A DNA stretch of 58,828 nucleotides from Candidatus Sulfotelmatobacter kueseliae. GTDB lineage: Bacteria > Acidobacteriota > Terriglobia > Terriglobales > Acidobacteriaceae. How positions within the stretch are numbered: the stretch's first letter is position 1; the number at the start of each line of letters is the position of its first letter. The DNA lies in NCBI GenBank assembly GCA_900290255.1, contig OMOD01000129.1:1-58828 (forward strand), written 5' to 3'. This document shows positions 1 through 58,828 of this stretch, one piece after another. Under the pieces are notes generated by a model, which was not told where the DNA came from, did no database searches, and saw only the letters and a program-made list of their open reading frames with translations. The translations under genes were made by a program, and so were the position numbers.

Positions 1-109
1 AATCTCAGATGTGTAGCTTAACTTCCGGTCTCAAACGGTCCCATTTCCGCTGACGTGGCACACTTGCTATTACGAATCACAGGTATCCCTCGCCCACAAG
101 ATACTACAA

Positions 110-385
110 CTAACGCCGCCGGGAGCTTCCCCGTCGGTGTTCGCGACTCGTGCGGGTGCGTCTTGTCTGCTTCCTGAGTACTAGCGATGAGTTTCTTTTC
201 CTCTTTTGCTGGCGCAACTCATGAGGCGGTGCGAGATACTGACCATCTTTGCGGATCAGTTGTTGTATCGTGAAGGCTCTGATACAAGCCTCATCACGAT
301 TGGGACACGCATTCCATGAGTTCCCAAATACGTCGTGTACCTCTTGACCGCTCCCCCGGCACCGAGTGCTTTTCTTCACAACCAT
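110..385 (-). CDS. Small basic protein of unknown function
   Basis: This 91-residue ORF is not a family I recognise. In its favour is a strong ribosome binding site on the minus strand, AAAGGAG about 8 bases before the ATG (plus-strand 394-400). The first half holds three cysteines (C9, C27, C34); the C-terminal 35 residues are almost all Arg/Lys/Ser, suggesting nucleic-acid binding or simply translation of GC-rich DNA. No neighbour is close enough to imply an operon. It may be a real accessory gene or a chance ORF with a good start. Confidence 0.35.
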   Translation of the reverse strand: MVVKKSTRCRGSGQEVHDVFGNSWNACPNRDEACIRAFTIQQLIRKDGQYLAPPHELRQQKRKRNSSLVLRKQTRRTRTSREHRRGSSRRR

Positions 386-749
386 AGAAGTTTCTCCTTT
401 TCACCTGCTACTATTCAATATTGCCTTGGAACGGGGCAAGGGCAGGAAGTGAAAAAAATCAGCCCCTTAGCACTAGCCACCGAGAGATCATCGCTGTGGC
501 AGTCTCCTAGCGAGCGGGCCAGATACTTCTAGCGACTATCCCAATAAGGCGCGAAGCACGAACCAAGTCCAAAATTTGGATCGGCCTGCGGGAGCGCAAA
601 AGACACTTACAGGACACCTGACTGATTTTGGGCTTGCGGCTAGAGGGGTTAGCCGGAACTTCCAATCTCCGAATGTAGTGTCAGACCGGACGTGATTCAT
701 GCCGACGCGTCCGATCTTATGGCTTTCGACCGGGGTCCAGTTTTTGATG
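386..749. other. Gene-free stretch, with a repeat-like segment
   Basis: No ORF here has a convincing start or protein character. The part at about 508-582 resembles the segment at about 1678-1755 on the other side of the protease gene (see the repeat entry). I see no terminator or promoter that I would defend. Confidence 0.5.
508..582. repeat. Imperfect direct repeat flanking the protease gene (left copy)
   Basis: The segment has blocks TCCTAG, TACTTCTAG, CGACT and CCAAGTCCAAAA in the same order and nearly the same spacing as at about 1678-1755. The last block ends in a near-palindrome, TCCAAAATTTGGA. Similarity is by eye and gapped, so homology is likely but not certain. Confidence 0.4.
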
Positions 750-1580
750 TCACTTTTCGGGCAGCGGATCGTAACTTGTATGGCCCTCCGGGGGTTGTTG
801 GGCAATGCTGGTAACGCCATGACGTTTAAGCAAATCGTTGACCCACGAGGCGGGAACGGCCAACATGATCCCGGAACTCTGCGCTAATGGCAGCGAGTTG
901 CTGAGTGGACCGAAAAGGGGCGCAGGTTGCGCTTGGACGATCACTCCGATCACGTTGCCGGTGTCCAACTCGATGACCGGAGAACCGCTGTTGCCCATGT
1001 TCCCAGAAGCGCTAATTTGAATCAGGTCGCGTTGGCCTGCCGGTACCCTCCCGGAATTTGGGTTGGTGGTGTATATCGCCGCAACATTGCCAAACTGGAT
1101 CGCTGGACTCCAAGAGCCGAGCGGAAAACCAGCGATGGCGATGAATTCTCCAGCAACCGGCGCAGAAGATGCTATATGCAAACTAGCAACTGGTCGTTCA
1201 GTTCCAGGGTTCTCTTTTCGCGCAACAAATTTTAAGGGAGTGGCCGTCTTACAGAGCGCTAAGTCGTGGGTGTCATCCTTCTCTATCAAATCGAACGGGA
1301 TTCCGACCATGTCTCGACTTCTTTGGCGGAGACTGACCATCATATCAGCCGATTGTGATTTGTAGTGTTCTAGCACGTGTGCGGCAGTGATGAAATAGCC
1401 ATCCGGTGTCACCAAGAACGCTGTGCCGACTACTCCCGACTTGGTCCTATCGGACGGGTCGGTATACCAGACCGGTAGCACGGCAAAGTTGGCGTTGTGG
1501 GAAACACGCTTTAGTTGCTTCTCGACATCTTGGGCAAGAGCAGCGGAGGCCACCAATATGAGGGCGAGGAACGTCTTCAT
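750..1580 (-). CDS. Secreted trypsin-like serine protease, DegP-type fold without PDZ
   Basis: Probable exported serine endopeptidase. Residues 1-17 are a signal peptide ending in ALAQ. The chymotrypsin-fold triad is visible: His68 in FITAAHVLEH, Asp106 in THDLALCK, and Ser198 in GNMGNSGSPV. At 276 residues the protein ends soon after the protease domain, so there is no PDZ domain as in DegP/HtrA. It has no close partner genes and lies between two imperfect repeats (508-582 and 1678-1755). The catalytic fold is clear; the substrate is not. Confidence 0.85.
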   Translation of the reverse strand: MKTFLALILVASAALAQDVEKQLKRVSHNANFAVLPVWYTDPSDRTKSGVVGTAFLVTPDGYFITAAHVLEHYKSQSADMMVSLRQRSRDMVGIPFDLIEKDDTHDLALCKTATPLKFVARKENPGTERPVASLHIASSAPVAGEFIAIAGFPLGSWSPAIQFGNVAAIYTTNPNSGRVPAGQRDLIQISASGNMGNSGSPVIELDTGNVIGVIVQAQPAPLFGPLSNSLPLAQSSGIMLAVPASWVNDLLKRHGVTSIAQQPPEGHTSYDPLPEK

Positions 1581-1677
1581 AGCTACCAGAGTACCAAAGG
1601 AACAGCAGGTGAAACCGTGTAAAGCAACTTCTCGCGGGAGGGGGATAGCCCAGCGCTGCCCAAAGCCGGATCATCAG

Positions 1678-1755
1678 CTTCCTAGAGTGCTAGGCGGGTA
1701 CTTCTAGGCGACTGCTTGCTCGTGCTTCGAGCCTTGCCAAGTCCAAAAATTGGAC
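1678..1755. repeat. Imperfect direct repeat flanking the protease gene (right copy)
   Basis: Partner of the segment at 508-582. It shares TCCTAG, TACTTCTAGG, CGACT and CCAAGTCCAAAAATTGGA in order. Short direct echoes (TGTCCCGAGAG twice) follow at about 1783-1808. Confidence 0.4.
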
Positions 1756-2294
1756 GCGGGTTTCGGGACACCAGAGCGGTTAGTGTCCCGAGAGATGTCC
1801 CGAGAGTGACTTCTAGAGTAACTTGCCATCGCTTGGCGTCACGGAGCACTACTGAAAAGATAAGGGGTTATGCTGGATGCCGTTTTCATAGAGAATTAAT
1901 ATTGCTGAAATCATGGCGCAATCCAGTTTGGCTACTCTGGTTCGCCATAGGGGTGGAACAGACCGCAAAGAGTTGGAGAACCCGGGCCGGAGACGGGGTT
2001 CGGGTTCTTCGATTCTTCGAAAACGATCGCACACCCGAAAGCCTCTCGCCTCCACATTCTCGCTCTGCGCCGCACTGCCCGCCGCAACTCTTCCTGACAA
2101 ACTTTCCGCCGATGACCTGCCCCGGGAGGCTTTCGTTTCTAGCTGATGGATACGAACGTGATGATTATCCGGCCGGAGGGTCTTAGGGTCGTCGTACGTC
2201 TTCGGTCTTAGGGTTTTGTCATGGAAAGCTTGTACTCGAAGAAAAAGGCCCGAGGCCTAGGGCAGTTTAGGAAACAGTGTGTGCCGCTTCTCTG

Positions 2295-2357
2295 GCGGGC
2301 TGAAGCCCGCGAGGTGGGGCAAGGTGACGGGCTTTACGGCGCGGCTTCAAGCCGCGC
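2295..2357. repeat. Pair of CTGAAG/CTTCAAG-centred palindromes
   Basis: GCGGGCTGAAGCCCGC at 2295-2310 and GCGCGGCTTCAAGCCGCGC at 2339-2357. Both are perfect or near-perfect stems around a GAA/TCA core. The design recurs at 17391-17447, 18118-18171, 26992-27009 and 35227-35280, so it is a dispersed REP-like family. Confidence 0.75.
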
Positions 2358-2478
2358 CCTTTCAAAACCAGATCACACTATTTCCCAAGCCGGTGTAAGG
2401 CCTAAGACCTGGCAGCTACGACCCAACACCAAAGATCCCAAGCTTTGGGAAACAACCGTGATTTGTGCAGAGAGGGGC

Positions 2479-3636
2479 CTACTCAACCGACGCGTGATCT
2501 TCTTCCGGGCTGCGCTGATGGCGGAGTTCGATCAGGAAGTCATCCTGCTGCAGCGAAGATCCCCGACGCAGAAGTTCGAGCAACGGATCTTCCATTTCTT
2601 CCATCTGTGGGGCAGAACCGTCGGATGGCGAGGCAGTGGATTCGAACTGGGTCAGATCGGCGACCAGCGCGCGCGGGGAAATCAACAGCTCCGGTGCGCC
2701 GTCCGGGCTGCTCCGCAGGACATCAATCAGGTTGGCGACCTGGGCGCGTTGTTCGGCGGTACGGGAAGGAAATTCCACTCCCATGCCGTGCCCGGGATGA
2801 TTCACTCGCACCATACCTTCGGTGTGCACTTCGAGTTCTTTCGTTTTCAGACAAAGATCGACCAGCGCCCGCTCCGGGAACGGGGCATCCGTTTCCACAT
2901 AGCAACCGCCCAGACTGAGGTCGGTCAGCTTGCAGTGCGGCACGTTCTCCTCGGGAGCCGCGCCCATGCTCGTGGCCGCAGCCTTCAACCAGACCTTCAG
3001 TTCGGCCACCACTGCTTCGGGCAGATCGAGGAAGCGAACTCCAGTTTGTCCGTTGGAATTGGCCCAGGCCACTTGTCCATGGCCCTCGACCTCCAGATCA
3101 CCATCGGGCAGTTGAAAGTGAAAGCCCAGCAATGCTTCCTGAGGCTGCGCTTCCGGGGTTAGCACATCCATGCCAGTTTCGCTCAGGTCAAGAAGAATGC
3201 CGTCGACTTTGCGCTGGTCCGGCAGCGAAATCTCCACCGGAGCCTGCACGGGTACACGGAAGGCGCTCCGCCGCTCCCGGCTCAACAAGGCTGCCGCAGC
3301 GCGCAGGCCGGCTTTGGCAGCTTCCTCGGAAACCGGCTTGTAGAGAACAAAGTGAGCCCCACCGCTAAGGATGTCGCGCACTTTCGTGGAGTCAGCCACC
3401 AGAGCCACGCTCAGGCAGTCGGAACGGATCTGCTGCATCTGCTGAAGAACTGCCTCCGCCAAGTTGGTGTCGTCAAAGTCCACCACGATGGCGTCGAACT
3501 TCTGCTGCTGAATCCGGGCGATGGTAGTTTCGGGATCGCTGGAGCGATCCATGGCAATGCCGAAATTGGGCAGCACGCGGCCCAGAACATCGGCCGCGGC
3601 GTCGTCCGTCGAAACCAGTAAGGCTTGCAGCGTCAT
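2479..3636 (-). CDS. Receiver-like domain fused to two PilZ domains
   Basis: A 385-residue cytoplasmic protein that probably reads cyclic di-GMP. Residues 1-115 have a CheY-like fold with Asp53 (AIVVDFDD) at the phosphorylation position and Lys100 (VLYKPVS). The first PilZ domain carries both c-di-GMP motifs, RRSAFR (R123xxxR127) and DLSETG (D150xSxxG). The second has the DLSLGG half (from D238) but no visible RxxxR, so it may not bind the ligand. No output domain is present, so action by protein contact is likely. The small coiled-coil gene just upstream on the same strand may be co-transcribed. Confidence 0.85.
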   Translation of the reverse strand: MTLQALLVSTDDAAADVLGRVLPNFGIAMDRSSDPETTIARIQQQKFDAIVVDFDDTNLAEAVLQQMQQIRSDCLSVALVADSTKVRDILSGGAHFVLYKPVSEEAAKAGLRAAAALLSRERRSAFRVPVQAPVEISLPDQRKVDGILLDLSETGMDVLTPEAQPQEALLGFHFQLPDGDLEVEGHGQVAWANSNGQTGVRFLDLPEAVVAELKVWLKAAATSMGAAPEENVPHCKLTDLSLGGCYVETDAPFPERALVDLCLKTKELEVHTEGMVRVNHPGHGMGVEFPSRTAEQRAQVANLIDVLRSSPDGAPELLISPRALVADLTQFESTASPSDGSAPQMEEMEDPLLELLRRGSSLQQDDFLIELRHQRSPEEDHASVE

Positions 3637-3666
3637 AACGAAATGGAGTGGCCTACACCTTTGAGA

Positions 3667-3930
3667 TTAGGGCCAGCGCGGCGCTGCCGGCCGAGCCGGC
3701 TTAGACGAAGGGGCGCTGGAATTTGCGCCCGCCTTTGCCGCCATGGCATCGGCTGCGCCGGTGATGTCGTCCACTTCTGCCAGCACGGCGTTGTCTTCGT
3801 CGTCGTTTTCAGCCAGCAACGGGGCAACTTCCCGCAACTTTTCCGCCGCCTGTTGCAGCATCTCAATCTGCTTGCCAAGTTGGGCGTACTTCGCCTGCTT
3901 CTGCCGCAGGACCTCATGAATATCCTTCAT
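3667..3930 (-). CDS. Small coiled-coil protein upstream of the PilZ gene
   Basis: An 87-residue protein of unknown function. I start it at ATG 3930 (MKDIHEVLRQKQ), which follows AGAAGGGGGTAGT, rather than a TTG 18 bases earlier. Residues 1-40 form an amphipathic helix with a heptad pattern; an acidic stretch (LLAENDDEDNAVLAEVDD) and an Ala/Pro-rich tail follow. It ends about 30 bases before the PilZ gene on the same strand, suggesting a two-gene unit. Confidence 0.6.
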   Translation of the reverse strand: MKDIHEVLRQKQAKYAQLGKQIEMLQQAAEKLREVAPLLAENDDEDNAVLAEVDDITGAADAMAAKAGANSSAPSSKPARPAAPRWP

Positions 3931-4112
3931 ACTACCCCCTTCTGGCAATTTAAGGAGACGGGATGGAGCCGGTCAACGGTAATCCCCGAACCCAGATTAC
4001 GGCGGTAACCCATTGGCAGCTAAAGGGAAGGTCGTGCCCTGGGCAGGAATTCGGGAAGGGCGGCCAAAGTTATGGTTAAGCCTCTCGTGCGGCTCAGCTT
4101 GGGCTGCAACCC

Positions 4113-4877
4113 CTACCCGGTCAGGGAGGGAAGCTTGTCCGCGATTCCAAGCAGGAAAACCGTTCCTACCACGATGCTATAGGCCGAAGTAGCCAAGGTC
4201 AGGGCTCGCAGGGCAGCCGGCCGGGCCAGCGTAGAGGAGAACAGCCCCGCGGCCGAGGCGCACATCAGGGTATTCATTACAAGTAAGCCGACAATGAACA
4301 TGAACAGGCCAAGCAGGCCCGCCGCAGTTCCTCCCAGATTCGCCGCCAAAAGGAACAACAGCAGTTGGGTCGGAGTCTCCGCCCCGAGGCCGTGGATTAC
4401 TCCCACCAGGAAGGTCGAGCTGGTGCCATACCCGTCCTTGAAGACCTGCGGAGCTTCCACCCTGGTGCCGCCGAAGATCCGGCTGAGCCGCCAATACACC
4501 CAGAGCATCCCGTTGATCAGCAGGGTGATGCGGGTGCGGGGCCGGGCGTGGTTGTGGTTGTGCGCGGATGGTCGGAAAAAAGTGCCCAGCACGTAGATCC
4601 CCAGGGTGAGCAGGGTAATGCCCACCAGACGTTCCGCCCAGCGATCGCTTGCCGCCGGCAAAGATACGCGAAAGCCCACGGCGATCGCCCCCAACACGGC
4701 TACCGTCGTGGCATGGCCGGAGACGTAGAGCAGACCGTAACGCATGGCGTCGCGGGCCCTCGCCTGGACGCTGGTAATGTCGGTAATGGCGGCGATGTGG
4801 TCGTAGTCGAGGCCGTGCCGGAAGCCGAGCACCGCCGCCGATGCCAGCGCCAGTCGAAGATTGCCGGAATCTACCAT
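4113..4877 (-). CDS. NiCoT-family nickel/cobalt transporter-like membrane protein
   Basis: A polytopic inner-membrane protein likely to move Ni(II) or Co(II). The NiCoT signature HX4DH is present as HGLDYDH (residues 21-27 from ATG 4877), with several long hydrophobic helices and a His-rich loop (HNHNHARP) in the middle. I chose ATG 4877 over a TTG at 4967 because the extra 30 residues look unlike a leader; no clear ribosome binding site decides it. No hydrogenase or urease genes are nearby, so the metal is not identified by context. Confidence 0.75.
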   Translation of the reverse strand: MVDSGNLRLALASAAVLGFRHGLDYDHIAAITDITSVQARARDAMRYGLLYVSGHATTVAVLGAIAVGFRVSLPAASDRWAERLVGITLLTLGIYVLGTFFRPSAHNHNHARPRTRITLLINGMLWVYWRLSRIFGGTRVEAPQVFKDGYGTSSTFLVGVIHGLGAETPTQLLLFLLAANLGGTAAGLLGLFMFIVGLLVMNTLMCASAAGLFSSTLARPAALRALTLATSAYSIVVGTVFLLGIADKLPSLTG

Positions 4878-5085
4878 GCGGGGTTGGGCGTGCGCGCCCC
4901 ATCTTTTCACGCAAGCCCCGGATGCAAGAACTACTAGGCTAGCACAGGTGGCCTCGCCCGGGCTCAAGCAGCCGCGTAACCGTGCAGGTTGGATGGCTAT
5001 AAGGTCGGTTCCTCGGATGGGTTACACCGAACCGCCGCTTTCTTCAGGCGTGGAAAGGATTCTGCGCGGGGCTTTGCCGAGACAC

Positions 5086-5547
5086 CTACTGCTTTTTCGC
5101 CAGCACGGCGTGGCCGATCAGTTCCCGGAAGCGGCGCGACATGCTGGAAGCCAGCGAATGATAGAACCGCGAACCCAGGTGCGGATAGAGTTCAAACAAG
5201 GATTGCAGCGTCGGGCGGTCCAGGTAGTAAGCCTCAACCGGCTCGTTGGCAACTACATTAACTGTGGCAGGCTGCTCGTCGAGGAACGAAATCTCGCCGC
5301 ACACCTCCCCGGGCCCCAGCGCGGGCAGCGTCTCCTGCGAAGGAATCTGCACCGACGCCTTCCCCTTCACCAGCACAAAAACTCCGTGCGTCCGCTTGCC
5401 TTGCTGAATGATGTGATCGCCCGTCTTGAATTGCAATCGGACTGCCTTGTCGGCGATCAGCGTCCAATCGTTGGCGGTAAGGTAAACCAATCCGGACTTC
5501 GAAGACGACAATACGGACACATCGTGCTGCGGACCTTCCTTTGGCAT
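5086..5547 (-). CDS. Stand-alone cyclic-nucleotide-binding-fold protein
   Basis: A 153-residue protein made almost wholly of one cNMP-binding beta-roll (residues about 20-130: FKTGDHIIQQGKRTHGVFVL, then GPGEVCGEISFLDEQPATV). No helix-turn-helix follows, so it is not a complete CRP/FNR regulator. In the phosphate-binding cassette the Glu of GE is kept, but the usual Arg before Ala-Thr is replaced (EQPATV), so cAMP binding is doubtful. Start ATG 5547 is preferred over TTG 5607. It may act as a protein-protein module. Confidence 0.7.
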   Translation of the reverse strand: MPKEGPQHDVSVLSSSKSGLVYLTANDWTLIADKAVRLQFKTGDHIIQQGKRTHGVFVLVKGKASVQIPSQETLPALGPGEVCGEISFLDEQPATVNVVANEPVEAYYLDRPTLQSLFELYPHLGSRFYHSLASSMSRRFRELIGHAVLAKKQ

Positions 5548-5740
5548 GGCGCGCTGGCTCGGTATCCGGGAAGACTCTCCGGGCGATTGACAGAAACAAC
5601 AGGGCAACGTCGAGATTAACAGAAAATGTCCGGCAACGACACCTGACCCGAACCCGCGAAGTCACCAAAGTAAGCCGAGCCCTGACGATTGACTGCTGCG
5701 CTCAGGAAAGGTCCTTTCCGATTGTGTTCTTGGCCGTACC

Positions 5741-6979
5741 TCACTGCCGCAGTAGGATCAATCCAGTCTGGTGAGTCATCGTCACTGTCGGGCCAGCCGG
5801 ATTCCCGTTCACATCCGTGTAATCGCCCGGGGGCAGCGTAACGGTTGCGGTCTTGTTGTAGGGGTTTACCAACGCCAAGCCACCGGAAAAGCATCTTTCC
5901 CAAACGCCCTGCTTCTTGGTCATGGGGCCGGTCGGGTGGCCGATCGGAATCGAGTACTCCGGGAAGATGTAGAGGCTGCCGTAGTCCTGCTGGCCGTCCG
6001 TAGTTCCGGTCAGGTAGACGTACGTGCAGTGGTTCTTAACCAAGAGGTAATTCGCCAGCACCCACAGCCGCTCGGCCTGGGTGATCTTCTTGGTCGGCTG
6101 CGGTTCCTCGCCATTGGTCATGTAGCAGAGTCCCTTCGACTCCACATACTTGAGTGCGGCCATAATGCCTTCCCATTGCGTCGGCGTCGAAACGTTCTGT
6201 GACGCTGTCCCCCAGTTGGTGAATCCGCGCTCGTCGAACAACAGGTCGGTGGTCGTCATCAGCCGCAGGTTGTCGGCGTTCGACTCCCCAAACGCGTAGG
6301 AGACGTTCACTTGCATGGTGGCTGTTTCTGAATAGTGATGCACGTGCTCGTAGGTATCCATTTCCCAGTCGAGCACGTCGTGGCGAAACGTCGGATCGTC
6401 GGACTGTCCCGTATACTGCTGCACCCACTGGTTTCCGCTATCGAAATGTCCGCAGCGTTGCCAATCGTTGGTCAGCGACATCGTGTCCACTGCAATCCCG
6501 CCGAAACCCTGCGCCAGCGGCGCGTCCACCCAGTTCGCCCACTGGTAAGCCCGCACCGCGGGATTAGCAAAGTCCAGCGGCGCCAGGGTCGTGGTCCCGA
6601 ACTCGAAGGCCAGGGTCTTCTGGTCGCACAAGTACTCAAGCCAGTCCGGATGGTTCGTCTGATACCAGGCCACCGTGTTGGTGAAATTGTCGACCGAGTA
6701 GGGGATATAGCTCGTGTTGTACACGCCGCGAGGTTGCGTTGCGTAGTTCGATCCCCAGACCATATCCACCTTTCCCTTTTCAATTTTGGGATGGGCGACG
6801 TTGTAGTTGAAGACCATCTCCAGATGGATGCCGTCGGTGGTGTCGGGAAAGTACTGCGTGCGTCCGGCCTGATCTTCCGGCGGCGCAGTCTGGCCCAAGA
6901 CGTCGACAGAGGAAACAGAGAAAAAGGCGAATGCAAAGAACGTCGCTGAAGCGATTGCCAAGAAAGACCGGTTCGGCAT
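5741..6979 (-). CDS. Secreted putative glycoside hydrolase, GHL15-like
   Basis: A 412-residue exported protein. ATG 6979 follows a good ribosome binding site (GGAGGTACCC) and opens a signal peptide (MPNRSFLAIASATFFAFAFF). The body resembles the hypothetical glycosyl hydrolase family 15 fold: repeated aromatic-rich blocks, FGGIAVDTMSLTNDW near the middle with a candidate catalytic Asp, LLFDERGFTNW later, and a C-terminal beta-sandwich-like end (GGLALVNPYNKTATVTLPPG). Activity is inferred from family resemblance only. It diverges from the M13 peptidase gene. Confidence 0.6.
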   Translation of the reverse strand: MPNRSFLAIASATFFAFAFFSVSSVDVLGQTAPPEDQAGRTQYFPDTTDGIHLEMVFNYNVAHPKIEKGKVDMVWGSNYATQPRGVYNTSYIPYSVDNFTNTVAWYQTNHPDWLEYLCDQKTLAFEFGTTTLAPLDFANPAVRAYQWANWVDAPLAQGFGGIAVDTMSLTNDWQRCGHFDSGNQWVQQYTGQSDDPTFRHDVLDWEMDTYEHVHHYSETATMQVNVSYAFGESNADNLRLMTTTDLLFDERGFTNWGTASQNVSTPTQWEGIMAALKYVESKGLCYMTNGEEPQPTKKITQAERLWVLANYLLVKNHCTYVYLTGTTDGQQDYGSLYIFPEYSIPIGHPTGPMTKKQGVWERCFSGGLALVNPYNKTATVTLPPGDYTDVNGNPAGPTVTMTHQTGLILLRQ

Positions 6980-7087
6980 GGGTACCTCCGGAACTTGCCC
7001 CAAAGGATACCGCACGTAGGACCCAAATGGGAGGGGCGTCAGAATGCTCTCGGGACTGGCACCCGTCTCCCAACCCCGCGTTCGTGC

Positions 7088-7093
7088 TACCCT
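7088..7093 (+). promoter_or_regulatory. Candidate extended -10 box before the M13 peptidase
   Basis: TGCTACCCT has the extended -10 form (TGnTAnnnT). The same 14-mer GTTCGTGCTACCCT recurs at 57679-57692 before the SprT-like gene. No convincing -35 is present. Confidence 0.35.
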
Positions 7094-7148
7094 CTTCCGT
7101 TGCACAACGTCCAAATAGATCTGCCCACCTGGCCCGGGAGCACCGTTC

Positions 7149-9233
7149 ATGAGATCCAGAACCAAGTTTCTCAGCCTCTTGCCTGCCTGCGCTGCCCTTT
7201 GCTTCCTCATGGCCATTTCTCTGCCTGCCGCGTACGCGCAGGATGCGCCGAAACCAGCCACTCACGGCATCGCCGTCGCCAACATGGATCGCTCGGTCAA
7301 GCCGGGCGACGATTTCTATCAATATGCCAACGGTGCCTGGATCAAGCGCACAGAAATCCCGCCCGACCGTGGCCGGTACGGTGTTTTTTCCATCCTCGCC
7401 GAGTTGAGCGAGAAACGCACCGCTGCGCTGATTGAAGAAACCGCCAAGAGCAGTGCGCCCGCCGGCTCGAACGCGCGCAAGATCGCCGACCTCTACAACT
7501 CCTTCATGGATGAAGCCGGGATCGAGGCTAAAGGGCTTGCGCCGCTGCGCCCTCATCTCGATGCCATTGCCGCTCTTCGCGACAAGCGTGAACTGGCCCG
7601 CGCGCTGGGCGAAAGCCTGCGCGCCGATGTGGACGCGCTCAACAACACGAACTTCCACACCCCCAATCTTTTTGGACTCTGGGTCGCGCCCGGCTTCAAC
7701 GATCCTGACCACTACGCTGCTTATCTTATGCAGGGAGGGCTGCAGTTGCCCGATCGCGAATATTACCTGGCAGAAAACGACCAGATGCGCGACCTGCGCA
7801 CCAAATATCAGGCGCACATTTCCGCCACGCTCAAACTGGCTGGATTCACCGATACGGATGCTCGCGCCGCCCGCATTCTCGCGCTGGAACACGCCATCGC
7901 GGAAACCCATCTCAGCCTGGCCGACTGCGAAGACATCCATAAGGCCAACAATTACTGGAAGCAGTTCGACTTCGCCGCCAAGGCTCCCGGTCTCGACTGG
8001 CTCGAGTACTTCCGCGGCGCCGGACTCGACAAGCAGGAAAGTTTCATCGTGTGGCAACCCGGCGCCTTCACCGGAGAATCGGCGCTGGTGGCCTCAACTC
8101 CGCTCGACACCTGGAAAGACTGGCTGGCGTTCCACCTGATTGAAGCCTACGCCGGCGTGCTGCCCAGAGCGTTTGTCGACGAGCGCTTTGGCTTCTTCGG
8201 CAAAACCCTTTCCGGAGTTCCCGAACAGCGGGCCCGCTGGAAGCGCGGCGTGGGGCTGGTCAGCGACCAACTCGGCGACGCTGTCGGCCAGATTTACGCC
8301 CAGCGCTACTTTCCTCCGGAAGCCAAAGCGCAGGCCCAGGCGATGGTGGCCAACATCATGGCCGCGTTCCGGCGACGCATTGACGCGCTCTCCTGGATGG
8401 ACGCGGCCACGAAAGCCGAAGCTCAGGCCAAGCTCAATACGCTCTACGTGGGCATCGGCTATCCCGAGACCTGGCGTGACTACACCGGATACGAAGTCAA
8501 AGCCGACGACGCCTTTGGCAACGTCTGGCGTGGCCTGCTTTTCGACTACCACTACTCTGTCGCCCGCCTGGGATCACCCACCGACCGCAAGGAATGGTGC
8601 ATGACGCCGCAGACAGTCAATGCGGTCAATCTTCCGCTGCACAATGGGCTAAATTTTCCCGCCGCCATCCTGCAGCCGCCGTTTTTTGATCCGCAGGCTC
8701 CCGCTGCCGCGAACCATGGTGCTATTGGTTCCGTGATCGGCCACGAAATCAGCCATACCTTCGACAGCGAAGGCGCGGCTTTCGATTCCAAGGGACGGGT
8801 GCGCAACTGGTGGACGCCCGCCGATCTCGCCCATTTCGAAGCGGCCACGGCCAAGCTCGCCGCGCAATATGACACCTACAAACCTTTCCCCGATCTGGCC
8901 GTGAACGGCAAGCAGACGCTGGGCGAGAACATCGCCGACGTCGCCGGCATTTCCGCCGCGTACGACGGCTATCGCGCTTCCCTCGGCGGCCAGACCGCGC
9001 CCACGCAGGACGGGTTTTCCGGCGATCAGCAGTTCTTCATCGCCTTCGCCCAGAACTGGGGTGACAAGACGCGGGAAGGTGCGCTCCGGCAGCAGGTGTT
9101 GACCGATCCCCACGCCCCCGGCCGGTTCCGCGCCGCGACCGTGCGCAACATCGACGCCTGGTATGCCCTGTTCAACGTCCAACCGGGCGACAAACTCTAC
9201 CTCGCCCCGGAGGAGCGGGTGCGCATCTGGTAA
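7149..9233 (+). CDS. M13-family zinc endopeptidase (neprilysin/PepO-like)
   Basis: A 694-residue exported metallopeptidase, full length for the family. It starts with a signal peptide (ending AAYAQD near residue 30). The N-terminal helical domain begins with the typical VKPGDDFYQYANGAW. The zinc site is intact: HEISH at about 532-536 and ENIAD at about 593-597, with NFPAAILQPPFFD just before. It probably trims peptides in the periplasm or outside the cell. It stands alone between a divergent gene and a repeat-rich gap. Confidence 0.92.
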   Translation: MRSRTKFLSLLPACAALCFLMAISLPAAYAQDAPKPATHGIAVANMDRSVKPGDDFYQYANGAWIKRTEIPPDRGRYGVFSILAELSEKRTAALIEETAKSSAPAGSNARKIADLYNSFMDEAGIEAKGLAPLRPHLDAIAALRDKRELARALGESLRADVDALNNTNFHTPNLFGLWVAPGFNDPDHYAAYLMQGGLQLPDREYYLAENDQMRDLRTKYQAHISATLKLAGFTDTDARAARILALEHAIAETHLSLADCEDIHKANNYWKQFDFAAKAPGLDWLEYFRGAGLDKQESFIVWQPGAFTGESALVASTPLDTWKDWLAFHLIEAYAGVLPRAFVDERFGFFGKTLSGVPEQRARWKRGVGLVSDQLGDAVGQIYAQRYFPPEAKAQAQAMVANIMAAFRRRIDALSWMDAATKAEAQAKLNTLYVGIGYPETWRDYTGYEVKADDAFGNVWRGLLFDYHYSVARLGSPTDRKEWCMTPQTVNAVNLPLHNGLNFPAAILQPPFFDPQAPAAANHGAIGSVIGHEISHTFDSEGAAFDSKGRVRNWWTPADLAHFEAATAKLAAQYDTYKPFPDLAVNGKQTLGENIADVAGISAAYDGYRASLGGQTAPTQDGFSGDQQFFIAFAQNWGDKTREGALRQQVLTDPHAPGRFRAATVRNIDAWYALFNVQPGDKLYLAPEERVRIW

Positions 9234-9560
9234 GGAGAAATGTGCAGCTTCACCTTCCGGAGTAGCCTGTTCCCGGCGTCATCCCGAAGGCCCGCGCTTT
9301 TCCTGGCATACCCCCGGCTTCGGCCGCGGGCGCGCGACGCGAGCGGGCCGAGGGATCTCGCGTGAGATTAATTCCGGCCATATTCGCCCCTGCGCAAGAT
9401 CCCTCGCTCCGCCTGAAAAGCGGCTGCGCTCGGGATGACGCCGTCGACGAACGCGAAGACCGTCAAAATCCAGGCTGAGCCTCCACTCACAGCAACCGCA
9501 GCTTTGAGCAGAAGAGATCTTTCGCTATAATCGGGAGGAGTTTTCCTGCCAACCGCATTC
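9234..9560. other. Repeat-rich gap before tRNA-Arg
   Basis: No gene. It contains two inverted members of a dispersed element with ends like GTCATCCCGA and CGGGATGACG (about 9277-9370 and 9393-9442), then the tRNA promoter. Confidence 0.6.
9503..9531 (+). promoter_or_regulatory. Promoter of the tRNA-Arg gene
   Basis: -35-like TTTGAG at 9503-9508, a 17-base spacer, and a perfect -10 TATAAT at 9526-9531, 30 bases before the first tRNA base. This is the best sigma-70-type promoter in the region. Confidence 0.7.
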
Positions 9561-9663
9561 GCGCCCTTAGCTCAGTTGGATAGAGCGTCTGGCTACGAAC
9601 GTTGGATAGAGCGTCTGGCTACGAACCAGAAGGTCGGGAGTTCGAATCTCTCAGGGCGCACCA
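9561..9663 (+). tRNA. tRNA-Arg (ACG) with an internal 26-bp tandem duplication
   Basis: Acceptor GCGCCCT pairs with AGGGCGC, CCA is encoded (9661-9663), and the T arm GGGAG/TTCGAAT/CTCTC is normal. Without one copy of a duplicated segment the gene is a standard 77-nt tRNA with anticodon ACG. However, 9575-9600 is repeated exactly as 9601-9626, covering the D-loop, the 3' D-stem strand, the 5' anticodon stem and the loop. As written the transcript has two anticodon half-arms and should not fold as a tRNA. Either the gene is broken or the assembly is wrong here. The promoter is intact. Confidence 0.85.
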
Positions 9664-9783
9664 CTTCCCGTCCAGGCTCAATGTCAGCAGAGATCCTTCG
9701 CTACGCTCAGGATTTCGGCAGGAGGCTCCCGCTAGGCTCACGCCTCCTAGACGCCTCAAGTTCGAATCTCTCAGGGCGCACCA
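9639..9783 (+). repeat. 25-bp direct repeat of the tRNA-Arg 3' end
   Basis: The last 25 bases of the tRNA gene, from AGTTCGAATC to CCA (9639-9663), recur exactly at 9759-9783, 120 bases downstream. A duplicated tRNA 3' end is the usual footprint of an integration site (attL/attR), but the 95 bases between hold only repeat-like DNA and no integrase. Confidence 0.8.
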
Positions 9784-10148
9784 TTTTTTGTCCTCGAATT
9801 ATGCTTGTTCAGGAGGAACCGCCTCTAAAGTGCCGCACCGGCAGCCGAGTCGGCAGGTCGGTGATGGTAACTGCCGTTTATCAGAACCTACTGGTTGGGG
9901 TATCGGCACGAAGTCTGCAGCGATGGTAAAGGTCGGTCACTGAATCAGCGCCTTAACGCTGTCAATTCTGACAGTTCATTTTTGGCGGGGCAGAGAGCTA
10001 TAAAGTCGTGATTGATGTTGCCTGATGGAGCATGGGTCTCGACGACTGTGCCAGCGGTCCGTGGCTGTGATCGAAACGGCACGGAGCGCGAGCTGGACCC
10101 GAACCGCAACCGATATTTTCAAGCGAATTCCAAAAGTGAGGAAGAATA
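9664..10148. other. Gene-free stretch after tRNA-Arg
   Basis: Holds the second tRNA 3' end (9759-9783) and a short element with CTTCGCTACGCTCAGGAT (about 9691-9708). From 9790 to 10148 I see no gene; small ORFs lack protein character. Confidence 0.5.
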
Positions 10149-10625
10149 ATGAAGAAACTCCTGATTGTCATTGCCCTGTTGTTTGCCATGCCATCGTTTG
10201 CCGATGACCTGGACCAGTACATTCAGCTTCTCAAGAGCGACCTCAAGGCCGGCGCGAAAGATTACGTCACCCAAGGAATGGTGACATTCACCCCGGAGGA
10301 GGCCAAGCGGTTTTGGCCGATCTGGGACTCTTACATGGCGGAGCGTGGCAAGTTCTTCGATGCCCGTCTTGCCCTGCTCATGGACTACGCCGACAATTAC
10401 GACAAGATGACGGATGCGAAGGCGCAGGAATTGTTGAATCGCAGGTTCGAGCAACTCAAGCTGAGGAACCAGTTGGATCAGAAATATCGCCCGCAATTCG
10501 CCACGGCGTTATCACCCAGGCGACTCGTCCGCTTCTACCAGATTTAGCAGGAGCTAGAGGTAATGATGGAACTGAGGGCCATTGCGACGATCCCGAGGAT
10601 GAAGTGGTGGCAAGGCAGTAACTGA
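10149..10625 (+). pseudogene. Small secreted protein interrupted by an in-frame TAG
   Basis: Starts at ATG 10149 after GAGGAAGAATA with a signal peptide (MKKLLIVIALLFAMPSFA). The mature part is helical and charged (TPEEAKRFWPIWDSYMAERG), like small periplasmic proteins of the Spy/LTXXQ type. The frame stops at TAG 10545-10547 after RFYQI, then stays open for 25 codons (QELEVMMELRAIATIPRM...) to TGA 10625. Related proteins, from memory, continue after a similar RFYQI segment with a helix ending in an IP-type motif, so the TAG probably cuts a longer gene. If the stop is real, a 132-residue product is made. Confidence 0.6.
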
Positions 10626-11041
10626 GGGGGGCCCCTTTGGTTCCCTTAAGTTGCAGCGGTGTCGCCTTAACATGGGGGGAGCGTAAGTGGTTGAGAACTC
10701 GAAATGGTTCCAAGTCACTTGCACTTCCTGCACTTTTGACTATTTTTCAACAGGCATCCGGCCAGCTTCTTGCCCCGGGCGGTTCGCAGTAATTCTTTCC
10801 AGCGGCAGGGCAATTCCTACCTCCCCGGAGAATCGATCAGGCATTGTTTTGAATAATTTGCGGACGGCACGGTACATGCTGTAGGCAACGGCAGACGAAG
10901 TGGCGCGCAACGGGGCGCTCCAGAGAATAACTTCGGCCAGAGGTTTTCTTGGGCGCCCCTTGCTAAGTTTGCCGGACGGCCCTCCCCCACCCCTCGTGCT
11001 TCCGGCGCACTTCGCCTCAGCCGTTCCTCGCCCGTACGCGA
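10626..11041. other. Gene-free stretch
   Basis: No ORF has a believable start or composition and I recognise no repeat or RNA here. Confidence 0.45.
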
Positions 11042-11269
11042 TCAGGCCAGCGCCACGGGCTCCCGCAAGTCAATTCCCGCTTGCCGCAGCAGCCGCGCCA
11101 CCGCCTCCTGCTTCAGCCGCGAGGCATCAAACTCCACCCGCACCGTGCGCTGCTTGGCATTGAACTGCACGCTTCGGATGCCGTACACCTCGCGCATGCT
11201 GCCAATTGCCCGCAGTTCGTTCTCCCCGGGTATTGCGCCGTAGTTGAACACTACATCCAGATAAGTCAT
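11042..11269 (-). CDS. Heavy-metal-associated-fold protein lacking the CxxC motif
   Basis: A 75-residue protein with the ferredoxin-like pattern of HMA domains (MREVYGIRSVQFNAKQRTVRVEFD, then a helix and RQAGID). The metal-binding CxxC found in CopZ and related chaperones is absent, so copper binding in the classical way is unlikely. ATG 11269 follows GAAGGATTGCCAGCG and is preferred over TTG 11278. The gene diverges from the copper ATPase 81 bases away, which suggests a shared control region and a linked role. Confidence 0.65.
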   Translation of the reverse strand: MTYLDVVFNYGAIPGENELRAIGSMREVYGIRSVQFNAKQRTVRVEFDASRLKQEAVARLLRQAGIDLREPVALA

Positions 11270-11350
11270 CGCTGGCAATCCTTCGGTATGATGAATTTGT
11301 CGCGCCCGGCCGCTGCTGCCCGGCCGTCAGCGCTGAATCCAATATAGAGC

Positions 11351-14002
<2,652 letters not shown>

Positions 14003-14003
14003 T

Positions 14004-14076
14004 AATTACCACGGAGATACAAAGTCACAGAGAGCCCCGAAAAGGAATTTCTCTGTGTCTCCGTGTCTCTGTGATG
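14004..14076. repeat. Inverted repeat of short tandem units between copA and the TlpA gene
   Basis: Left arm CCACGGAGATACAAAGTCAC and right arm around CTCTGTGTCTCCGTGTCTC pair over some 20 bases. The two genes converge here, so it may act as a bidirectional terminator, though no T-run follows. Confidence 0.6.
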
Positions 14077-14079
14077 GAC

Positions 14080-14583
14080 TTACAACTTGCTGAGGAAGTC
14101 TGTGATGTCCGGTTCGGTCCAATCCACCGGACCGATGAATTTGCGCCGCATCACTCCGTTGCGGTCAATGATGAACGTCTCCGGCCAGCCATGCGTGCCG
14201 TAGAGATTCGGGGTTTTCTGCTCCGGATCACGCACCGTGAGCAGATTCGGAGCATGGTCCTTCACGAATTTCAGGTAGGCATTCTCGTTCACGTCGATGC
14301 TCACGGCTACGACGGTTACGCCCTTGGCTTTCATGATCCGCTGCATTTCCACCAGCGAGGGCATTTCTTCGACGCAGGGCGGGCACCAGGTCGCCCAAAA
14401 ATTCAGCACCACGACCTGTCCGCGGAACTGGCTGAGCGTGACTTTCGTCTGCGCGTCCTGCACCGTGAAATCGGGGGCGTTCGAGCCGATGCGCGGCGGC
14501 CGGGTTCCGCCGTAGCAGGCAGAAAGGGCAAGCAACCCGGCGCAGCTAACGAGAACGGCGAGGAGGTTAGTGAAGCGTCGCAC
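14080..14583 (-). CDS. TlpA/ResA-type thioredoxin-fold lipoprotein
   Basis: A 167-residue thiol-disulfide protein anchored outside the inner membrane. A lipobox (LSAC, Cys23) follows a hydrophobic leader, and the active site WCPPC (Cys67, Cys70) lies in VVVLNFWATWCPPCVEEMPS. The family-typical WPETFIIDRNG with the cis-Pro region follows. It could reduce cysteines of cytochromes or copper-site proteins; its place beside the copper ATPase and in a genome with an aa3-type oxidase fits but does not prove that. Confidence 0.85.
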   Translation of the reverse strand: MRRFTNLLAVLVSCAGLLALSACYGGTRPPRIGSNAPDFTVQDAQTKVTLSQFRGQVVVLNFWATWCPPCVEEMPSLVEMQRIMKAKGVTVVAVSIDVNENAYLKFVKDHAPNLLTVRDPEQKTPNLYGTHGWPETFIIDRNGVMRRKFIGPVDWTEPDITDFLSKL

Positions 14584-14588
14584 CTAGT

Positions 14589-14594
14589 TATAAT
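14589..14594 (+). promoter_or_regulatory. -10 box of the glycosyltransferase gene
   Basis: Perfect TATAAT, 14 bases before ATG 14609. A start of transcription about 7 bases on would give a very short leader. No good -35 is visible. Confidence 0.45.
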
Positions 14595-14608
14595 AATAGA
14601 TTCGACGT

Positions 14609-15700
14609 ATGGCCGCGACGGAAACAATCACGGGGCAGCCAACGGTGTCGGTCATCATTCCGGCGCGCAATGAAGACGCCTGCCTGGGCACGTGTCTCGA
14701 ATCGCTGGTCACGCAAAGCGGCACGGCCTTCGAGATTATCGTCGTGGACGATCACTCGACCGATCGCACGCGCGAGATCGCCGCCTCCTTCGCCGCCGTA
14801 AATGCAGACAAAGTCCGTGTCATCGAGGCCGGCCCACTTCCCGAGGGCTGGACCGGCAAGAACAACGCCGTCTCGACCGGAGCGCGTACGGCCCGCGGCG
14901 CATGGCTTCTGTTTACCGACGCCGATACCGTCCACCTTTCCGGATCGCTTGCCCGCGCGATGGCCGAGGCGCTGGGGAACGGCGCCGACATGCTTTCGTA
15001 TTCACCGGAACAAATTGCAGTCAGTTTCTGGGAGATGGCCACGCTGCCGGTGATCTTTGCGGAACTGGCTCGGCAATATCCGCCGAAGAAAGTCAGCGAT
15101 CCGGCTTCACCCATTGCGGCCGCCAACGGGCAATATATCCTCATCCGCCGCGAGGTGTACGACGCGATTGGCGGACACGCCGCGATTGCCGGCGAAATCC
15201 TCGAGGACGTCGCGCTGGCCCGCGCCGTGAAAGCTTCCGGCCGGAAGATTCGCTTCCGCTACGGCGCCGACGTCGTCCGCACAAGGATGTACCGCAACTT
15301 TCGTCAGCTGCGTGAAGGGTGGACGAAGAACCTGGCGTTGCTGTTTCCAAACCCGGGCTGGTTGGCCGTGAAGACGGTGCTGCTGTGGGCAATGCCTTGG
15401 GTCGCCTTGGCAATGGAGTCCTTCCACGGGGCGAGGCGAGCTTGGTGGGGAATGGTTTTTGTCTGCGGTGTCCTTTACGTTACGACACGTCTCCGTCGTG
15501 CCAACTTCGACTTTCCCATGGAGTTTCTTGGCGCCCTGTTCGGCATGCCCGTGTTCGCGTACCTGCTGCTCCGCTCCAAGCAAGCGCACGCCCAGGGCAA
15601 AGTCGGCTGGAAGGGCCGCATCTATGGCAGCGCAGATCACTCCATGAACCCGATGCCTGACCACAGCACTCCCACCACCGCCGCCGGGAGACTCTCATGA
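14609..15700 (+). CDS. Family 2 glycosyltransferase, membrane-associated
   Basis: A 363-residue GT-A-fold transferase. The N-terminal nucleotide-sugar domain has VSVIIPARNE, VVDDHSTD, FTDADT (the DxD-type metal site) and EDVALARAVK, then QLREGWTKN (a Q/RxxRW-like position). Three hydrophobic segments follow from about residue 245, so it sits on the membrane. The layout resembles hopene- or carotenoid-associated transferases (HpnB/CrtQ type), but no hopanoid genes are nearby and the acceptor is unknown. It overlaps the next gene by 4 bases (ATGA). Confidence 0.8.
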   Translation: MAATETITGQPTVSVIIPARNEDACLGTCLESLVTQSGTAFEIIVVDDHSTDRTREIAASFAAVNADKVRVIEAGPLPEGWTGKNNAVSTGARTARGAWLLFTDADTVHLSGSLARAMAEALGNGADMLSYSPEQIAVSFWEMATLPVIFAELARQYPPKKVSDPASPIAAANGQYILIRREVYDAIGGHAAIAGEILEDVALARAVKASGRKIRFRYGADVVRTRMYRNFRQLREGWTKNLALLFPNPGWLAVKTVLLWAMPWVALAMESFHGARRAWWGMVFVCGVLYVTTRLRRANFDFPMEFLGALFGMPVFAYLLLRSKQAHAQGKVGWKGRIYGSADHSMNPMPDHSTPTTAAGRLS

Positions 15701-16398
15701 AGACTCCCGTCCTGCTGATTTTGGCGGCGGTGCTATTGGCGGTCACACTAGCGGGCGCCGGCGCACGGCAATTTGCGATCCCCGAAACACAGCCACTCGC
15801 TCAAACTGGGCAGAACTCGGGCGGGCCCAACTCTCCCGCGTTCCAGACCCTCATCGAACCGGGTTTGAGCGTCGGACCTCTCAAGCTCGGCGACACGCGG
15901 GACCGCGCGTTGCAGTTGTTCCCGAGGAAGGATGAGGATCAGGAATGGGAAGATAAGTGCGGCACGACCCTCTATTGGGTGGACACGGACAACCGAAACG
16001 GCCGGGGCGACTTGACCATCCACCTCAAGAAGGACAAGGTGTTCCAGATCGAATCCTCTACAACTCGCTTCCACACCGCCGAGGGCATCACCACCTTCGA
16101 TCCGCCGGAAAAGGTTAAGGGCGCCTACAAAGATCTTCTCGCCTACGCTCTGCTGACTGCTCCCACCCCGGCCCTGGGCGATCGCCCGCTCGTCTTCTGG
16201 CTCGACAAGAAGAATGGCATCGCGTTCGCCCTCGCCTACTATCCGGCGCAGCACAAGCGCTATGTGTACAAGATCATCGTGTTTGCGCCCAACAAGACTT
16301 TTTGTCCCGAGGGAGAAAAAACGGACTCTCCGAAATGGCAACAGATTCCTCCCTATTCGCTCGAACTCCCCAGTGACTTGGCTATGAATCGTCAGTGA
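15697..16398 (+). CDS. Secreted protein of unknown function
   Basis: A 233-residue protein I do not recognise. A leader peptide (residues 1-24, LLILAAVLLAVTLAGAGA) is followed by a small alpha/beta domain with GLSVGPLKLGDTRDRALQLF, a pattern seen in lipoproteins that start with a G-x-x-L-G-x-T/S turn. Two Cys are present (CGTTLYW and TFCPEG). The ATGA overlap with the glycosyltransferase implies translational coupling, and it overlaps the pterin gene region by a few bases if the earliest start there is used. Confidence 0.6.
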   Translation: MKTPVLLILAAVLLAVTLAGAGARQFAIPETQPLAQTGQNSGGPNSPAFQTLIEPGLSVGPLKLGDTRDRALQLFPRKDEDQEWEDKCGTTLYWVDTDNRNGRGDLTIHLKKDKVFQIESSTTRFHTAEGITTFDPPEKVKGAYKDLLAYALLTAPTPALGDRPLVFWLDKKNGIAFALAYYPAQHKRYVYKIIVFAPNKTFCPEGEKTDSPKWQQIPPYSLELPSDLAMNRQ

Positions 16399-16412
16399 CA
16401 ATGAGGATAGGA

Positions 16413-16823
16413 ATGGTTTATCTCACGCGCAAAGCCGAATTCTCTGCTTCGCACTACTATCACAACCCGGACTTCACGCCCGAGGAGAATCGCCGCGTCT
16501 TCGGCAAGTGCAACAACCCCAACGGCCACGGCCACAACTACACGCTCGAAGTCACGGTCAAGGGCGAGGTCGATCCGCGCTCCGGATTCGTCGTCGATCT
16601 CAAGCAACTCAAAGCCGTCATGCACCACGAAGTTCTCGATGCCATGGATCACCGTTTCCTGAACAAGGAAGTCCCCGAGTTCTTCACCCGCGTTCCGACG
16701 ACGGAGAACTTGGCTATCGCCATCTGGCAACGCCTGGAGAGCAAGCTGCAACAGGCCCGCCTGCACCGCGTCCGGGTTTACGAGACGCCGGATTTGTTCG
16801 TGGATTTCTACGGAGAGGAATAG
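16413..16823 (+). CDS. 6-pyruvoyl-tetrahydropterin synthase / QueD family, first copy
   Basis: A 136-residue T-fold enzyme that acts on 7,8-dihydroneopterin triphosphate. ATG 16413 follows GAGGATAGGA; GTG 16395 and ATG 16401 are alternatives. Zinc ligands His14, His39 and His41, catalytic Cys33 (GKCNNPNGHGHNY) and the Asp79-His80 pair (AMDHRFLN) are all present. The CNNPNGHGHNY block is closer to animal-type PTPS than to typical QueD as I remember them, so tetrahydropterin rather than queuosine chemistry is possible. A paralogue and folE follow directly. Confidence 0.85.
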   Translation: MVYLTRKAEFSASHYYHNPDFTPEENRRVFGKCNNPNGHGHNYTLEVTVKGEVDPRSGFVVDLKQLKAVMHHEVLDAMDHRFLNKEVPEFFTRVPTTENLAIAIWQRLESKLQQARLHRVRVYETPDLFVDFYGEE

Positions 16824-16828
16824 GAAAT

Positions 16829-16930
16829 GCATTGTTGATTTCTTGATTGTTGATTGTTGAATAAAATCACGTGACACGCACAGAACGTGGAGTTTCCATT
16901 CAACAATCAAAAATCAACAATCAACAATTG
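16829..16930. repeat. Long inverted repeat of TTGATTG-type units between the two PTPS genes
   Basis: The left arm (about 16831-16861, ATTGTTGATTTCTTGATTG...) pairs with the right arm (about 16899-16929, ...AATCAACAATCAACAATTG) over roughly 30 bases around a loop of some 37. It fills the whole gap and ends 9 bases before the next ATG. A close relative lies at 36040-36119. Confidence 0.8.
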
Positions 16931-16938
16931 CTCCACCA

Positions 16939-17361
16939 ATGATCGCTCATCTCACTCGCCGTTACCCCTTCTCAGCCTCACACCGGCTGAACAGTGAACA
17001 AATGTCTGCCGACGAGAACCGCGCCACGTACGGCAAGTGCAACAATCCTTACGGCCACGGCCATAACTACACCCTCGAGGTCACGGTGAGCGGCCCGGTC
17101 GATGAGCGCACTGGCATGGTTTGCAACCTCACCGATCTCGACGGCGTTGTGGAAAGGGAAGTGCTCTCCCGCTACCATCTCGAGAATTTGAATACGGTGC
17201 AAGAATTCGCGAAAACCGTGCCTACCACGGAAAATCTCTGTGTCGCGATCTTCGAAATATTGCAGCGCGGCTTTGCTCAGGCGCATCTGGATAGAGTGAG
17301 ACTCGAAGAGACTATGATGAACTCATTCGAGTACACGGGCGGCGCGGAAGCGCGAAAATAG
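16939..17361 (+). CDS. PTPS/QueD family paralogue with altered Asp-His site
   Basis: A 140-residue sister of the preceding gene. Zinc ligands (His15, His40, His42) and Cys34 are kept ([13 protein letters not shown]), but where the first copy has Asp79-His80, this one reads RYHLENLN, so by simple alignment the pair becomes His-Leu. It may have a different reaction, act as a partner subunit, or be losing activity. A one-residue slip would align the His but still not the Asp. The hairpin at 16829-16930 lies directly before it. Confidence 0.8.
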
Positions 17362-17390
17362 CCGCTCCGGAAGAGTAGGATTCGTATCAG

Positions 17391-17447
17391 GGCATGGCTT
17401 CAGCCGTGCCACAAGACGCACGAGTCAAATCGCGGCTTTAGCCGCTG
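17391..17447. repeat. Two CTTCAG/CTTTAG-centred palindromes upstream of folE
   Basis: GGCATGGCTTCAGCCGTGCC at 17391-17410 and CGCGGCTTTAGCCGCTG at 17431-17447. They belong to the family described at 2295-2357. Confidence 0.7.
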
Positions 17448-17467
17448 AGGGATCAAAGGCCCTATCC

Positions 17468-18067
17468 ATGAAGCCAGCCATCGAACCAGCCACGCTCACC
17501 AGCGCCCGCTTCGAAGACCTCGTCCGCGAAATGCTCGTCCGCCTGGGCGAAGATCCCCGGCGCGAAGGCCTTACCGCAACGCCCGAGCGCGTCCGCAAGG
17601 CGCTGGAATTCCTCACCAAGGGTTATCAGGAAGATCCCGAAGCGCTGCTCAAAGGCGCGCTCTTCACCGTCAGCTACGATGAGATGGTCATCGTCAAAGA
17701 TATCGAGATGTTCAGCCTGTGCGAGCACCACATGCTGCCCTTCTTCGGCAAGGTGCACGTCGCCTACATCCCCAACGGCCGGGTGATCGGGCTGAGCAAG
17801 ATTCCACGCCTGATCGAGCTTTTCTCGCGCCGTCTGCAGATTCAGGAGCGCCTCACCACCCAGATCGCCGAGACCATTCAGAAAGTCATCGAACCGCAGG
17901 GAGTCGGCGTGGTCATCGAGGCTCGCCATCTTTGCATGATGATGCGCGGCGTAGAAAAGCAGCACTCCGCCGCCGTCACTTCCTCCATGCTGGGCTGTTT
18001 CCGCCAGGAGGAAGAGACGCGCTCGGAATTCCTTTCGCTGATCCGCCAGCGCGCCAATGGCGTGTGA
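17468..18067 (+). CDS. folE: GTP cyclohydrolase I
   Basis: A 199-residue enzyme that turns GTP into 7,8-dihydroneopterin triphosphate, the substrate of the two upstream PTPS/QueD genes. The zinc and active-site regions are visible: [44 protein letters not shown], and [15 protein letters not shown]. Length is normal. With the PTPS genes and the following SDR it forms a compact pterin cluster. Confidence 0.95.
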
Positions 18068-18117
18068 CCGAATGCGGTAAGATGAGACTCGCCTTTGAGA
18101 TCATCTCCGGTGGAAGA

Positions 18118-18171
18118 GCGGCGCTTCAGCGCCGCGTAAGGTTTGGTTACGAATGCGGGCTTCAGCCCCGG
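18118..18171. repeat. CTTCAG-centred palindromes between folE and the SDR gene
   Basis: GCGGCGCTTCAGCGCCGCG at 18118-18136 and GCGGGCTTCAGCCCCGG at 18155-18171. The same dispersed family as at 2295-2357. Confidence 0.7.
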
Positions 18172-18184
18172 TGAGACGAATCGC

Positions 18185-18964
18185 TTGCCACCACACATTT
18201 CAAGTAACACTTTAGGGTCGCGAAATACAGCGGGCCGTGGCCTGCGCGGTCAGGTTGCTCTGGTTACCGGAGCCACTCGTGGCATCGGCCTCGCTATCGC
18301 CCGCGCTCTCGCTGCCGAAGGCTGCGATCTGATCGTTACCGGACGCGACCAGGCAGCGCTCAACCGCATCAGCAGGGAACTGGCGCGCCGCGGAAAAACA
18401 GCCGCTAAAATCCGTATCCTTAGCCATCCCTCGGACGTCCGCGATCCACATTCGGTTGACGCACTCTTCCGCGCCATCCGGCGCCAGTTCCGCCGCCTCG
18501 ACATCCTCGTCAACAACGCCGGCATCGCCCAACCGAATCTTCCCGTAGACAAACTTCCATTTCCGGTATGGAAGGACGTCCTCGAAACCAATCTGGACGG
18601 CATGTTTCTCGTGACCCAGGCGGCGCTGGTCCTGATGAAGCGCGGGGGCTCGATCGTAAACAATCTGTCGGTTGCCGCCAACCGCGTCTTCGCCGGCTCG
18701 GCCGCCTACAACGCCTCCAAGCACGGCGCCCTCGGCCTCAGCAACACGCTGCGCGAAGAACTGCGGCCGCGAGGGATTCGGGTGATCGGAGTACTGCCCG
18801 GGGCTGCGGACACCGACATCTGGAAGACACTCTGGCCTGAGGCTCCACGCCGCAAAATGATGTCGCCGGAAACCGTGGCCCGCGCGGTTGTGGACTCCAT
18901 TCTGCTTCCCGCCAATACCACGGTCGAGATACTCGAGATTCGGCCCAGCACGGGAACGCTGTAG
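18185..18964 (+). CDS. Short-chain dehydrogenase/reductase
   Basis: A classical NAD(P)H-dependent SDR of about 259 residues. The cofactor motif VTGATRGIG, NNAG, the catalytic Ser (VNNLSV) and YNASK are all present. The start is uncertain: there is no ATG before the Rossmann motif. TTG 18185 is my choice because an earlier TTG at 18143 lies inside a dispersed palindrome. Next to folE and two PTPS genes it could be a sepiapterin- or dihydropterin-type reductase, but many SDRs look the same. Confidence 0.8.
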   Translation: MPPHISSNTLGSRNTAGRGLRGQVALVTGATRGIGLAIARALAAEGCDLIVTGRDQAALNRISRELARRGKTAAKIRILSHPSDVRDPHSVDALFRAIRRQFRRLDILVNNAGIAQPNLPVDKLPFPVWKDVLETNLDGMFLVTQAALVLMKRGGSIVNNLSVAANRVFAGSAAYNASKHGALGLSNTLREELRPRGIRVIGVLPGAADTDIWKTLWPEAPRRKMMSPETVARAVVDSILLPANTTVEILEIRPSTGTL

Positions 18965-19046
18965 CCTGCCGACGCTCTCCGCTCTCCTTTTCTTGCATCC
19001 CACGTCCGTCTACAATGGCCACCGCAACATTTTCGGAGGAAATCCT

Positions 19047-19619
19047 ATGACGAAGGTCCCGTTGGTACTCGCTGCCGTTCTCGCCGCCATCCTGGCCATG
19101 CCCGCTCTGGCCCAGGACACCATGAAGAAAGACACCGCCGTCAAACCTGCCGACCCTCCGTCCAAGGTCGTGCTCGATAGCTGGAACGACATCGGCCGCA
19201 AGCTCATCGCCATGGCCGAAGATTTTCCCGAAGACAAGTACGACATGAAGCCCAACCCGGATCAACGCACCTTCGCTCAGCAACTGCTGCACGCGGCCGG
19301 GGCGAATTACTATTTCACCAATTTGGTCACGGGGCAGAAAGGTCCGGTCGAAGAGAACCCCAAGCGCGACCAATACAAGACCAAATCCGACGTGGTTGCC
19401 TTCGTCAAGAAATCTTTTGCCGACGGCGCTGCCGCGATCCAGTCAAAGGGAGACCGGGGCATGTCTGAGCTGGTCGTCGATCCCTTTGCCCATCAGCAGG
19501 TAAGAATCAGCGATCTTGCCTACGGCTTCATCGAGCATTGCGGGGAGCACTACGGCCAGCTCGTGGTCTACTACCGGGTCGCTGGCCTGGTTCCACCGGA
19601 GTCGCGCCCGAAAAAATAG
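19047..19619 (+). CDS. Secreted DinB-like protein
   Basis: A 190-residue protein with a signal peptide (ending PALAQD) and a four-helix DinB/YfiT-like bundle. ATG 19047 follows TCGGAGGAAATCCT. Candidate metal-binding histidines are in LLHAAGANYYF and EHCGEHYGQLVVY, in the usual places on helices 2 and 4. DinB-fold proteins are often thiol-dependent transferases or of unknown role; export is common in acidobacteria. No partner gene is evident. Confidence 0.8.
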   Translation: MTKVPLVLAAVLAAILAMPALAQDTMKKDTAVKPADPPSKVVLDSWNDIGRKLIAMAEDFPEDKYDMKPNPDQRTFAQQLLHAAGANYYFTNLVTGQKGPVEENPKRDQYKTKSDVVAFVKKSFADGAAAIQSKGDRGMSELVVDPFAHQQVRISDLAYGFIEHCGEHYGQLVVYYRVAGLVPPESRPKK

Positions 19620-19777
19620 CCCATGTGGAGCGGACACTCCTGTCCGCTGCCTTTGGTCTTGCTGTTGATGTTGTCCTTGGTCGTGACGCTGGTCTGAAAA
19701 CTCAGTTTTCGCTCTAAGTCAGACCCAGGCTGGCGCGCTCCATTTCTCGCGCGTTCTTTGGCCGGATGTGGAAAGTC

Positions 19778-20488
19778 CTACCGGTACGCGTACGGATATC
19801 TTCGCCGCCGCTCAGGGAACAGCTTGATCATCACTATCCCGGCGATGAAGCCGCCCACGTGTGCCCACACCGCCACGCCGCCAATATCGCGGTGCAGGCG
19901 TGCGACCGCCAAGGCGTCGGCTCCCTCGAGAAACTGCAGCACAAACCAGTAGCCCAGGATGAGCCAGGCAGGGACATAAAAGAAAAACACAAAGAAGAAC
20001 CAGGTCAAGACGCGCGCCCTGGGAAATACTACAAAATACGCGCCGAGCACTCCCGCGATTGCGCCACTCGCCCCAACCATTCCAATATGTGAATGAGGGT
20101 AGACCGCGATTTGCGCGGCATCGGCAAGCACTCCGGAGATCAGATAGAACGAGAGATAGTTGAAATGTCCAAGGTAATCTTCAACGTTGTCCCCAAAGAT
20201 ATAAAGGAACAACATATTGCTGAGCACGTGCGCCCAACCCTCGTGTAGAAACATCGCGCTAAACAGCGGAAACACGGCTTGCTGGATGCTGTGGTGCCAG
20301 GTTCCCGTGAGCAGTGCCGTGATGTTTTGCGGAACCAGCGCAAAATGATCGAAGAGGACCTTCAGATCAGACCGCCCGAGCGACAACTCAAACAGGAAAA
20401 TCAGAACATTTAGCGCAATCAAGAATGCATTTACATAGGGAGTGCTATATCGGGGCTGGTCATCGCGGAGAGGGACGGGGATGATCAT
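19778..20488 (-). CDS. Rhomboid-family intramembrane serine protease
   Basis: A 236-residue membrane protein with about six helices. The catalytic Ser sits in GMVGASGAIAGVLG and the catalytic His in VWAHVGGFIAG; the family-typical FLHEGWAHVLSNMLFLYIFG precedes them. It should cut membrane-spanning substrates. It starts at ATG 20488 with no clear Shine-Dalgarno sequence and diverges from truB across a tract of repeat DNA. Confidence 0.9.
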   Translation of the reverse strand: MIIPVPLRDDQPRYSTPYVNAFLIALNVLIFLFELSLGRSDLKVLFDHFALVPQNITALLTGTWHHSIQQAVFPLFSAMFLHEGWAHVLSNMLFLYIFGDNVEDYLGHFNYLSFYLISGVLADAAQIAVYPHSHIGMVGASGAIAGVLGAYFVVFPRARVLTWFFFVFFFYVPAWLILGYWFVLQFLEGADALAVARLHRDIGGVAVWAHVGGFIAGIVMIKLFPERRRRYPYAYR

Positions 20489-20496
20489 CGGAAAGT

Positions 20497-20598
20497 TTGG
20501 TAATCTAGCCCTTTGGCAATTGCGCAGTCAAGGCCGTCAGCAATGGCTCGCCGACAATGAGTCCGAAAATTACCCAATTACCAACTTACCAAATCCTC
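20497..20598. repeat. Inverted repeat of TTGGTAA-type units before truB
   Basis: The left arm around GGTAATCTAGCCCTTTGGCA and the right arm around AATTACCCAATTACCAAC are made of degenerate TAATTGG/TTGGTAA units. It fills the divergent rhomboid-truB gap and ends just before the truB ATG. A similar tract is at 48586-48706. Confidence 0.55.
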
Positions 20599-20600
20599 TC

Positions 20601-21695
20601 ATGAATGGTGTCCTGATTGTTGACAAGCCCGCGGGATTGACCTCGCACGACGTGGTCAACCGCGTCCGCCGCATTCTCGGGCAGCGTTCCGTCGGGCATC
20701 TTGGAACGCTCGATCCCATGGCCACGGGTGTTCTCCCGCTGGTCACGGGCAGCCTCACCCGCCTGGCGCAGTTCTACACCAGCGCCGAGAAGACCTACGA
20801 AGGCACGGTGCGTTTTGGATTCTCCACTGACACTTACGACGCCGAGGGCGAACCAACCAGCGTACCCCAACAGGTTGTTCTGCGAGCCGAGGACGTCGAG
20901 GCCTTGGCCGCGCACTTCCGCGGCATGATCGAGCAGATGCCGCCGCCGTTTTCCGCCAAGAAGATTCACGGCGTTCCCGCCTACAAGCTGGCCCGCAAGC
21001 ACAAGGAAGTGGTGCTGCAGCCGGTCAAAGTGGAGATCAAGGAGTTTGAGATTCTCGGCGTCGAAGGCGACCGTGCCCATTTTCGCGCCCGCGTCGCCTC
21101 AGGAACCTATATGCGCTCCGTGGCTCACGACATGGGGCAGCGCCTCGCATGCGGCGCTCATCTGGAATCGCTGCGGCGCACCGCCGTGGCCGAATTTACG
21201 CTTGCTGACGCCCATACGCTTGAACAACTCGCCGCAGCGGCCAGGACCTCCGGCCGCGAAGCGGCGAGAGCATGCAGCCCGCGGCTTCCACCGTGGGCGG
21301 ACAGAAAAAGTCAGGCCACAGCTGAGGGGCAACAGAATGGCTACAGCACGAGTCCCGAAGGGACTACTGAAAATAGCCCGCCAGTTTTACTGGCGGGTGA
21401 GGCAACAGAAAACGGCCAGCGTCCCGGAGGGACGCCTGAACTGTTGGCCGACCTTTTCTTCCATCCCCGCAAACTGCTGCCGCAGATTCCCTCGGTCACC
21501 GCTGACGAAGCCAACGCCGCCCGCATCCGCAGCGGGCGCACCGTAAATCTGCCCGAACTCTCCCGCGCCCGCCAGGTCAAAGTTTTCTACGGGCAAAGGG
21601 AACTGATCGCCATCGCTACCCGCGTCGCCGGAACGCTTTTCCATCCCGGGATCGTGCTGTGTGGCGCGGGTGTCCCCGCCCACGAGAGCCTTTAG
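20601..21695 (+). CDS. truB: tRNA pseudouridine-55 synthase with a repeat-encoded insertion
   Basis: Makes pseudouridine 55 in the T loop of tRNAs. ATG 20601 opens the usual GVLIVDKPAGLTSHDVV; the catalytic Asp is in HLGTLDPMATGVLP. The family is normally near 300 residues, and this one has 364. The excess is at about residues 217-282, translated from DNA that contains three dispersed palindromes (21351-21365, 21377-21397, 21420-21434). The C-terminal PUA-like part (NAARIRSGRTVNLPE, VKVFYGQRELIAIA) resumes afterwards, so the insertion sits between domains. Confidence 0.92.
   Translation: MNGVLIVDKPAGLTSHDVVNRVRRILGQRSVGHLGTLDPMATGVLPLVTGSLTRLAQFYTSAEKTYEGTVRFGFSTDTYDAEGEPTSVPQQVVLRAEDVEALAAHFRGMIEQMPPPFSAKKIHGVPAYKLARKHKEVVLQPVKVEIKEFEILGVEGDRAHFRARVASGTYMRSVAHDMGQRLACGAHLESLRRTAVAEFTLADAHTLEQLAAAARTSGREAARACSPRLPPWADRKSQATAEGQQNGYSTSPEGTTENSPPVLLAGEATENGQRPGGTPELLADLFFHPRKLLPQIPSVTADEANAARIRSGRTVNLPELSRARQVKVFYGQRELIAIATRVAGTLFHPGIVLCGAGVPAHESL
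21351..21434. repeat. Three palindromes in frame within truB
   Basis: AGTCCCGAAGGGACT (21351-21365), CCCGCCAGTTTTACTGGCGGG (21377-21397; the 21 bases form one hairpin) and CGTCCCGGAGGGACG (21420-21434). The outer two are versions of the same element. The truB frame reads through all three. Confidence 0.8.
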
Positions 21696-21725
21696 TCCGC
21701 ACTCACCCAGGCACGGATTTCGGCC

Positions 21726-22085
21726 TTATTCCGGGCAGGGCGCGTATACCCAATCTGGGCAATTGAAGGGCCGCGGCCCGCAACGCTTCGCTGTCGCGGG
21801 ATCCACTTTGGGCAGCACCTCGCCGGTCTTGGCGTCCACTCCCCGATATTCGGTGCCGGAGCCGGTATCGATGGCCACCAGCCAAACTTCATCAGTTTGG
21901 CCTTCGACTCGGGCGTAGGACGCGTGGCACGCCTTGGCAGGGCCTTTGTAATCCTTCAGGGCAGCCATGCACGCCTGCTTCGGACAATGGGGACCGGCCG
22001 GCTGATCCTTGGTCTGCTCATTCTGCGCAAAGCCGGCGGTTGACATAAAGAACAAGCAAAGAACGAAAGCGGCAAATTGTTTCAT
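21726..22085 (-). CDS. Small secreted Cys-rich protein
   Basis: A 119-residue protein of unknown function. ATG 22085 follows GGGAGGAATCC and opens a signal peptide (ending GFAQ). The mature part has six cysteines (HCPKQAC, KACHAS, KRCGP, FNCPDW, APCPE), fitting disulfides after export. It converges with truB 30 bases away. Confidence 0.65.
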   Translation of the reverse strand: MKQFAAFVLCLFFMSTAGFAQNEQTKDQPAGPHCPKQACMAALKDYKGPAKACHASYARVEGQTDEVWLVAIDTGSGTEYRGVDAKTGEVLPKVDPATAKRCGPRPFNCPDWVYAPCPE

Positions 22086-22354
22086 GGATTCCTCCCTTGA
22101 AATGCTGCGAGCACGCGAAAGCCCTCGTCCGATTCTAGGCCCAGAGGAAACAGAGACGAAAGGGAAATGGTAGTTCTAAGGCGGAGACGGGGTTCGGTTC
22201 TTCCCGAAACAGGGCTAGGGGATCGAGAGCTTGCGAGAGGGGGCAGCCCTGACCCAATGTCCGATAAGAAGTATTATGTAAACTAGCAAAGCCGCCAGCC
22301 GATGGCCGCTGATGATGGTGGTGGTGGTGAGCCTCTAAAAACCAACCCGCGAAC

Positions 22355-22840
22355 CTACATCTTGTACTTCCCCAGATCCTCGTCGTTCAACCCGTCCAGC
22401 CACTTGCGCAGTTCCTCGCTCGTGGTCTTATCCGACAGGTTGGCGGCAAGCTTAGAACTCTTCAGCACCAGATCGTCGACGAAGATCGGACAATCCACGC
22501 GCAAGGCCAGCGCCAGCGCATCCGATGGCCGCGAGTCAATGCTGATCACCTCGCCGCCCCGCTCCAGCCAGATCACGGCATAAAACGTGTCCTCGCGCAG
22601 TTCAGTCACCACCACTTTGTGGACCTGCGTCTCCAAACCCGTCAACACGTTCTTGATCAGGTCATGCGTCATCGGCCGCGGCGTCGAGACCTTCTCCATT
22701 TCCAGCGCAATCGCGTTGGCTTCATACACCCCCACCCAGATCGGCAGCACCGTGTCCCCGGCGACATCCTTCAGGATGACGATGGGCGAATTCGTCACTG
22801 GATCCATGAGCAGACCACGAATTGTCATTTCAATCTCCAT
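22355..22840 (-). CDS. Bifunctional nuclease family (DUF151) protein
   Basis: A 161-residue protein of the BFN/DUF151 family. The core VILKDVAGDTVLPIWVGVYEANAIA, RPMTHDLI and SIDSRPSDALALALR is typical. ATG 22840 follows GGAGAAGGCG. Plant members have DNase/RNase activity; the bacterial role is less clear. It lies 41 bases after miaB on the same strand, and the miaB-bfn order suggests co-transcription. Confidence 0.88.
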   Translation of the reverse strand: MEIEMTIRGLLMDPVTNSPIVILKDVAGDTVLPIWVGVYEANAIALEMEKVSTPRPMTHDLIKNVLTGLETQVHKVVVTELREDTFYAVIWLERGGEVISIDSRPSDALALALRVDCPIFVDDLVLKSSKLAANLSDKTTSEELRKWLDGLNDEDLGKYKM

Positions 22841-22881
22841 CGCCTTCTCCGATCCCATCCCTCGCGCCGATGATTTCCCTC

Positions 22882-24342
22882 TTATACCATCAATTCGCCG
22901 GCCAAGCTGTTCGGGAAGCAGGCGGTGACGACCACCTGGGCATAAGCTCCGACGTTCGGGCCTGTGCTGGCCGAGGCGGTAAAGTTCACGATCTTGTTCT
23001 GCGACGTGCGGCCGACCCACTGGCCGCGCGGCTGGTTATAAGCTTCGACCATTACTTCAACTGGTGACCCTAATAGTCTGTTGTGCTTCGTGATCTGAAT
23101 CTCCTTCTGCCGTGTCATCAAAACTTCCAGGCGGCGCGCTTTTTCGGCATCAGGGATGGCATCTTCGAGGCGGAGAGCGGGAGTGTTCGGCCGGGGCGAA
23201 TACTTGAAGGAGAAGATAGCGTCGAAACCGACCTCATCGAGCAAGGTCAGGGTTTCCTCAAATTCCGCTTCCGTCTCGCCCGGGAAGCCGACGATGACGT
23301 CAGTGGTGATGGCGATCTCGCGGCGGGCGGATCGCATCCAGGCGATGCGCTCGAGGTATTGGTCACGGGTGTAGAGGCGCTGCATGGCGTGGAGCACGCG
23401 CGTCGAACCGCTCTGCACCGGCAGATGGACGTGATCGCAGAGAGTGGGTACGGCATCAATGGCGGCCACGATATCCCGGCCAAAATCCCGTGGGTGAGAG
23501 GTGGTGAAACGCACCCGTTTGATGCCGGGAACTTCGCCCACGGCGGCCAGCAATTCGGCGAAGCTTTTCTTGGAAGCCGGCTTCCCTGCCGGATCTTTGT
23601 ACGAATTCACGTTCTGGCCGAGCAACTGAATTTCGGTGTAGCCGAGATCGGCCATCTGGCGGGCTTCGGCGAGAACTGAGTCCGAGGTTCGGCTGCGCTC
23701 CTTGCCGCGGGTGAAGGGCACGACGCAATAGGCGCAGAACTTGTCGCAGCCCTCGATGATGGTGATATATCCGCGGTGAGGGTTGTTGCGGGCGGTGAAT
23801 TCGGTCTCGAAACACTGGTCGGTCTGGCGGTCGTCGAGGCCGGTGATGCGAATGAGTTGCGAGTCCCGAGTTCCGAGTCGCGAGCCCCGGGGAGTTGCAA
23901 TTGTGGCGTGCCCCACGTCTCCCCGGCTTTGGGAGACGTGGGTGAAGGACTGTTCTGATAACTCGGACGCCTCCAATTGCGCCAGCATCTGGGGCAGCTT
24001 GCGGTACGAGGCCGAGCCGCAGACCAGCGAAACATGCGGAGCGCGCTCAAAAATCTTTTCGCCCTCCTGCTGCGCGACGCAGCCGAGCACGCCGAAGCGC
24101 TTGCCCTCGGCCTGCAGCTTCTTGTAATCGGCGAGGCGGTGAAAGACCTTCTGCTCGGCCTTGTCGCGGATGGAGCAGGTGTTGTAGAGGATGAGGTCGG
24201 CCTGCTCGACGGTTTCCACCTGGCGGTATCCCTGCTGGAGGAGCGTGCCGACGACTTTTTCCGAGTCGTGGACGTTCATCTGGCAGCCGAATGTTTCCAG
24301 GTAGAAAGTCTTCCGCGCACCGTTTTGCGCAACCCCAGACAT
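22882..24342 (-). CDS. miaB: tRNA-2-methylthio-N6-adenosine synthase with a repeat-encoded insertion
   Basis: Radical-SAM enzyme that adds the 2-methylthio group at A37 of tRNAs. The N-terminal UPF0004 domain has Cys residues in FGCQMN, NTCSIR and LGCVAQ. The radical-SAM cluster is CDKFCAYC, and a C-terminal TRAM domain follows (SPVEVMVEAYNQ...). The length is 486 residues, more than usual, because residues about 130-165 (SFTHVSQSRGDVGHATIATP and on) are translated from a dispersed hairpin (23908-23944) and an adjacent GAGTCCCGAG-type tract. The insertion lies between the UPF0004 and SAM domains, where a loop can be tolerated. Confidence 0.93.
   Translation of the reverse strand: MSGVAQNGARKTFYLETFGCQMNVHDSEKVVGTLLQQGYRQVETVEQADLILYNTCSIRDKAEQKVFHRLADYKKLQAEGKRFGVLGCVAQQEGEKIFERAPHVSLVCGSASYRKLPQMLAQLEASELSEQSFTHVSQSRGDVGHATIATPRGSRLGTRDSQLIRITGLDDRQTDQCFETEFTARNNPHRGYITIIEGCDKFCAYCVVPFTRGKERSRTSDSVLAEARQMADLGYTEIQLLGQNVNSYKDPAGKPASKKSFAELLAAVGEVPGIKRVRFTTSHPRDFGRDIVAAIDAVPTLCDHVHLPVQSGSTRVLHAMQRLYTRDQYLERIAWMRSARREIAITTDVIVGFPGETEAEFEETLTLLDEVGFDAIFSFKYSPRPNTPALRLEDAIPDAEKARRLEVLMTRQKEIQITKHNRLLGSPVEVMVEAYNQPRGQWVGRTSQNKIVNFTASASTGPNVGAYAQVVVTACFPNSLAGELMV
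23855..23944. repeat. Hairpin element and degenerate tandem tract in frame within miaB
   Basis: 23908-23944 has stem CCCCACGTCTCCCC / GGGAGACGTGGG and, read on the minus strand, ends with GTGGGGCAC like the family at 26529, 31543, 32147 and 52632. Next to it, 23855-23890 is a tandem of GAGTCCCGAGTTCC-like units. Confidence 0.75.
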
Positions 24343-24364
24343 AGAGCAAGTATAGCGCGGAAAA

Positions 24365-24460
24365 TCCCCACCCTAGCGCCGCAAGAAACGCCACGTTAGG
24401 ACGGAGCACCCGGCTTCTCACCGATTACTGACTGGCCACTGATCACTGATCACTAGCCAC
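24365..24460. repeat. Degenerate hairpin element and short tandem tract upstream of miaB
   Basis: 24365-24411 resembles the CCCCACCCT...GGAGCACCC hairpin family but with imperfect pairing. 24419-24460 is a run of ACTGATCACT-like units. Confidence 0.5.
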
Positions 24461-24935
24461 TGCCTTTCTCGGTGAACTTCTTCAGCATGTCGAGCACTCC
24501 CACCCAGCCGCCGGTGTAGTCCTTGCGCGCGATCGGCAGCGAGGCGAGGCCGCTGTGGGTGACCTTCACGTGCGTGCCGCCGGCCTGGGGAGTGAGCTCC
24601 CAGCGGACGACGGTGCGGATCGATTTGTTGTCGTGCCAGTTTCCGAACCAGGTGTAGACGAGAAGGCGGGGAGGATCGAATTCGACGATCTCTCCGTGGC
24701 ATTCGAACTCCCTGACGTTGTTCACCACGGCCGTGCCTGCTTCCGTGTTGTAGCGGTAGCGGCCACCGAGGCGGGCATCCATTTCCCAGAGATGAATAGG
24801 GCAGGACGGGTCGGTGAACCACTGCTTGAGCTGGGCGGCGTCGGTCAGGGCCTGGAAGACGCGTGCCGGAGGCGCGGCAATGTGAATCTCGCCGACGACG
24901 GCATCCCGGTCGGGGGTGACTGCTGTGGTTGCCAT
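24453..24935 (-). CDS. SRPBCC (AHSA1-like) protein, last gene of the ArsR operon
   Basis: A 160-residue START-like protein with a ligand pocket. The typical order is visible: IHIAAPPARVFQALTDAAQLKQWF, ARLGGRYRY, EIVEFDPPRLLVYTW and a closing helix GGWVGVLDMLKKFTEK. ATG 24935 follows GGAGAGAAGCTC. It is a close paralogue of the next gene upstream and lies 14 bases after it. Function is unknown; such proteins commonly sit beside ArsR regulators. Confidence 0.85.
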   Translation of the reverse strand: MATTAVTPDRDAVVGEIHIAAPPARVFQALTDAAQLKQWFTDPSCPIHLWEMDARLGGRYRYNTEAGTAVVNNVREFECHGEIVEFDPPRLLVYTWFGNWHDNKSIRTVVRWELTPQAGGTHVKVTHSGLASLPIARKDYTGGWVGVLDMLKKFTEKGSG

Positions 24936-24949
24936 GAGCTTCTCTCCAA

Positions 24950-25408
24950 TCAGTTCTCTATATTCTTCTTAATATCGGCGAGCACACCCGGCCATCCGCC
25001 GGCGTAGTCCTTGCATGCAGCAGGCTCGCTGGCCAGGCCGCTGTGCGTAACCTTCACGTGCGTTCCGGATTTCGTGGGCGTTAATTCCCAGCGAACGATC
25101 GACCGGTGCTTGGGATTGTCGTGGAAGTTCGCAAACCAGGTATATGCGAGGAGACGGGGAGGATCGATTTCAAGAATCTCTCCGTCGTGGCGGACGACGT
25201 TGACGCCGTGGTGGGGCTTCGCCATGCGCATTTCCAAACGCCACTTGCCGCCAACGCGCAAGTCCATCTCGAAAACATCGAGATAAGGGGCGCGGCGCCG
25301 CACGGTGCCGGCGTCACAGATTCCACGGAAAACGAGGTCGGCGGGTGCAGCCATGTCGATCTCGCTGACGATTGTGTCGTTGTCGGGTGTGACGGTCAAT
25401 GTAGCCAT
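24950..25408 (-). CDS. SRPBCC (AHSA1-like) protein
   Basis: A 152-residue paralogue of the neighbouring SRPBCC protein (shared WELTP, GTHVKVTHSGLAS, KDYAGGW). ATG 25408 follows GAGGAGCATTC. The pair probably arose by tandem duplication. A dispersed repeat (25440-25492) separates it from the upstream secreted protein, so the operon may be attenuated there. Confidence 0.85.
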   Translation of the reverse strand: MATLTVTPDNDTIVSEIDMAAPADLVFRGICDAGTVRRRAPYLDVFEMDLRVGGKWRLEMRMAKPHHGVNVVRHDGEILEIDPPRLLAYTWFANFHDNPKHRSIVRWELTPTKSGTHVKVTHSGLASEPAACKDYAGGWPGVLADIKKNIEN

Positions 25409-25439
25409 GAATGCTCCTCGCTCACTACGATCCTCAGCG

Positions 25440-25492
25440 CGAAGTTCCCTCGCCCCCGCTGGTGAAGGCGCGGGGGCTTCGGGATGACGCCT
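25440..25492. repeat. Dispersed CCCTCG...CGGGATGACG element
   Basis: Very similar to 29528-29577: GTTCCCTCGCCCCCGCTGG, GTGAAGGCGCGGGGGCTTCG, GGATGACGCC. It has internal pairing CCCCCGC/GCGGGGG. Confidence 0.75.
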
Positions 25493-25510
25493 TCAGGGTC
25501 GAACAGGGCG

Positions 25511-26014
25511 TTACATTTTGCGGCGTAGATCGAAGACTTCTTTCGTCTCCTTGCCATGGTCGAGGAACGTCCACTCCTCGGTGTGGTGATTTTCGTCGAG
25601 CAAGGTCAGCACCATGCGCTGCATGTGACCGGCATCGGGCGTGGCGAGATTGGTGGCATCGATGAAATTGAAGCTGATGGTCTTGCCGTCAGGCGAAAGG
25701 CTGGCCTGCATGCGCGGCTGGTTGCCGGCGCCACAATAGTGGGTCATGAGTAGACGCTGGGGGCCGTCGAGATGGAACATGGTGATCATATCTTCGGGAC
25801 CTTGGCCGAGGATTTCGCTCATGACGGCAGACCCGCCGGCGGTAACTTTGAAGCTGACTTGCAAAACTCGGCCGTCGGGAGCCTTCGATTCCCACGTGCC
25901 GGGCATGCTCTTGATGGCGGTGAAGGCTTTCTGGGCGTCGGTCTGGGCGAAGGCCGCGGTGGCGGCCAAGGCGGCGAGAACGATCAGCGTTACGACTCGA
26001 AGCGATTTCGTCAT
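25511..26014 (-). CDS. Secreted protein of unknown function in the ArsR operon
   Basis: A 167-residue protein with a signal peptide (MTKSLRVVTLIVLAALAATA). ATG 26014 follows GAGAGGAAAATACC; ATG 26035 is possible. The body is a beta-rich, lipocalin-like sequence (MPGTWESKAPDGRVLQVSFK, GQGPEDMITMFHLDGPQRLL, HHTEEWTFLDHGKE), resembling exported DUF1579-type proteins. It lies between arsR and the SRPBCC genes in one direction. Confidence 0.7.
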   Translation of the reverse strand: MTKSLRVVTLIVLAALAATAAFAQTDAQKAFTAIKSMPGTWESKAPDGRVLQVSFKVTAGGSAVMSEILGQGPEDMITMFHLDGPQRLLMTHYCGAGNQPRMQASLSPDGKTISFNFIDATNLATPDAGHMQRMVLTLLDENHHTEEWTFLDHGKETKEVFDLRRKM

Positions 26015-26049
26015 GGTATTTTCCTCTCTCTTCATGCTGGGCATGAGTT

Positions 26050-26445
26050 TCATCTCGATTTTCGGGGAGCGGAGTGCGCTTCCCGGGCGTGCTCGGCTTC
26101 GACAAAGGCTTTCAGGTTGTTCAGGCTTGTGGCCCAGAAGCTGCGGTACTGGTCGATCCAGGAATCAACGGCGCGCAGGGGGTCGGGATTGAGCTGGTAG
26201 ACGCGGTGCCGGCCCTGGCGCTGCTCGCGGACCAGATGCGCGCGGCGCAGCAGGCGCAGGTGCTTGGAGATAGCGGGACGGGAGACCGTAAAGGCGCTGG
26301 CAATCTGCCCGGCGGGCTGGCTGCCACGGCGCAGAAGATCGAGGACGGCGCGGCGGGTGGGATCGGCGAGGGCCTGGAAAGTGGCCTCCGTGGCGCGGCC
26401 GGTTGAGATGCGCGGGGGTGAATATGTAACCGAACGGTGACGCAT
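26050..26445 (-). CDS. ArsR-family transcriptional regulator
   Basis: A 131-residue winged-helix repressor, first gene of a four-gene unit. The core is LADPTRRAVLDLLRRGSQPA, then SAFTVSRPAISKHLRLLRRA (recognition helix) and a wing REQRQGRHRVYQL. No metal-binding CxC is seen, so it is of the metal-independent, SRPBCC-linked kind. ATG 26445 lies almost at the start of transcription predicted from the promoter at 26454-26483, so the mRNA may be nearly leaderless; an ATG at 26496 would lie upstream of the -35 box. Confidence 0.88.
   Translation of the reverse strand: MRHRSVTYSPPRISTGRATEATFQALADPTRRAVLDLLRRGSQPAGQIASAFTVSRPAISKHLRLLRRAHLVREQRQGRHRVYQLNPDPLRAVDSWIDQYRSFWATSLNNLKAFVEAEHAREAHSAPRKSR
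26425..26442. promoter_or_regulatory. Second, weaker ArsR operator candidate
   Basis: TGTAAC-CGAACG-GTGACG, a degenerate version of the site at 26450-26467, 25 bases away centre to centre. It lies in the first codons of arsR. Confidence 0.55.
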
Positions 26446-26449
26446 GATG

Positions 26450-26483
26450 TGTAACCATACAGTTACATGATGGAGGATGTCAA
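26450..26483 (-). promoter_or_regulatory. ArsR promoter with overlapping operator
   Basis: On the minus strand, TTGACA (plus 26478-26483), an 18-base spacer and TATGGT (plus 26454-26459). Over the -10 lies a perfect inverted repeat TGTAAC-N6-GTTACA (26450-26467). This arrangement is what autorepression by an ArsR protein would need. Confidence 0.75.
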
Positions 26484-26528
26484 GCACTTTTTTCATGCTG
26501 GAAAAGGAAAGGTCGGCAAAGTCAAAGT

Positions 26529-26574
26529 TTCCACCCTAACCTCGCAAAGTACGCGAGGTTAGAGTGGGGTACCC
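26529..26574. repeat. Hairpin element of the CCACCCT...AGAGTGGGGTACCC family
   Basis: Stem CCACCCTAACCTCGC pairs with GCGAGGTTAGAGTGG (15 positions, one mismatch) around AAAGTAC. Relatives at 31543-31586, 32147-32186 and 52632-52673 have other stem sequences. Confidence 0.85.
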
Positions 26575-26596
26575 AGCACTTTCCTCAGCCCCTGAC

Positions 26597-26866
26597 TTAA
26601 TCGCCGAAGCGGGCGGCAGCGCGGGCTTTGGCCTTGGCGGCTTCCTCCTCGCGATTTCGTGGAGTCGCGCTGGTTTCCAGCGAGCGAAGCAAGCGGGAGG
26701 CGACGGCGGCGACTTCGTCCACGGCCGAGAGGAAGGCGGCCTCGTTGGCCTTGGAAGGTTTATTGAAGCCGCTGATCTTGCGCACGAACTGGAGCGAAGC
26801 GGCGCGAACTTCTTCGTCGGTGACCGGGGGATCGAAGTTGAAAAGAGTTTTGATGTTTCGGCACAT
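26597..26866 (-). CDS. DUF2277 family protein
   Basis: An 89-residue protein starting MCRNIKTLFNFDPPVTDEEV with LQFVRKISGFNKPS, the hallmark of DUF2277. The second residue Cys and the MCRNIK start are conserved in that family. Function is unknown; a small cytoplasmic helical protein. It appears monocistronic. Confidence 0.85.
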   Translation of the reverse strand: MCRNIKTLFNFDPPVTDEEVRAASLQFVRKISGFNKPSKANEAAFLSAVDEVAAVASRLLRSLETSATPRNREEEAAKAKARAAARFGD

Positions 26867-26991
26867 GGGGGATGACCTCAGATTGTGACGACCCTAACCC
26901 AGAATTGGCCTTGCAGGCTGCGGAAAAGGTCTTTGTGTCTGGCAGTCTGACCTCCGCGGCTAAAGCCAGCATTGAAAATAAGTCAGCTATC

Positions 26992-27009
26992 GCAGCGCTG
27001 AAGCGCTGC
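26992..27009. repeat. CTGAAG-centred palindrome
   Basis: GCAGCGCTGAAGCGCTGC, same family as 2295-2357, with a half-copy GCGGCTAAAGCC just before (26957-26968). Confidence 0.65.
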
Positions 27010-27050
27010 GCCGCACAAAATCATGCGCAAAGGCCAGTCTTACCGCAAAC

Positions 27051-27656
27051 CTAGGGTACGCCATTCCGCACAAGATCGAGAAATGCCCGGTGGACACGAA
27101 TGTCGGGGGAGAGCTCGGGGTGGAAAGTGGCGGCCATGGCTCTTCCCTGCCGAACGACGACCGGGTCGCTACCTTCGGTGGCAAGGATTTCAACGCCTTC
27201 TCCGACGTGGACGATTTTGGGGGCGCGGATGAAAACCATTTCGAGCGGAGATTCGCGGAGAGCGCCGTCATGCGGATCGCCCGACCGGTGGCACACCAGC
27301 ATCTTGCCTTCGCGGATGGAGCTGTCAATCTGGCGCCCGTAGGCGTTACGACGGACGCGGATGTTGAGGGCGCCGAGGCCAGCCTGAGAAGGGTTTTCGA
27401 CTTCGGTGGCGAGAAGAATTGCGCCGGCGCAGGTGCCGAAGGTCGGCTTCACCTTGACGAACTGCCGGAGCTTCTCGAAGCCGGCGTCGCCCAGGAGCTT
27501 GAGGAAGGTGCCGGATTCGCCTCCGGGGATGACGAGGCCTTCGATGTGGTCAAGTTGCTCGGGCTTTTTGACGAGCACAACTTCGGCGCCCAGCTCTTCA
27601 AGCCGGCGGCGGTGGGCGTCGAAGTCACCCTGCAAGGCCAGGACACCGATGGTCAT
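27051..27656 (-). CDS. pdxT: Pyridoxal 5'-phosphate synthase glutaminase subunit
   Basis: Releases ammonia from glutamine and passes it to PdxS for vitamin B6 synthesis. A 201-residue class I amidotransferase: start MTIGVLALQGDFDAH, GLVIPGGESGT, nucleophile Cys in FGTCAGAILLA, and the His-Glu pair in AATFHPELSPD. Normal length. Usually next to pdxS; here pdxS lies about 2.7 kb upstream on the same strand. Confidence 0.95.
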   Translation of the reverse strand: MTIGVLALQGDFDAHRRRLEELGAEVVLVKKPEQLDHIEGLVIPGGESGTFLKLLGDAGFEKLRQFVKVKPTFGTCAGAILLATEVENPSQAGLGALNIRVRRNAYGRQIDSSIREGKMLVCHRSGDPHDGALRESPLEMVFIRAPKIVHVGEGVEILATEGSDPVVVRQGRAMAATFHPELSPDIRVHRAFLDLVRNGVP

Positions 27657-27940
27657 AGGAATTCGGTCTTTCGTCTCTTTGCTTCGCTCCGGACAAGCTA
27701 AGAGCAGTTGCCAACCAGGACGGCGGCCTGCATTGATTTTAGCGGATATTCTGCTCTACGCAGTGTCGAAGGATGGTAAGTGAGGGTGCGGGTCGGGCTG
27801 GACCACCGCCGTCGAGGCTAGTGCATTACTTCCTCCATTACCTTCGTAAGAACCAACCCGCGTTTTGCCCAGAGACTTGGTTTGGGCTTCCCTGACAATG
27901 TAAGGAGCCGCAGGCACCGATATTCAAGGATTTGCGAGAT

Positions 27941-28882
27941 ATGAAGACGCAGCTAACAACAACCACACGGAAATATTTGGTGGAAAGGAATCTCTTTCCC
28001 GAAACGCGCTTCAGAATCCCGGCGCTTGGCTGTCTATTGGGTAGCGGGTGTTCCGCCATTTACGTCGCCAGCCATCCTGGTTCGCAGTCTGCACTCTTCG
28101 CGCACGCGCGGGATTTGGTCGTGTATCTCGGCATTGCATTTCTTATCTTTGTGCTCTTCTACCTGGAGCACTATCTGGTGCGCCGACTCACCACCTGCAA
28201 GCTCGACGATCGTTTGGCGCGTTGGCAAAGCTCGGGCAGTTCCGTGCTCATCCTGGCGGGGGTTGCGGGTACATTTTGGCCTCTGCAGATTGCAGACCTC
28301 CCCGATGACCTCTTGTTCGTCGTCGGAATAGTTGGAGAGTTCCTGTTTGTCTGGAATGTCATACAGGCTTTTGCGAGCGGCGAAATTACCGGGATCGTTT
28401 CTCCTGCGGTTCCGCGTAGTGAAGCCGCGCGCGGCGCGGACAATTTTGGCTGGCCGAAATCGCCGGTCAAGCAGTTTTCCATTGCAGCAGGAGTGCTCGC
28501 AGCAGGCGGGATTTGCTCCATCGTTCTTAATGCTCCCTCGGTTGAGATTCAGGTGCCGCTCGGAGGCGAAATGCACTTGATGCGCTTCGGATGGCTGGTG
28601 CTGGCGGCGGCAATCCCATTTGGCTTGTACTCCAGGCTCTATAAAATGTTTATCGAAACCTGGGGCATTGAATTCGACGATTCGCTGAGCCGGGTGCATT
28701 TTGTGGTGACGATCTTCGGAGTCATTCTGGCGATTTGGCAATGGGAGCAATCCGTGATGATGCGCATGACAACCCTACCTGGTCCCGAGGCTCTGAGCGC
28801 CATCGCCGGACTGAGCGTGATTGTCTTCGTGATCAATGCCCATCGCGGTTTTCGCCGCAGGCGCTCGCCACGGCGGAAGTAG
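27941..28882 (+). CDS. Polytopic membrane protein of unknown function
   Basis: A 313-residue protein with about eight hydrophobic helices (for example LVVYLGIAFLIFVLFYLEHY, SSVLILAGVAGTFW, LLFVVGIVGEFLFVWNVI). No family motif is recognised. ATG 27941 follows AAGGATTTGCGAGAT. It lies on the plus strand between pdxT and pdxS, both on minus, so it is an intruder in a normally compact pair. The C-terminus is very basic (FRRRRSPRRK), which would face the cytoplasm. Confidence 0.65.
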   Translation: MKTQLTTTTRKYLVERNLFPETRFRIPALGCLLGSGCSAIYVASHPGSQSALFAHARDLVVYLGIAFLIFVLFYLEHYLVRRLTTCKLDDRLARWQSSGSSVLILAGVAGTFWPLQIADLPDDLLFVVGIVGEFLFVWNVIQAFASGEITGIVSPAVPRSEAARGADNFGWPKSPVKQFSIAAGVLAAGGICSIVLNAPSVEIQVPLGGEMHLMRFGWLVLAAAIPFGLYSRLYKMFIETWGIEFDDSLSRVHFVVTIFGVILAIWQWEQSVMMRMTTLPGPEALSAIAGLSVIVFVINAHRGFRRRRSPRRK

Positions 28883-28934
28883 CGGGGATGGGCGACCCGT
28901 CCCCTAGAGTACCGGTTGCGGGATAGGGTCGGGA

Positions 28935-29168
28935 CTACAGAAGACGTTCCAGGTCACGCGCACCGTGGACGATTCGGAGCACAAGCACCTCTTCTCCGTC
29001 GAACCGGTGGAAAAGCAGATGCTTGGGAAATCCCGGAATCGTGGGTCGTCTTACGCCCCGGAGTTCGGGCGGCTTGAATGTGCAGGGCGCACCTGCGGCG
29101 GGATGGCTGCGCGCGACCGCAAGCAACTGCAACGCTCTAAACCGCGTTGTAAATGGAAATGGCTCCGA
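28935..29168 (-). pseudogene. Remnant of a ParE/RelE-type toxin gene
   Basis: The C-terminal half of a ParE-like toxin is clear: PELRGVRRPTIPGFPKHLLF, HRFDGEEVLVLRIVHGARDL. The frame is closed upstream by TAA 29169-29171, so about the first 30 residues of a normal toxin are missing and no ATG is available. No antitoxin gene is present. I read it as a decayed toxin-antitoxin module. Confidence 0.65.
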
Positions 29169-29182
29169 TTACCCGGAGCCAT
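29159..29182. repeat. Hairpin at the toxin remnant
   Basis: GGCTCCG-ATTACC-CGGAGCC, extendable by AT pairs at both ends. It has no T-run, so its use as a terminator is uncertain. Confidence 0.5.
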
Positions 29183-29312
29183 CAAAACACGTGGCGTTAC
29201 GGCACTCTGTCCAGGTTCAGTATTGGTCAGAGGAGGCGCGAAGTCAAGTTACTTAGGGAGATTATCTCTGCGTTTTCTCCCCGATGAAGCTTCTTCTCCA
29301 CAGACGGGAGAG

Positions 29313-29384
29313 TGGACCCGGCGGGATTCGAACCCGCATCTGCTACTTGGACAGAGTGCTGTGTTGCCGTTACACCACGGGCCC
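29313..29384 (-). tRNA. tRNA-like gene with an irregular anticodon arm
   Basis: Minus-strand cloverleaf: acceptor GGGCCCG/CGGGTCC, D-stem GTGT/ACAC with loop AACGGCA, and T arm GCGGG-TTCGAAT-CCCGC all pair. The anticodon arm GCACT-CTGTCCA-AGTAG has only three good pairs; an extra A in the 3' strand (AGT-A-GC) would restore five. The loop position reads GUC (Asp), yet the D-arm and overall body look more like tRNA-Gln. CCA is not encoded. Either a pseudo-tRNA or a sequence error. Confidence 0.55.
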
Positions 29385-29527
29385 TGAGTGGAGTTTCTGC
29401 CGTGGTTTGGGGGTTCGCAAGGACACGGGTCACAATCTTATACTGGGCGTCCCAGATCGGGACGAACTCACTGTAGGAAGGTTCACGATCCGCGCCCACG
29501 CGCGATCGGATTCGGCCACACTGCACG

Positions 29528-29577
29528 CGAGGTCCCTCGCCCCGCTGGTGAAAGCGCGGGGCTTCGGGATGACGCAC
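29528..29577. repeat. Dispersed CCCTCG...CGGGATGACG element
   Basis: Near copy of 25440-25492: GAGGTCCCTCGCCCCGCTGG, GTGAAAGCGCGGGGCTTCGG, GATGACGCAC. Confidence 0.75.
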
Positions 29578-29604
29578 ACTGAAAAGCAGGGCCGCCGGCC
29601 TAGG

Positions 29605-30381
29605 CTAGGTCTTCGAGGTTTCCTGATATGCCTGTAGGTACTGGCAGAATTTGATCCCCAGATCGGTCATTCGAGCGTCCATCAGTGGCACTTCAAGCTC
29701 GTTTGTATGAGTCCACGGAGCAATTAGGCCATACTCTACCAGTCTGCGCTCGTCTCGTTCTATTAGCGCGCTCAATTTATGTCCCAGCCTATGCGCGATC
29801 ATTTCGCGCCACTGTCTCGTGGGTACACTCCCACCTGTTCTGGGGCCGCGCAAGTAATCCAAGTATTCCTGGTATACAGACTTGAGCAGCAACAGCTGGC
29901 TGGAGTTGAGATTCTTGGCGATTTGGAAAAGCTGGTACGCCAGAATGCTTACCTGGTCACTTGCATTTACCTCATTTGCAGCGAGGAACATTGCCTTCAT
30001 TGCCTTGAGTCGCTCAGTGTCGATCGGGTTGGAATCGATTTCTCGAAGCAGATCGACCCACGTTTGATAGCCAGGGGGCCTTCCGGAGAAATCCTCTGGA
30101 ATCCTGCCGGCCTTGATCCATGCGGAAACCTCTTTCCCAAGGTCTGTTAGGGCTTCAATCGCCATGGCCGTAAACGCCACCTTAGGGCCCGACGAGACAT
30201 AACGAGGGACTCCGGACTGGAGGAGCTTGCCGACGTAGTCTGTTGCCTCAGCCCGCGTTCTTGACAGGATGCGCTCAATTACATTTGGGTTTTCGAGGTG
30301 TACGATGTCCGCGTAATCGCGATCCGACAAAACGTAGCTTCCCTCAGTCTTTCCGGCCGAATTGTCGGGCTCCTTAGCCAC
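29605..30381 (-). CDS. Helical protein of unknown function coupled to pdxS
   Basis: A 258-residue protein I do not recognise. It starts at GTG 30381, only 6 bases after the pdxS stop, so translational coupling is likely. The sequence is mostly helical, with no signal or membrane segment; the last 70 residues (REMIAHRLGHKLSALIERDE, YGLI, MTDLGIKFCQYLQ) look like a winged-helix-style end seen in some phage-related and abortive-infection-like proteins. Its codon use appears less GC-biased than its neighbours, hinting at transfer. Confidence 0.5.
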   Translation of the reverse strand: MAKEPDNSAGKTEGSYVLSDRDYADIVHLENPNVIERILSRTRAEATDYVGKLLQSGVPRYVSSGPKVAFTAMAIEALTDLGKEVSAWIKAGRIPEDFSGRPPGYQTWVDLLREIDSNPIDTERLKAMKAMFLAANEVNASDQVSILAYQLFQIAKNLNSSQLLLLKSVYQEYLDYLRGPRTGGSVPTRQWREMIAHRLGHKLSALIERDERRLVEYGLIAPWTHTNELEVPLMDARMTDLGIKFCQYLQAYQETSKT

Positions 30382-30387
30382 GGCGTT

Positions 30388-31353
30388 CTACCACCCTCTG
30401 GTCTGCAGCATCTGGGCTTCATCCAGGGCACTGATGGCGAGGCCTTTCATGGCTCCGCCGAGATCCTCGCTGACTTCAAGTAATACTTTAGGGTCCTGAT
30501 AGTGCGTGGCGGCGAGCACGATGGCGCGGGCGCGCTTGGCGGCTTGCTCGGGCGGAGCAAATGCACAAGTCTCATCGAAGGGATGCTTCTCTACAGAATG
30601 CGTACACGACGTGCGCGCTCCCATGAAGATGCCGCTGCCGACGAAAACGGCTTCGGCGCCGAGCTGCATGACGAGCGAGGCGTCGGCTGGTGTTGCGATT
30701 CCTCCCGCGCTGAAATTCGGGACGGGCAGCTTGCCTTCCTTGGCGACCATTTTGATCAGCTCGTAGGGTGCCTGGTGCTCTTTGGCTTTGGCGTAGAGTT
30801 CTTCTTCGCTGAGGACGGTGAGGATTCTCATCTCCTGCACAATCTGGCGCATGTGCTTGACGGCGTGGACGACGTCGCCGGTGCCGGCTTCGCCCTTGGT
30901 GCGAATCATGGCGGCGCCTTCGGCGATGCGGCGCAGGGCTTCGCCCAGATTGCGTGCTCCGCAAACGAAGGGAACGGTGAAGGCGTGCTTGTCGACGTGG
31001 TGAGCTTCGTCGGCGGGGGTGAGGACTTCGGATTCGTCGATATAATCCACACCTAGCTCTTGCAGTATTTGGGCTTCCGCAAAATGTCCGATGCGGCACT
31101 TGGCCATCACCGGGATGGAGACGGCGGCCATAATCTCGCGAATCTTCTTGGGCGAGGCCATGCGGGCCACGCCGCCTTCGGCGCGGATTTGCGCGGGCAC
31201 GCGCTCGAGCGCCATGACGGAGACGGCTCCGGCTTTTTCGGCGATGACGGCCTGCTCGGCGTTGGTGACGTCCATGATGACGCCGCCCTTGAGCATCTCA
31301 GCGAGGCCGGTCTTGAGACGGAGACTGGTGCTGGAACCATTGTTCTGGGACAT
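30388..31353 (-). CDS. pdxS: Pyridoxal 5'-phosphate synthase, PdxS subunit
   Basis: TIM-barrel synthase that builds PLP from ribose 5-phosphate, glyceraldehyde 3-phosphate and ammonia. Start [20 protein letters not shown], then [11 protein letters not shown], the active-site Lys in [13 protein letters not shown], and [15 protein letters not shown] with VGSGIF. After VGSGIFM there is a stretch of about 20 extra residues ([20 protein letters not shown]) where I expect a short loop before the [14 protein letters not shown] helix. ATG 31353 follows AAAGAG. Confidence 0.94.
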
Positions 31354-31382
31354 GGAAGATCTCTTTTCGCGATCGCGAAGAA

Positions 31383-31418
31383 TCAGCTGTCAGCCGTCAG
31401 CTGTCAGCTCTCAGCTAA
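31383..31418. repeat. Tandem CTGTCAG-type units just upstream of pdxS
   Basis: A run of CAGCTGTCAGCCGTCAGCTG-like units, self-complementary at AGCTGT/CAGCT. It lies about 30 bases before the pdxS ATG, like other such tracts here. Confidence 0.55.
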
Positions 31419-31542
31419 CCCTTTATTTCACGATCCGGGAGGGGTTTCGCCGCTAGTTCATTCTAACGCGGGTGCGGGGATTTGCGGAACCCCAGCTAAC
31501 CAGCGGCGGCGGGGATTCTAACGTTGTCCAGTCGAAGTCAAA

Positions 31543-31618
31543 GTCCCCATGCTAGCCGCACAGAACGCGGCCAGGATGGGGCACCCGCCACACGCGGCGG
31601 ACGAGGGCGTCCGCCGCT
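31543..31618. repeat. Hairpin elements between pdxS and the thioesterase gene
   Basis: 31543-31586: stem CCCCATGCTAGCCGC / GCGGCCAGGATGGGG (two mismatches) then GGGGCACCC, same family as 26529-26574. Directly after, GCGGCGGACGAGGGCGTCCG (about 31593-31612) forms a second hairpin, a design also at 40078-40103. Confidence 0.8.
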
Positions 31619-31625
31619 CCACGGA

Positions 31626-32090
31626 CTATCTCTCTATGAATCGCCCGAACATCTTTCCGGGGTCGATGGCGATGAAGATGCCGCGGCTGCGGGCGAGGAC
31701 TTCGCCCTTCTCGTTCAGGATTTCGGCCATATTGATGTGCTGGCGGCCGTGGACGCTGACTTCCCTGCCCTCGACGCGGAGCGGTTGGTTGAGGGGCACG
31801 GGCTTGAGGTAGTCCACAGTGATCTCCCGGGTCAGAGCGACGACGTGGCGGAGCTTGTTTACCTTGCCCATGGCTTCGTCGAGGATGGTGGCGATGATGC
31901 CGCCGTGCGAGTGACCGGGCGGCCCGGTGTAGCGCTTCGAGAGGCGAAAGCGGCAGACGAAAGTTTGCCGCTCTTCGTCGACGGTGAATTTGAGTCGCAT
32001 GCCGTCGGGATTGTTGAGGCCGCAGGCGAAGCAGTAGTTCTTCTGCAGTCGGACGTAGCGAGTGTCGTGGCCGTGGACCTTGCGGGGCAT
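31626..32090 (-). CDS. PaaI-type hotdog-fold thioesterase
   Basis: A 154-residue acyl-CoA thioesterase-like protein. An N-terminal segment with NYCFACGLNNPDGMRL is followed by the hotdog helix motif HSHGGIIATILDEAMGK and the strands ALTREITVDYLKPVPLNQPL. ATG 32090 is chosen because homologous residues begin there; an upstream TTG would run through a repeat. The substrate cannot be told. Confidence 0.85.
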   Translation of the reverse strand: MPRKVHGHDTRYVRLQKNYCFACGLNNPDGMRLKFTVDEERQTFVCRFRLSKRYTGPPGHSHGGIIATILDEAMGKVNKLRHVVALTREITVDYLKPVPLNQPLRVEGREVSVHGRQHINMAEILNEKGEVLARSRGIFIAIDPGKMFGRFIER

Positions 32091-32146
32091 GGGAGGACAT
32101 TGTAACGGATGACCGGACGGCGGTTTCTGCGGGCGGAGAAAGTCGA

Positions 32147-32186
32147 CTCCCACTTCTCGCAAGACCAGCGAGAAGTGGGGCACCCC
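32147..32186. repeat. Hairpin element of the CCCAC...GTGGGGCACCC family
   Basis: CCCACTTCTCGC pairs perfectly with GCGAGAAGTGGG around AAGACCA, followed by GGCACCCC. The stem differs from other copies but pairing is kept. Confidence 0.85.
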
Positions 32187-32241
32187 GGGAGAGTCAACTC
32201 CCGCTTCTGGCAAAGGGCGGTGCGGTAGTCCCGCCGGACGA

Positions 32242-32385
32242 TCAGTTCTTCTTCATTCGGATCGCCGGCTCGCCCAAGGCAGCAAACTGCGCGATCAACG
32301 CCAGCACCCAGATGTACCACGGAATCGAATCGTGATAGTGAAACTGCAGGATGACGCACACGATGAAGAGCAGACCTCCAAACAT
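32242..32385 (-). CDS. Small membrane protein (lmo0937-like)
   Basis: A 47-residue protein with two hydrophobic segments (LLFIVCVILQFHYH and YIWVLALIAQFAAL) and a basic end. ATG 32385 follows a strong site, TTGGAGGCTACC. Similar tiny proteins are widespread and have no assigned function. It diverges from the oxidase operon. Confidence 0.7.
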   Translation of the reverse strand: MFGGLLFIVCVILQFHYHDSIPWYIWVLALIAQFAALGEPAIRMKKN

Positions 32386-32677
32386 GGTAGCCTCCGAACG
32401 GGCTTGCTTCGATTTGGAATATGGAGCGTAACAGAGCCACGAGACCGAGTCAGTGAGCGGGGACACACGCCAGCCGGCCATCTGCTGTACCGGGGAGTTC
32501 GCCTCTTGGAGTGGGGATAGTCTAGCCCGCGGCTGAATTTTTTCCTCAACAACAGCTTGCGTTCCTCGCGCAGTCTTGTGATACACTCGCCGCCGGTCGT
32601 TGCCTGCGCTGTGGGGTGAGGCAAATGGCCGTGGGGAAATCCTGTCTTGTGGTCCATGGAATTGGGGGGACTGGGGA

Positions 32678-33481
32678 ATGGGCCTCGCGTTGATGTTTCT
32701 GATCTGGCTGATCACTCTGGTCAGCACATACTTCTTCGTCGCCAAAACCTGGTGGTTGCCGGCAGGCGCTTCCGCCGCCGCGGCATGGATCGACGGCCAG
32801 TTCGCGCTCACCTACGTGCTGATGGGGATTATCTTTCTCGCGGCGCAACTCTCGCTCGGCTACATCGTGTGGAGATACCGCGAGCAGAAGTCATCGCCGC
32901 CGGTCGCGTATTCGCACGGAAACACGACGCTCGAAGTGCTATGGACCGGGCTGACCTTCGTGGTGTTTGTCGGGTTGAACCTGATGGGCAGCCGGGTGTG
33001 GGCGAGCCAGCGTTTCGCGCCGGCGGAGGCGGGAGCGGTGCAGGTGGAAGTCACGGGCATGCAGTTTGCGTGGTACTTCCGCTATCCGGGGCCGGACGGT
33101 GTATACGGCAAAACGAGTCCGAAGCTGATGGATCCGTCGAGCGGCGGCGCGGGCGCGGTCGGTCTGAACATGTCGGATCCGGCGGCGAAAGACGACGTGG
33201 TGACCGGAACGATGTATCTGCCGGTCAACCGCGAAGTAGACCTGAGCCTGCGGGCGGTGGATGTGATTCACAGTTTCTTTGTGCCGCCGCTGCGCTTCAA
33301 GCAGGACGCGGTGCCGGGGCTGAACATCCACATGCACTTCAAGCCGACGGTAATCGGCGAGTACGAGATTGCATGTGCGGAATTGTGCGGGCTGGGACAT
33401 TACAAGATGCATGGCATGGTGCACGTCGTCAGCCAGGAAGATTTCGACAAGTGGCTGGCGGCACGGGAGGCGGAGAAATAA
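32678..33481 (+). CDS. coxB: Cytochrome c oxidase subunit II
   Basis: Carries the CuA centre that takes electrons from cytochrome c. Two N-terminal membrane helices are followed by a cupredoxin domain. CuA ligands are complete: His in VDVIHSFFVPP, then CAELCGLGHYKMHGM (two Cys, Glu carbonyl, His, Met). There is no fused cytochrome c domain. ATG 32678 after GGGGGACTGGGGA is preferred over a TTG at 32600. First gene of the oxidase operon; coxA follows after 4 bases. Confidence 0.93.
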   Translation: MGLALMFLIWLITLVSTYFFVAKTWWLPAGASAAAAWIDGQFALTYVLMGIIFLAAQLSLGYIVWRYREQKSSPPVAYSHGNTTLEVLWTGLTFVVFVGLNLMGSRVWASQRFAPAEAGAVQVEVTGMQFAWYFRYPGPDGVYGKTSPKLMDPSSGGAGAVGLNMSDPAAKDDVVTGTMYLPVNREVDLSLRAVDVIHSFFVPPLRFKQDAVPGLNIHMHFKPTVIGEYEIACAELCGLGHYKMHGMVHVVSQEDFDKWLAAREAEK

Positions 33482-33485
33482 GAAA

Positions 33486-35219
33486 ATGGCGACCCCGGTT
33501 ACGGTTCCTGCGCACGCGGCTCCTCAAGGGTTCATTCGTAAATACATCTTCAGCCTGGATCACAAGGTCATCGGCCTGCAGTATTTCTTCCTGGCGCTGA
33601 CGGCGGTGTTCATCGGAATGTTTCTGTCGCTGCTGATGCGCATCCACATGATCTGGCCGACGGCGGTGCTGCCCGTGATCGGCGAGATCAAGCCGGAGAC
33701 TTACCTGGCGCTGATGACCATGCACGGCACGATCATGGTGTTTTTCGTGCTGACGACAGCGCCGCAGGGCGGGTTCGGCAATTACATTCTGCCCATTCAG
33801 ATCGGCGCACCGGATATGGCGTTTCCGGTGCTGAACATGCTTTCGTTTTGGACGACGTTCCTCGCCTACATGGTGATGCTGGCCGCGTTTTTCGTGGTGG
33901 GCGGCGCTCCGCTGCATGGATGGACCGGATATCCGCCGCTGAGCGCGGTGCAGTCGGCAGGGCCGGGCGAGGGGCTGGGCGCGGACTTGTGGATCACCAG
34001 CATCGCGATCTTTTGTCTTGCGTCGCTGATGGGCGCGCTGAATTTCATCACCACCACGCTCGATCTGCGGGCCAAGGGCATGACCATGATGCGCCTGCCG
34101 CTGACGGTCTGGTCGTGGTTTATCACGGCGATTCTGGGCTTGCTGGCGTTTGGCGTGCTGCTCTCGGCGGGAATTTTGCTATTGCTCGACCGCAACCTGG
34201 GGACCAGTTTCTACCTGCCGCAGATTGTGGTGAACGGGCAGTTGATGCTGCATAAAGGCGGGTCGCCGCTGTTGTGGCAACACCTGTTCTGGTTCTTCGG
34301 GCATCCCGAGGTGTACATCGCGATTCTGCCGGGGATGGGCGTGACCTCGCAGATTCTTTCGACATTTTCGCGCAAGCCGATTTTCGGCTACAAGGCGATG
34401 GTCTACGCCATGGTGTCGATCGGATTCTTCGGCTTCATGGTCTGGGGCCATCACATGTTCATGAGCGGGATGAGCCCGTACTCGGCGTTCGCCTTTTCGA
34501 TCCTGACCATGTGCATCGGAGTGCCGTCGGCGATCAAGACGTTCAACTGGCTGGGCACGATGTGGAAGGGACACATTCGTTTTCACACGCCGATGCTGTA
34601 CGCGATCGGGTTTGTATCGCTGTTCGTGTCGGGCGGGCTGAGCGGGCCGTTTCTGGCGCAGCCGGTGCTGGATATCCAGTTGCACGACACGGCGTTCGTG
34701 CCCGCGCACTTCCACCTGATCATGGGAGTGGCGGCAATTTTCGGAATCTTCGCGGCGACATATTACTGGTTCCCGAAAATGTTTGGACGGATGATGAATG
34801 AAACGCTGGGGCAAATTCACTTCTTCGTCACGCTCGCGGGCACGTACGCGATTTTCATGCCGATGCATTACCTCGGCATGGCGGGGCAGACGCGGCGCTA
34901 TTCCCAGTTCACCGAAGTCGCGTACCTGCAGAAATTGATTCCGCTGAACACGTTCATTACGTATGCGGCGATCATCACGATTGCGGCGCAGTTCATTTTC
35001 GTAATCAATCTGTTCTGGAGCATGTTCAAGGGGCCGAAGGCCAGCGACAATCCGTGGGAAGCGACCACGCTGGAGTGGACGACCGCGACTCCGCCGCCGC
35101 ACGACAATTTTGGCGGCGTGACTCCGGTGGTGCACAACGGGCCGTATGAGTATGGCGTGCCCGGCGCTACGCGGGATTACGTGATGCAGACGGACGCGGC
35201 GGTAGGTGGGGGACATTGA
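33486..35219 (+). CDS. coxA: Cytochrome c oxidase subunit I
   Basis: The 577-residue catalytic subunit, with twelve or more helices, which reduces oxygen and pumps protons. The heme a ligand lies in TMHGTIMVFFV, the CuB/Tyr region is FGHPEVYIAILPG (the Glu marks the A1 class), HH in VWGHHMFMSG, and the a/a3 heme histidines in PAHFHLIMG. ATG 33486 lies 4 bases after coxB. Followed by two subunit III genes and subunit IV. Confidence 0.96.
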   Translation: MATPVTVPAHAAPQGFIRKYIFSLDHKVIGLQYFFLALTAVFIGMFLSLLMRIHMIWPTAVLPVIGEIKPETYLALMTMHGTIMVFFVLTTAPQGGFGNYILPIQIGAPDMAFPVLNMLSFWTTFLAYMVMLAAFFVVGGAPLHGWTGYPPLSAVQSAGPGEGLGADLWITSIAIFCLASLMGALNFITTTLDLRAKGMTMMRLPLTVWSWFITAILGLLAFGVLLSAGILLLLDRNLGTSFYLPQIVVNGQLMLHKGGSPLLWQHLFWFFGHPEVYIAILPGMGVTSQILSTFSRKPIFGYKAMVYAMVSIGFFGFMVWGHHMFMSGMSPYSAFAFSILTMCIGVPSAIKTFNWLGTMWKGHIRFHTPMLYAIGFVSLFVSGGLSGPFLAQPVLDIQLHDTAFVPAHFHLIMGVAAIFGIFAATYYWFPKMFGRMMNETLGQIHFFVTLAGTYAIFMPMHYLGMAGQTRRYSQFTEVAYLQKLIPLNTFITYAAIITIAAQFIFVINLFWSMFKGPKASDNPWEATTLEWTTATPPPHDNFGGVTPVVHNGPYEYGVPGATRDYVMQTDAAVGGGH

Positions 35220-35226
35220 GGGAGCA

Positions 35227-35280
35227 GCGCCTAAAGGCGCGGGTGATTGGCTACTGGTACGGCATGCCTGAAGGCATGCC
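35227..35280. repeat. Two short palindromes between coxA and the first subunit III gene
   Basis: GCGCCTAAAGGCGC (35227-35240) and GGCATGCCTGAAGGCATGCC (35261-35280). Both belong to the TAAA/TGAA-centred palindrome family; they lie just before the next ATG. Confidence 0.7.
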
Positions 35281-35296
35281 CTGATTCGCATCGCCT

Positions 35297-36031
35297 ATGG
35301 CAACTTACACACCAACGACGCTAAGAGATGGGATTGGACGCGGACACGAGCCGCCACTGCCGCCTTCGGGCGGAGGCGGTGATGGACGCGGGGGAAACGT
35401 TCCCGACTACGGGGCGCGGCTTCGCCGGGCGCGGCTGGGGCTGATTTGCGCGATTGTCACGGTGTGCATGGTGTTCATCGCACTGACCAGCGCGTACATC
35501 GTGCGCCAAGGCATGCCCACGTTTGACGATGCCTCGAACAGCTACATTCACGACTGGGGCCGGGTGGCGTTGCCGTGGATGCTGCTGGCGATCAACACGC
35601 TGGTGCTTCTGGTCAGCAGCGTGACGATGGAATTGGCGCGGCGCAGTGTGGCGCGGCAGGCGGCGCTGGCTCCGGTGAAGTCGATTCCGGGAGTCTCGCT
35701 GGGGGATGAGAGATCGTTCCCGTGGCTGGGAATGACGGTGTTGCTCGGCTTTGGCTTTCTGGCCGGGCAGTGGCTGGCGTGGGGCGAGCTGCACAATCGC
35801 GGGTTTTACGTGAACACGAATCCGAGCAGCTCGTTTGCCTTCTTGCTGACCGTCACGCACGCGGTACACCTGGGCGGGGGTATGATCGCGCTGCTGTGGG
35901 CGGCGAGCGCTTCCCTGCTGCACCAGCCGCTGGAGTCACGGCGCATCACGGTAGACGTTACGGCCTGGTACTGGCATTTCATGGCGGTGCTGTGGATTTA
36001 TATTTTCGCGCTACTGGGGTTGGCGAAGTAG
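35297..36031 (+). CDS. Cytochrome c oxidase subunit III, first gene
   Basis: A 244-residue membrane protein with about five helices. Family features: FIALTSAYIVRQG, FLAGQWLAWGELHNRGFYVN, LTVTHAVHLGGGMIALLWA and the end VTAWYWHFMAVLWIYIFALL. A Gly/Pro-rich cytoplasmic N-terminus of about 40 residues precedes helix 1. Two divergent subunit III-type genes in one operon occur in some caa3-type systems. Confidence 0.85.
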   Translation: MATYTPTTLRDGIGRGHEPPLPPSGGGGDGRGGNVPDYGARLRRARLGLICAIVTVCMVFIALTSAYIVRQGMPTFDDASNSYIHDWGRVALPWMLLAINTLVLLVSSVTMELARRSVARQAALAPVKSIPGVSLGDERSFPWLGMTVLLGFGFLAGQWLAWGELHNRGFYVNTNPSSSFAFLLTVTHAVHLGGGMIALLWAASASLLHQPLESRRITVDVTAWYWHFMAVLWIYIFALLGLAK

Positions 36032-36039
36032 AGCGAATC

Positions 36040-36119
36040 GTTGAATGGTTGATTGTTGATTGAGAACCTAGGCCCCGGAGGGTTTCCATTCAACAATCAG
36101 AAATCAACAATCAACAATT
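36040..36119. repeat. Inverted repeat of TTGATTG-type units between the two subunit III genes
   Basis: The right arm CATTCAACAATCAGAAATCA (from 36089) and its continuation to CAATTG match the right arm at 16899-16929 with one change; the left arm is GAATGGTTGATTGTTGATTG. Same family as 16829-16930, over 19 kb away. Confidence 0.8.
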
Positions 36120-36172
36120 GCAGACTACGGGCCAGTGACGGCTGGCCCCTCACTGAAAGGGGAACTTGAGGA

Positions 36173-36982
36173 ATGGCTGACGCCACGCTGGAACATGCTG
36201 CGGTTCAGCACGATGCATCGGGAGCATACGAAGCGCCGCTGTTTGGGGCGTATTCGAAAAAAGTCGGCATGTGGCTGTTTCTGGCTTCCGATTCGCTGAC
36301 GTTCGGGGCCCTGCTGTTCGCTTTCAGCTATAACCGGATTTACACCGTACCGTGGCCCACGCCTTTTCATGCGGAGAGCATCGGGAACGCTACGATCATG
36401 ACGGCGTGCCTGCTTTCCAGTTCACTGACCATGGTGCTGGGCGTGTTTGCGGCTCAGCGCGGGGACCGGGCGTGGACGCGGAACTGGCTGCTGGCGACCA
36501 TGGCGTTTGGCACGGCATTCATCGTGCTGCACGCGATGGAGTGGAGCAAACTGATCGCGCAAGGGCTGACGCTGCCGGGATTTCCCCAGCCGGCTAGTGC
36601 GGCGACGGGGGAGTTGGCCGACATTTCGAAGAATGTGCCGCAGTTTCCGCAGGCGTTTTTCGGCCTGACGGCCATGCACATGCTGCACGTCACGATCGGG
36701 GTGATTTACCTGGGCGTGGTGGCGCTGCGCAAGTGGTTTCTGCCAATTCTGGGGGCGATCTGGATCGCGGGATACTTTCTGATTCCGGCGGACAACGTGT
36801 TTCACTACGGGATTCATGCACTGCTGCTGGGGCTGATTGTTGCCTCGGTCATTCTGTTCCTGAAACCGAAAGACTACGACTCGCACGATGTGGAGGTGTC
36901 CGGATTGTACTGGCACTTCGTGGATCTGGTATGGATGTTCATTTTCCCGCTGGTGTACTTGATGTCGACCAAGGTGATATAG
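36173..36982 (+). CDS. Cytochrome c oxidase subunit III, second gene, expanded
   Basis: A 269-residue member starting YSKKVGMWLFLASDSLTFGA with FGLTAMHMLHVTIGVIYLG and VSGLYWHFVDLVWMFIFPLV at the ends of the fold. Between those last two blocks lies an extra stretch of about 50 residues (RKWFLPILGAIWIAGYFL to HALLLGLIVASVILFLKPKD) with one or two additional helices that ordinary subunit III lacks. ATG 36173 follows AGGGGAACTTGAGGA. Confidence 0.85.
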   Translation: MADATLEHAAVQHDASGAYEAPLFGAYSKKVGMWLFLASDSLTFGALLFAFSYNRIYTVPWPTPFHAESIGNATIMTACLLSSSLTMVLGVFAAQRGDRAWTRNWLLATMAFGTAFIVLHAMEWSKLIAQGLTLPGFPQPASAATGELADISKNVPQFPQAFFGLTAMHMLHVTIGVIYLGVVALRKWFLPILGAIWIAGYFLIPADNVFHYGIHALLLGLIVASVILFLKPKDYDSHDVEVSGLYWHFVDLVWMFIFPLVYLMSTKVI

Positions 36983-37020
36983 GCGGTGGTTGTGGAATAA
37001 GGCACGGAGAGGATGGAAGC

Positions 37021-37332
37021 ATGCACGACGTGGCAACGCATGATGACAGCAAAGGGCAGTATTTCTGGGTGTGGGGAGGGCTGCTGGCGCTGACCGCCGT
37101 TGAGGTCGTGCTGGCTTACCGGCAGGTGTTTCAGCCGCTGCGCATGTTGCAGATCCTATTGGTCCTGTCGGTGATCAAGTCAGCGCTGATCATTGCCTAT
37201 TTCATGCACCTCAAATTTGAGCGGGCGCTGATGCGATGGCTGCTGGTGATTTCGGTGAGCGCATGCTTTGTGATTATGTATTTCTTTTTCTTTCCGGACG
37301 CCGACCGGATTCTGCGGTTAGGAGTGAAATGA
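37021..37332 (+). CDS. Cytochrome c oxidase subunit IV
   Basis: A 103-residue protein of the prokaryotic subunit IV type with three helices: VWGGLLALTAVEVVLAY, ILLVLSVIKSALIIAYFMHL (typical) and a C-terminal LLVISVSACFVIMYFFFF. ATG 37021 follows GAGAGGATGGAAGC. It overlaps the next gene by 4 bases. Confidence 0.88.
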   Translation: MHDVATHDDSKGQYFWVWGGLLALTAVEVVLAYRQVFQPLRMLQILLVLSVIKSALIIAYFMHLKFERALMRWLLVISVSACFVIMYFFFFPDADRILRLGVK

Positions 37333-37628
37333 TGAACTCTACCGCAGAGAGCGCGAAGGTTGCGCGAAGGCCGCAAAGAAGATTCGAAAGGCGCCTGTTG
37401 AGTGTGCTGCTTGGGATGGTGTTTGCGCTATCGACCGCGCCGGCGTTCGCGCAGGGTTGCATTATGTGCTACGAGAGCGCGAAGGGAGCGCCCAAGGATG
37501 GGCAGCGGGCGCTGAGCCGCGCGATTCTGATTTTGCTGGTGCCTCCGCTGAGCGCGATGACGTTTGGAGTGGGTATGGCGCTCCGGTACGGAAGACAGCG
37601 TGACCGGGAGAAAGAGATTTCCGGTTGA
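37329..37628 (+). CDS. Small exported or membrane protein at the end of the oxidase operon
   Basis: A 99-residue protein overlapping subunit IV by ATGA. A leader (LLSVLLGMVFALSTAPAFAQ) is followed by a CxxC-like GCIMCYESAKGAP and a final membrane helix (ILILLVPPLSAMTFGVGMAL). It could help assemble the oxidase copper sites, but this rests on position and the Cys pair only. The first 20 residues (STAESAKVARRPQRR) come from DNA resembling a CGCAGAG-type tandem repeat (about 37337-37390). Confidence 0.6.
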   Translation: MMNSTAESAKVARRPQRRFERRLLSVLLGMVFALSTAPAFAQGCIMCYESAKGAPKDGQRALSRAILILLVPPLSAMTFGVGMALRYGRQRDREKEISG

Positions 37629-37634
37629 GCCGGT

Positions 37635-38834
37635 TCAGGAATACAGCGTGATGGGGGAGACGACGCGTGCGATAGCGCCGTTGGGGCTGGGCTGGTCCGG
37701 CTTGAGGCCGCTGCGCACGGACGCGAAAAGGCCGATTAACTGGCCGAGCATGACGTCGAGCACCGGGCGATAAGAATCAGGAAAATCAGCGGGGCACTCC
37801 AAGGACAGACAATAATCGGCCAGAGAGGCGACGTCATCGGCGCCCTGCGTCGTGACTACGGCGCGAACGCGTCCGAGGCGCTTGTGATCGATCTCGCGCA
37901 AAAGGTCGAGTTCATAGCCACGGCGGCGTGGTTCGCTCGAAAGAAAGGCAACGAAAAGGGCTTGCCCGTCGACACTCGACATGGGTCCGTGGCGCAGCCC
38001 GAGAGGCGACTCTGCTACGGAGGTTACGTTGCCGGCGCTGAGTTCGACTACCTTGAGGGACGCCTCGTCGGCCACGGCGCGCAAGGCACCGCTTCCGACA
38101 AAACAGGCGCGCGTGCAACCGAGCGTGGTGATGGCGGCGGCGGTTTCGGCGGCTGCCGGCAAAAAGCGGTTACCGGCCTCGGCTATGCGTGCGACGGTAT
38201 GACCAAATTCCTCGTACTCGCCCAAATGAGCCACACACTGGCCCGCCAAAAGCATGTTGGTGAACGAGCTGGTCATGGCAAGGCCACGGTCATTTACGGC
38301 ATCGTCGAGAATCACGGCGAGCGCCTGGCCTTCATGCCTGGAACAGATTTCCGCCATCTGGCCGTGCCGGTTGCAGGTGATCACGACGTGCCGGATGCCG
38401 CGATACTGGCTGAGCGCACGCTGCAACAGAGCCACGCCTTCGGGACTATCTCCGGAGCGGGAAAACGAAATCCAGAGATACTCCCTTCCCGCATGGTGAA
38501 ATTCCTCGAAATCAGTCAACAGGGTGGTGCTGGGGACGGCCCAGACGTCGCAATCCCAGCGCTGGCGAAGCAAAGGAGCCAAGGCGCGGCCGATGTAGTC
38601 CGAGGTTCCGGCACCCACCAGATAGACCGTGGGCGAAGCCGTAGGGCCGCAGCCGATCCCGGCCTGGCGGAGCATCTGGTTCAGGCTGGCCTTCTGCTCG
38701 CCACAGCGTGCGTAGGTGTTGGTCCAGGTAGCAGGCTGCTGGCAGATTTCACGCGGAGTGTGCTCCAGCCCGCGCTCGGCCTTTTCCCGCTGGGGCAAAT
38801 CCAGCAGGCTGCGCAAAGGATTTCCCAAGTACAA
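37635..38834 (-). CDS. SIS-domain sugar-phosphate isomerase/deaminase, AgaS-like
   Basis: A 399-residue protein with two SIS domains. SIS-1 has VYLVGAGTSDYIGRAL and SFSRSGDSPEGVALL; SIS-2 has CFVGSGALRAVADEASLKVVE, ESPLGLRHGPMSSVDGQALF. This matches AgaS-type galactosamine/glucosamine-6-phosphate deaminases, including the start with a short helical lead and EI..QP.W. The start is TTG 38834 with GGAGG very close upstream, so it is uncertain. It is convergent with the oxidase operon. Confidence 0.82.
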   Translation of the reverse strand: MYLGNPLRSLLDLPQREKAERGLEHTPREICQQPATWTNTYARCGEQKASLNQMLRQAGIGCGPTASPTVYLVGAGTSDYIGRALAPLLRQRWDCDVWAVPSTTLLTDFEEFHHAGREYLWISFSRSGDSPEGVALLQRALSQYRGIRHVVITCNRHGQMAEICSRHEGQALAVILDDAVNDRGLAMTSSFTNMLLAGQCVAHLGEYEEFGHTVARIAEAGNRFLPAAAETAAAITTLGCTRACFVGSGALRAVADEASLKVVELSAGNVTSVAESPLGLRHGPMSSVDGQALFVAFLSSEPRRRGYELDLLREIDHKRLGRVRAVVTTQGADDVASLADYCLSLECPADFPDSYRPVLDVMLGQLIGLFASVRSGLKPDQPSPNGAIARVVSPITLYS

Positions 38835-39000
38835 TATCCTCCGGTCAAAACACTGTAGTCTATTACAAATCGACCCCGTTGAAAAGTATTCGAAAGCAAA
38901 TGAAATAGGGTTCGGAAGGGAACGTCAGAACCCGATGCCGGATTTCCTCAGCAACTAATCAGAAACAAGGGGGTTTTCCTCCCTGACAAGGAGAACTGTT

Positions 39001-39276
39001 ATGAGCCGCGGATCGCAGAGTCTTCGGGCGGTGCTTCTCGGAGCGGCGTTGGTTTCGTCGCTGGCCGGGATTGGCTGCGCGCATCACTACTATCGTGTGT
39101 ACGACCCTTACTACACCGACTACCACGTGTGGAACGATGAGGAAGTCGTCTACTACCAGCGCTGGTGCGGCGAGACTCATCGCGATCCCCACCGAGACTT
39201 CCGCCAGCTCTCGAAGGACCAGCAGAAAGAGTACTTCACCTGGCGACACAATCACGAGGACCGCGATCGTCATTAG
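39001..39276 (+). CDS. Small lipoprotein
   Basis: A 91-residue protein with a lipobox LAGIGC (Cys26) after a hydrophobic leader. The mature part is rich in Tyr, His, Asp and Arg (HHYYRVYDPYYTDYHVWNDE). ATG 39001 follows CAAGGAGAACTGTT. Unknown function; the aromatic/charged pattern is common in small envelope lipoproteins of acidobacteria. Confidence 0.7.
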   Translation: MSRGSQSLRAVLLGAALVSSLAGIGCAHHYYRVYDPYYTDYHVWNDEEVVYYQRWCGETHRDPHRDFRQLSKDQQKEYFTWRHNHEDRDRH

Positions 39277-39328
39277 GCCGCGGGATTGGTCAGGCAACTG
39301 TTAACTGTCTGGGCGCGCGCTTGGGGGT

Positions 39329-39958
39329 CTACGAAACCGATTCCGGGTGGTTTAGAACTGTGAGAATCTGCTCGGTGGTGGTCAGGCGGGCGCCGAGCCG
39401 CTCGACTTCTGCGATCGCTTTTTCGCCGGCGGCAGGGTTCAAGGTTGCGATGGCGTCCCGCACGAGCGCGACGCGCCTCCCCCGTTCCAGCAGACCTTTG
39501 GCGGCAAAGCTGACGCAATATTCCGTCACCACGCCGAAGACGATGAACTCCGCGTGACTTCCCAGCCGCCGGACGAGGGCATCGGCGTGGCGGCTCTTAA
39601 AGATGTTCAGGGTCTGCTTTTCCAGCAGGATCTGCTGATAGGGAGAGAGATCGTCGGGCAGTCGTGCGTCGGCGTGGTTGGGCACGCGCACGACTCTTTC
39701 TGTGATGGCTTCAGGAACAAGCTCGGCGCCGGCAGTGCCCTTCACGCAATGCGGCGGGAAAATCTTGAATTCCGCATCGTCGGGGGCGTGAAAGTCGCCG
39801 TGAGAGACGAGAAATACCCGGTTCTGGCGCGCCAAATCAGTAAGGCGCTTGATGTTGGGCAGCAAGTTCTCGGCGCCCGGGACGTAGAGCTTGCCTCCCG
39901 GCAAAACGAAGTCGGCCTGGACGTCCACTTCCCAGAGAATGAAATCGCGCGAAAGCAT
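39329..39958 (-). CDS. Isochorismatase/nicotinamidase-like cysteine hydrolase
   Basis: A 209-residue alpha/beta hydrolase of the isochorismatase-like superfamily. Triad positions: Asp in WEVDVQADFVLPGG, a Lys in LLEKQTLNIF, and Cys in VFGVVTEYCVSFAAKGL. It probably hydrolyses an amide such as nicotinamide, though the metal-site residues are not resolved by eye. ATG 39958 is preferred over longer starts. Confidence 0.85.
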   Translation of the reverse strand: MLSRDFILWEVDVQADFVLPGGKLYVPGAENLLPNIKRLTDLARQNRVFLVSHGDFHAPDDAEFKIFPPHCVKGTAGAELVPEAITERVVRVPNHADARLPDDLSPYQQILLEKQTLNIFKSRHADALVRRLGSHAEFIVFGVVTEYCVSFAAKGLLERGRRVALVRDAIATLNPAAGEKAIAEVERLGARLTTTEQILTVLNHPESVS

Positions 39959-40060
39959 AATTCTGTTTCTGTCTGAACCGAGCGTAGCATCATTGCTTCG
40001 GTGCCGACAAACGTCCGGCGGGCCTATGGCGGTTTCTGGGAAGCTGTTTCCGTTCCCCCC

Positions 40061-40103
40061 GCGGAGCTTCGCTCCGCCGGACAGCCGAGGGCGGCTGTCC
40101 CCA
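40061..40103. repeat. Two adjacent hairpins before the MmcQ-like gene
   Basis: GCGGAGCTTCGCTCCGC (about 40061-40077) and GGACAGCCGAGGGCGGCTGTCC (stem GGACAGCC/GGCTGTCC, about 40079-40100). The second resembles 31593-31612 in design. Confidence 0.75.
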
Positions 40104-40156
40104 CATGGCATCTCTGGCGGGACGCAGCCCGGTGCGTTAAGCTACGGAACAGTTCG

Positions 40157-40495
40157 GTGAAACGCCGCCCCATAACCTACGATGCTGTTCGCCGCCTGGG
40201 CCTCGCGCTGCCTGGCGTCGAGGAAGGGACTTCGTACGGATGTCCTGCGCTGAAGGTCAGAGGGAAAGCGATCGTTTGCCTGCACCGCGAAGAGGACAAG
40301 ATCGTTCTCAATGTGCCTTTCGACCAGCGAGAAGAACTGATGGCCGCCGATCCTGAAACCTACTTCATTACCGATCACTATCGTGATTACCCGGGGGTGC
40401 TGGTGAGCCTCGCGAAGGTGCATCCGGATGCGGTGCCGGGGCTGCTCAAGATGGCGTATCGGGCGGCGACGGCCGGGAAGAAGCGCGGGGCTTGA
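40157..40495 (+). CDS. MmcQ/YjbR family protein
   Basis: A 112-residue double-wing-type protein, starting at GTG 40157 (KRRPITYDAVRRLGLALPGV). Family blocks: EEGTSYGCPALKVRGKAIVC, NVPFDQREELMAADPETYFI and YPGVLVSLAKV. Members fold like DNA-binding CyaY-like proteins but have no agreed function. Confidence 0.82.
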   Translation: MKRRPITYDAVRRLGLALPGVEEGTSYGCPALKVRGKAIVCLHREEDKIVLNVPFDQREELMAADPETYFITDHYRDYPGVLVSLAKVHPDAVPGLLKMAYRAATAGKKRGA

Positions 40496-40583
40496 CCCTG
40501 CAGGTTCATTTTTCCTGCTCTCGCCGATTACCCTGCTTTGTGTTCTAATCTCGGCGTCATAGTTCCCAAGCCATGGAGAACAA

Positions 40584-42170
40584 ATGCCATCTCTCTTGTT
40601 GAAACGACTGTCAGTCATGTTCGCTTCCGCAGTTCTCGCGACTTCCCTTTGGGCACAGTCAGCGTCCGCACCGCCGAGCGCGCCTCCGGCTGACCTCGAC
40701 GCCTACGTTGCCGCCTCTATGAAGGCGTTCGAGGTTCCGGGCATGGCCGTCGCTATTGTGAAGGACGGAAAAATCGTTGTTGCCAAGGGCTACGGGGTGC
40801 GCAAGTTGGGTGATCCGACGCCCGTCGACGAATTCACCATGTTCGGCATCGGATCGAACACGAAAGCCTTCACCACGGCCGCGCTGGCTACGCTGGTGGA
40901 TGAAGGCAAGCTTTCGTGGGACGATCCTGTCTATCAGCGTCTTCCCGGATTTGTCATGTACGACCCCTACGTCGCGCATGAGATGACGATCCGCGACTTG
41001 CTCACGCATCGCAGCGGCATGGGACTGGGCGAGGGCGACCTGCTTTTCTGGCCGCACTCGACTTACAGTCGCGAAGAAGTGATTTACAAGCTGCGCTTCA
41101 TGAAGCCTGTCTCCAGTTTTCGCAGCAAATATGCTTACGACAACCTGCTTTACATGACGGCGGGGCAAATCATCCCCGCCGTGACGGGCATTTCCTGGGA
41201 CGACTACGTGCGCCGGCGGATTTTTGCGCCGCTAGGCATGAACCACTCCAACGTTTCGAACTCCGCCTTCAAAACGGGTGACGACTACGCATTCCCGCAT
41301 TCGCGAGTCGATGGCAAGTTGCAGGTGATTCCTTTCGAAGTGCTCGACAACGCAGGCCCAGCCGGCGCCATCAATTCCTGCGCCGCGGATATGGCGAAGT
41401 GGGTGCAGTTGCAACTGAACCGGGGCAAGTTTGTTGACCGCGAAGGCCGCTTGTTCTCGGAACAGCGGTCGAAAGAGATGTGGTCGCCGCAGACGATTCT
41501 GCCGATCAGCGATCCCCCTGCTCCGCTGGCCGGACTCAAGGCAAATTTCGCGGACTACGCCCTGGGCTGGGGAGTACGCGACTACCACGGCCGCAAGATG
41601 GTGGGGCATACGGGCGGAGTGGGCGGTTTCGTGTCGCGTGTAATGCTGGTGCCGGAGGAGAATCTCGGAGTGGTGGTGCTGACCAACGCGGAAGAAGACG
41701 GTGCTTTCGATTCCATCCTCTACCACGTACTCGATCACTACTTTCACCTGCCGCCCGGCGACTGGATTGCAGCTTATAAGGCGGCGAAGGATAAAGAGGA
41801 AGAAGACGCCGCTGAGACCATGAAGAAAGCGGAAGCCGCGCGCGCCGCCAATTCTAAGCCTTCCCTGCCGCTGGAAAAATATGCCGGCGTCTATAACGAC
41901 GCGTGGTACGGACCGATCACGATTCGCATGGAAAACGGCGGGCTGGTCATCAGCTTCGATCACACGCCCGGCATGGTCGGCGACCTCGAGCATTGGCAGT
42001 ACGACACATTCAAGGCGCACTGGCGCGTGCGCACCATCGAAGATGCGTTCGTCACGTTTTCCCTGAACCCCGACGGCGCGATCGACAGCGCGAAAATGGC
42101 CGCCGTCTCTCCGCTGGCCGATTTCAGCTTCGATTATCAGGATTTGCTGCTGAAGCCGGAGAAGAAGTGA
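40584..42170 (+). CDS. Secreted serine hydrolase, class C beta-lactamase fold
   Basis: A 528-residue exported enzyme. Signal peptide to about residue 24 (TSLWAQ). The class C/penicillin-binding motifs are SxxK in GIGSNTKAFT, YxN as YAYDNLLY, and HTGG (KTG position) in KMVGHTGGVGGF. Residues about 410-528 form a DUF3471-type beta domain. ATG 40584 follows GGAGAACAA. Likely a peptidase or esterase acting on peptides or cell-wall fragments; true beta-lactamase activity is not implied. Confidence 0.9.
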   Translation: MPSLLLKRLSVMFASAVLATSLWAQSASAPPSAPPADLDAYVAASMKAFEVPGMAVAIVKDGKIVVAKGYGVRKLGDPTPVDEFTMFGIGSNTKAFTTAALATLVDEGKLSWDDPVYQRLPGFVMYDPYVAHEMTIRDLLTHRSGMGLGEGDLLFWPHSTYSREEVIYKLRFMKPVSSFRSKYAYDNLLYMTAGQIIPAVTGISWDDYVRRRIFAPLGMNHSNVSNSAFKTGDDYAFPHSRVDGKLQVIPFEVLDNAGPAGAINSCAADMAKWVQLQLNRGKFVDREGRLFSEQRSKEMWSPQTILPISDPPAPLAGLKANFADYALGWGVRDYHGRKMVGHTGGVGGFVSRVMLVPEENLGVVVLTNAEEDGAFDSILYHVLDHYFHLPPGDWIAAYKAAKDKEEEDAAETMKKAEAARAANSKPSLPLEKYAGVYNDAWYGPITIRMENGGLVISFDHTPGMVGDLEHWQYDTFKAHWRVRTIEDAFVTFSLNPDGAIDSAKMAAVSPLADFSFDYQDLLLKPEKK

Positions 42171-42287
42171 GGGGAGCCAAAGAGCGCGAGCACAGGGAAA
42201 CCGTTGCAGGTGTTAGGGAATGGTGTAGTTCAGAGCCCTCCCTTCTGGGGCGCTCGAAATGACAATCTCTGGCGGTTCGGAGTTTCC

Positions 42288-43565
42288 CTACCGCAGAAAT
42301 ACGTGCGCGGCATCCTCCACGCGAACGTTCGACCTGCGCCGTGTCCCTGTGCTCACGTTGTAAGTCACGAGCATATGATCTTCGACGATCAGCAGTTCCC
42401 TTTCGTTGAGCCATCCCACCAGGGTCGCATGAGGCAGAAATGCCACGCGGTGCGGAGCATCGGATAGGGTCCTCACCTCCACCGCGGGCAATTCCGTCAG
42501 TGCCTTGCGAATCTGCTTCGATTCCTCGGGATCGGCCTGGCCTTGCTCCGACAATTCGATGGGCTGGTTGACCTCCGCCGTAGCGACAACGGTCATTGCG
42601 ACGGCGTCTAGTTCGGGCGAGAGTTGCGCCGTCGAAGTGTAGAAGCTCACGTCATAGTCGGCATTCTTGTATGAGGCCCGCTCGTCGAAGACGGTAATGG
42701 TTTTGCCGTTGTTGCGCACCAGGGTTTGATCGTTGCTCTGATTGGACCAGCCGCAACAGCCGGTGTCGGGAATGGCTTCGACGACGACGGCGCCTCCGGC
42801 CGCCGCATCCCCAACCCGCCGCAAAGCGTCGGCCAGCGGAGTGGCCGTCCATTTGCCGCCATCCTCTTTGTAGAGCGCGCTCGCCTTGTACACAGGCTCG
42901 GTCTTGCCCGCGACAAACTGGGTCATCAGAAAAAAATCGGCGACGCCGTTGTTCGGAATCCAAACCACCCCAAAGGGACAGCTTTCTTCGCACGTTCCGG
43001 TTGGGCAGCGGCACTCCGGCAGTTTCACGCTGGCGAGATCTTCGCGACCGGCCCCGTTCGTGTCGGTGCGCCACGCCTGCCACTCGACGGTCACCGAAAG
43101 GTCAACATCTTCACGCTGCAGGCGCCGGGCCTGGCTGGCGAACCAGAACAAGTGCTGGCCGTCGGCCGAAAGATAAACTGCGGGGGCTGATTCAGTGACT
43201 GCTTGATTCGAACCCGTAGTTGTGACTTCGCGCTTCAGACCGAGATCGATAGCCGTGGCCGTCCGCCCGTTCCAGAACCACAGTTTGTGCGGCGACTGCG
43301 TATCACTTTCGGCCAGCGGCAGCGATACGGCGGGAGCGAAAAGAATTTGCCCCAATCGGTTTATCGCAATGCTTTGCGGGGATTGCGAGGCCTCGACAGG
43401 AATCTTGACCGTCTGCTTCGCGGCGAACGTGGAGGGATCGTACTCAACCATCTCCCCCGAAGAACGCAGCACCCAGAGCCGCTTCTCCATGACGAGCTTC
43501 CCTTGAGCAAACATCGGCGCGGCTGACAATACAAGAGCGCTCACAGCCAGCAACATTCTTCGCAT
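42288..43565 (-). CDS. Secreted beta-propeller-like protein of unknown function
   Basis: A 425-residue exported protein with a signal peptide (ending APMFAQ). The body has repeating strand patterns (KRLWVLRSSGEMVEYDPSTF, QSIAINRLGQILFAPA, PAVYLSADGQHLFWFA), suggesting a propeller. A Cys-rich loop, CRCPTGTCEESC, interrupts the middle, with another CC in DTGCCGWS. No enzyme motif is recognised. Confidence 0.6.
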   Translation of the reverse strand: MRRMLLAVSALVLSAAPMFAQGKLVMEKRLWVLRSSGEMVEYDPSTFAAKQTVKIPVEASQSPQSIAINRLGQILFAPAVSLPLAESDTQSPHKLWFWNGRTATAIDLGLKREVTTTGSNQAVTESAPAVYLSADGQHLFWFASQARRLQREDVDLSVTVEWQAWRTDTNGAGREDLASVKLPECRCPTGTCEESCPFGVVWIPNNGVADFFLMTQFVAGKTEPVYKASALYKEDGGKWTATPLADALRRVGDAAAGGAVVVEAIPDTGCCGWSNQSNDQTLVRNNGKTITVFDERASYKNADYDVSFYTSTAQLSPELDAVAMTVVATAEVNQPIELSEQGQADPEESKQIRKALTELPAVEVRTLSDAPHRVAFLPHATLVGWLNERELLIVEDHMLVTYNVSTGTRRRSNVRVEDAAHVFLR

Positions 43566-43706
43566 GTAGTTAGTTATATCGTAGAGAGGTTGCGCCTAGC
43601 ACCCTAGCCTGAGGCTCAAAGCGGAGCGCCTGCCGACGGTTCAAGCATTCCCTCGGCTCCGCGTACAATAGCAGATTGCACGTGGGACAAACCTCCAGGG
43701 GGCTTC

Positions 43707-44567
43707 ATGACGACCAGGCACCATCCTCGCCCACAAGCCGCAGCTGAAATTCCGGCTGTGCCGCTCACTACCGAAGGCTATAGCGTGCTGCACCAGATGA
43801 TGCGCATGCGCTGGGCCGCATGGCGTCCCCTGCCGCAAGCGGAAAAGTCGGCCATCGCGAGCGAAGCAGCTGCGGTTCTGTCGGCGATGGAGAAGAGCGG
43901 GGCGGGCCAGTCGGCGCTTTACTCGCTGATCGGGCACAAGGGCGACCTGATGCTGATCCACTTCCGGGAATCGTTCGCCGATCTCAACCAGGCGGAACTC
44001 AAACTGGCCGGGCTGCGGCTGAGCGATTACCTCGAGCCGACCACGTCGTATCTCTCGATCATTGAGCTGGGACTCTACGAATCTACGGTAAAAGCGTACA
44101 AAGCGCTGGCTGAGCGCGGCATTGAACCGCACTCGGAGGACTGGAAGCGGGAGATCGCCGAGACTCTGGCGCGGCAGAAGGAAGCGATGCGTCCGCGGCT
44201 TTACCCGGAGATTCCGCCAAACCGTTACGCCTGCTTTTATCCCATGGACCGGCGCCGCGGTGAGGACAAGAACTGGTATACGCTGCCCATCGAGGAGCGC
44301 GCCCGGCAAATGTACGAGCACGGGCTGGTCGGCCGCCGCTACGCCGGCGAGGTCAAGCAGATCATCACTGGCTCTATCGGCTTCGACGATTGGGAGTGGG
44401 GCGTGGACCTGTTCGCGGATGATCCTCTCGTCTTTAAGAAGCTGATCTACGAGATGCGCTTCGACGAAGTCAGCGCCGTCTACGCGCTGTTTGGGCAGTT
44501 CTATGTGGGAGTGCGGGTTCCGGCGGCGGCGCTGGAAAAACTGCTGAGCGGCGAATTGCCGAAGTAA
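43707..44567 (+). CDS. hemQ: Peroxide-dependent heme synthase (coproheme decarboxylase)
   Basis: Chlorite-dismutase-fold enzyme that converts coproheme to heme b. The 286-residue chain has CFYPMDRRRGEDKNWYTLPI (with the reactive Tyr), ERARQMYEHGLVGRRYAGEV (proximal heme His in MYEHG) and GFDDWEWGVDLFADDPLVFK. This marks the coproporphyrin-dependent heme route, usual in Gram-positives and present in acidobacteria. Heme supply fits the nearby oxidase operon. Confidence 0.92.
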   Translation: MTTRHHPRPQAAAEIPAVPLTTEGYSVLHQMMRMRWAAWRPLPQAEKSAIASEAAAVLSAMEKSGAGQSALYSLIGHKGDLMLIHFRESFADLNQAELKLAGLRLSDYLEPTTSYLSIIELGLYESTVKAYKALAERGIEPHSEDWKREIAETLARQKEAMRPRLYPEIPPNRYACFYPMDRRRGEDKNWYTLPIEERARQMYEHGLVGRRYAGEVKQIITGSIGFDDWEWGVDLFADDPLVFKKLIYEMRFDEVSAVYALFGQFYVGVRVPAAALEKLLSGELPK

Positions 44568-44570
44568 AGC

Positions 44571-44685
44571 AAGGTTTCAAAGTTTCAGAGTTTCAAGGTT
44601 TCAATGTCTCGAAGCCGCAAGGTTGAAGGCTCAGAGAGTCGCTTTCACTTTGAAACTCCGCAACCTTGAAACTTTGGAACCTTGG
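44571..44685. repeat. Inverted repeat of GTTTCA-type units before the AhpD-like gene
   Basis: Left arm 44571-44604 (AAGGTTTCAAAGTTTCAGAG...) pairs with right arm 44649-44685 (...CAACCTTGAAACTTTGGAAC). It ends 7 bases before ATG 44693. The same motif builds the hairpin at 48151-48266. Confidence 0.8.
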
Positions 44686-44692
44686 AGTTCCC

Positions 44693-45095
44693 ATGTCCAT
44701 TTTTGGCCTCGTTGAATATGCAGACGCCAGCCCGGAAGTGCGCGCCGTTTATGACGACATCATGGCGACGCGGAAGACCGACCATATCAACAACTTCTGG
44801 AAGGCGATCGCGCACGATCCCGCCACGCTCAAGCGCACATGGGAAGACATCAAGCAGATCATGGCGCCAGGCGCGCTCGATCCGCTGACCAAAGAGATGA
44901 TCTACATCGCGGTCAGTGTGACCAACCAGTGCAACTACTGCATCGCGTCGCATACCGTCTCGGCACAGCAGAAAGGGATGACCGACGCCATGTTCTAAGG
45001 AACTGATGGCGGTGGTCGGCATGGCCAACGAAACGAACAAGATGGTGACGGGATACCAGGTGGAATTGGATGAGGAGTTCAAGAGCGGCCGTTAG
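44693..45095 (+). pseudogene. AhpD-like carboxymuconolactone decarboxylase family gene with a frameshift
   Basis: ATG 44693 starts SIFGLVEYADASPEVRAVYD; the active site CNYC in VTNQCNYCIASHT is intact. The frame stops at TAA 44996-44998 after GMTDAMF. Removing one base there restores a family-like end in the next frame: KELMAVVGMANETNKMVTGY, QVELDEEFKSGR, stop 45095. A real indel or a sequencing error would explain it; a programmed shift is less likely because TTC-TAA is a poor slip site. The truncated product has 101 residues and keeps the Cys pair. Confidence 0.75.
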
Positions 45096-45144
45096 TCGGA
45101 TCGTTGGCGATTACACTGCGGGACAGAGACGTCCGCAGGTTGTT

Positions 45145-45441
45145 CTACTTCTTAAGCCGTAACGCCTTGAACTCATGCGCCTTCATGTCCACCTTCCGGC
45201 CGCGGAAGCGGACGCCTTCGGCTTCAAGCCGTAGGCGCTGCTCGATGGCGGAGTCGCCGCGCAGCTTGATTTCTCCCCCTGCACCCAGGACGCGTTGCCA
45301 GGGTAATCCGAAACTTCGGCGCAGCACTTTCGCCACCTGCCGTGCCGCTCCGGGGAACCCGGCCGCCCGCGCGATCGCACCGTAGGTCGAGACTTTCCCA
45401 CGAGGAATGGCACGAATGGCCCGCTCGATAGGCAGAAGCAT
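45145..45441 (-). CDS. Alkyltransferase-like (ATL) DNA-binding protein
   Basis: A 98-residue protein with the DNA-binding domain of O6-alkylguanine transferases: IPRGKVSTYGAIARAAGFPG, AARQVAKVLRR, LPWQRVLGAGGEIKLRG. The reactive Cys of PCHRV is replaced by Trp (PWQRV), the mark of ATL proteins, which bind alkylated bases and hand them to nucleotide excision repair. uvrA lies in this window but not adjacent. ATG 45441 is preferred; a TTG at 45555 would add an Arg-rich lead. Confidence 0.85.
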   Translation of the reverse strand: MLLPIERAIRAIPRGKVSTYGAIARAAGFPGAARQVAKVLRRSFGLPWQRVLGAGGEIKLRGDSAIEQRLRLEAEGVRFRGRKVDMKAHEFKALRLKK

Positions 45442-45674
45442 GGCGCCAGGCTGAGCCAGCTTGGTCTTGCGCGATCGAGCGTGATGGTCCTGCCTCGCTG
45501 CAGCGCTATCCCGCCGGGCTTTGCGACCTCTGGTCAGTGGTCGGCGAGTGCGCAATTCGGGAAACCCTCAGGGGCTCACGCCCAGTGCGTGTCAGGCTTT
45601 CCACGGCACGACTGGCGCCGTGCCCTTCGCTGACATACTAGCCAGGCCGGTTGTCGACCCCAACGCATCTATAA

Positions 45675-46028
45675 CTACGCCACTTTGCGGAAGGCGTCGA
45701 GTGCCTCTTGTTCCGAGTTGTGGACCTCGAACACCGTCAGCAGCTTGGTTACCTGCAGCAGGTCGCCCACGCGCTTGGTGAGGCTGGCCAGCTTGATCGT
45801 GCTGCCGGCGTTCAGTGCCGTGGTATGCAGCGCGACCAGCGTGCCCAGCCCGCCGGAATCAATGTAGTTCACCTCGCCCAGGTTGAGCACAATACGTTTC
45901 GTGCCGTCCGCAACCGCCTTCTTGACTTCTTCCCGCAGCAGCGACGATTCCTCGCCAAACACAATCCTTCCGCTACATTGGATGACGAGAATCCCATCCA
46001 CCGTTCGCTTTGTGAGCTTCAATTGCAT
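45675..46028 (-). CDS. STAS-domain anti-sigma factor antagonist
   Basis: A 117-residue SpoIIAA/RsbV-like protein. Core: LVIQCSGRIVFGEESSLLRE, KRIVLNLGEVNYIDSGGLGT, where the Ser of IDSGGLG is the kinase-controlled site. ATG 46028 follows AGGAGGGTCTCT. No RsbW-type kinase is adjacent, so its partner lies elsewhere. It diverges from dnaX. Confidence 0.88.
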   Translation of the reverse strand: MQLKLTKRTVDGILVIQCSGRIVFGEESSLLREEVKKAVADGTKRIVLNLGEVNYIDSGGLGTLVALHTTALNAGSTIKLASLTKRVGDLLQVTKLLTVFEVHNSEQEALDAFRKVA

Positions 46029-46261
46029 AGAGACCCTCCTTCGCGGACCGCCCGTTTTACTTGCCCCTGCCGGCCCTGTGCAGAATCGTGCCGCACCAGC
46101 GTAGCGCTTAGCAGGCGGGCGCGCAAGCCGGAAAAACGGGTGCCGGTCGCCCGCGACCAGCCGGCACCGGGCCGAAAGCGCCAACCATTGCGGGTTTCGT
46201 CCCGGCGGGCCGCCGCTAAGTGCTGGGAGTCGCCGGACGTCGTAAGGGCGCGGCGCTCACG

Positions 46262-46267
46262 TATAAT
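46262..46267 (+). promoter_or_regulatory. -10 box of dnaX
   Basis: Perfect TATAAT 13 bases before ATG 46281, predicting a leader of only a few bases. No strong -35. Confidence 0.5.
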
Positions 46268-46280
46268 CTTTCTTCAGCTC

Positions 46281-48149
46281 ATGAGTTACACCGTCCTGGC
46301 GCGCAAATACCGTCCCCAGAAATTCTCCGAGGTCATCGGACAAGAGCACGTCACGCGCACGCTGCAGAACGCCATTGAGCAGAGACGAACCGCCCACGGG
46401 TACATCTTCAGCGGCCATCGCGGCATCGGGAAAACCACCGTCGCCCGCATTCTGGCCATGTCGCTCAACTGCCGCTCCACCGACAAGCCGGTGCCTGAGC
46501 CTTGCGGAATCTGTGAATCGTGCACCGAGATTCGCGCCGGCAACTCGGTCGACGTGATCGAAATCGACGCGGCGACGAACCGGGGCATTGACGAAATTCG
46601 CGAGCTGCGCGAGGCTGCGCGCTACCGGCCGGCTCGCGACCGCTTCAAGATTTACATTCTCGATGAAGCCCACCAGATCACTGACGCCGCATTTAACGCG
46701 CTGCTGAAGACTCTGGAAGAGCCGCCCGACCACATCGTCTTCATGCTGGCGACTACACAGCCGGAGGACATTCCACAGACGATCCGGTCGCGCTGCCAGC
46801 ACTTCAGTTTTCGAGCGGTGAAGTTTGACGATATTGTGGGGCAGCTGCGCGACATCGTGAGCCGCGAAAAAATCGGGGCCGATGAAGATGCGTTGGCTTT
46901 GCTGGCCGAGGCCGGCGACGGCTCCATGCGCGATGCGCTATCGATTCTTGACCAGGCAATCGCGTCGTCGAGCGGGCAGCTTACCGCCGAATCGGTGCGT
47001 AATCTGGTGGGTGCTGCCCCCGCGCACGTCCTCGAAGAAGTCATGCACGCAGTGTCTCGCAGTGCTAGCGAAGAGATTCTGAAGCAAGTCGACCACCTCC
47101 TCAGCGAAGGCCACAGTCCCACGCATTTTGCCCGCCAGATGGTCCGTTTCCTGCGGAACGTGATGGTGGCGAAAGTCGCCGGAAAGGACTCTTCCCTGCT
47201 GCAGATTTCGAGCGAGGAGCGGGAACGAGTGGCTCGCGTGGCCGAGGAGTTCGGCGAAGAAGATCTGACCCGGCACCTGCAGATCATGCTGCGCACCCAC
47301 GGCGAGCTGGGCTACAAGCAGGAGCAGCGCTTTCACCTTGAGCTCGGGTTGCTGAAAATGGCGCACGCGCAAAGGCTGTTGCCGATTGAGCAACTGCTGA
47401 GCGAAGTTGCGGCGACCCAGGCCGCCAGCGGGCAAAGGGCGCCGGCAAGGCCGGCGATAGTGAGCGGCACGCCGAGCACGGAGGCGCGCCGGACGGAGCC
47501 GCCACCTGCGTCGCGGTCGAATTTCATCAGTCCATTTGCCGCCGATTCGGCCCGCAAAGGTAGCCCCCGGCAAGAGGCGGCGGTCGATGCCGTGGTTGCG
47601 CCCGGGCCGCGCATTGTGGCCGCCGTCAGCGCGCCGGAGCCTGTGATCATGGGCGCCGCCGCGCCCGTGACTTTGCGTCAAGCTCCGCCTGAGCCCGAAC
47701 CGGACGCGGGTCAGTCCGGGACCCGGCAGGCAGGTGCCACGGTCACGGATGAGACTGCCCGAGCGCAAGCTGCTGTTTTGCAGGCGCTGGCTGATGGCAA
47801 CCAGCGCGTTCTCGCCTCTATGTTGTCCGGCGGCGAATGGAGCGTGCAGGCCAATGAACTGCTTATCAAGGTTGCGGAGTCACAAACCGTAGTAGACATG
47901 TCGGTCGGGCCTGAGGCGAAGCGCGTGGCCATCGCTGCAGCCAGCGGAGCGCTTGGCCGGGCCCTGAAATTGAAGATTGTGCCCGGCGCGACGGTGGCTG
48001 CACCGGAGAGTACGCGCAGTGGCACTACGCCGTCCGCGGGAGGTCCTGGCGGCCGCAGCCGCGCCGAACAGGACCCGGTCGTCCGTCGTATGCAGGAGAA
48101 ATTTGGTGCGCAAATTCGCACGGTGATTGACTTTAAGGAACGGCGGTAA
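46281..48149 (+). CDS. dnaX: DNA polymerase III subunits gamma/tau
   Basis: Clamp-loader ATPase of 622 residues. Start MSYTVLARKYRPQKFSEVIG, Walker A GHRGIGKTTVARIL, zinc-binding Cys (CRSTDKPVPEPCGICESC), and Walker B/sensor ILDEAHQITDAAFNALLKTL. Residues about 390-500 are a Pro/Ala-rich linker; a final domain follows (WSVQANELLIKVAESQ). Head of dnaX-ybaB-recR, a widely kept order. Confidence 0.95.
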   Translation: MSYTVLARKYRPQKFSEVIGQEHVTRTLQNAIEQRRTAHGYIFSGHRGIGKTTVARILAMSLNCRSTDKPVPEPCGICESCTEIRAGNSVDVIEIDAATNRGIDEIRELREAARYRPARDRFKIYILDEAHQITDAAFNALLKTLEEPPDHIVFMLATTQPEDIPQTIRSRCQHFSFRAVKFDDIVGQLRDIVSREKIGADEDALALLAEAGDGSMRDALSILDQAIASSSGQLTAESVRNLVGAAPAHVLEEVMHAVSRSASEEILKQVDHLLSEGHSPTHFARQMVRFLRNVMVAKVAGKDSSLLQISSEERERVARVAEEFGEEDLTRHLQIMLRTHGELGYKQEQRFHLELGLLKMAHAQRLLPIEQLLSEVAATQAASGQRAPARPAIVSGTPSTEARRTEPPPASRSNFISPFAADSARKGSPRQEAAVDAVVAPGPRIVAAVSAPEPVIMGAAAPVTLRQAPPEPEPDAGQSGTRQAGATVTDETARAQAAVLQALADGNQRVLASMLSGGEWSVQANELLIKVAESQTVVDMSVGPEAKRVAIAAASGALGRALKLKIVPGATVAAPESTRSGTTPSAGGPGGRSRAEQDPVVRRMQEKFGAQIRTVIDFKERR

Positions 48150-48150
48150 G

Positions 48151-48266
48151 GCAAGGTTTCAGAGTTTCAAGGTTTCAAAGTAGCCGGAGCGAAGCCGCCG
48201 GGCGTACCCTCTACAGCGTTGGGGTGTTTGGAACTTTGAAACTCTGAAACCTTGAGACTTTGAAAC
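48151..48266. repeat. Inverted repeat of GTTTCA-type units between dnaX and ybaB
   Basis: Left arm 48151-48181 (GCAAGGTTTCAGAGTTTCAA...) pairs with right arm 48230-48266 (GAACTTTGAAACTCTGAAAC...). It begins just after the dnaX stop and ends 10 bases before ybaB. Same unit as 44571-44685. Confidence 0.8.
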
Positions 48267-48276
48267 GTGGAGCTCT

Positions 48277-48582
48277 ATGGGCGGATTCAACCTGCAAGAG
48301 CTGATGTCGAAAGCCAAGGCGCAGTACGACGCCCTGCAAAAGAAAATGCAGGAGACGGTGGTCGAGGCGTCGTCGGGCGGCGGCGCGGTCACGGCGAAAA
48401 TGGATGGCCGCAAACAGTTGCTCACCCTGCACATCGACCCCGAAGCGGTGAAGTCGGGCGACGTCGAAATGATCGAAGACTTGATTCTCGCCGCGGTCAA
48501 CGAAGCCGCGCGCAAGGTGGACGCGCAGATGCAGTCCACGGTGGGCGGAATGCTGGGCGGGATGGGTTTGCCGGGACTCTGA
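48277..48582 (+). CDS. ybaB: YbaB/EbfC nucleoid-associated protein
   Basis: A 101-residue DNA-binding dimer that sits between dnaX and recR in many genomes. Typical start GGFNLQELMSKAKAQYDALQ with KKMQETVVEASSGGGAV, and a Gly-rich end (GGMLGGMGLPGL). Start ATG 48277 follows a GTGGAGCTCT site right after the hairpin. Confidence 0.93.
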   Translation: MGGFNLQELMSKAKAQYDALQKKMQETVVEASSGGGAVTAKMDGRKQLLTLHIDPEAVKSGDVEMIEDLILAAVNEAARKVDAQMQSTVGGMLGGMGLPGL

Positions 48583-48585
48583 GCA

Positions 48586-48706
48586 TTGAGTAATTCTGTA
48601 ATTGAGTAATTGGGTAATTGAAAACCGTCGCAGAGCATCGTAGCCGCTGGCGGGATCGCACGACCCAAATTACTCAACCACCAAATTACAAAATTACTCA
48701 ATTTCC
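48586..48706. repeat. Inverted repeat of TAATTGAG-type units between ybaB and recR
   Basis: Left arm 48586-48625 (TGAGTAATTCTGTAATTGAG...) pairs with right arm 48666-48706 (AAATTACTCAACCACCAAAT...). It ends 3 bases before the recR ATG. Confidence 0.8.
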
Positions 48707-48709
48707 CCA

Positions 48710-49309
48710 ATGTCCCGCTTTGCCGAACCCATGTCGCGGCTGATTGACGAGCTGAAGAAGCTCCCCGGCGTCGGCGCGAAAAGCGCGCAGCGCCTGGCGT
48801 TTCACATTCTGCGCTCCAGCGACGAAGACGCCGAAGCGCTGGCGGCCGCGGTGCGCGACGTGAAGGCCAACCTGCGCCTGTGCTCGGTGTGCAACAACAT
48901 TACCGACGTCGATCCCTGCGTGTACTGCACCAGCCCCACGCGAAACCAGCGCCTGGTGTGTGTGGTCGAAGAACCCACGAACATTGCCTCGATTGAAAAA
49001 ACCAAGCACTTCAACGGCGTCTTCCACGTCCTGCACGGCGCGATCTCACCGCTCCACGGCATCGGGCCCGAGCAGTTGCGAATCGCGAACCTTATCTCGC
49101 GCGTGGTTGCGGGCAACGTGGACGAAGTCATCCTGGCGACCAACCCCACGGTCGAAGGCGAAGCGACGGCCGTCTATCTCTCGCAGCAACTGAAGCCGAC
49201 GGGGGTGAAGATCACCCGCATTGCCATGGGTATCCCGGTCGGCAGCGACATCGAATACACCGACGAAATCACCATGCTCAAAGCGATGGAAGGCCGGCGG
49301 GAGCTGTAG
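48710..49309 (+). CDS. recR: Recombination protein RecR
   Basis: Zinc-finger and Toprim protein of RecFOR-dependent gap repair, 199 residues. Helix-hairpin-helix [21 protein letters not shown]4 zinc finger [16 protein letters not shown], Toprim [20 protein letters not shown]. Start ATG 48710 has no Shine-Dalgarno beyond the adjacent repeat (CTCAATTTCCCCA), so its translation may depend on upstream ribosomes. Confidence 0.95.
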
Positions 49310-49459
49310 CGGGTCCAGAACTTGCGCGCAGTTGCGCAAGGTTTTGCCCACGGGGGATTTCGCCACCCAGGAGCCGACTGCTGGGAAGCGTTGAGCGCTG
49401 CCGGTAAGAGCTGGTTAATCAGTCAGTTAACGGCATTTGCGGAACTTTCACTTTAGGTC

Positions 49460-49616
49460 TGCTGACGGCAGTTGGCGTGCGGCCGTCTCCCTGTTTGTTT
49501 TCGCGCCGGGCTGCGATGTGAACCGCACCGAGCCCGCGAAAAAGGGCGCGTGCTGGGAATTCCGGTGCGCATCCAACTCGACGCATGAAGAAGCCGGGCC
49601 AACCAGCCCGGTTTTT
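49460..49616 (+). ncRNA. Candidate structured small RNA after recR
   Basis: Nested pairing visible by eye. Outer stem: GTTGG-C-GTGCG (49471-49481) with CGCAT-CCAAC (49568-49577). A short inner TCCC/GGGA follows (49488-49491 with 49555-49558). A central hairpin has TTTTCGC and GGGCT (49498-49512) against AGCCC and GCGAAAA (49531-49542), 12 pairs with one bulge. A terminator follows directly, and the next gene is on the other strand, so it is not a leader. The rod-like shape recalls 6S RNA, but I see no conserved sequence that proves it. It lacks the SRP RNA signature. Confidence 0.4.
49594..49616 (+). terminator. Intrinsic terminator
   Basis: CCGGGC-CAACCA-GCCCGG followed by TTTTT. The clearest rho-independent terminator in the window; it ends the dnaX-ybaB-recR direction and the candidate RNA. 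Confidence 0.85.
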
Positions 49617-49656
49617 CTATCTCTCCCTCAAGGGCGGGCCGACGAGAGGGCACAAA

Positions 49657-50208
49657 TTAACATGGCACTTCCGGCTCCAGGAAGACGTTCAGTTCTTCTT
49701 CGGTTGCGGTCAATCCCTCGGGCAATGTGCCGCGGTTGTATTCGGCCATGCGGTTCTTCCATTTGAGGAAGTCGGTGATGGTCTGGGGCTCGATGCGCAC
49801 TTCGACGCGGCGCAGACTGGCGAGCAGCAGATTCATCTCATAGCGCAATCCGATGGCGGTGCGCAGATTCTTCGCCGAGGCTTGCAGCACTTCGATCCCT
49901 CCGCGCCGGCATTCCAGCAGGCCCCAGCCTGCAGGCAATTCCTCGGTCTTGATCAGACCCGGCGGCGTCAGATAGAAGCGCTCGCTGCCGACGCCTTTTT
50001 CCGGCTTCTGGCGGAAAGGCTTGGCACGGTCGGCCAGGAAATCGGTGCGCGTGACCTTGCACTCGACCAGCACGGAATGGCAGGCGCGCTTCCAGCCGAT
50101 CGCGTCAGGCATTTCGCCGCTGACCGAGGCCTGTTCCGATAGCACGACGCCGCAGCGATAGGCCCGCAGCCAGCGCACGGCTTTTTCGACCAGTTGGGCG
50201 TGAGTCAT
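49657..50208 (-). CDS. PD-(D/E)xK nuclease-fold protein of unknown role
   Basis: A 183-residue protein. MPDAIGWKRACHSVLVECKV gives the Asp and ExK of the restriction-endonuclease-like core, with a preceding helix and RTDFLADRAKPFRQ after it. This looks like the MmcB-type or other small DNA-repair nuclease families. ATG 50208 begins MTHAQLVEKAVRWLRA; an upstream start to 50316 is possible but unlike the rest. It follows the CHAD-HD gene on the same strand by about 100 bases. Confidence 0.7.
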   Translation of the reverse strand: MTHAQLVEKAVRWLRAYRCGVVLSEQASVSGEMPDAIGWKRACHSVLVECKVTRTDFLADRAKPFRQKPEKGVGSERFYLTPPGLIKTEELPAGWGLLECRRGGIEVLQASAKNLRTAIGLRYEMNLLLASLRRVEVRIEPQTITDFLKWKNRMAEYNRGTLPEGLTATEEELNVFLEPEVPC

Positions 50209-50312
50209 GGGAGATTTCCGACTCGGTGGCCGGATCACAAGCTCACTGTCATTCTTACGCCGAGGGCGGAGTGCAAGGAAGTAACTGGCTGGTTTCGCAG
50301 CGCGAGAGAGGC

Positions 50313-51968
50313 TCACGATGCCCGGCGAACATTCATGCGCGAGCCGGAGGATGCGGCCTTCACCACCACCGGCCTCCGCAGCACGGTTTCGAGCAAATAC
50401 CTTTCAGCGGCGATGGTCTGGGCTGCTGGACTTGCTGGCGTGTACCCGTCGGCTGCGATGACCAGCGCTTCATTCCTGCCCAGAGCTGGAGGCTTGCGCA
50501 GAAAGCCGTTGGTGCGGCGCTGGCGAGCGGGTAAGCTTCCGGCCGTGTTTTCGATCCGCACGCGGCGGATGTGGCCGTCATGCCCGGCGTCGAGGGCATT
50601 GGCGAGGCGCAGGATTGCGGCCAGCCGAATGATGACTTTCTGCTCGTTGGGCAGCAGATCGCGCAGTGCCCTGTGGCTGGGGGTGGGCAGCGCTCCGCAG
50701 TGAAAGCGCGCCACCATCGCGGCCCGCTGCATGTTTTCAGCTTTCCATCCAAGCGGCGTGCCATGAGCTTGGATCAGGGCCTGCGAAGTCTTGTGGTGCC
50801 CTTTCTTCTCCTTCGACAAGCCGACGTCGTGCAGCAGCGCGGCCACGTACAGGCTGTCGCGGGCGTCTGCGGTGGTGCAGTTCGCGGTGCCGCCATTCAG
50901 AGTGCCCAGCAAGCCTGCCGCACCCAACCCGTCGTAGAGTTCGAGCGCGAGACGCGCCACGCGTTCGGAATGGGCGAAGTCAGGGTCAAGCGCCTTGGCC
51001 CACAACTTCATGCGGCGCGTGGCGATCTGCTGAATCTGCTTGCCCTGCGGCAATCCGGCGCGCCAGAGATTCCACAGCGAATCCGGTCCGACGGTCCGCT
51101 GGCGATATTCGGCGATGCGTTTGGCGCGCTCTTCCAGGGTGAGTGCATGCCAGCGCTGGCGCGATTCACCCTCTGGGAAAACGTGGCAGGAAAGCGCGGT
51201 CGCCCAGAGCACATCAAGATCGTGGACTTCGCCGAGCAAGTCCTGCATGTGTTTAAGATCGTTCGACCAGGCAGCGTGCTCGGCGGGAAGAAAATTCTCC
51301 ACGATGTAGCGAAAGCGCTTGAGGCCAATGCGCAAGGTGTGGAATGCAACCTGAGAGCGATTACGGAGGGCGCGGTGGTGCAGTTCGCGGGCGGCGGTCC
51401 AGCGCTCGAGGGCGAGATGCTTGAACACACTACTGCCGGGGCGGATGCGCGAGGCGCGCTGCGGCAGAGTTCTCGTCCATTGGCGCCATTGTTTGCGATC
51501 GAATGCGTCGAGCGCGGCGCGGGCGACATGTTTCTGTTCGGTTTCGCGCAGGCGAAGAATCTGGAGCAGGGATCGGGCCGGATCGGGCACCGGCGGATTT
51601 GCTATGGGTTCCGGTGAGGCTCCATCGTTTCCCATATCGCTCTCCGCCGCCGGCGGCAGCCCGGCCGAGTCGGCCGCGCCCACACGAACCGGACGAGGCT
51701 GAAGCTTTTCCAGCCACTCCATCATGATCTGCACGTCGCGCAGCTCGCCCAGGCTCTGGAACAGGCGCTTGCCGGCCTTTTTCATCGCCTTCCAGGCGGG
51801 ATCGGGGTCCATGGCCATCATGCCGTCGGCCATGGAGCGGCAGCGGCGCAAGGCAACCCGCAGATCGTGTACCGGGTCGGCGCCGAAATCGGTGGAGACG
51901 TGCTCGCACTCGTGGAGCACGCGCAGCATCCAATAGCGGAGGCCAGTCGTTTTGGCGGGGACGGTCAC
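50313..51968 (-). CDS. CHAD domain fused to an HD phosphohydrolase-like domain
   Basis: A 551-residue fusion. Residues 1-300 are a CHAD domain, a helical polyphosphate-binding unit, with VHDLRVALRRCRSMADGM and VAFHTLRIGLKRFRYIVENF supplying the basic surface. Residues about 330-520 are an HD domain with ALLHDVGLSKEKKGHHKTSQ and RLAAILRLANALD, like the C-terminal part of exopolyphosphatase/guanosine-pentaphosphatase proteins. Together they suggest a polyphosphate-linked hydrolase. Starts at GTG 51968; diverges from uvrA. Confidence 0.85.
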   Translation of the reverse strand: MTVPAKTTGLRYWMLRVLHECEHVSTDFGADPVHDLRVALRRCRSMADGMMAMDPDPAWKAMKKAGKRLFQSLGELRDVQIMMEWLEKLQPRPVRVGAADSAGLPPAAESDMGNDGASPEPIANPPVPDPARSLLQILRLRETEQKHVARAALDAFDRKQWRQWTRTLPQRASRIRPGSSVFKHLALERWTAARELHHRALRNRSQVAFHTLRIGLKRFRYIVENFLPAEHAAWSNDLKHMQDLLGEVHDLDVLWATALSCHVFPEGESRQRWHALTLEERAKRIAEYRQRTVGPDSLWNLWRAGLPQGKQIQQIATRRMKLWAKALDPDFAHSERVARLALELYDGLGAAGLLGTLNGGTANCTTADARDSLYVAALLHDVGLSKEKKGHHKTSQALIQAHGTPLGWKAENMQRAAMVARFHCGALPTPSHRALRDLLPNEQKVIIRLAAILRLANALDAGHDGHIRRVRIENTAGSLPARQRRTNGFLRKPPALGRNEALVIAADGYTPASPAAQTIAAERYLLETVLRRPVVVKAASSGSRMNVRRAS

Positions 51969-52004
51969 GGTCCACCTGTATCTTAGTGGAAGAGGGGCCG
52001 GAGT

Positions 52005-52010
52005 TATAAT
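52005..52010 (+). promoter_or_regulatory. -10 box upstream of uvrA
   Basis: Perfect TATAAT, about 80-95 bases before the possible starts. No good -35, and I see no SOS box that I can name for this group. Confidence 0.45.
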
Positions 52011-52103
52011 CGAAAGATTCGGCCACCTCTGGGCCTCCGACTAGCACGCGGGCTCGGGGCGAACCCGGTGGTTCCGGCCGCAGACCCGATGTCTTCTGGA
52101 TCG

Positions 52104-55100
52104 ATGCACACGGAAAGCATTGTTGTACGCGGAGCCCGCGTTCACAACCTCAAGAACATAGATTTTGAGGTCCCGCACAATCAGTTGACGGTGGTGACGG
52201 GAGTCTCCGGCTCGGGCAAGTCTTCGCTGGCCTTCGACACGATCTACGCTGAGGGTCAGCGCCGGTACGTGGAATCACTGTCGGCGTATGCGCGGCAATT
52301 TCTGGAGCGGATTGAGAAGCCGGACGCCGATTCGATTGACGGGATTGCCCCGGCGGTCGCCATCCGGCAAAAGAACACGACGCGGAACCCGCGCTCGACC
52401 GTGGCGACAGCCACCGAAATCTACGACTATCTGCGATTGCTGTTTGCCCGTGTGGGGCGGACCTACTGCGCCAAGTGTGGGCGCGAAGTGAAGAAAGACA
52501 CGGTCGACGAAGTTGCCGACACGATTCTGGCGCTCGATCCGGAGACGCGGCTGCAGGTGCTGTTTCCCGTGCAGCGGGCGGGAATGCCGCAAATAACCGA
52601 CCGCGACGAGCGGTCGATGAAGTCGAAAAAATCCCCACCCTCTCGCAAAGAACGCGAGAAGGGTGGGGCACCCGCGACTACCCTTTCTGATGCTCTGAAG
52701 ACCCGTTTGTTCGATCTGCGCAAGGCGGGGTTCAACCGGCTTTGCCAGGCAGGACAGGTCTTCGAATTCTCCACGCCGGAGTCGCTGCTCGACATTCATT
52801 TCGATCAGCCGGTCTTTGTTCTCGTGGATCGGCTGAGCGTTTCCGCCGCAGCGCGTTCCCGCATTGTGGATGCGATTGAAACGGCATATCGGGAAGCGGG
52901 AGAAGTGATTTTCGAAATTGCGCCCCGTGACGGCGATGCAGAGGCCGCGAGCGAGGGCCGCTCCGACTCGCGCTCAGGGAGCGCCCGCCCCCCACTGCGG
53001 TTTGCCCAGCGCTTTGAATGCAAACACTGCAACCTGCGCTATGAGGAGCCGGAGCCGAGACTTTTTTCGTTTAACAATCCTTATGGCGCGTGCCCGCGGT
53101 GCCAGGGGTTCGGCAACACGATTGACTTCGATCTCGACCTGGTCATTCCCGACAAGATGAAAACGCTGGCCGGGGGCGCGATCGAGCCGTGGACCAAGCC
53201 CAAGTATCGGACGCTGTTCACCGATTTGAAACGCTTTGCCAAGCAGGCCGGCATTCCGCTGGATGTGCCGTGGGCGGAACTCGAAAAGGGGCACAGGAAT
53301 CTGGTGCTCAACGGCGAAGGGCGGTTCTTCGGAGTGCGGGGTTTTTTCCATCACCTCGAGCGCAAGAAATACAAACTGCATGTGCGCGTGTTTCTGAGCC
53401 GCTACCGCGGATATTCGTTGTGCTCGGAATGCAACGGAGCCCGGCTGCGGATGGAAGCGCGGCAGGTCAAGATCAACGGGCGCAACCTCTGCGAAATCTG
53501 CGCCCTCACGGTCGAAGACGCGTTCCGGTTCTTCTCGGAATTCGAGTTAACGGCGCAGGAGAAGGACATTGCGGAAAGGCTGCTGGAAGAGATTCGCGAG
53601 CGGCTGCGGTTTTTAAATGAGGTTGGACTGGAGTACCTGACGCTCGACCGGCTTTCCTCCACGCTCTCGGGCGGCGAAGCGCAACGGATTCAGCTCGCGA
53701 CTTCGCTCGGATCGCGGCTGGTCGGCACGCTGTATGTGCTCGATGAACCTTCGATTGGCCTGCACCCGCGCGACACGCACCGGCTGATCAAGATCCTTCA
53801 CGACCTGCGCAATCTGGGAAACACGATCCTGGTAGTCGAGCATGACCCTGACATCATGCAGGCGGCCGACCGCATTCTCGACCTGGGTCCGGGCGCGGGC
53901 GAGAATGGCGGCAAGCTGGTGGCGGCGGGAACGTACGACGAGATCGCGCGGGATCCCGCCTCTTTGACGGGACGGTACCTGGCGCACGACCTGCGCATTC
54001 CAGTGCCGACGACGCGGCGCAAGCCGGGAGCCCGGCAGATTATGCTCCGCGGAGTGCGGGCCAACAATCTCAAGGGCGTGGACATCTCCATTCCGCTGGG
54101 GGTGATCGTCGCCATCACGGGCGTTTCCGGGTCGGGCAAGTCCACGCTGCTTCATCAAGTGCTCTACCGGGCTCTGGCGCAAGCCAAGCAGCAGTCGAGC
54201 AGCGGTGCGGGCGGGCCCGCGGCGTCGTGGGAAAGCCTAAGCGGCGATCAGTTTATTGACGAGGTCGTCCTGGTGGATCAGTCGCCCATCGGGCGCACCC
54301 CGCGCTCGAATCCGGTCACGTACATCAAGGCATTCGACGCCATCCGCGAACTGTTCTCTTCCCTGCCGGAGTCGAAGAAACGCGGATTTACCGCAGGACA
54401 TTTTTCCTTCAATATTCCCGGGGGGCGGTGCGAAATGTGCCAGGGCGACGGCACCGTTACAGTAGAAATGCAATTCCTGGCGGATGTCGAACTGATTTGC
54501 GAAGAGTGCAAAGGCACGCGCTACAAACCGCAAGTACTGGAGGTGCGGTACCGGGGAAAAAACATTCACGAAGTGCTGAACCTCACGGTGAAGGAGGCGC
54601 TCAAGTTCTTCGCCGAGGTGCACAAAGTCACGGAAAAACTGCGGCCTCTCGAAGAGGTTGGATTGGGCTATTTGCGGCTGGGACAGTCGGCCACGACGCT
54701 TTCTGGCGGCGAGGCGCAGCGCATGAAACTCGCTGCACACCTGCAACCGGCTGCGCGGGAGACCGGCCGGTCCAACCGCAGCGGCGATGCATCACCGCGG
54801 CAGCGGGTGCTGTACATCTTCGACGAGCCTACGACCGGGCTGCATTTTGACGACGTCAGCAAGCTGCTGGCGGCGTTTCGACGCCTGATAGAAGCGGGAG
54901 GTTCGATTCTTGTCATCGAACACAACTTGGAAGTCATCAAGACGGCCGACTGGGTGATTGATCTTGGCCCGGAGGGCGGGAATCGCGGCGGTCGAGTGGT
55001 TGGCGTCGGCCCGCCGGAGGCCATCGCCAAACAACCTGGGTCTTACACGGGCAAGTATCTGGCGCGTATCCTGAATGGGAATGGCAACGCGCGTTCGAAT

Positions 55101-55112
55101 GGCCGGTCGTAA
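52104..55112 (+). CDS. uvrA: Excinuclease ABC subunit A with a repeat-encoded insertion
   Basis: Damage-sensing ATPase of nucleotide excision repair, 1002 residues from ATG 52104 (ATG 52089 and GTG 52068 are alternatives). Two ABC cassettes: Walker A TGVSGSGKSSLAFDTIYAEG and TGVSGSGKSTLLHQVL; signatures LSGGEAQRIQLA and LSGGEAQRMKLA. Zinc modules CKHCNLRY...CPRC and CEMCQGDG...CEEC. Residues about 177-190 (SPPSRKEREKGGAP) are translated from a dispersed hairpin (52632-52673); a second odd stretch, EGRSDSRSGSARPP, lies near 290. Confidence 0.95.
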   Translation: MHTESIVVRGARVHNLKNIDFEVPHNQLTVVTGVSGSGKSSLAFDTIYAEGQRRYVESLSAYARQFLERIEKPDADSIDGIAPAVAIRQKNTTRNPRSTVATATEIYDYLRLLFARVGRTYCAKCGREVKKDTVDEVADTILALDPETRLQVLFPVQRAGMPQITDRDERSMKSKKSPPSRKEREKGGAPATTLSDALKTRLFDLRKAGFNRLCQAGQVFEFSTPESLLDIHFDQPVFVLVDRLSVSAAARSRIVDAIETAYREAGEVIFEIAPRDGDAEAASEGRSDSRSGSARPPLRFAQRFECKHCNLRYEEPEPRLFSFNNPYGACPRCQGFGNTIDFDLDLVIPDKMKTLAGGAIEPWTKPKYRTLFTDLKRFAKQAGIPLDVPWAELEKGHRNLVLNGEGRFFGVRGFFHHLERKKYKLHVRVFLSRYRGYSLCSECNGARLRMEARQVKINGRNLCEICALTVEDAFRFFSEFELTAQEKDIAERLLEEIRERLRFLNEVGLEYLTLDRLSSTLSGGEAQRIQLATSLGSRLVGTLYVLDEPSIGLHPRDTHRLIKILHDLRNLGNTILVVEHDPDIMQAADRILDLGPGAGENGGKLVAAGTYDEIARDPASLTGRYLAHDLRIPVPTTRRKPGARQIMLRGVRANNLKGVDISIPLGVIVAITGVSGSGKSTLLHQVLYRALAQAKQQSSSGAGGPAASWESLSGDQFIDEVVLVDQSPIGRTPRSNPVTYIKAFDAIRELFSSLPESKKRGFTAGHFSFNIPGGRCEMCQGDGTVTVEMQFLADVELICEECKGTRYKPQVLEVRYRGKNIHEVLNLTVKEALKFFAEVHKVTEKLRPLEEVGLGYLRLGQSATTLSGGEAQRMKLAAHLQPAARETGRSNRSGDASPRQRVLYIFDEPTTGLHFDDVSKLLAAFRRLIEAGGSILVIEHNLEVIKTADWVIDLGPEGGNRGGRVVGVGPPEAIAKQPGSYTGKYLARILNGNGNARSNGRS
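52632..52673. repeat. Hairpin element in frame within uvrA
   Basis: CCCCACCCTCTCGC pairs with GCGAGAAGGGTGGGG (one bulged base) around AAAGAAC, then GCACCCG. Same family as 26529-26574, 31543-31586 and 32147-32186. The uvrA frame is kept. Confidence 0.88.
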
Positions 55113-56520
55113 ACTGCTAACTGGCGGGATCTTAATCGCCGGGCTGGCAGTTGCCGCTCTGGCGTGTACTTTCGCCGCTTCGGTTGCGGACCAGACGGAC
55201 TCGCAATCACCTTCCCAGTCTGCCTCACAACCCACAAGCCAGCCGCAGGCCGAAGGCTCCTCTTCCAGCAAACCGCATCAAAAAGCAGCGAACTCCACTC
55301 ACCACGTCCAAGTGGAAGAGGAAGTCCCTCCGTCGCCGGAGCTCACCAAGGCGGAAGCGCTCATTCAGAAGCAGGACTACGCCGCGGCGGAAATGCTGTT
55401 GCACAAGGCGATCGAGGCTGATCCGGCGAGCTATGTGGCGTGGTTCGATCTCGGCTTCGTGGAAAACAAGCTGGGCAAGACTGACGATTCGATTGCCGCG
55501 TATCGCAAGTCGGTGGCCGCAAAGCCGGATGTATTTGAATCGAACCTGAATCTGGGGATTCAGCTGGCCAAGACCGGTCAGCCGGATGCTGAGCAATTCC
55601 TGCGCGCCGCGACCCAGCTCAAGCCAACCGATCACCCAGCCGAAGGGCAAGAGCGCGCCTGGCTTTCGCTGGCTCACGTGCTCGAAGCGACCAGGCCGGA
55701 AGAGGCCGTTGCCGCTTATCGCCAAGCGGCAACTTTGCAACCGAAGGACCCTGAACCGCACCTCGCCGCCGGAATGATTCTGGAAAAGCAAGAGAAGTTC
55801 GCCGATGCAGTCGACGAATATAAACAGGCGCTTGCGCTCGATCCAGCGTCAGACGCACTGACCGGGCTGGCGAATATTTACATGCGCGGGCGGCGCTTCC
55901 CGGAAGCCGCGGAATATCTGCGCAGACTGGTGGCTTTGCATCCGGAGCAGGCCGCGGCGCACGTTCAGTTGGGCCGAGTCCTGGCGGCGGAGGACAAGAA
56001 CGACGCGGCCATTGTCGAACTGCAGATGGGCGCGAAGCTGGCCCCAGGGGACGAGTCGATCCAGCGCGACCTGGCTGAGCTTTATGTCACCGCGGGAAAG
56101 AACGATGAAGCCGAAGCTACGTATCGCGCGCTGCTGGCGGCGCATCCTGGCGATGCAGACCTGCACCGCAGTCTGGGCCAGAGTCTGCTTCGAGAGAGGG
56201 AATACGCCGAAGCGGAGCAAGAATTTCTGACCACGGTAAAACTCAATCCCGATCAGGGCGAGGCTTATGGCGACCTCGCCTTCGCGGCCAACGGGAACCA
56301 TGACTACGTTCTGATAATCAAGGCTGCCGACGCACGGCTGAAATTTCTGCCCGAGGATCCCAGAATGTACTTCTTGCGGGCCACAGCTTACGATCAACTC
56401 AAAGACACCAAGCAGGCCGCGGCCAATTATCACCTCTTCCTCAACACGGCCAACGGGAAGTATCCTGATCAAGAGTGGCAAGCAAGACATCGGCTGATCG
56501 CCATCGAGCCAAAGAAATAG
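55099..56520 (+). CDS. Exported tetratricopeptide-repeat protein
   Basis: A 473-residue protein overlapping the uvrA end by 14 bases (an earlier ATG at 55075 gives a longer overlap). Leader MAGRKLLTGGILIAGLAVAA, a Ser/Gln-rich stretch, then a chain of about eight or nine TPRs (for example AALLHK-like YVAWFDLGFVENKLGKTDDS, AHVQLGRVLAAEDKNDAAIV). A scaffold for protein contacts in the envelope. Two secreted helical proteins follow in the same direction. Confidence 0.85.
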   Translation: MAGRKLLTGGILIAGLAVAALACTFAASVADQTDSQSPSQSASQPTSQPQAEGSSSSKPHQKAANSTHHVQVEEEVPPSPELTKAEALIQKQDYAAAEMLLHKAIEADPASYVAWFDLGFVENKLGKTDDSIAAYRKSVAAKPDVFESNLNLGIQLAKTGQPDAEQFLRAATQLKPTDHPAEGQERAWLSLAHVLEATRPEEAVAAYRQAATLQPKDPEPHLAAGMILEKQEKFADAVDEYKQALALDPASDALTGLANIYMRGRRFPEAAEYLRRLVALHPEQAAAHVQLGRVLAAEDKNDAAIVELQMGAKLAPGDESIQRDLAELYVTAGKNDEAEATYRALLAAHPGDADLHRSLGQSLLREREYAEAEQEFLTTVKLNPDQGEAYGDLAFAANGNHDYVLIIKAADARLKFLPEDPRMYFLRATAYDQLKDTKQAAANYHLFLNTANGKYPDQEWQARHRLIAIEPKK

Positions 56521-56534
56521 TCGGGGATCGGATT

Positions 56535-57002
56535 ATGTCTGTGGGGCGTTTCCCATTTCGATTGTGCCGCGCCCTCGTTTGGCTGGCAGTCGTAGCCGCC
56601 CTGAGCGCGAGCGCGCTGCCCGGCAGCGCGCCTACAGTTGAAGAGTTAAAGGCGCGACTCTCGTCGACCGGCATCGGCGACCGTCCGCACCTCTGTGTGC
56701 AAATTGCCCAGCAGCAGCTGGCCGCGGCTGACAAATTGTACGCCGGGGCTGAGGTTGAAAAGGCGCAGACCGCGCTGAGCGACGTGGTCGCATATTCGGA
56801 ACTGGCCCGCGACTACGCGATTCAGTCGCACAAGCGGGAGAAACAGACGGAGATTGCCGTGCGCGGGATGATCCGCAAGCTGACCGAGATCGTGCATTCG
56901 TTGGGTCAGGCCGATCAGCCTCCGGTGCGGGACGCCATCAGTCGGCTGCAACACGTACGCGACGACCTGTTGGCCGCAATGTTTCCGAAAGGCGCAAAAT
57001 GA
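56535..57002 (+). CDS. Secreted helical protein of unknown function
   Basis: A 155-residue protein with a signal peptide (ending LPGSA). The rest is helical (CVQIAQQQLAAADKLYAGAE, TEIAVRGMIRKLTEIVHSLG) and unlike a family I can name. It overlaps the next gene by ATGA and probably belongs to a three-gene unit with the TPR protein. Confidence 0.65.
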   Translation: MSVGRFPFRLCRALVWLAVVAALSASALPGSAPTVEELKARLSSTGIGDRPHLCVQIAQQQLAAADKLYAGAEVEKAQTALSDVVAYSELARDYAIQSHKREKQTEIAVRGMIRKLTEIVHSLGQADQPPVRDAISRLQHVRDDLLAAMFPKGAK

Positions 57003-57571
57003 CCGCCTTGAAGCTCAGTTGGTGTGTCGGGGTTGTTCTGCTGCTGGCCGCCGGGTCTCGCGTGATGGCTCAGCGCCACCGTGATCCGCTGACGCAGCCC
57101 GAAATTGACCAGATTCGCGACGCCAGCTGGGAGCCGCGGGAACGGCTGAAGCTGTATGTCGAATTCGCCCGCGTCCGGCTGGTAAAACTGGAACAGATGC
57201 GGGCCGACCCCAAGACCAAGGATCGCGCCAAGCAGACGCACGATTTGCTCGACGACTTTCAACTGCTCTACGACGAGCTCAATGACAACATTGAGACTTA
57301 TGTAGATCGCAAAGATGACATTCGCAAGCCGCTGAAGCTGATCGTTGAGGCGGATACGGAATTTCGGGCCAAGCTGCTCGCGCTGAAGGATGCCGCCGGC
57401 GTCAAGCCAGAGGAAAGCCGGCAATACGAGTTCGTCCTGACCAACGCGTTGGAGACGATGGACACATCGTCGGAAGATCACAAGAAACTGCTCGCCGACC
57501 AGGATGACGCAGCCAAGCACAAGAAGCTGAACGCGAGTTCGAGCGCCAAGAGCGAGGCAAAGCCGGAGTAG
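56999..57571 (+). CDS. Secreted helical protein of unknown function
   Basis: A 190-residue protein with a signal peptide (ending VMAQ) and long charged helices (REPRERLKLYVEFARVRLVK-like blocks). The C-terminus is low-complexity (NASSSAKSEAKPE). It resembles the preceding gene in style; the pair may work together with the TPR protein. No motif gives a function. Confidence 0.65.
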   Translation: MTALKLSWCVGVVLLLAAGSRVMAQRHRDPLTQPEIDQIRDASWEPRERLKLYVEFARVRLVKLEQMRADPKTKDRAKQTHDLLDDFQLLYDELNDNIETYVDRKDDIRKPLKLIVEADTEFRAKLLALKDAAGVKPEESRQYEFVLTNALETMDTSSEDHKKLLADQDDAAKHKKLNASSSAKSEAKPE

Positions 57572-57577
57572 CACCGG

Positions 57578-57676
57578 ACGTCAGACGTCGGACCTCGGAC
57601 CCAGGGGAAGCAGGATGATCCGAAGCCGGATGGCTGAAGTCTGAGGTCTGATGTCCGCGGTCTGAGGTCCGAGGTC
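57578..57676. repeat. Inverted/tandem TCTGAGGTCCGAGG-type tract
   Basis: Left part GACGTCAGACGTCGGACCTC and right part TCTGATGTCCGCGGTCTGAG with further units pair partly. The units match those inside copA (11668-11712). It ends about 25 bases before the next start. Confidence 0.65.
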
Positions 57677-57686
57677 AGGTTCGTGC

Positions 57687-57692
57687 TACCCT
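57687..57692 (+). promoter_or_regulatory. Extended -10 box of the SprT-like gene
   Basis: TGCTACCCT, 10 bases before GTG 57702, so the mRNA may be nearly leaderless. The same 14-mer is found at 7080-7093. Confidence 0.35.
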
Positions 57693-57701
57693 GCCCTCAC
57701 C

Positions 57702-58388
57702 GTGCGCGAAGGCCTGTTCGAAATCTTCCAGGAAACTTACCACGAACTGCGCCCCGGGACTTCCCTGCCCGAGCTGAAGATCGAATTCTTCGCCTTTGCC
57801 AACGTCAACAACACCATCCGGCTGCGCAATGGCCGGCTGTTGGTTCGGCTTTCGGATTTGCTGGAAGGCGCGCCGGAAGCGGTTTTGCGGGCCATCGCCC
57901 ACATCCTGCTGGCCAAGATGTACCGCCGCCCGATTGATCGCGGGCAGGCGGCACGGTATCGCAAGTATGTCGCGAGCCACGAGATCGTGCGCAAGGCGCA
58001 CCTAGTCCGGCAGATCCGCGGACGCAAGCGGCTGCGTTCTGCGCGCGGGCATTTCTACGATCTGGACGCGGTCTTTGAGGAATTGAACACGCGCTTCTTT
58101 CATGGGCTGATGGCGCGTCCGCGCATGAGTTGGAGCCAAACCAAGACGCGCCGCATTCTGGGCCACTACGATCCCGCGCACAACGCGATCATCATCAGCC
58201 GCATTTTCGACCTCAACGCTGTGCCGAAGTATGTGCTGGAGTACATCGTCTACCACGAGATGCTGCACCTGAAGCATCCGGTAAAACTGCGCGGGAGCCG
58301 GAGATGCGTGCACTCGGCCGAGTTCCAGGCGGAGGAGAAGCTGTTTCCCCGCGCGACCGAGGCGAGTGCGTTTCTGAAGGAGTTGTGA
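57702..58388 (+). CDS. SprT/YgjP-like zinc metallopeptidase
   Basis: A 228-residue cytoplasmic protein with the zinc motif VYHEMLHLKHP (HExxH) and a downstream RCVHSAEFQAEEKLFP that would give the third ligand. The N-terminal half (DLLEGAPEAVLRAIAHILLA) is typical of this group too. Start GTG 57702. SprT-domain proteins can act on DNA-protein crosslinks; that function is not shown for this subfamily. Confidence 0.8.
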   Translation: MREGLFEIFQETYHELRPGTSLPELKIEFFAFANVNNTIRLRNGRLLVRLSDLLEGAPEAVLRAIAHILLAKMYRRPIDRGQAARYRKYVASHEIVRKAHLVRQIRGRKRLRSARGHFYDLDAVFEELNTRFFHGLMARPRMSWSQTKTRRILGHYDPAHNAIIISRIFDLNAVPKYVLEYIVYHEMLHLKHPVKLRGSRRCVHSAEFQAEEKLFPRATEASAFLKEL

Positions 58389-58452
58389 GGGTAACGCTGA
58401 TTACAACAGTAACGCCGTACCACAATGCGTTCTGCCGCATAATCATGAAGAT

Positions 58453-58815
58453 ATGTCTCTTCCTTCCCGCGAGCGGCGGCTGAATTCGACGCGAATCGTA
58501 CTTGTGTCAATTATTGCGGCATTCGTAACGGTCACCGCCGCGCCTGGCCAGCAGGCCTCGGCTTCGGGTGCGATCCGGGCGGAATTGCTCGCGCAGCTTC
58601 GTTCGGATGATGCTGAGGTGAGAATGGAGGCCTTCAAACAGTTACGCTCTGATCCCACCGCCCTTCGCGATCCCAAAGTCAAAGCTGCGTTGATCAGCCT
58701 ATTGGATCGCGAAAATCGCGAGCCGGTATTCGGCGAAGAAGAAGACTATGCAGACTACACTAGCTGGCTTCTGATTATCCGGTTGCTTCAGCAACCCCCA
58801 ATCGGTTGTGGTTGA
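58453..58815 (+). CDS. HEAT-like secreted ORF, possibly cut by a frameshift near the window edge
   Basis: A 120-residue ORF with a signal peptide (ending APGQQA) and a HEAT-like start (LLAQLRSDDAEVRMEAFKQL). After DYADYTSWLLIIRLLQQ it ends in a short unlike tail (PPIGCG). Another frame reads NPQSVVVEV to the window end, so an indel near 58785-58800 is possible. The window stops 13 bases later and this cannot be decided here. Confidence 0.5.
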   Translation: MSLPSRERRLNSTRIVLVSIIAAFVTVTAAPGQQASASGAIRAELLAQLRSDDAEVRMEAFKQLRSDPTALRDPKVKAALISLLDRENREPVFGEEEDYADYTSWLLIIRLLQQPPIGCG

Positions 58816-58828
58816 GGTCTCGAGCTCC

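Follow-up and report, generated by a model that had tools for sequence, protein, structure and literature searches.

REP-type hairpins with a GGGTG foot, probably mobilised by RAYT transposases, between genes and in frame within miaB and uvrA of Candidatus Sulfotelmatobacter kueseliae

The window analysed here, a stretch of 58,828 nt of contig OMOD01000129.1 from Candidatus Sulfotelmatobacter kueseliae, contains the housekeeping genes miaB and uvrA and six short hairpins, of which four are intergenic and two lie within these genes. A weak seventh copy was also detected. The features are as follows, with scores of the model R1 in brackets for the hairpins.

19732..19785, minus strand: weak seventh copy, probably a decayed family member (17.9 bits, E 0.0022)
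22882..24342, minus strand: miaB, host gene (closest solved chain 7mjv, tRNA methylthiotransferase, E 1.7e-97)
23905..23956, minus strand: REP hairpin in miaB, in frame and sense to the gene (15.6 bits, E 0.011); peptide HVSQSRGDVGHA, terminal letters GGGGCACGCC in the minus-strand reading
24354..24412, plus strand: REP hairpin directly upstream of the miaB start (24342), with a degenerate stem and the tail GGAGCACCC (28.1 bits, E 1.8e-6)
26517..26575, plus strand: intergenic REP hairpin, leader AAAGTCAAAGT and tail GGGGTACCC (40.7 bits, E 2.6e-10)
31533..31587, plus strand: intergenic REP hairpin, complete leader GAAGTCAAAGT and tail GGGGCACCC (61.6 bits, E 1.2e-16)
32136..32186, plus strand: intergenic REP hairpin of a short type with a perfect stem, CCCACTTCTCGC...GCGAGAAGTGGG (38.7 bits, E 1.1e-9)
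52068..55112, plus strand: uvrA, host gene (closest solved chain 2r6f, UvrA, E 9.7e-285)
52621..52674, plus strand: REP hairpin in uvrA, in frame and sense to the gene, KSPPSRKEREKGGAP (70.6 bits, E 2.2e-19)

Six hairpins of shared design had been proposed in the original prediction, and all of them are real: R1, which was built with 35 copies as seed and run on the window with filters off, finds five at E <= 1.8e-6 and the miaB copy at 0.011. The E-values of the copies at 31533, 32137 and 52621 are partly by construction, because all three are among the 35 seeds. At gathering thresholds, Rfam matched just two tRNAs in the window, so the hairpins fall in no known RNA family. Used alone, a loose detector of hairpin plus tail is unspecific: it made 6 matches in the window, compared with 3.45 on average in 20 block-shuffled windows; one of its matches (at 9354) belongs to another family, and the degenerate copy at 24354 is missed. 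The stronger controls are a pattern search of the genome and the enrichment near RAYT genes.

Generally, a unit consists of a 5'-GGGTG foot followed by a hairpin on the same strand, in which the lower stem (CCCC...GGGG) is conserved, the upper stem is variable, the loop is small and one mismatch or bulge is common. In the source genome 33 exact matches to the pattern were found and none to the reversed pattern, and R1 gives at least 153 matches at E <= 0.1; 150 of the 2868 first-look candidates were scored, which makes this number a lower bound. The recurrence proposed earlier as a check thus extends over the genome. Related genomes, whose search had also been suggested, carry the family too: each of the 25 genomes in the genus set searched has copies, as does one of 16 genomes outside it.

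There are 11 Y1_Tnp genes in the source genome. The cut-off of REP_Tyr_transpos was passed by 8 of the 10 submitted Y1 genes, while L035 (79.7 bits) falls just below the cut-off of 80 bits; L029 is of the IS200 type. Three of the 11 genes (L030, L033 and L034), all scoring above the NF047646 cut-off, have hairpins of the family within or next to the gene, with a stem particular to each, and 8 of the 11 have no family copy in the fetched flanks of about 1.5 kb. In these RAYTs the HuH motif is EHVH and the Y motif is YIHRNP or YMHLNP. Their clade begins with MPWGLKR, and its closest solved relative is TnpA-REP (4er8, E 8.9e-15). By eye, most abundant stems of the genome are not equal to those at its three RAYTs.

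In 80 RAYT loci of acidobacterial relatives, we counted hairpins whose tail begins with CA and which lie at the gene edge or at most 250 nt away. Outward orientation was found for 111 of 123 such hairpins, and an outward copy lies beside the gene in 64 loci, on both sides in 41. The tail CACCC, corresponding to the 5'-GGGTG foot, is present in 101 of the 105 outward hairpins that lie nearest and were chosen by the CA condition. Without this condition it occurs in 125 of the 141 hairpins that lie in a RAYT gene or no more than 250 nt from one. Hairpin density is 1.79 per kb near the RAYT genes and 0.12 per kb more than 1 kb away in the same loci; at least one hairpin lies inside the gene or within 400 nt in 67 loci, and none does in the other 13. 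Stems are alike around one RAYT and unlike between RAYTs: in the 41 two-sided loci the identity between upstream and downstream right arms is 0.80, compared with 0.41 after permutation (maximum 0.53 in 10,000).

The arms of the hairpins also fit each other. For the 67 of the 105 nearest hairpins that passed a length filter (38 were dropped), the duplex energy is −11.9 kcal/mol with the own arm and −5.8 with swapped arms, and the best of 10,000 permutations reached −7.5; 35 distinct right-arm ends occur among these 67 hairpins. This supports the earlier statement that stems differ between copies with pairing kept. Duplex energies were used in place of a position-by-position pairing measure, which showed no difference (own 0.404, swapped 0.429, n 89) and in which the arms were judged to be mis-registered. 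The stem differences are largely explained by a family composed of sub-families matched to different RAYTs.

The copies in miaB and uvrA are translated in frame as had been described; both ORFs read through, and the residues encoded by the hairpins are extra compared with solved UvrA and MiaB. For example, the miaB linker is 42 aa long here and 5–6 aa long in five genus-mates and in the seven outgroups read. In-frame copies lie within at least 10 proteins of the genome, in several frames and both orientations, so the coding copies are not one selected peptide, and a single preferred peptide was rejected. Nucleic-acid genes make up 8 of 16 host genes in a plain tally (uvrA, miaB, xseA, tilS, rarA, alaS, an RNB nuclease and a pseudouridine synthase). 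The comparison of presence and absence suggested for miaB and uvrA was extended to MeaB and RarA; linkers of all four are empty in some genus-mates and carry other hairpins in others, and no insertion point could be mapped to the exact base. A single inherited uvrA insertion was rejected, because the hairpin-bearing uvrA genes are split across clades.

Among MeaB and RarA orthologues the site, orientation and frame are identical and the stems differ. Template switching at palindromes (quasi-palindrome correction) restores the complementarity of arms, so the same picture could arise from a small number of old insertions with drifting stems and arms that are kept complementary. Besides the fixed sites, a slightly higher stem similarity within genes (0.54) than between them (0.50) would agree with such drift; 27 of 2000 permutations were as high, and a few hairpins whose 5' ends were cut too long or too short lower the values. 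However, discrete stem types, judged by eye, are common to unrelated genes and RAYT flanks, and parsimony on one tree of 23 genomes requires three changes for the hairpin in MeaB and three for that in RarA, with distant clades occupied. We consider this explanation very improbable.

Little more than a slight chance is left to a selfish insert specialised for coding regions and spreading without a RAYT, like the Rickettsia palindromic elements to which the hairpins had been likened. The in-frame copies in ten or more proteins agree with it, as do the reading frames of the 35 seed copies, of which 182 of 210 are stop-free. On the other hand, for 20 of the 65 copies examined no ORF of 120 aa runs across the element (of 66 listed copies, C46:11503 lies just outside the fetched stretch and was excluded from the counts), four of the six window copies are intergenic, those in coding sequence differ in frame and are found in either orientation, and matching hairpins flank RAYT genes. 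Since cognate Y1 genes are flanked by the same hairpins, the nearest kind is the REP/RAYT system and not the Rickettsia palindromic element. Least probable of all are immobile RNA structures selected as terminators, mRNA stabilisers or regulators. In their favour, the hairpins are stable and many are intergenic, and a partial role at the RNA level is attributed to REPs (PMC3733652); against them, the foot is conserved, the stems are matched to RAYTs, coding sites are present or absent between relatives, the same element occurs within proteins in either orientation and Rfam offers no family at gathering thresholds.

From the above, the six hairpins are very probably members of a family of mobile, non-autonomous REP-type palindromes in Terriglobia (Acidobacteriota); the family would be mobilised by RAYTs, and its coding copies would survive where they keep the frame. 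It looks expanding, as had been proposed, across the genomes of a group of soil bacteria, in that it recurs and empty sites exist; mobility itself is our inference, and the hairpin very probably spreads by its own small transposase. The units would most likely be mobilised as folded single strands by the Y1/HUH clade beginning with MPWGLKR. If it works like TnpA-REP of E. coli, the transposase may recognise the foot together with the lower stem, and the upper stem would mainly need to form a helix. Landing sites would be both intergenic and coding, and copies that keep the frame would persist under selection in tolerant loops. An occupied loop seems to be revisited, as orthologous linkers elsewhere carry other stem types. 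It is possible, although on balance doubtful, that the linkers are shared landing pads, with gains at the same codon, orientation and frame in separate lineages, exchange of one REP for another in place, and RAYTs steadily rewriting loops of MeaB, RarA and UvrA.

Copies and RAYT genes do not coincide in every genome. A RAYT of at least 100 bits is absent in 5 of the 25 copy-bearing genus genomes, including G003 with 135 copies, for which draft assemblies may be the cause. With at most 139 candidates scored per genome, 24 to 135 copies were found in these five genomes and 8 to 143 in the 20 genomes with a RAYT.

REP/RAYT systems have been published, as have intragenic REPs, among them some in uvrA (PMC3733652, PMC6006769). 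The REPtrons of the GTAG superfamily (PMC3733652, PMC6006769, PMC8266576) resemble the present family in several ways: the palindromes are short, imperfect and multi-copy and have a conserved 5' foot, copies flank a Y1/HUH gene, stem types match the transposase, some copies are intragenic, and REPs lie in frame within transposase genes. The hairpins here are a REP/RAYT system in the broad sense, being a multi-copy imperfect palindrome with a cognate Y1/HUH gene flanked by the same palindrome. They lie outside the GTAG superfamily, which is defined by a 5' GTAG or GTGG (GT[AG]G) at 0–2 nt from the hairpin; the foot here is GGGTG and the host belongs to Terriglobia. Neighbouring copies within 300 nt are mostly direct repeats, in contrast to REPtrons (47 on the same strand and 10 on opposite strands among 150 listed copies), and 67 of these 150 are singletons. 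The mobile unit of a REPIN is two REPs in inverted arrangement, which does not fit these counts.

The original prediction had left open whether such inserts were described before. Intragenic REPs that keep the frame are known in uvrA and other repair or tRNA-related genes of Opitutus terrae, Thioalkalivibrio and others (PMC3733652), and here similarly occur in uvrA, rarA, tilS, alaS and miaB; those published are GTAG or CGTC elements, unlike GGGTG. The same source, in the sections consulted, places the REPs in recB of two Xanthomonas at roughly one site and does not describe one codon position with differing-stem hairpins across species. Apparently new are the GGGTG-foot lineage and the recurrent occupancy of the same coding site with stem turnover. 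Rickettsia palindromic elements are alike in being translated in frame within housekeeping proteins, in another phylum; RPE-4 and RPE-6 have been equated with CGTC-type repeats, which have no associated transposase genes (PMC3733652), and the hairpins here do not fit the CGTC repeats, defined by a CGTC tag and the lack of such a gene.

Acidobacteriota with a GGGTG foot would offer a second, independent setting for the recognition and spread of palindromes by RAYTs, with many natural RAYT–stem pairs usable for recognition tests. Sites in housekeeping proteins can be compared among species of one genus in empty, filled, doubled, nested and decayed states, which makes inheritance, re-insertion and in-place exchange of coding REPs testable.

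Two further systems concern Acidobacteria. In TIRYT/TIRtrons, Y1 transposases of Koribacter and others are flanked by inverted repeats with the motif GGGGWSAS, one of them a repeated Koribacter family (Di Nocera 2013, PMC3733652); compared by this published motif only, GGGGCACC here is a misfit (W against C). The two families may well overlap. Class 3 TnpA-Y1 of Acidobacteria and Planctomycetes has atypical multi-copy hairpins, about 600 in Solibacter, with the foot CnGA and a Y motif ending in Q (PMC6006769), whereas GGGTG and Y[IM]H[RL]NP, of the class 2 type, are found here. Subclass 2.4 combines the HuH motif NH[IFV]H with a REP between HuH and Y, and EHVH does not match the former; nevertheless, L030 and L034 both contain an in-frame REP between their HuH and Y motifs.

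The palindromes are a REP/RAYT-type family lying outside the GTAG superfamily, and their recurrent in-frame occupancy of genes is a real, unusual pattern of this family. All six hairpin stretches of the original prediction are present in the window, both by reading of the sequence and by matches to R1, a covariance model built from 35 copies. In the alignment of these copies (A1), a full-form copy reads approximately AAAGTCAAARTCCCCACCCT - variable stem - CGCAAAGAACGCG - variable stem - AGGRTGGGGCACCC, and on the opposite strand 5'-GGGTG is followed by a hairpin whose lower stem starts with CCCC. Conservation is seen in the lower stem, loop and CACCC tail, while the upper stem differs in sequence and length. 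The view that pairing is kept despite differing stems was borne out in 67 hairpins at RAYT loci (RAYT, the Y1/HUH transposase tied to REP palindromes), where own arms pair at -11.9 kcal/mol, compared with -5.8 kcal/mol for swapped arms and -7.5 kcal/mol for the best permutation.

Such hairpins, suspected of being a mobile or expanding element, do recur genome-wide. In the source genome (5.39 Mb, 198 contigs), a strict hairpin pattern has 33 matches and the reversed pattern 0, and R1 has at least 153 matches at E up to 0.1, a lower bound in that 150 were scored out of 2868 first-look candidates. The estimated contamination of the assembly (8.5%) could contribute a few foreign copies to this count, though relatives agree. 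Among 150 listed copies, 67 are singletons and the remainder are clustered; neighbours up to 300 nt apart share a strand in 47 cases and lie on opposite strands in 10, and direct arrays reach eight copies.

Direct tandem REP arrays in the source genome (four to eight copies, spacing about 60 to 120 nt)
Contig C4, 4815-5487
Contig C29, 7459-7924
Contig C57, 4546-4963

At E up to 1e-4, R1 matches were found in all 25 genomes of the genus and in 1 of 16 outside it, with 8 to 143 copies per genus genome (up to 139 candidates scored in each). A RAYT of at least 100 bits is encoded by 20 of the genus genomes and by 2 of those outside; the other five genus genomes, all drafts, contain hairpin copies and lack such a RAYT, for which their draft state may account.

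The source genome has 11 PF01797 (Y1_Tnp) genes. Eight of the ten scanned pass the cut-off of NF047646 (REP-associated tyrosine transposase, NCBIfam), L035 falls narrowly below it (79.7 of 80 bits), and L029 is an IS200-type Y1 gene in the NCBIfam scan. Hairpin copies lie around or inside three of the 11, L030 (contig C143), L033 (C20) and L034 (C117), and none was found within about 1.5 kb per side of the other eight. These three RAYTs share the start MPWGLKR and the motifs EHVH and Y[IM]H[RL]NP, and the best solved relative of their joint profile is TnpA-REP (4er8, E 8.9e-15). A single stem type occurs on all sides of L030, and likewise of L034; the hairpins of L033 chiefly have stem CCTTCGC, plus other stems.

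Relatives of the hairpin-linked RAYT number 322 in the genome collection, and the locus statistics rest on the best 80, whose record titles are all Acidobacteriota. At 67 of these 80 loci, at least one hairpin is found in the RAYT gene or no farther than 400 nt from it, and one detector gave a density of 1.79 per kb within 400 nt against 0.12 per kb beyond 1 kb. Considering hairpins with a tail starting CA (at the gene edge or no more than 250 nt away), 111 of 123 point outward, an outward copy is present at 64 of the 80 loci and on both sides at 41, and 101 of the 105 nearest outward hairpins have the CACCC tail; with the CA condition dropped, the tail is found in 125 of the 141 hairpins that lie in the gene or up to 250 nt from it. 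At the 41 two-sided loci, the right arms on the two sides of the gene match at 0.80 of 12 positions versus 0.41 with loci permuted (never above 0.53 in 10,000), and the two stems are clearly unlike in about a quarter. This agreement and the arm-pairing data indicate that stems differ from RAYT to RAYT and are mostly common within a locus, as joint diversification of transposase and palindrome would predict.

REPs within genes have precedents. Di Nocera 2013 describes intragenic REPs, many in DNA repair genes, including uvrA of Opitutus terrae and Thioalkalivibrio (PMC3733652), and a REP lies likewise in uvrA here. The same paper reports acidobacterial Y1 genes (Koribacter and others) with flanking inverted repeats of class motif GGGGWSAS, a family that may overlap with the GGGTG-foot hairpins. 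The 2018 classification (PMC6006769) includes GT[AG]G feet, subclass 2.4 transposase genes with REPs inserted inside, and an acidobacterial class 3 with foot CnGA. No description of a GGGTG foot was found in the portions consulted of PMC3733652 and PMC6006769, and the matches listed from mainly open-access literature, preprints excluded, included no other work on such elements in Acidobacteria.

A non-random choice of 65 source-genome copies from the listed R1 matches was surveyed for coding context; a 66th, falling beyond the sequence retrieved for it, is excluded from the counts. Twenty lack a spanning ORF of at least 120 aa; from the remainder 30 ORFs were submitted, and a Pfam family was found for 14. 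In eight of these a single protein spans the copy, which falls inside a domain or in an interdomain stretch (glycosyltransferase 2, TilS, MurC, RarA with two copies, PF00144 serine hydrolase, amine oxidase, AlaRS and MeaB), making ten in-frame host genes with uvrA and miaB. The copy is outside the matched domains, with coding ends unsure, in aminotransferase IV, XseA, RlpA, a PALP enzyme, an RNB nuclease and a pseudouridine synthase. Compared with solved structures, TilS, MurC, RarA, MeaB, UvrA and MiaB have extra residues at the insertion site; the AlaRS alignment is too weak there. From gene to gene, copies are read in each of the three sense frames or lie in antisense, and 182 of the 210 frames in the A1 alignment of 35 copies contain no stop, so the spreading unit is a DNA element rather than a peptide.

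The uvrA and miaB insertions were also compared among relatives, and both proved variable in presence. By eye, 6 of 19 readable uvrA linkers (the protein loop at the insertion site) in the genus have a REP hairpin, of five stem types (one common to L150 and L152); one has a decayed hairpin, four have apparent other palindromic repeats and eight have neither. Hairpin-bearing uvrA genes are not monophyletic in the tree, which led to rejection of a single uvrA insertion inherited by all. In miaB the hairpin is found in 3 of 22 readable genus linkers (L180, L181 and L198), in opposite orientation in L181, and the linker is 5-6 aa in five genus-mates and seven outgroups examined. For MeaB (33 loci given), 21 of 31 readable genus linkers are short, 18 of them exactly 5 aa, and ten contain an insert at the identical place, orientation and tail frame; by eye seven are clear hairpins and three decayed, and genome G004 has two in tandem. 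For RarA (31 loci given), 9 of 20 readable linkers are filled, plus two in another comparison, and all 11 share one orientation and one frame, two being decayed.

On one midpoint-rooted tree of 23 genomes, parsimony requires three changes of hairpin presence for MeaB, three for RarA and five for uvrA. The sisters G058 and G006 have MeaB cores 92% identical, but their hairpins agree at only 0.44 (MeaB) and 0.48 (RarA), in a comparison where some hairpins had been trimmed with letters too many or too few; counter to this case, G022 and G059 have MeaB hairpins with an agreement of 0.83. Overall, similarity among hairpins of one orthologous site only marginally exceeds that among hairpins of different genes (0.54 versus 0.50; 27 of 2000 permutations as high), a pattern suggestive of fixed sites that receive new insertions or have their hairpins exchanged, plus some inheritance.

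TnpA-REP of E. coli, according to the part of the literature consulted, requires the foot and an unpaired bulge; the role of the loop is structural only, and stem lengths and loops vary. By analogy, the RAYT would recognise the folded strand by its foot and lower stem, cleave next to it and insert the palindrome elsewhere, and the upper stem could change freely while pairing holds. In coding DNA, a copy would then persist only if it is in frame, free of stops and in a tolerant loop. Repeated filling at the same codon might reflect target preference, an old copy serving as landing pad, or precise loss and regain.

Other repeats and oddities of the window are as follows.

9561-9660, + strand: tRNA gene by Rfam (61 bits)
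9575-9626: perfect 26-bp tandem duplication within this tRNA
11672-11710, 16900-16928, 31383-31416 and 57634-57676: short 7-base tandem arrays (TCAGCTG, GAGGTCC, TCAACAA, CTGAGGT)
23853-23890: GGGACTCGGRACTC-type micro-repeat in the miaB linker, in frame, adjoining the REP copy
25441-25492 and 29529-29575, + strand: second palindromic family, CCCTCGCCCC[C]GCTGGTGAA.GCGCGGGG...CTTCGGGATGACGC
31596-31620: third palindromic repeat, GGCGGACGAGGGCGTCCGCCGCTCC, immediately after the REP copy 31533-31587

ARAGORN did not call the tRNA at 9561-9660, which may be broken or an artefact of assembly. Apparent members of the second family are in frame in the miaB linkers of L185, L188 and L198, with a looser one in L182, and some relatives have this linker filled by GAAGCCGGAAGCC-type repeats. 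A repeat resembling the third one adjoins the RAYT L039. Another common repeat, CTTCGAC..GCTCAGGGC, translated as PFDSAQG or PFDKLRAG, lies within REP stems or shares their linkers, as seen at L306 and L307 (RarA), L159 (uvrA) and L188 (miaB).
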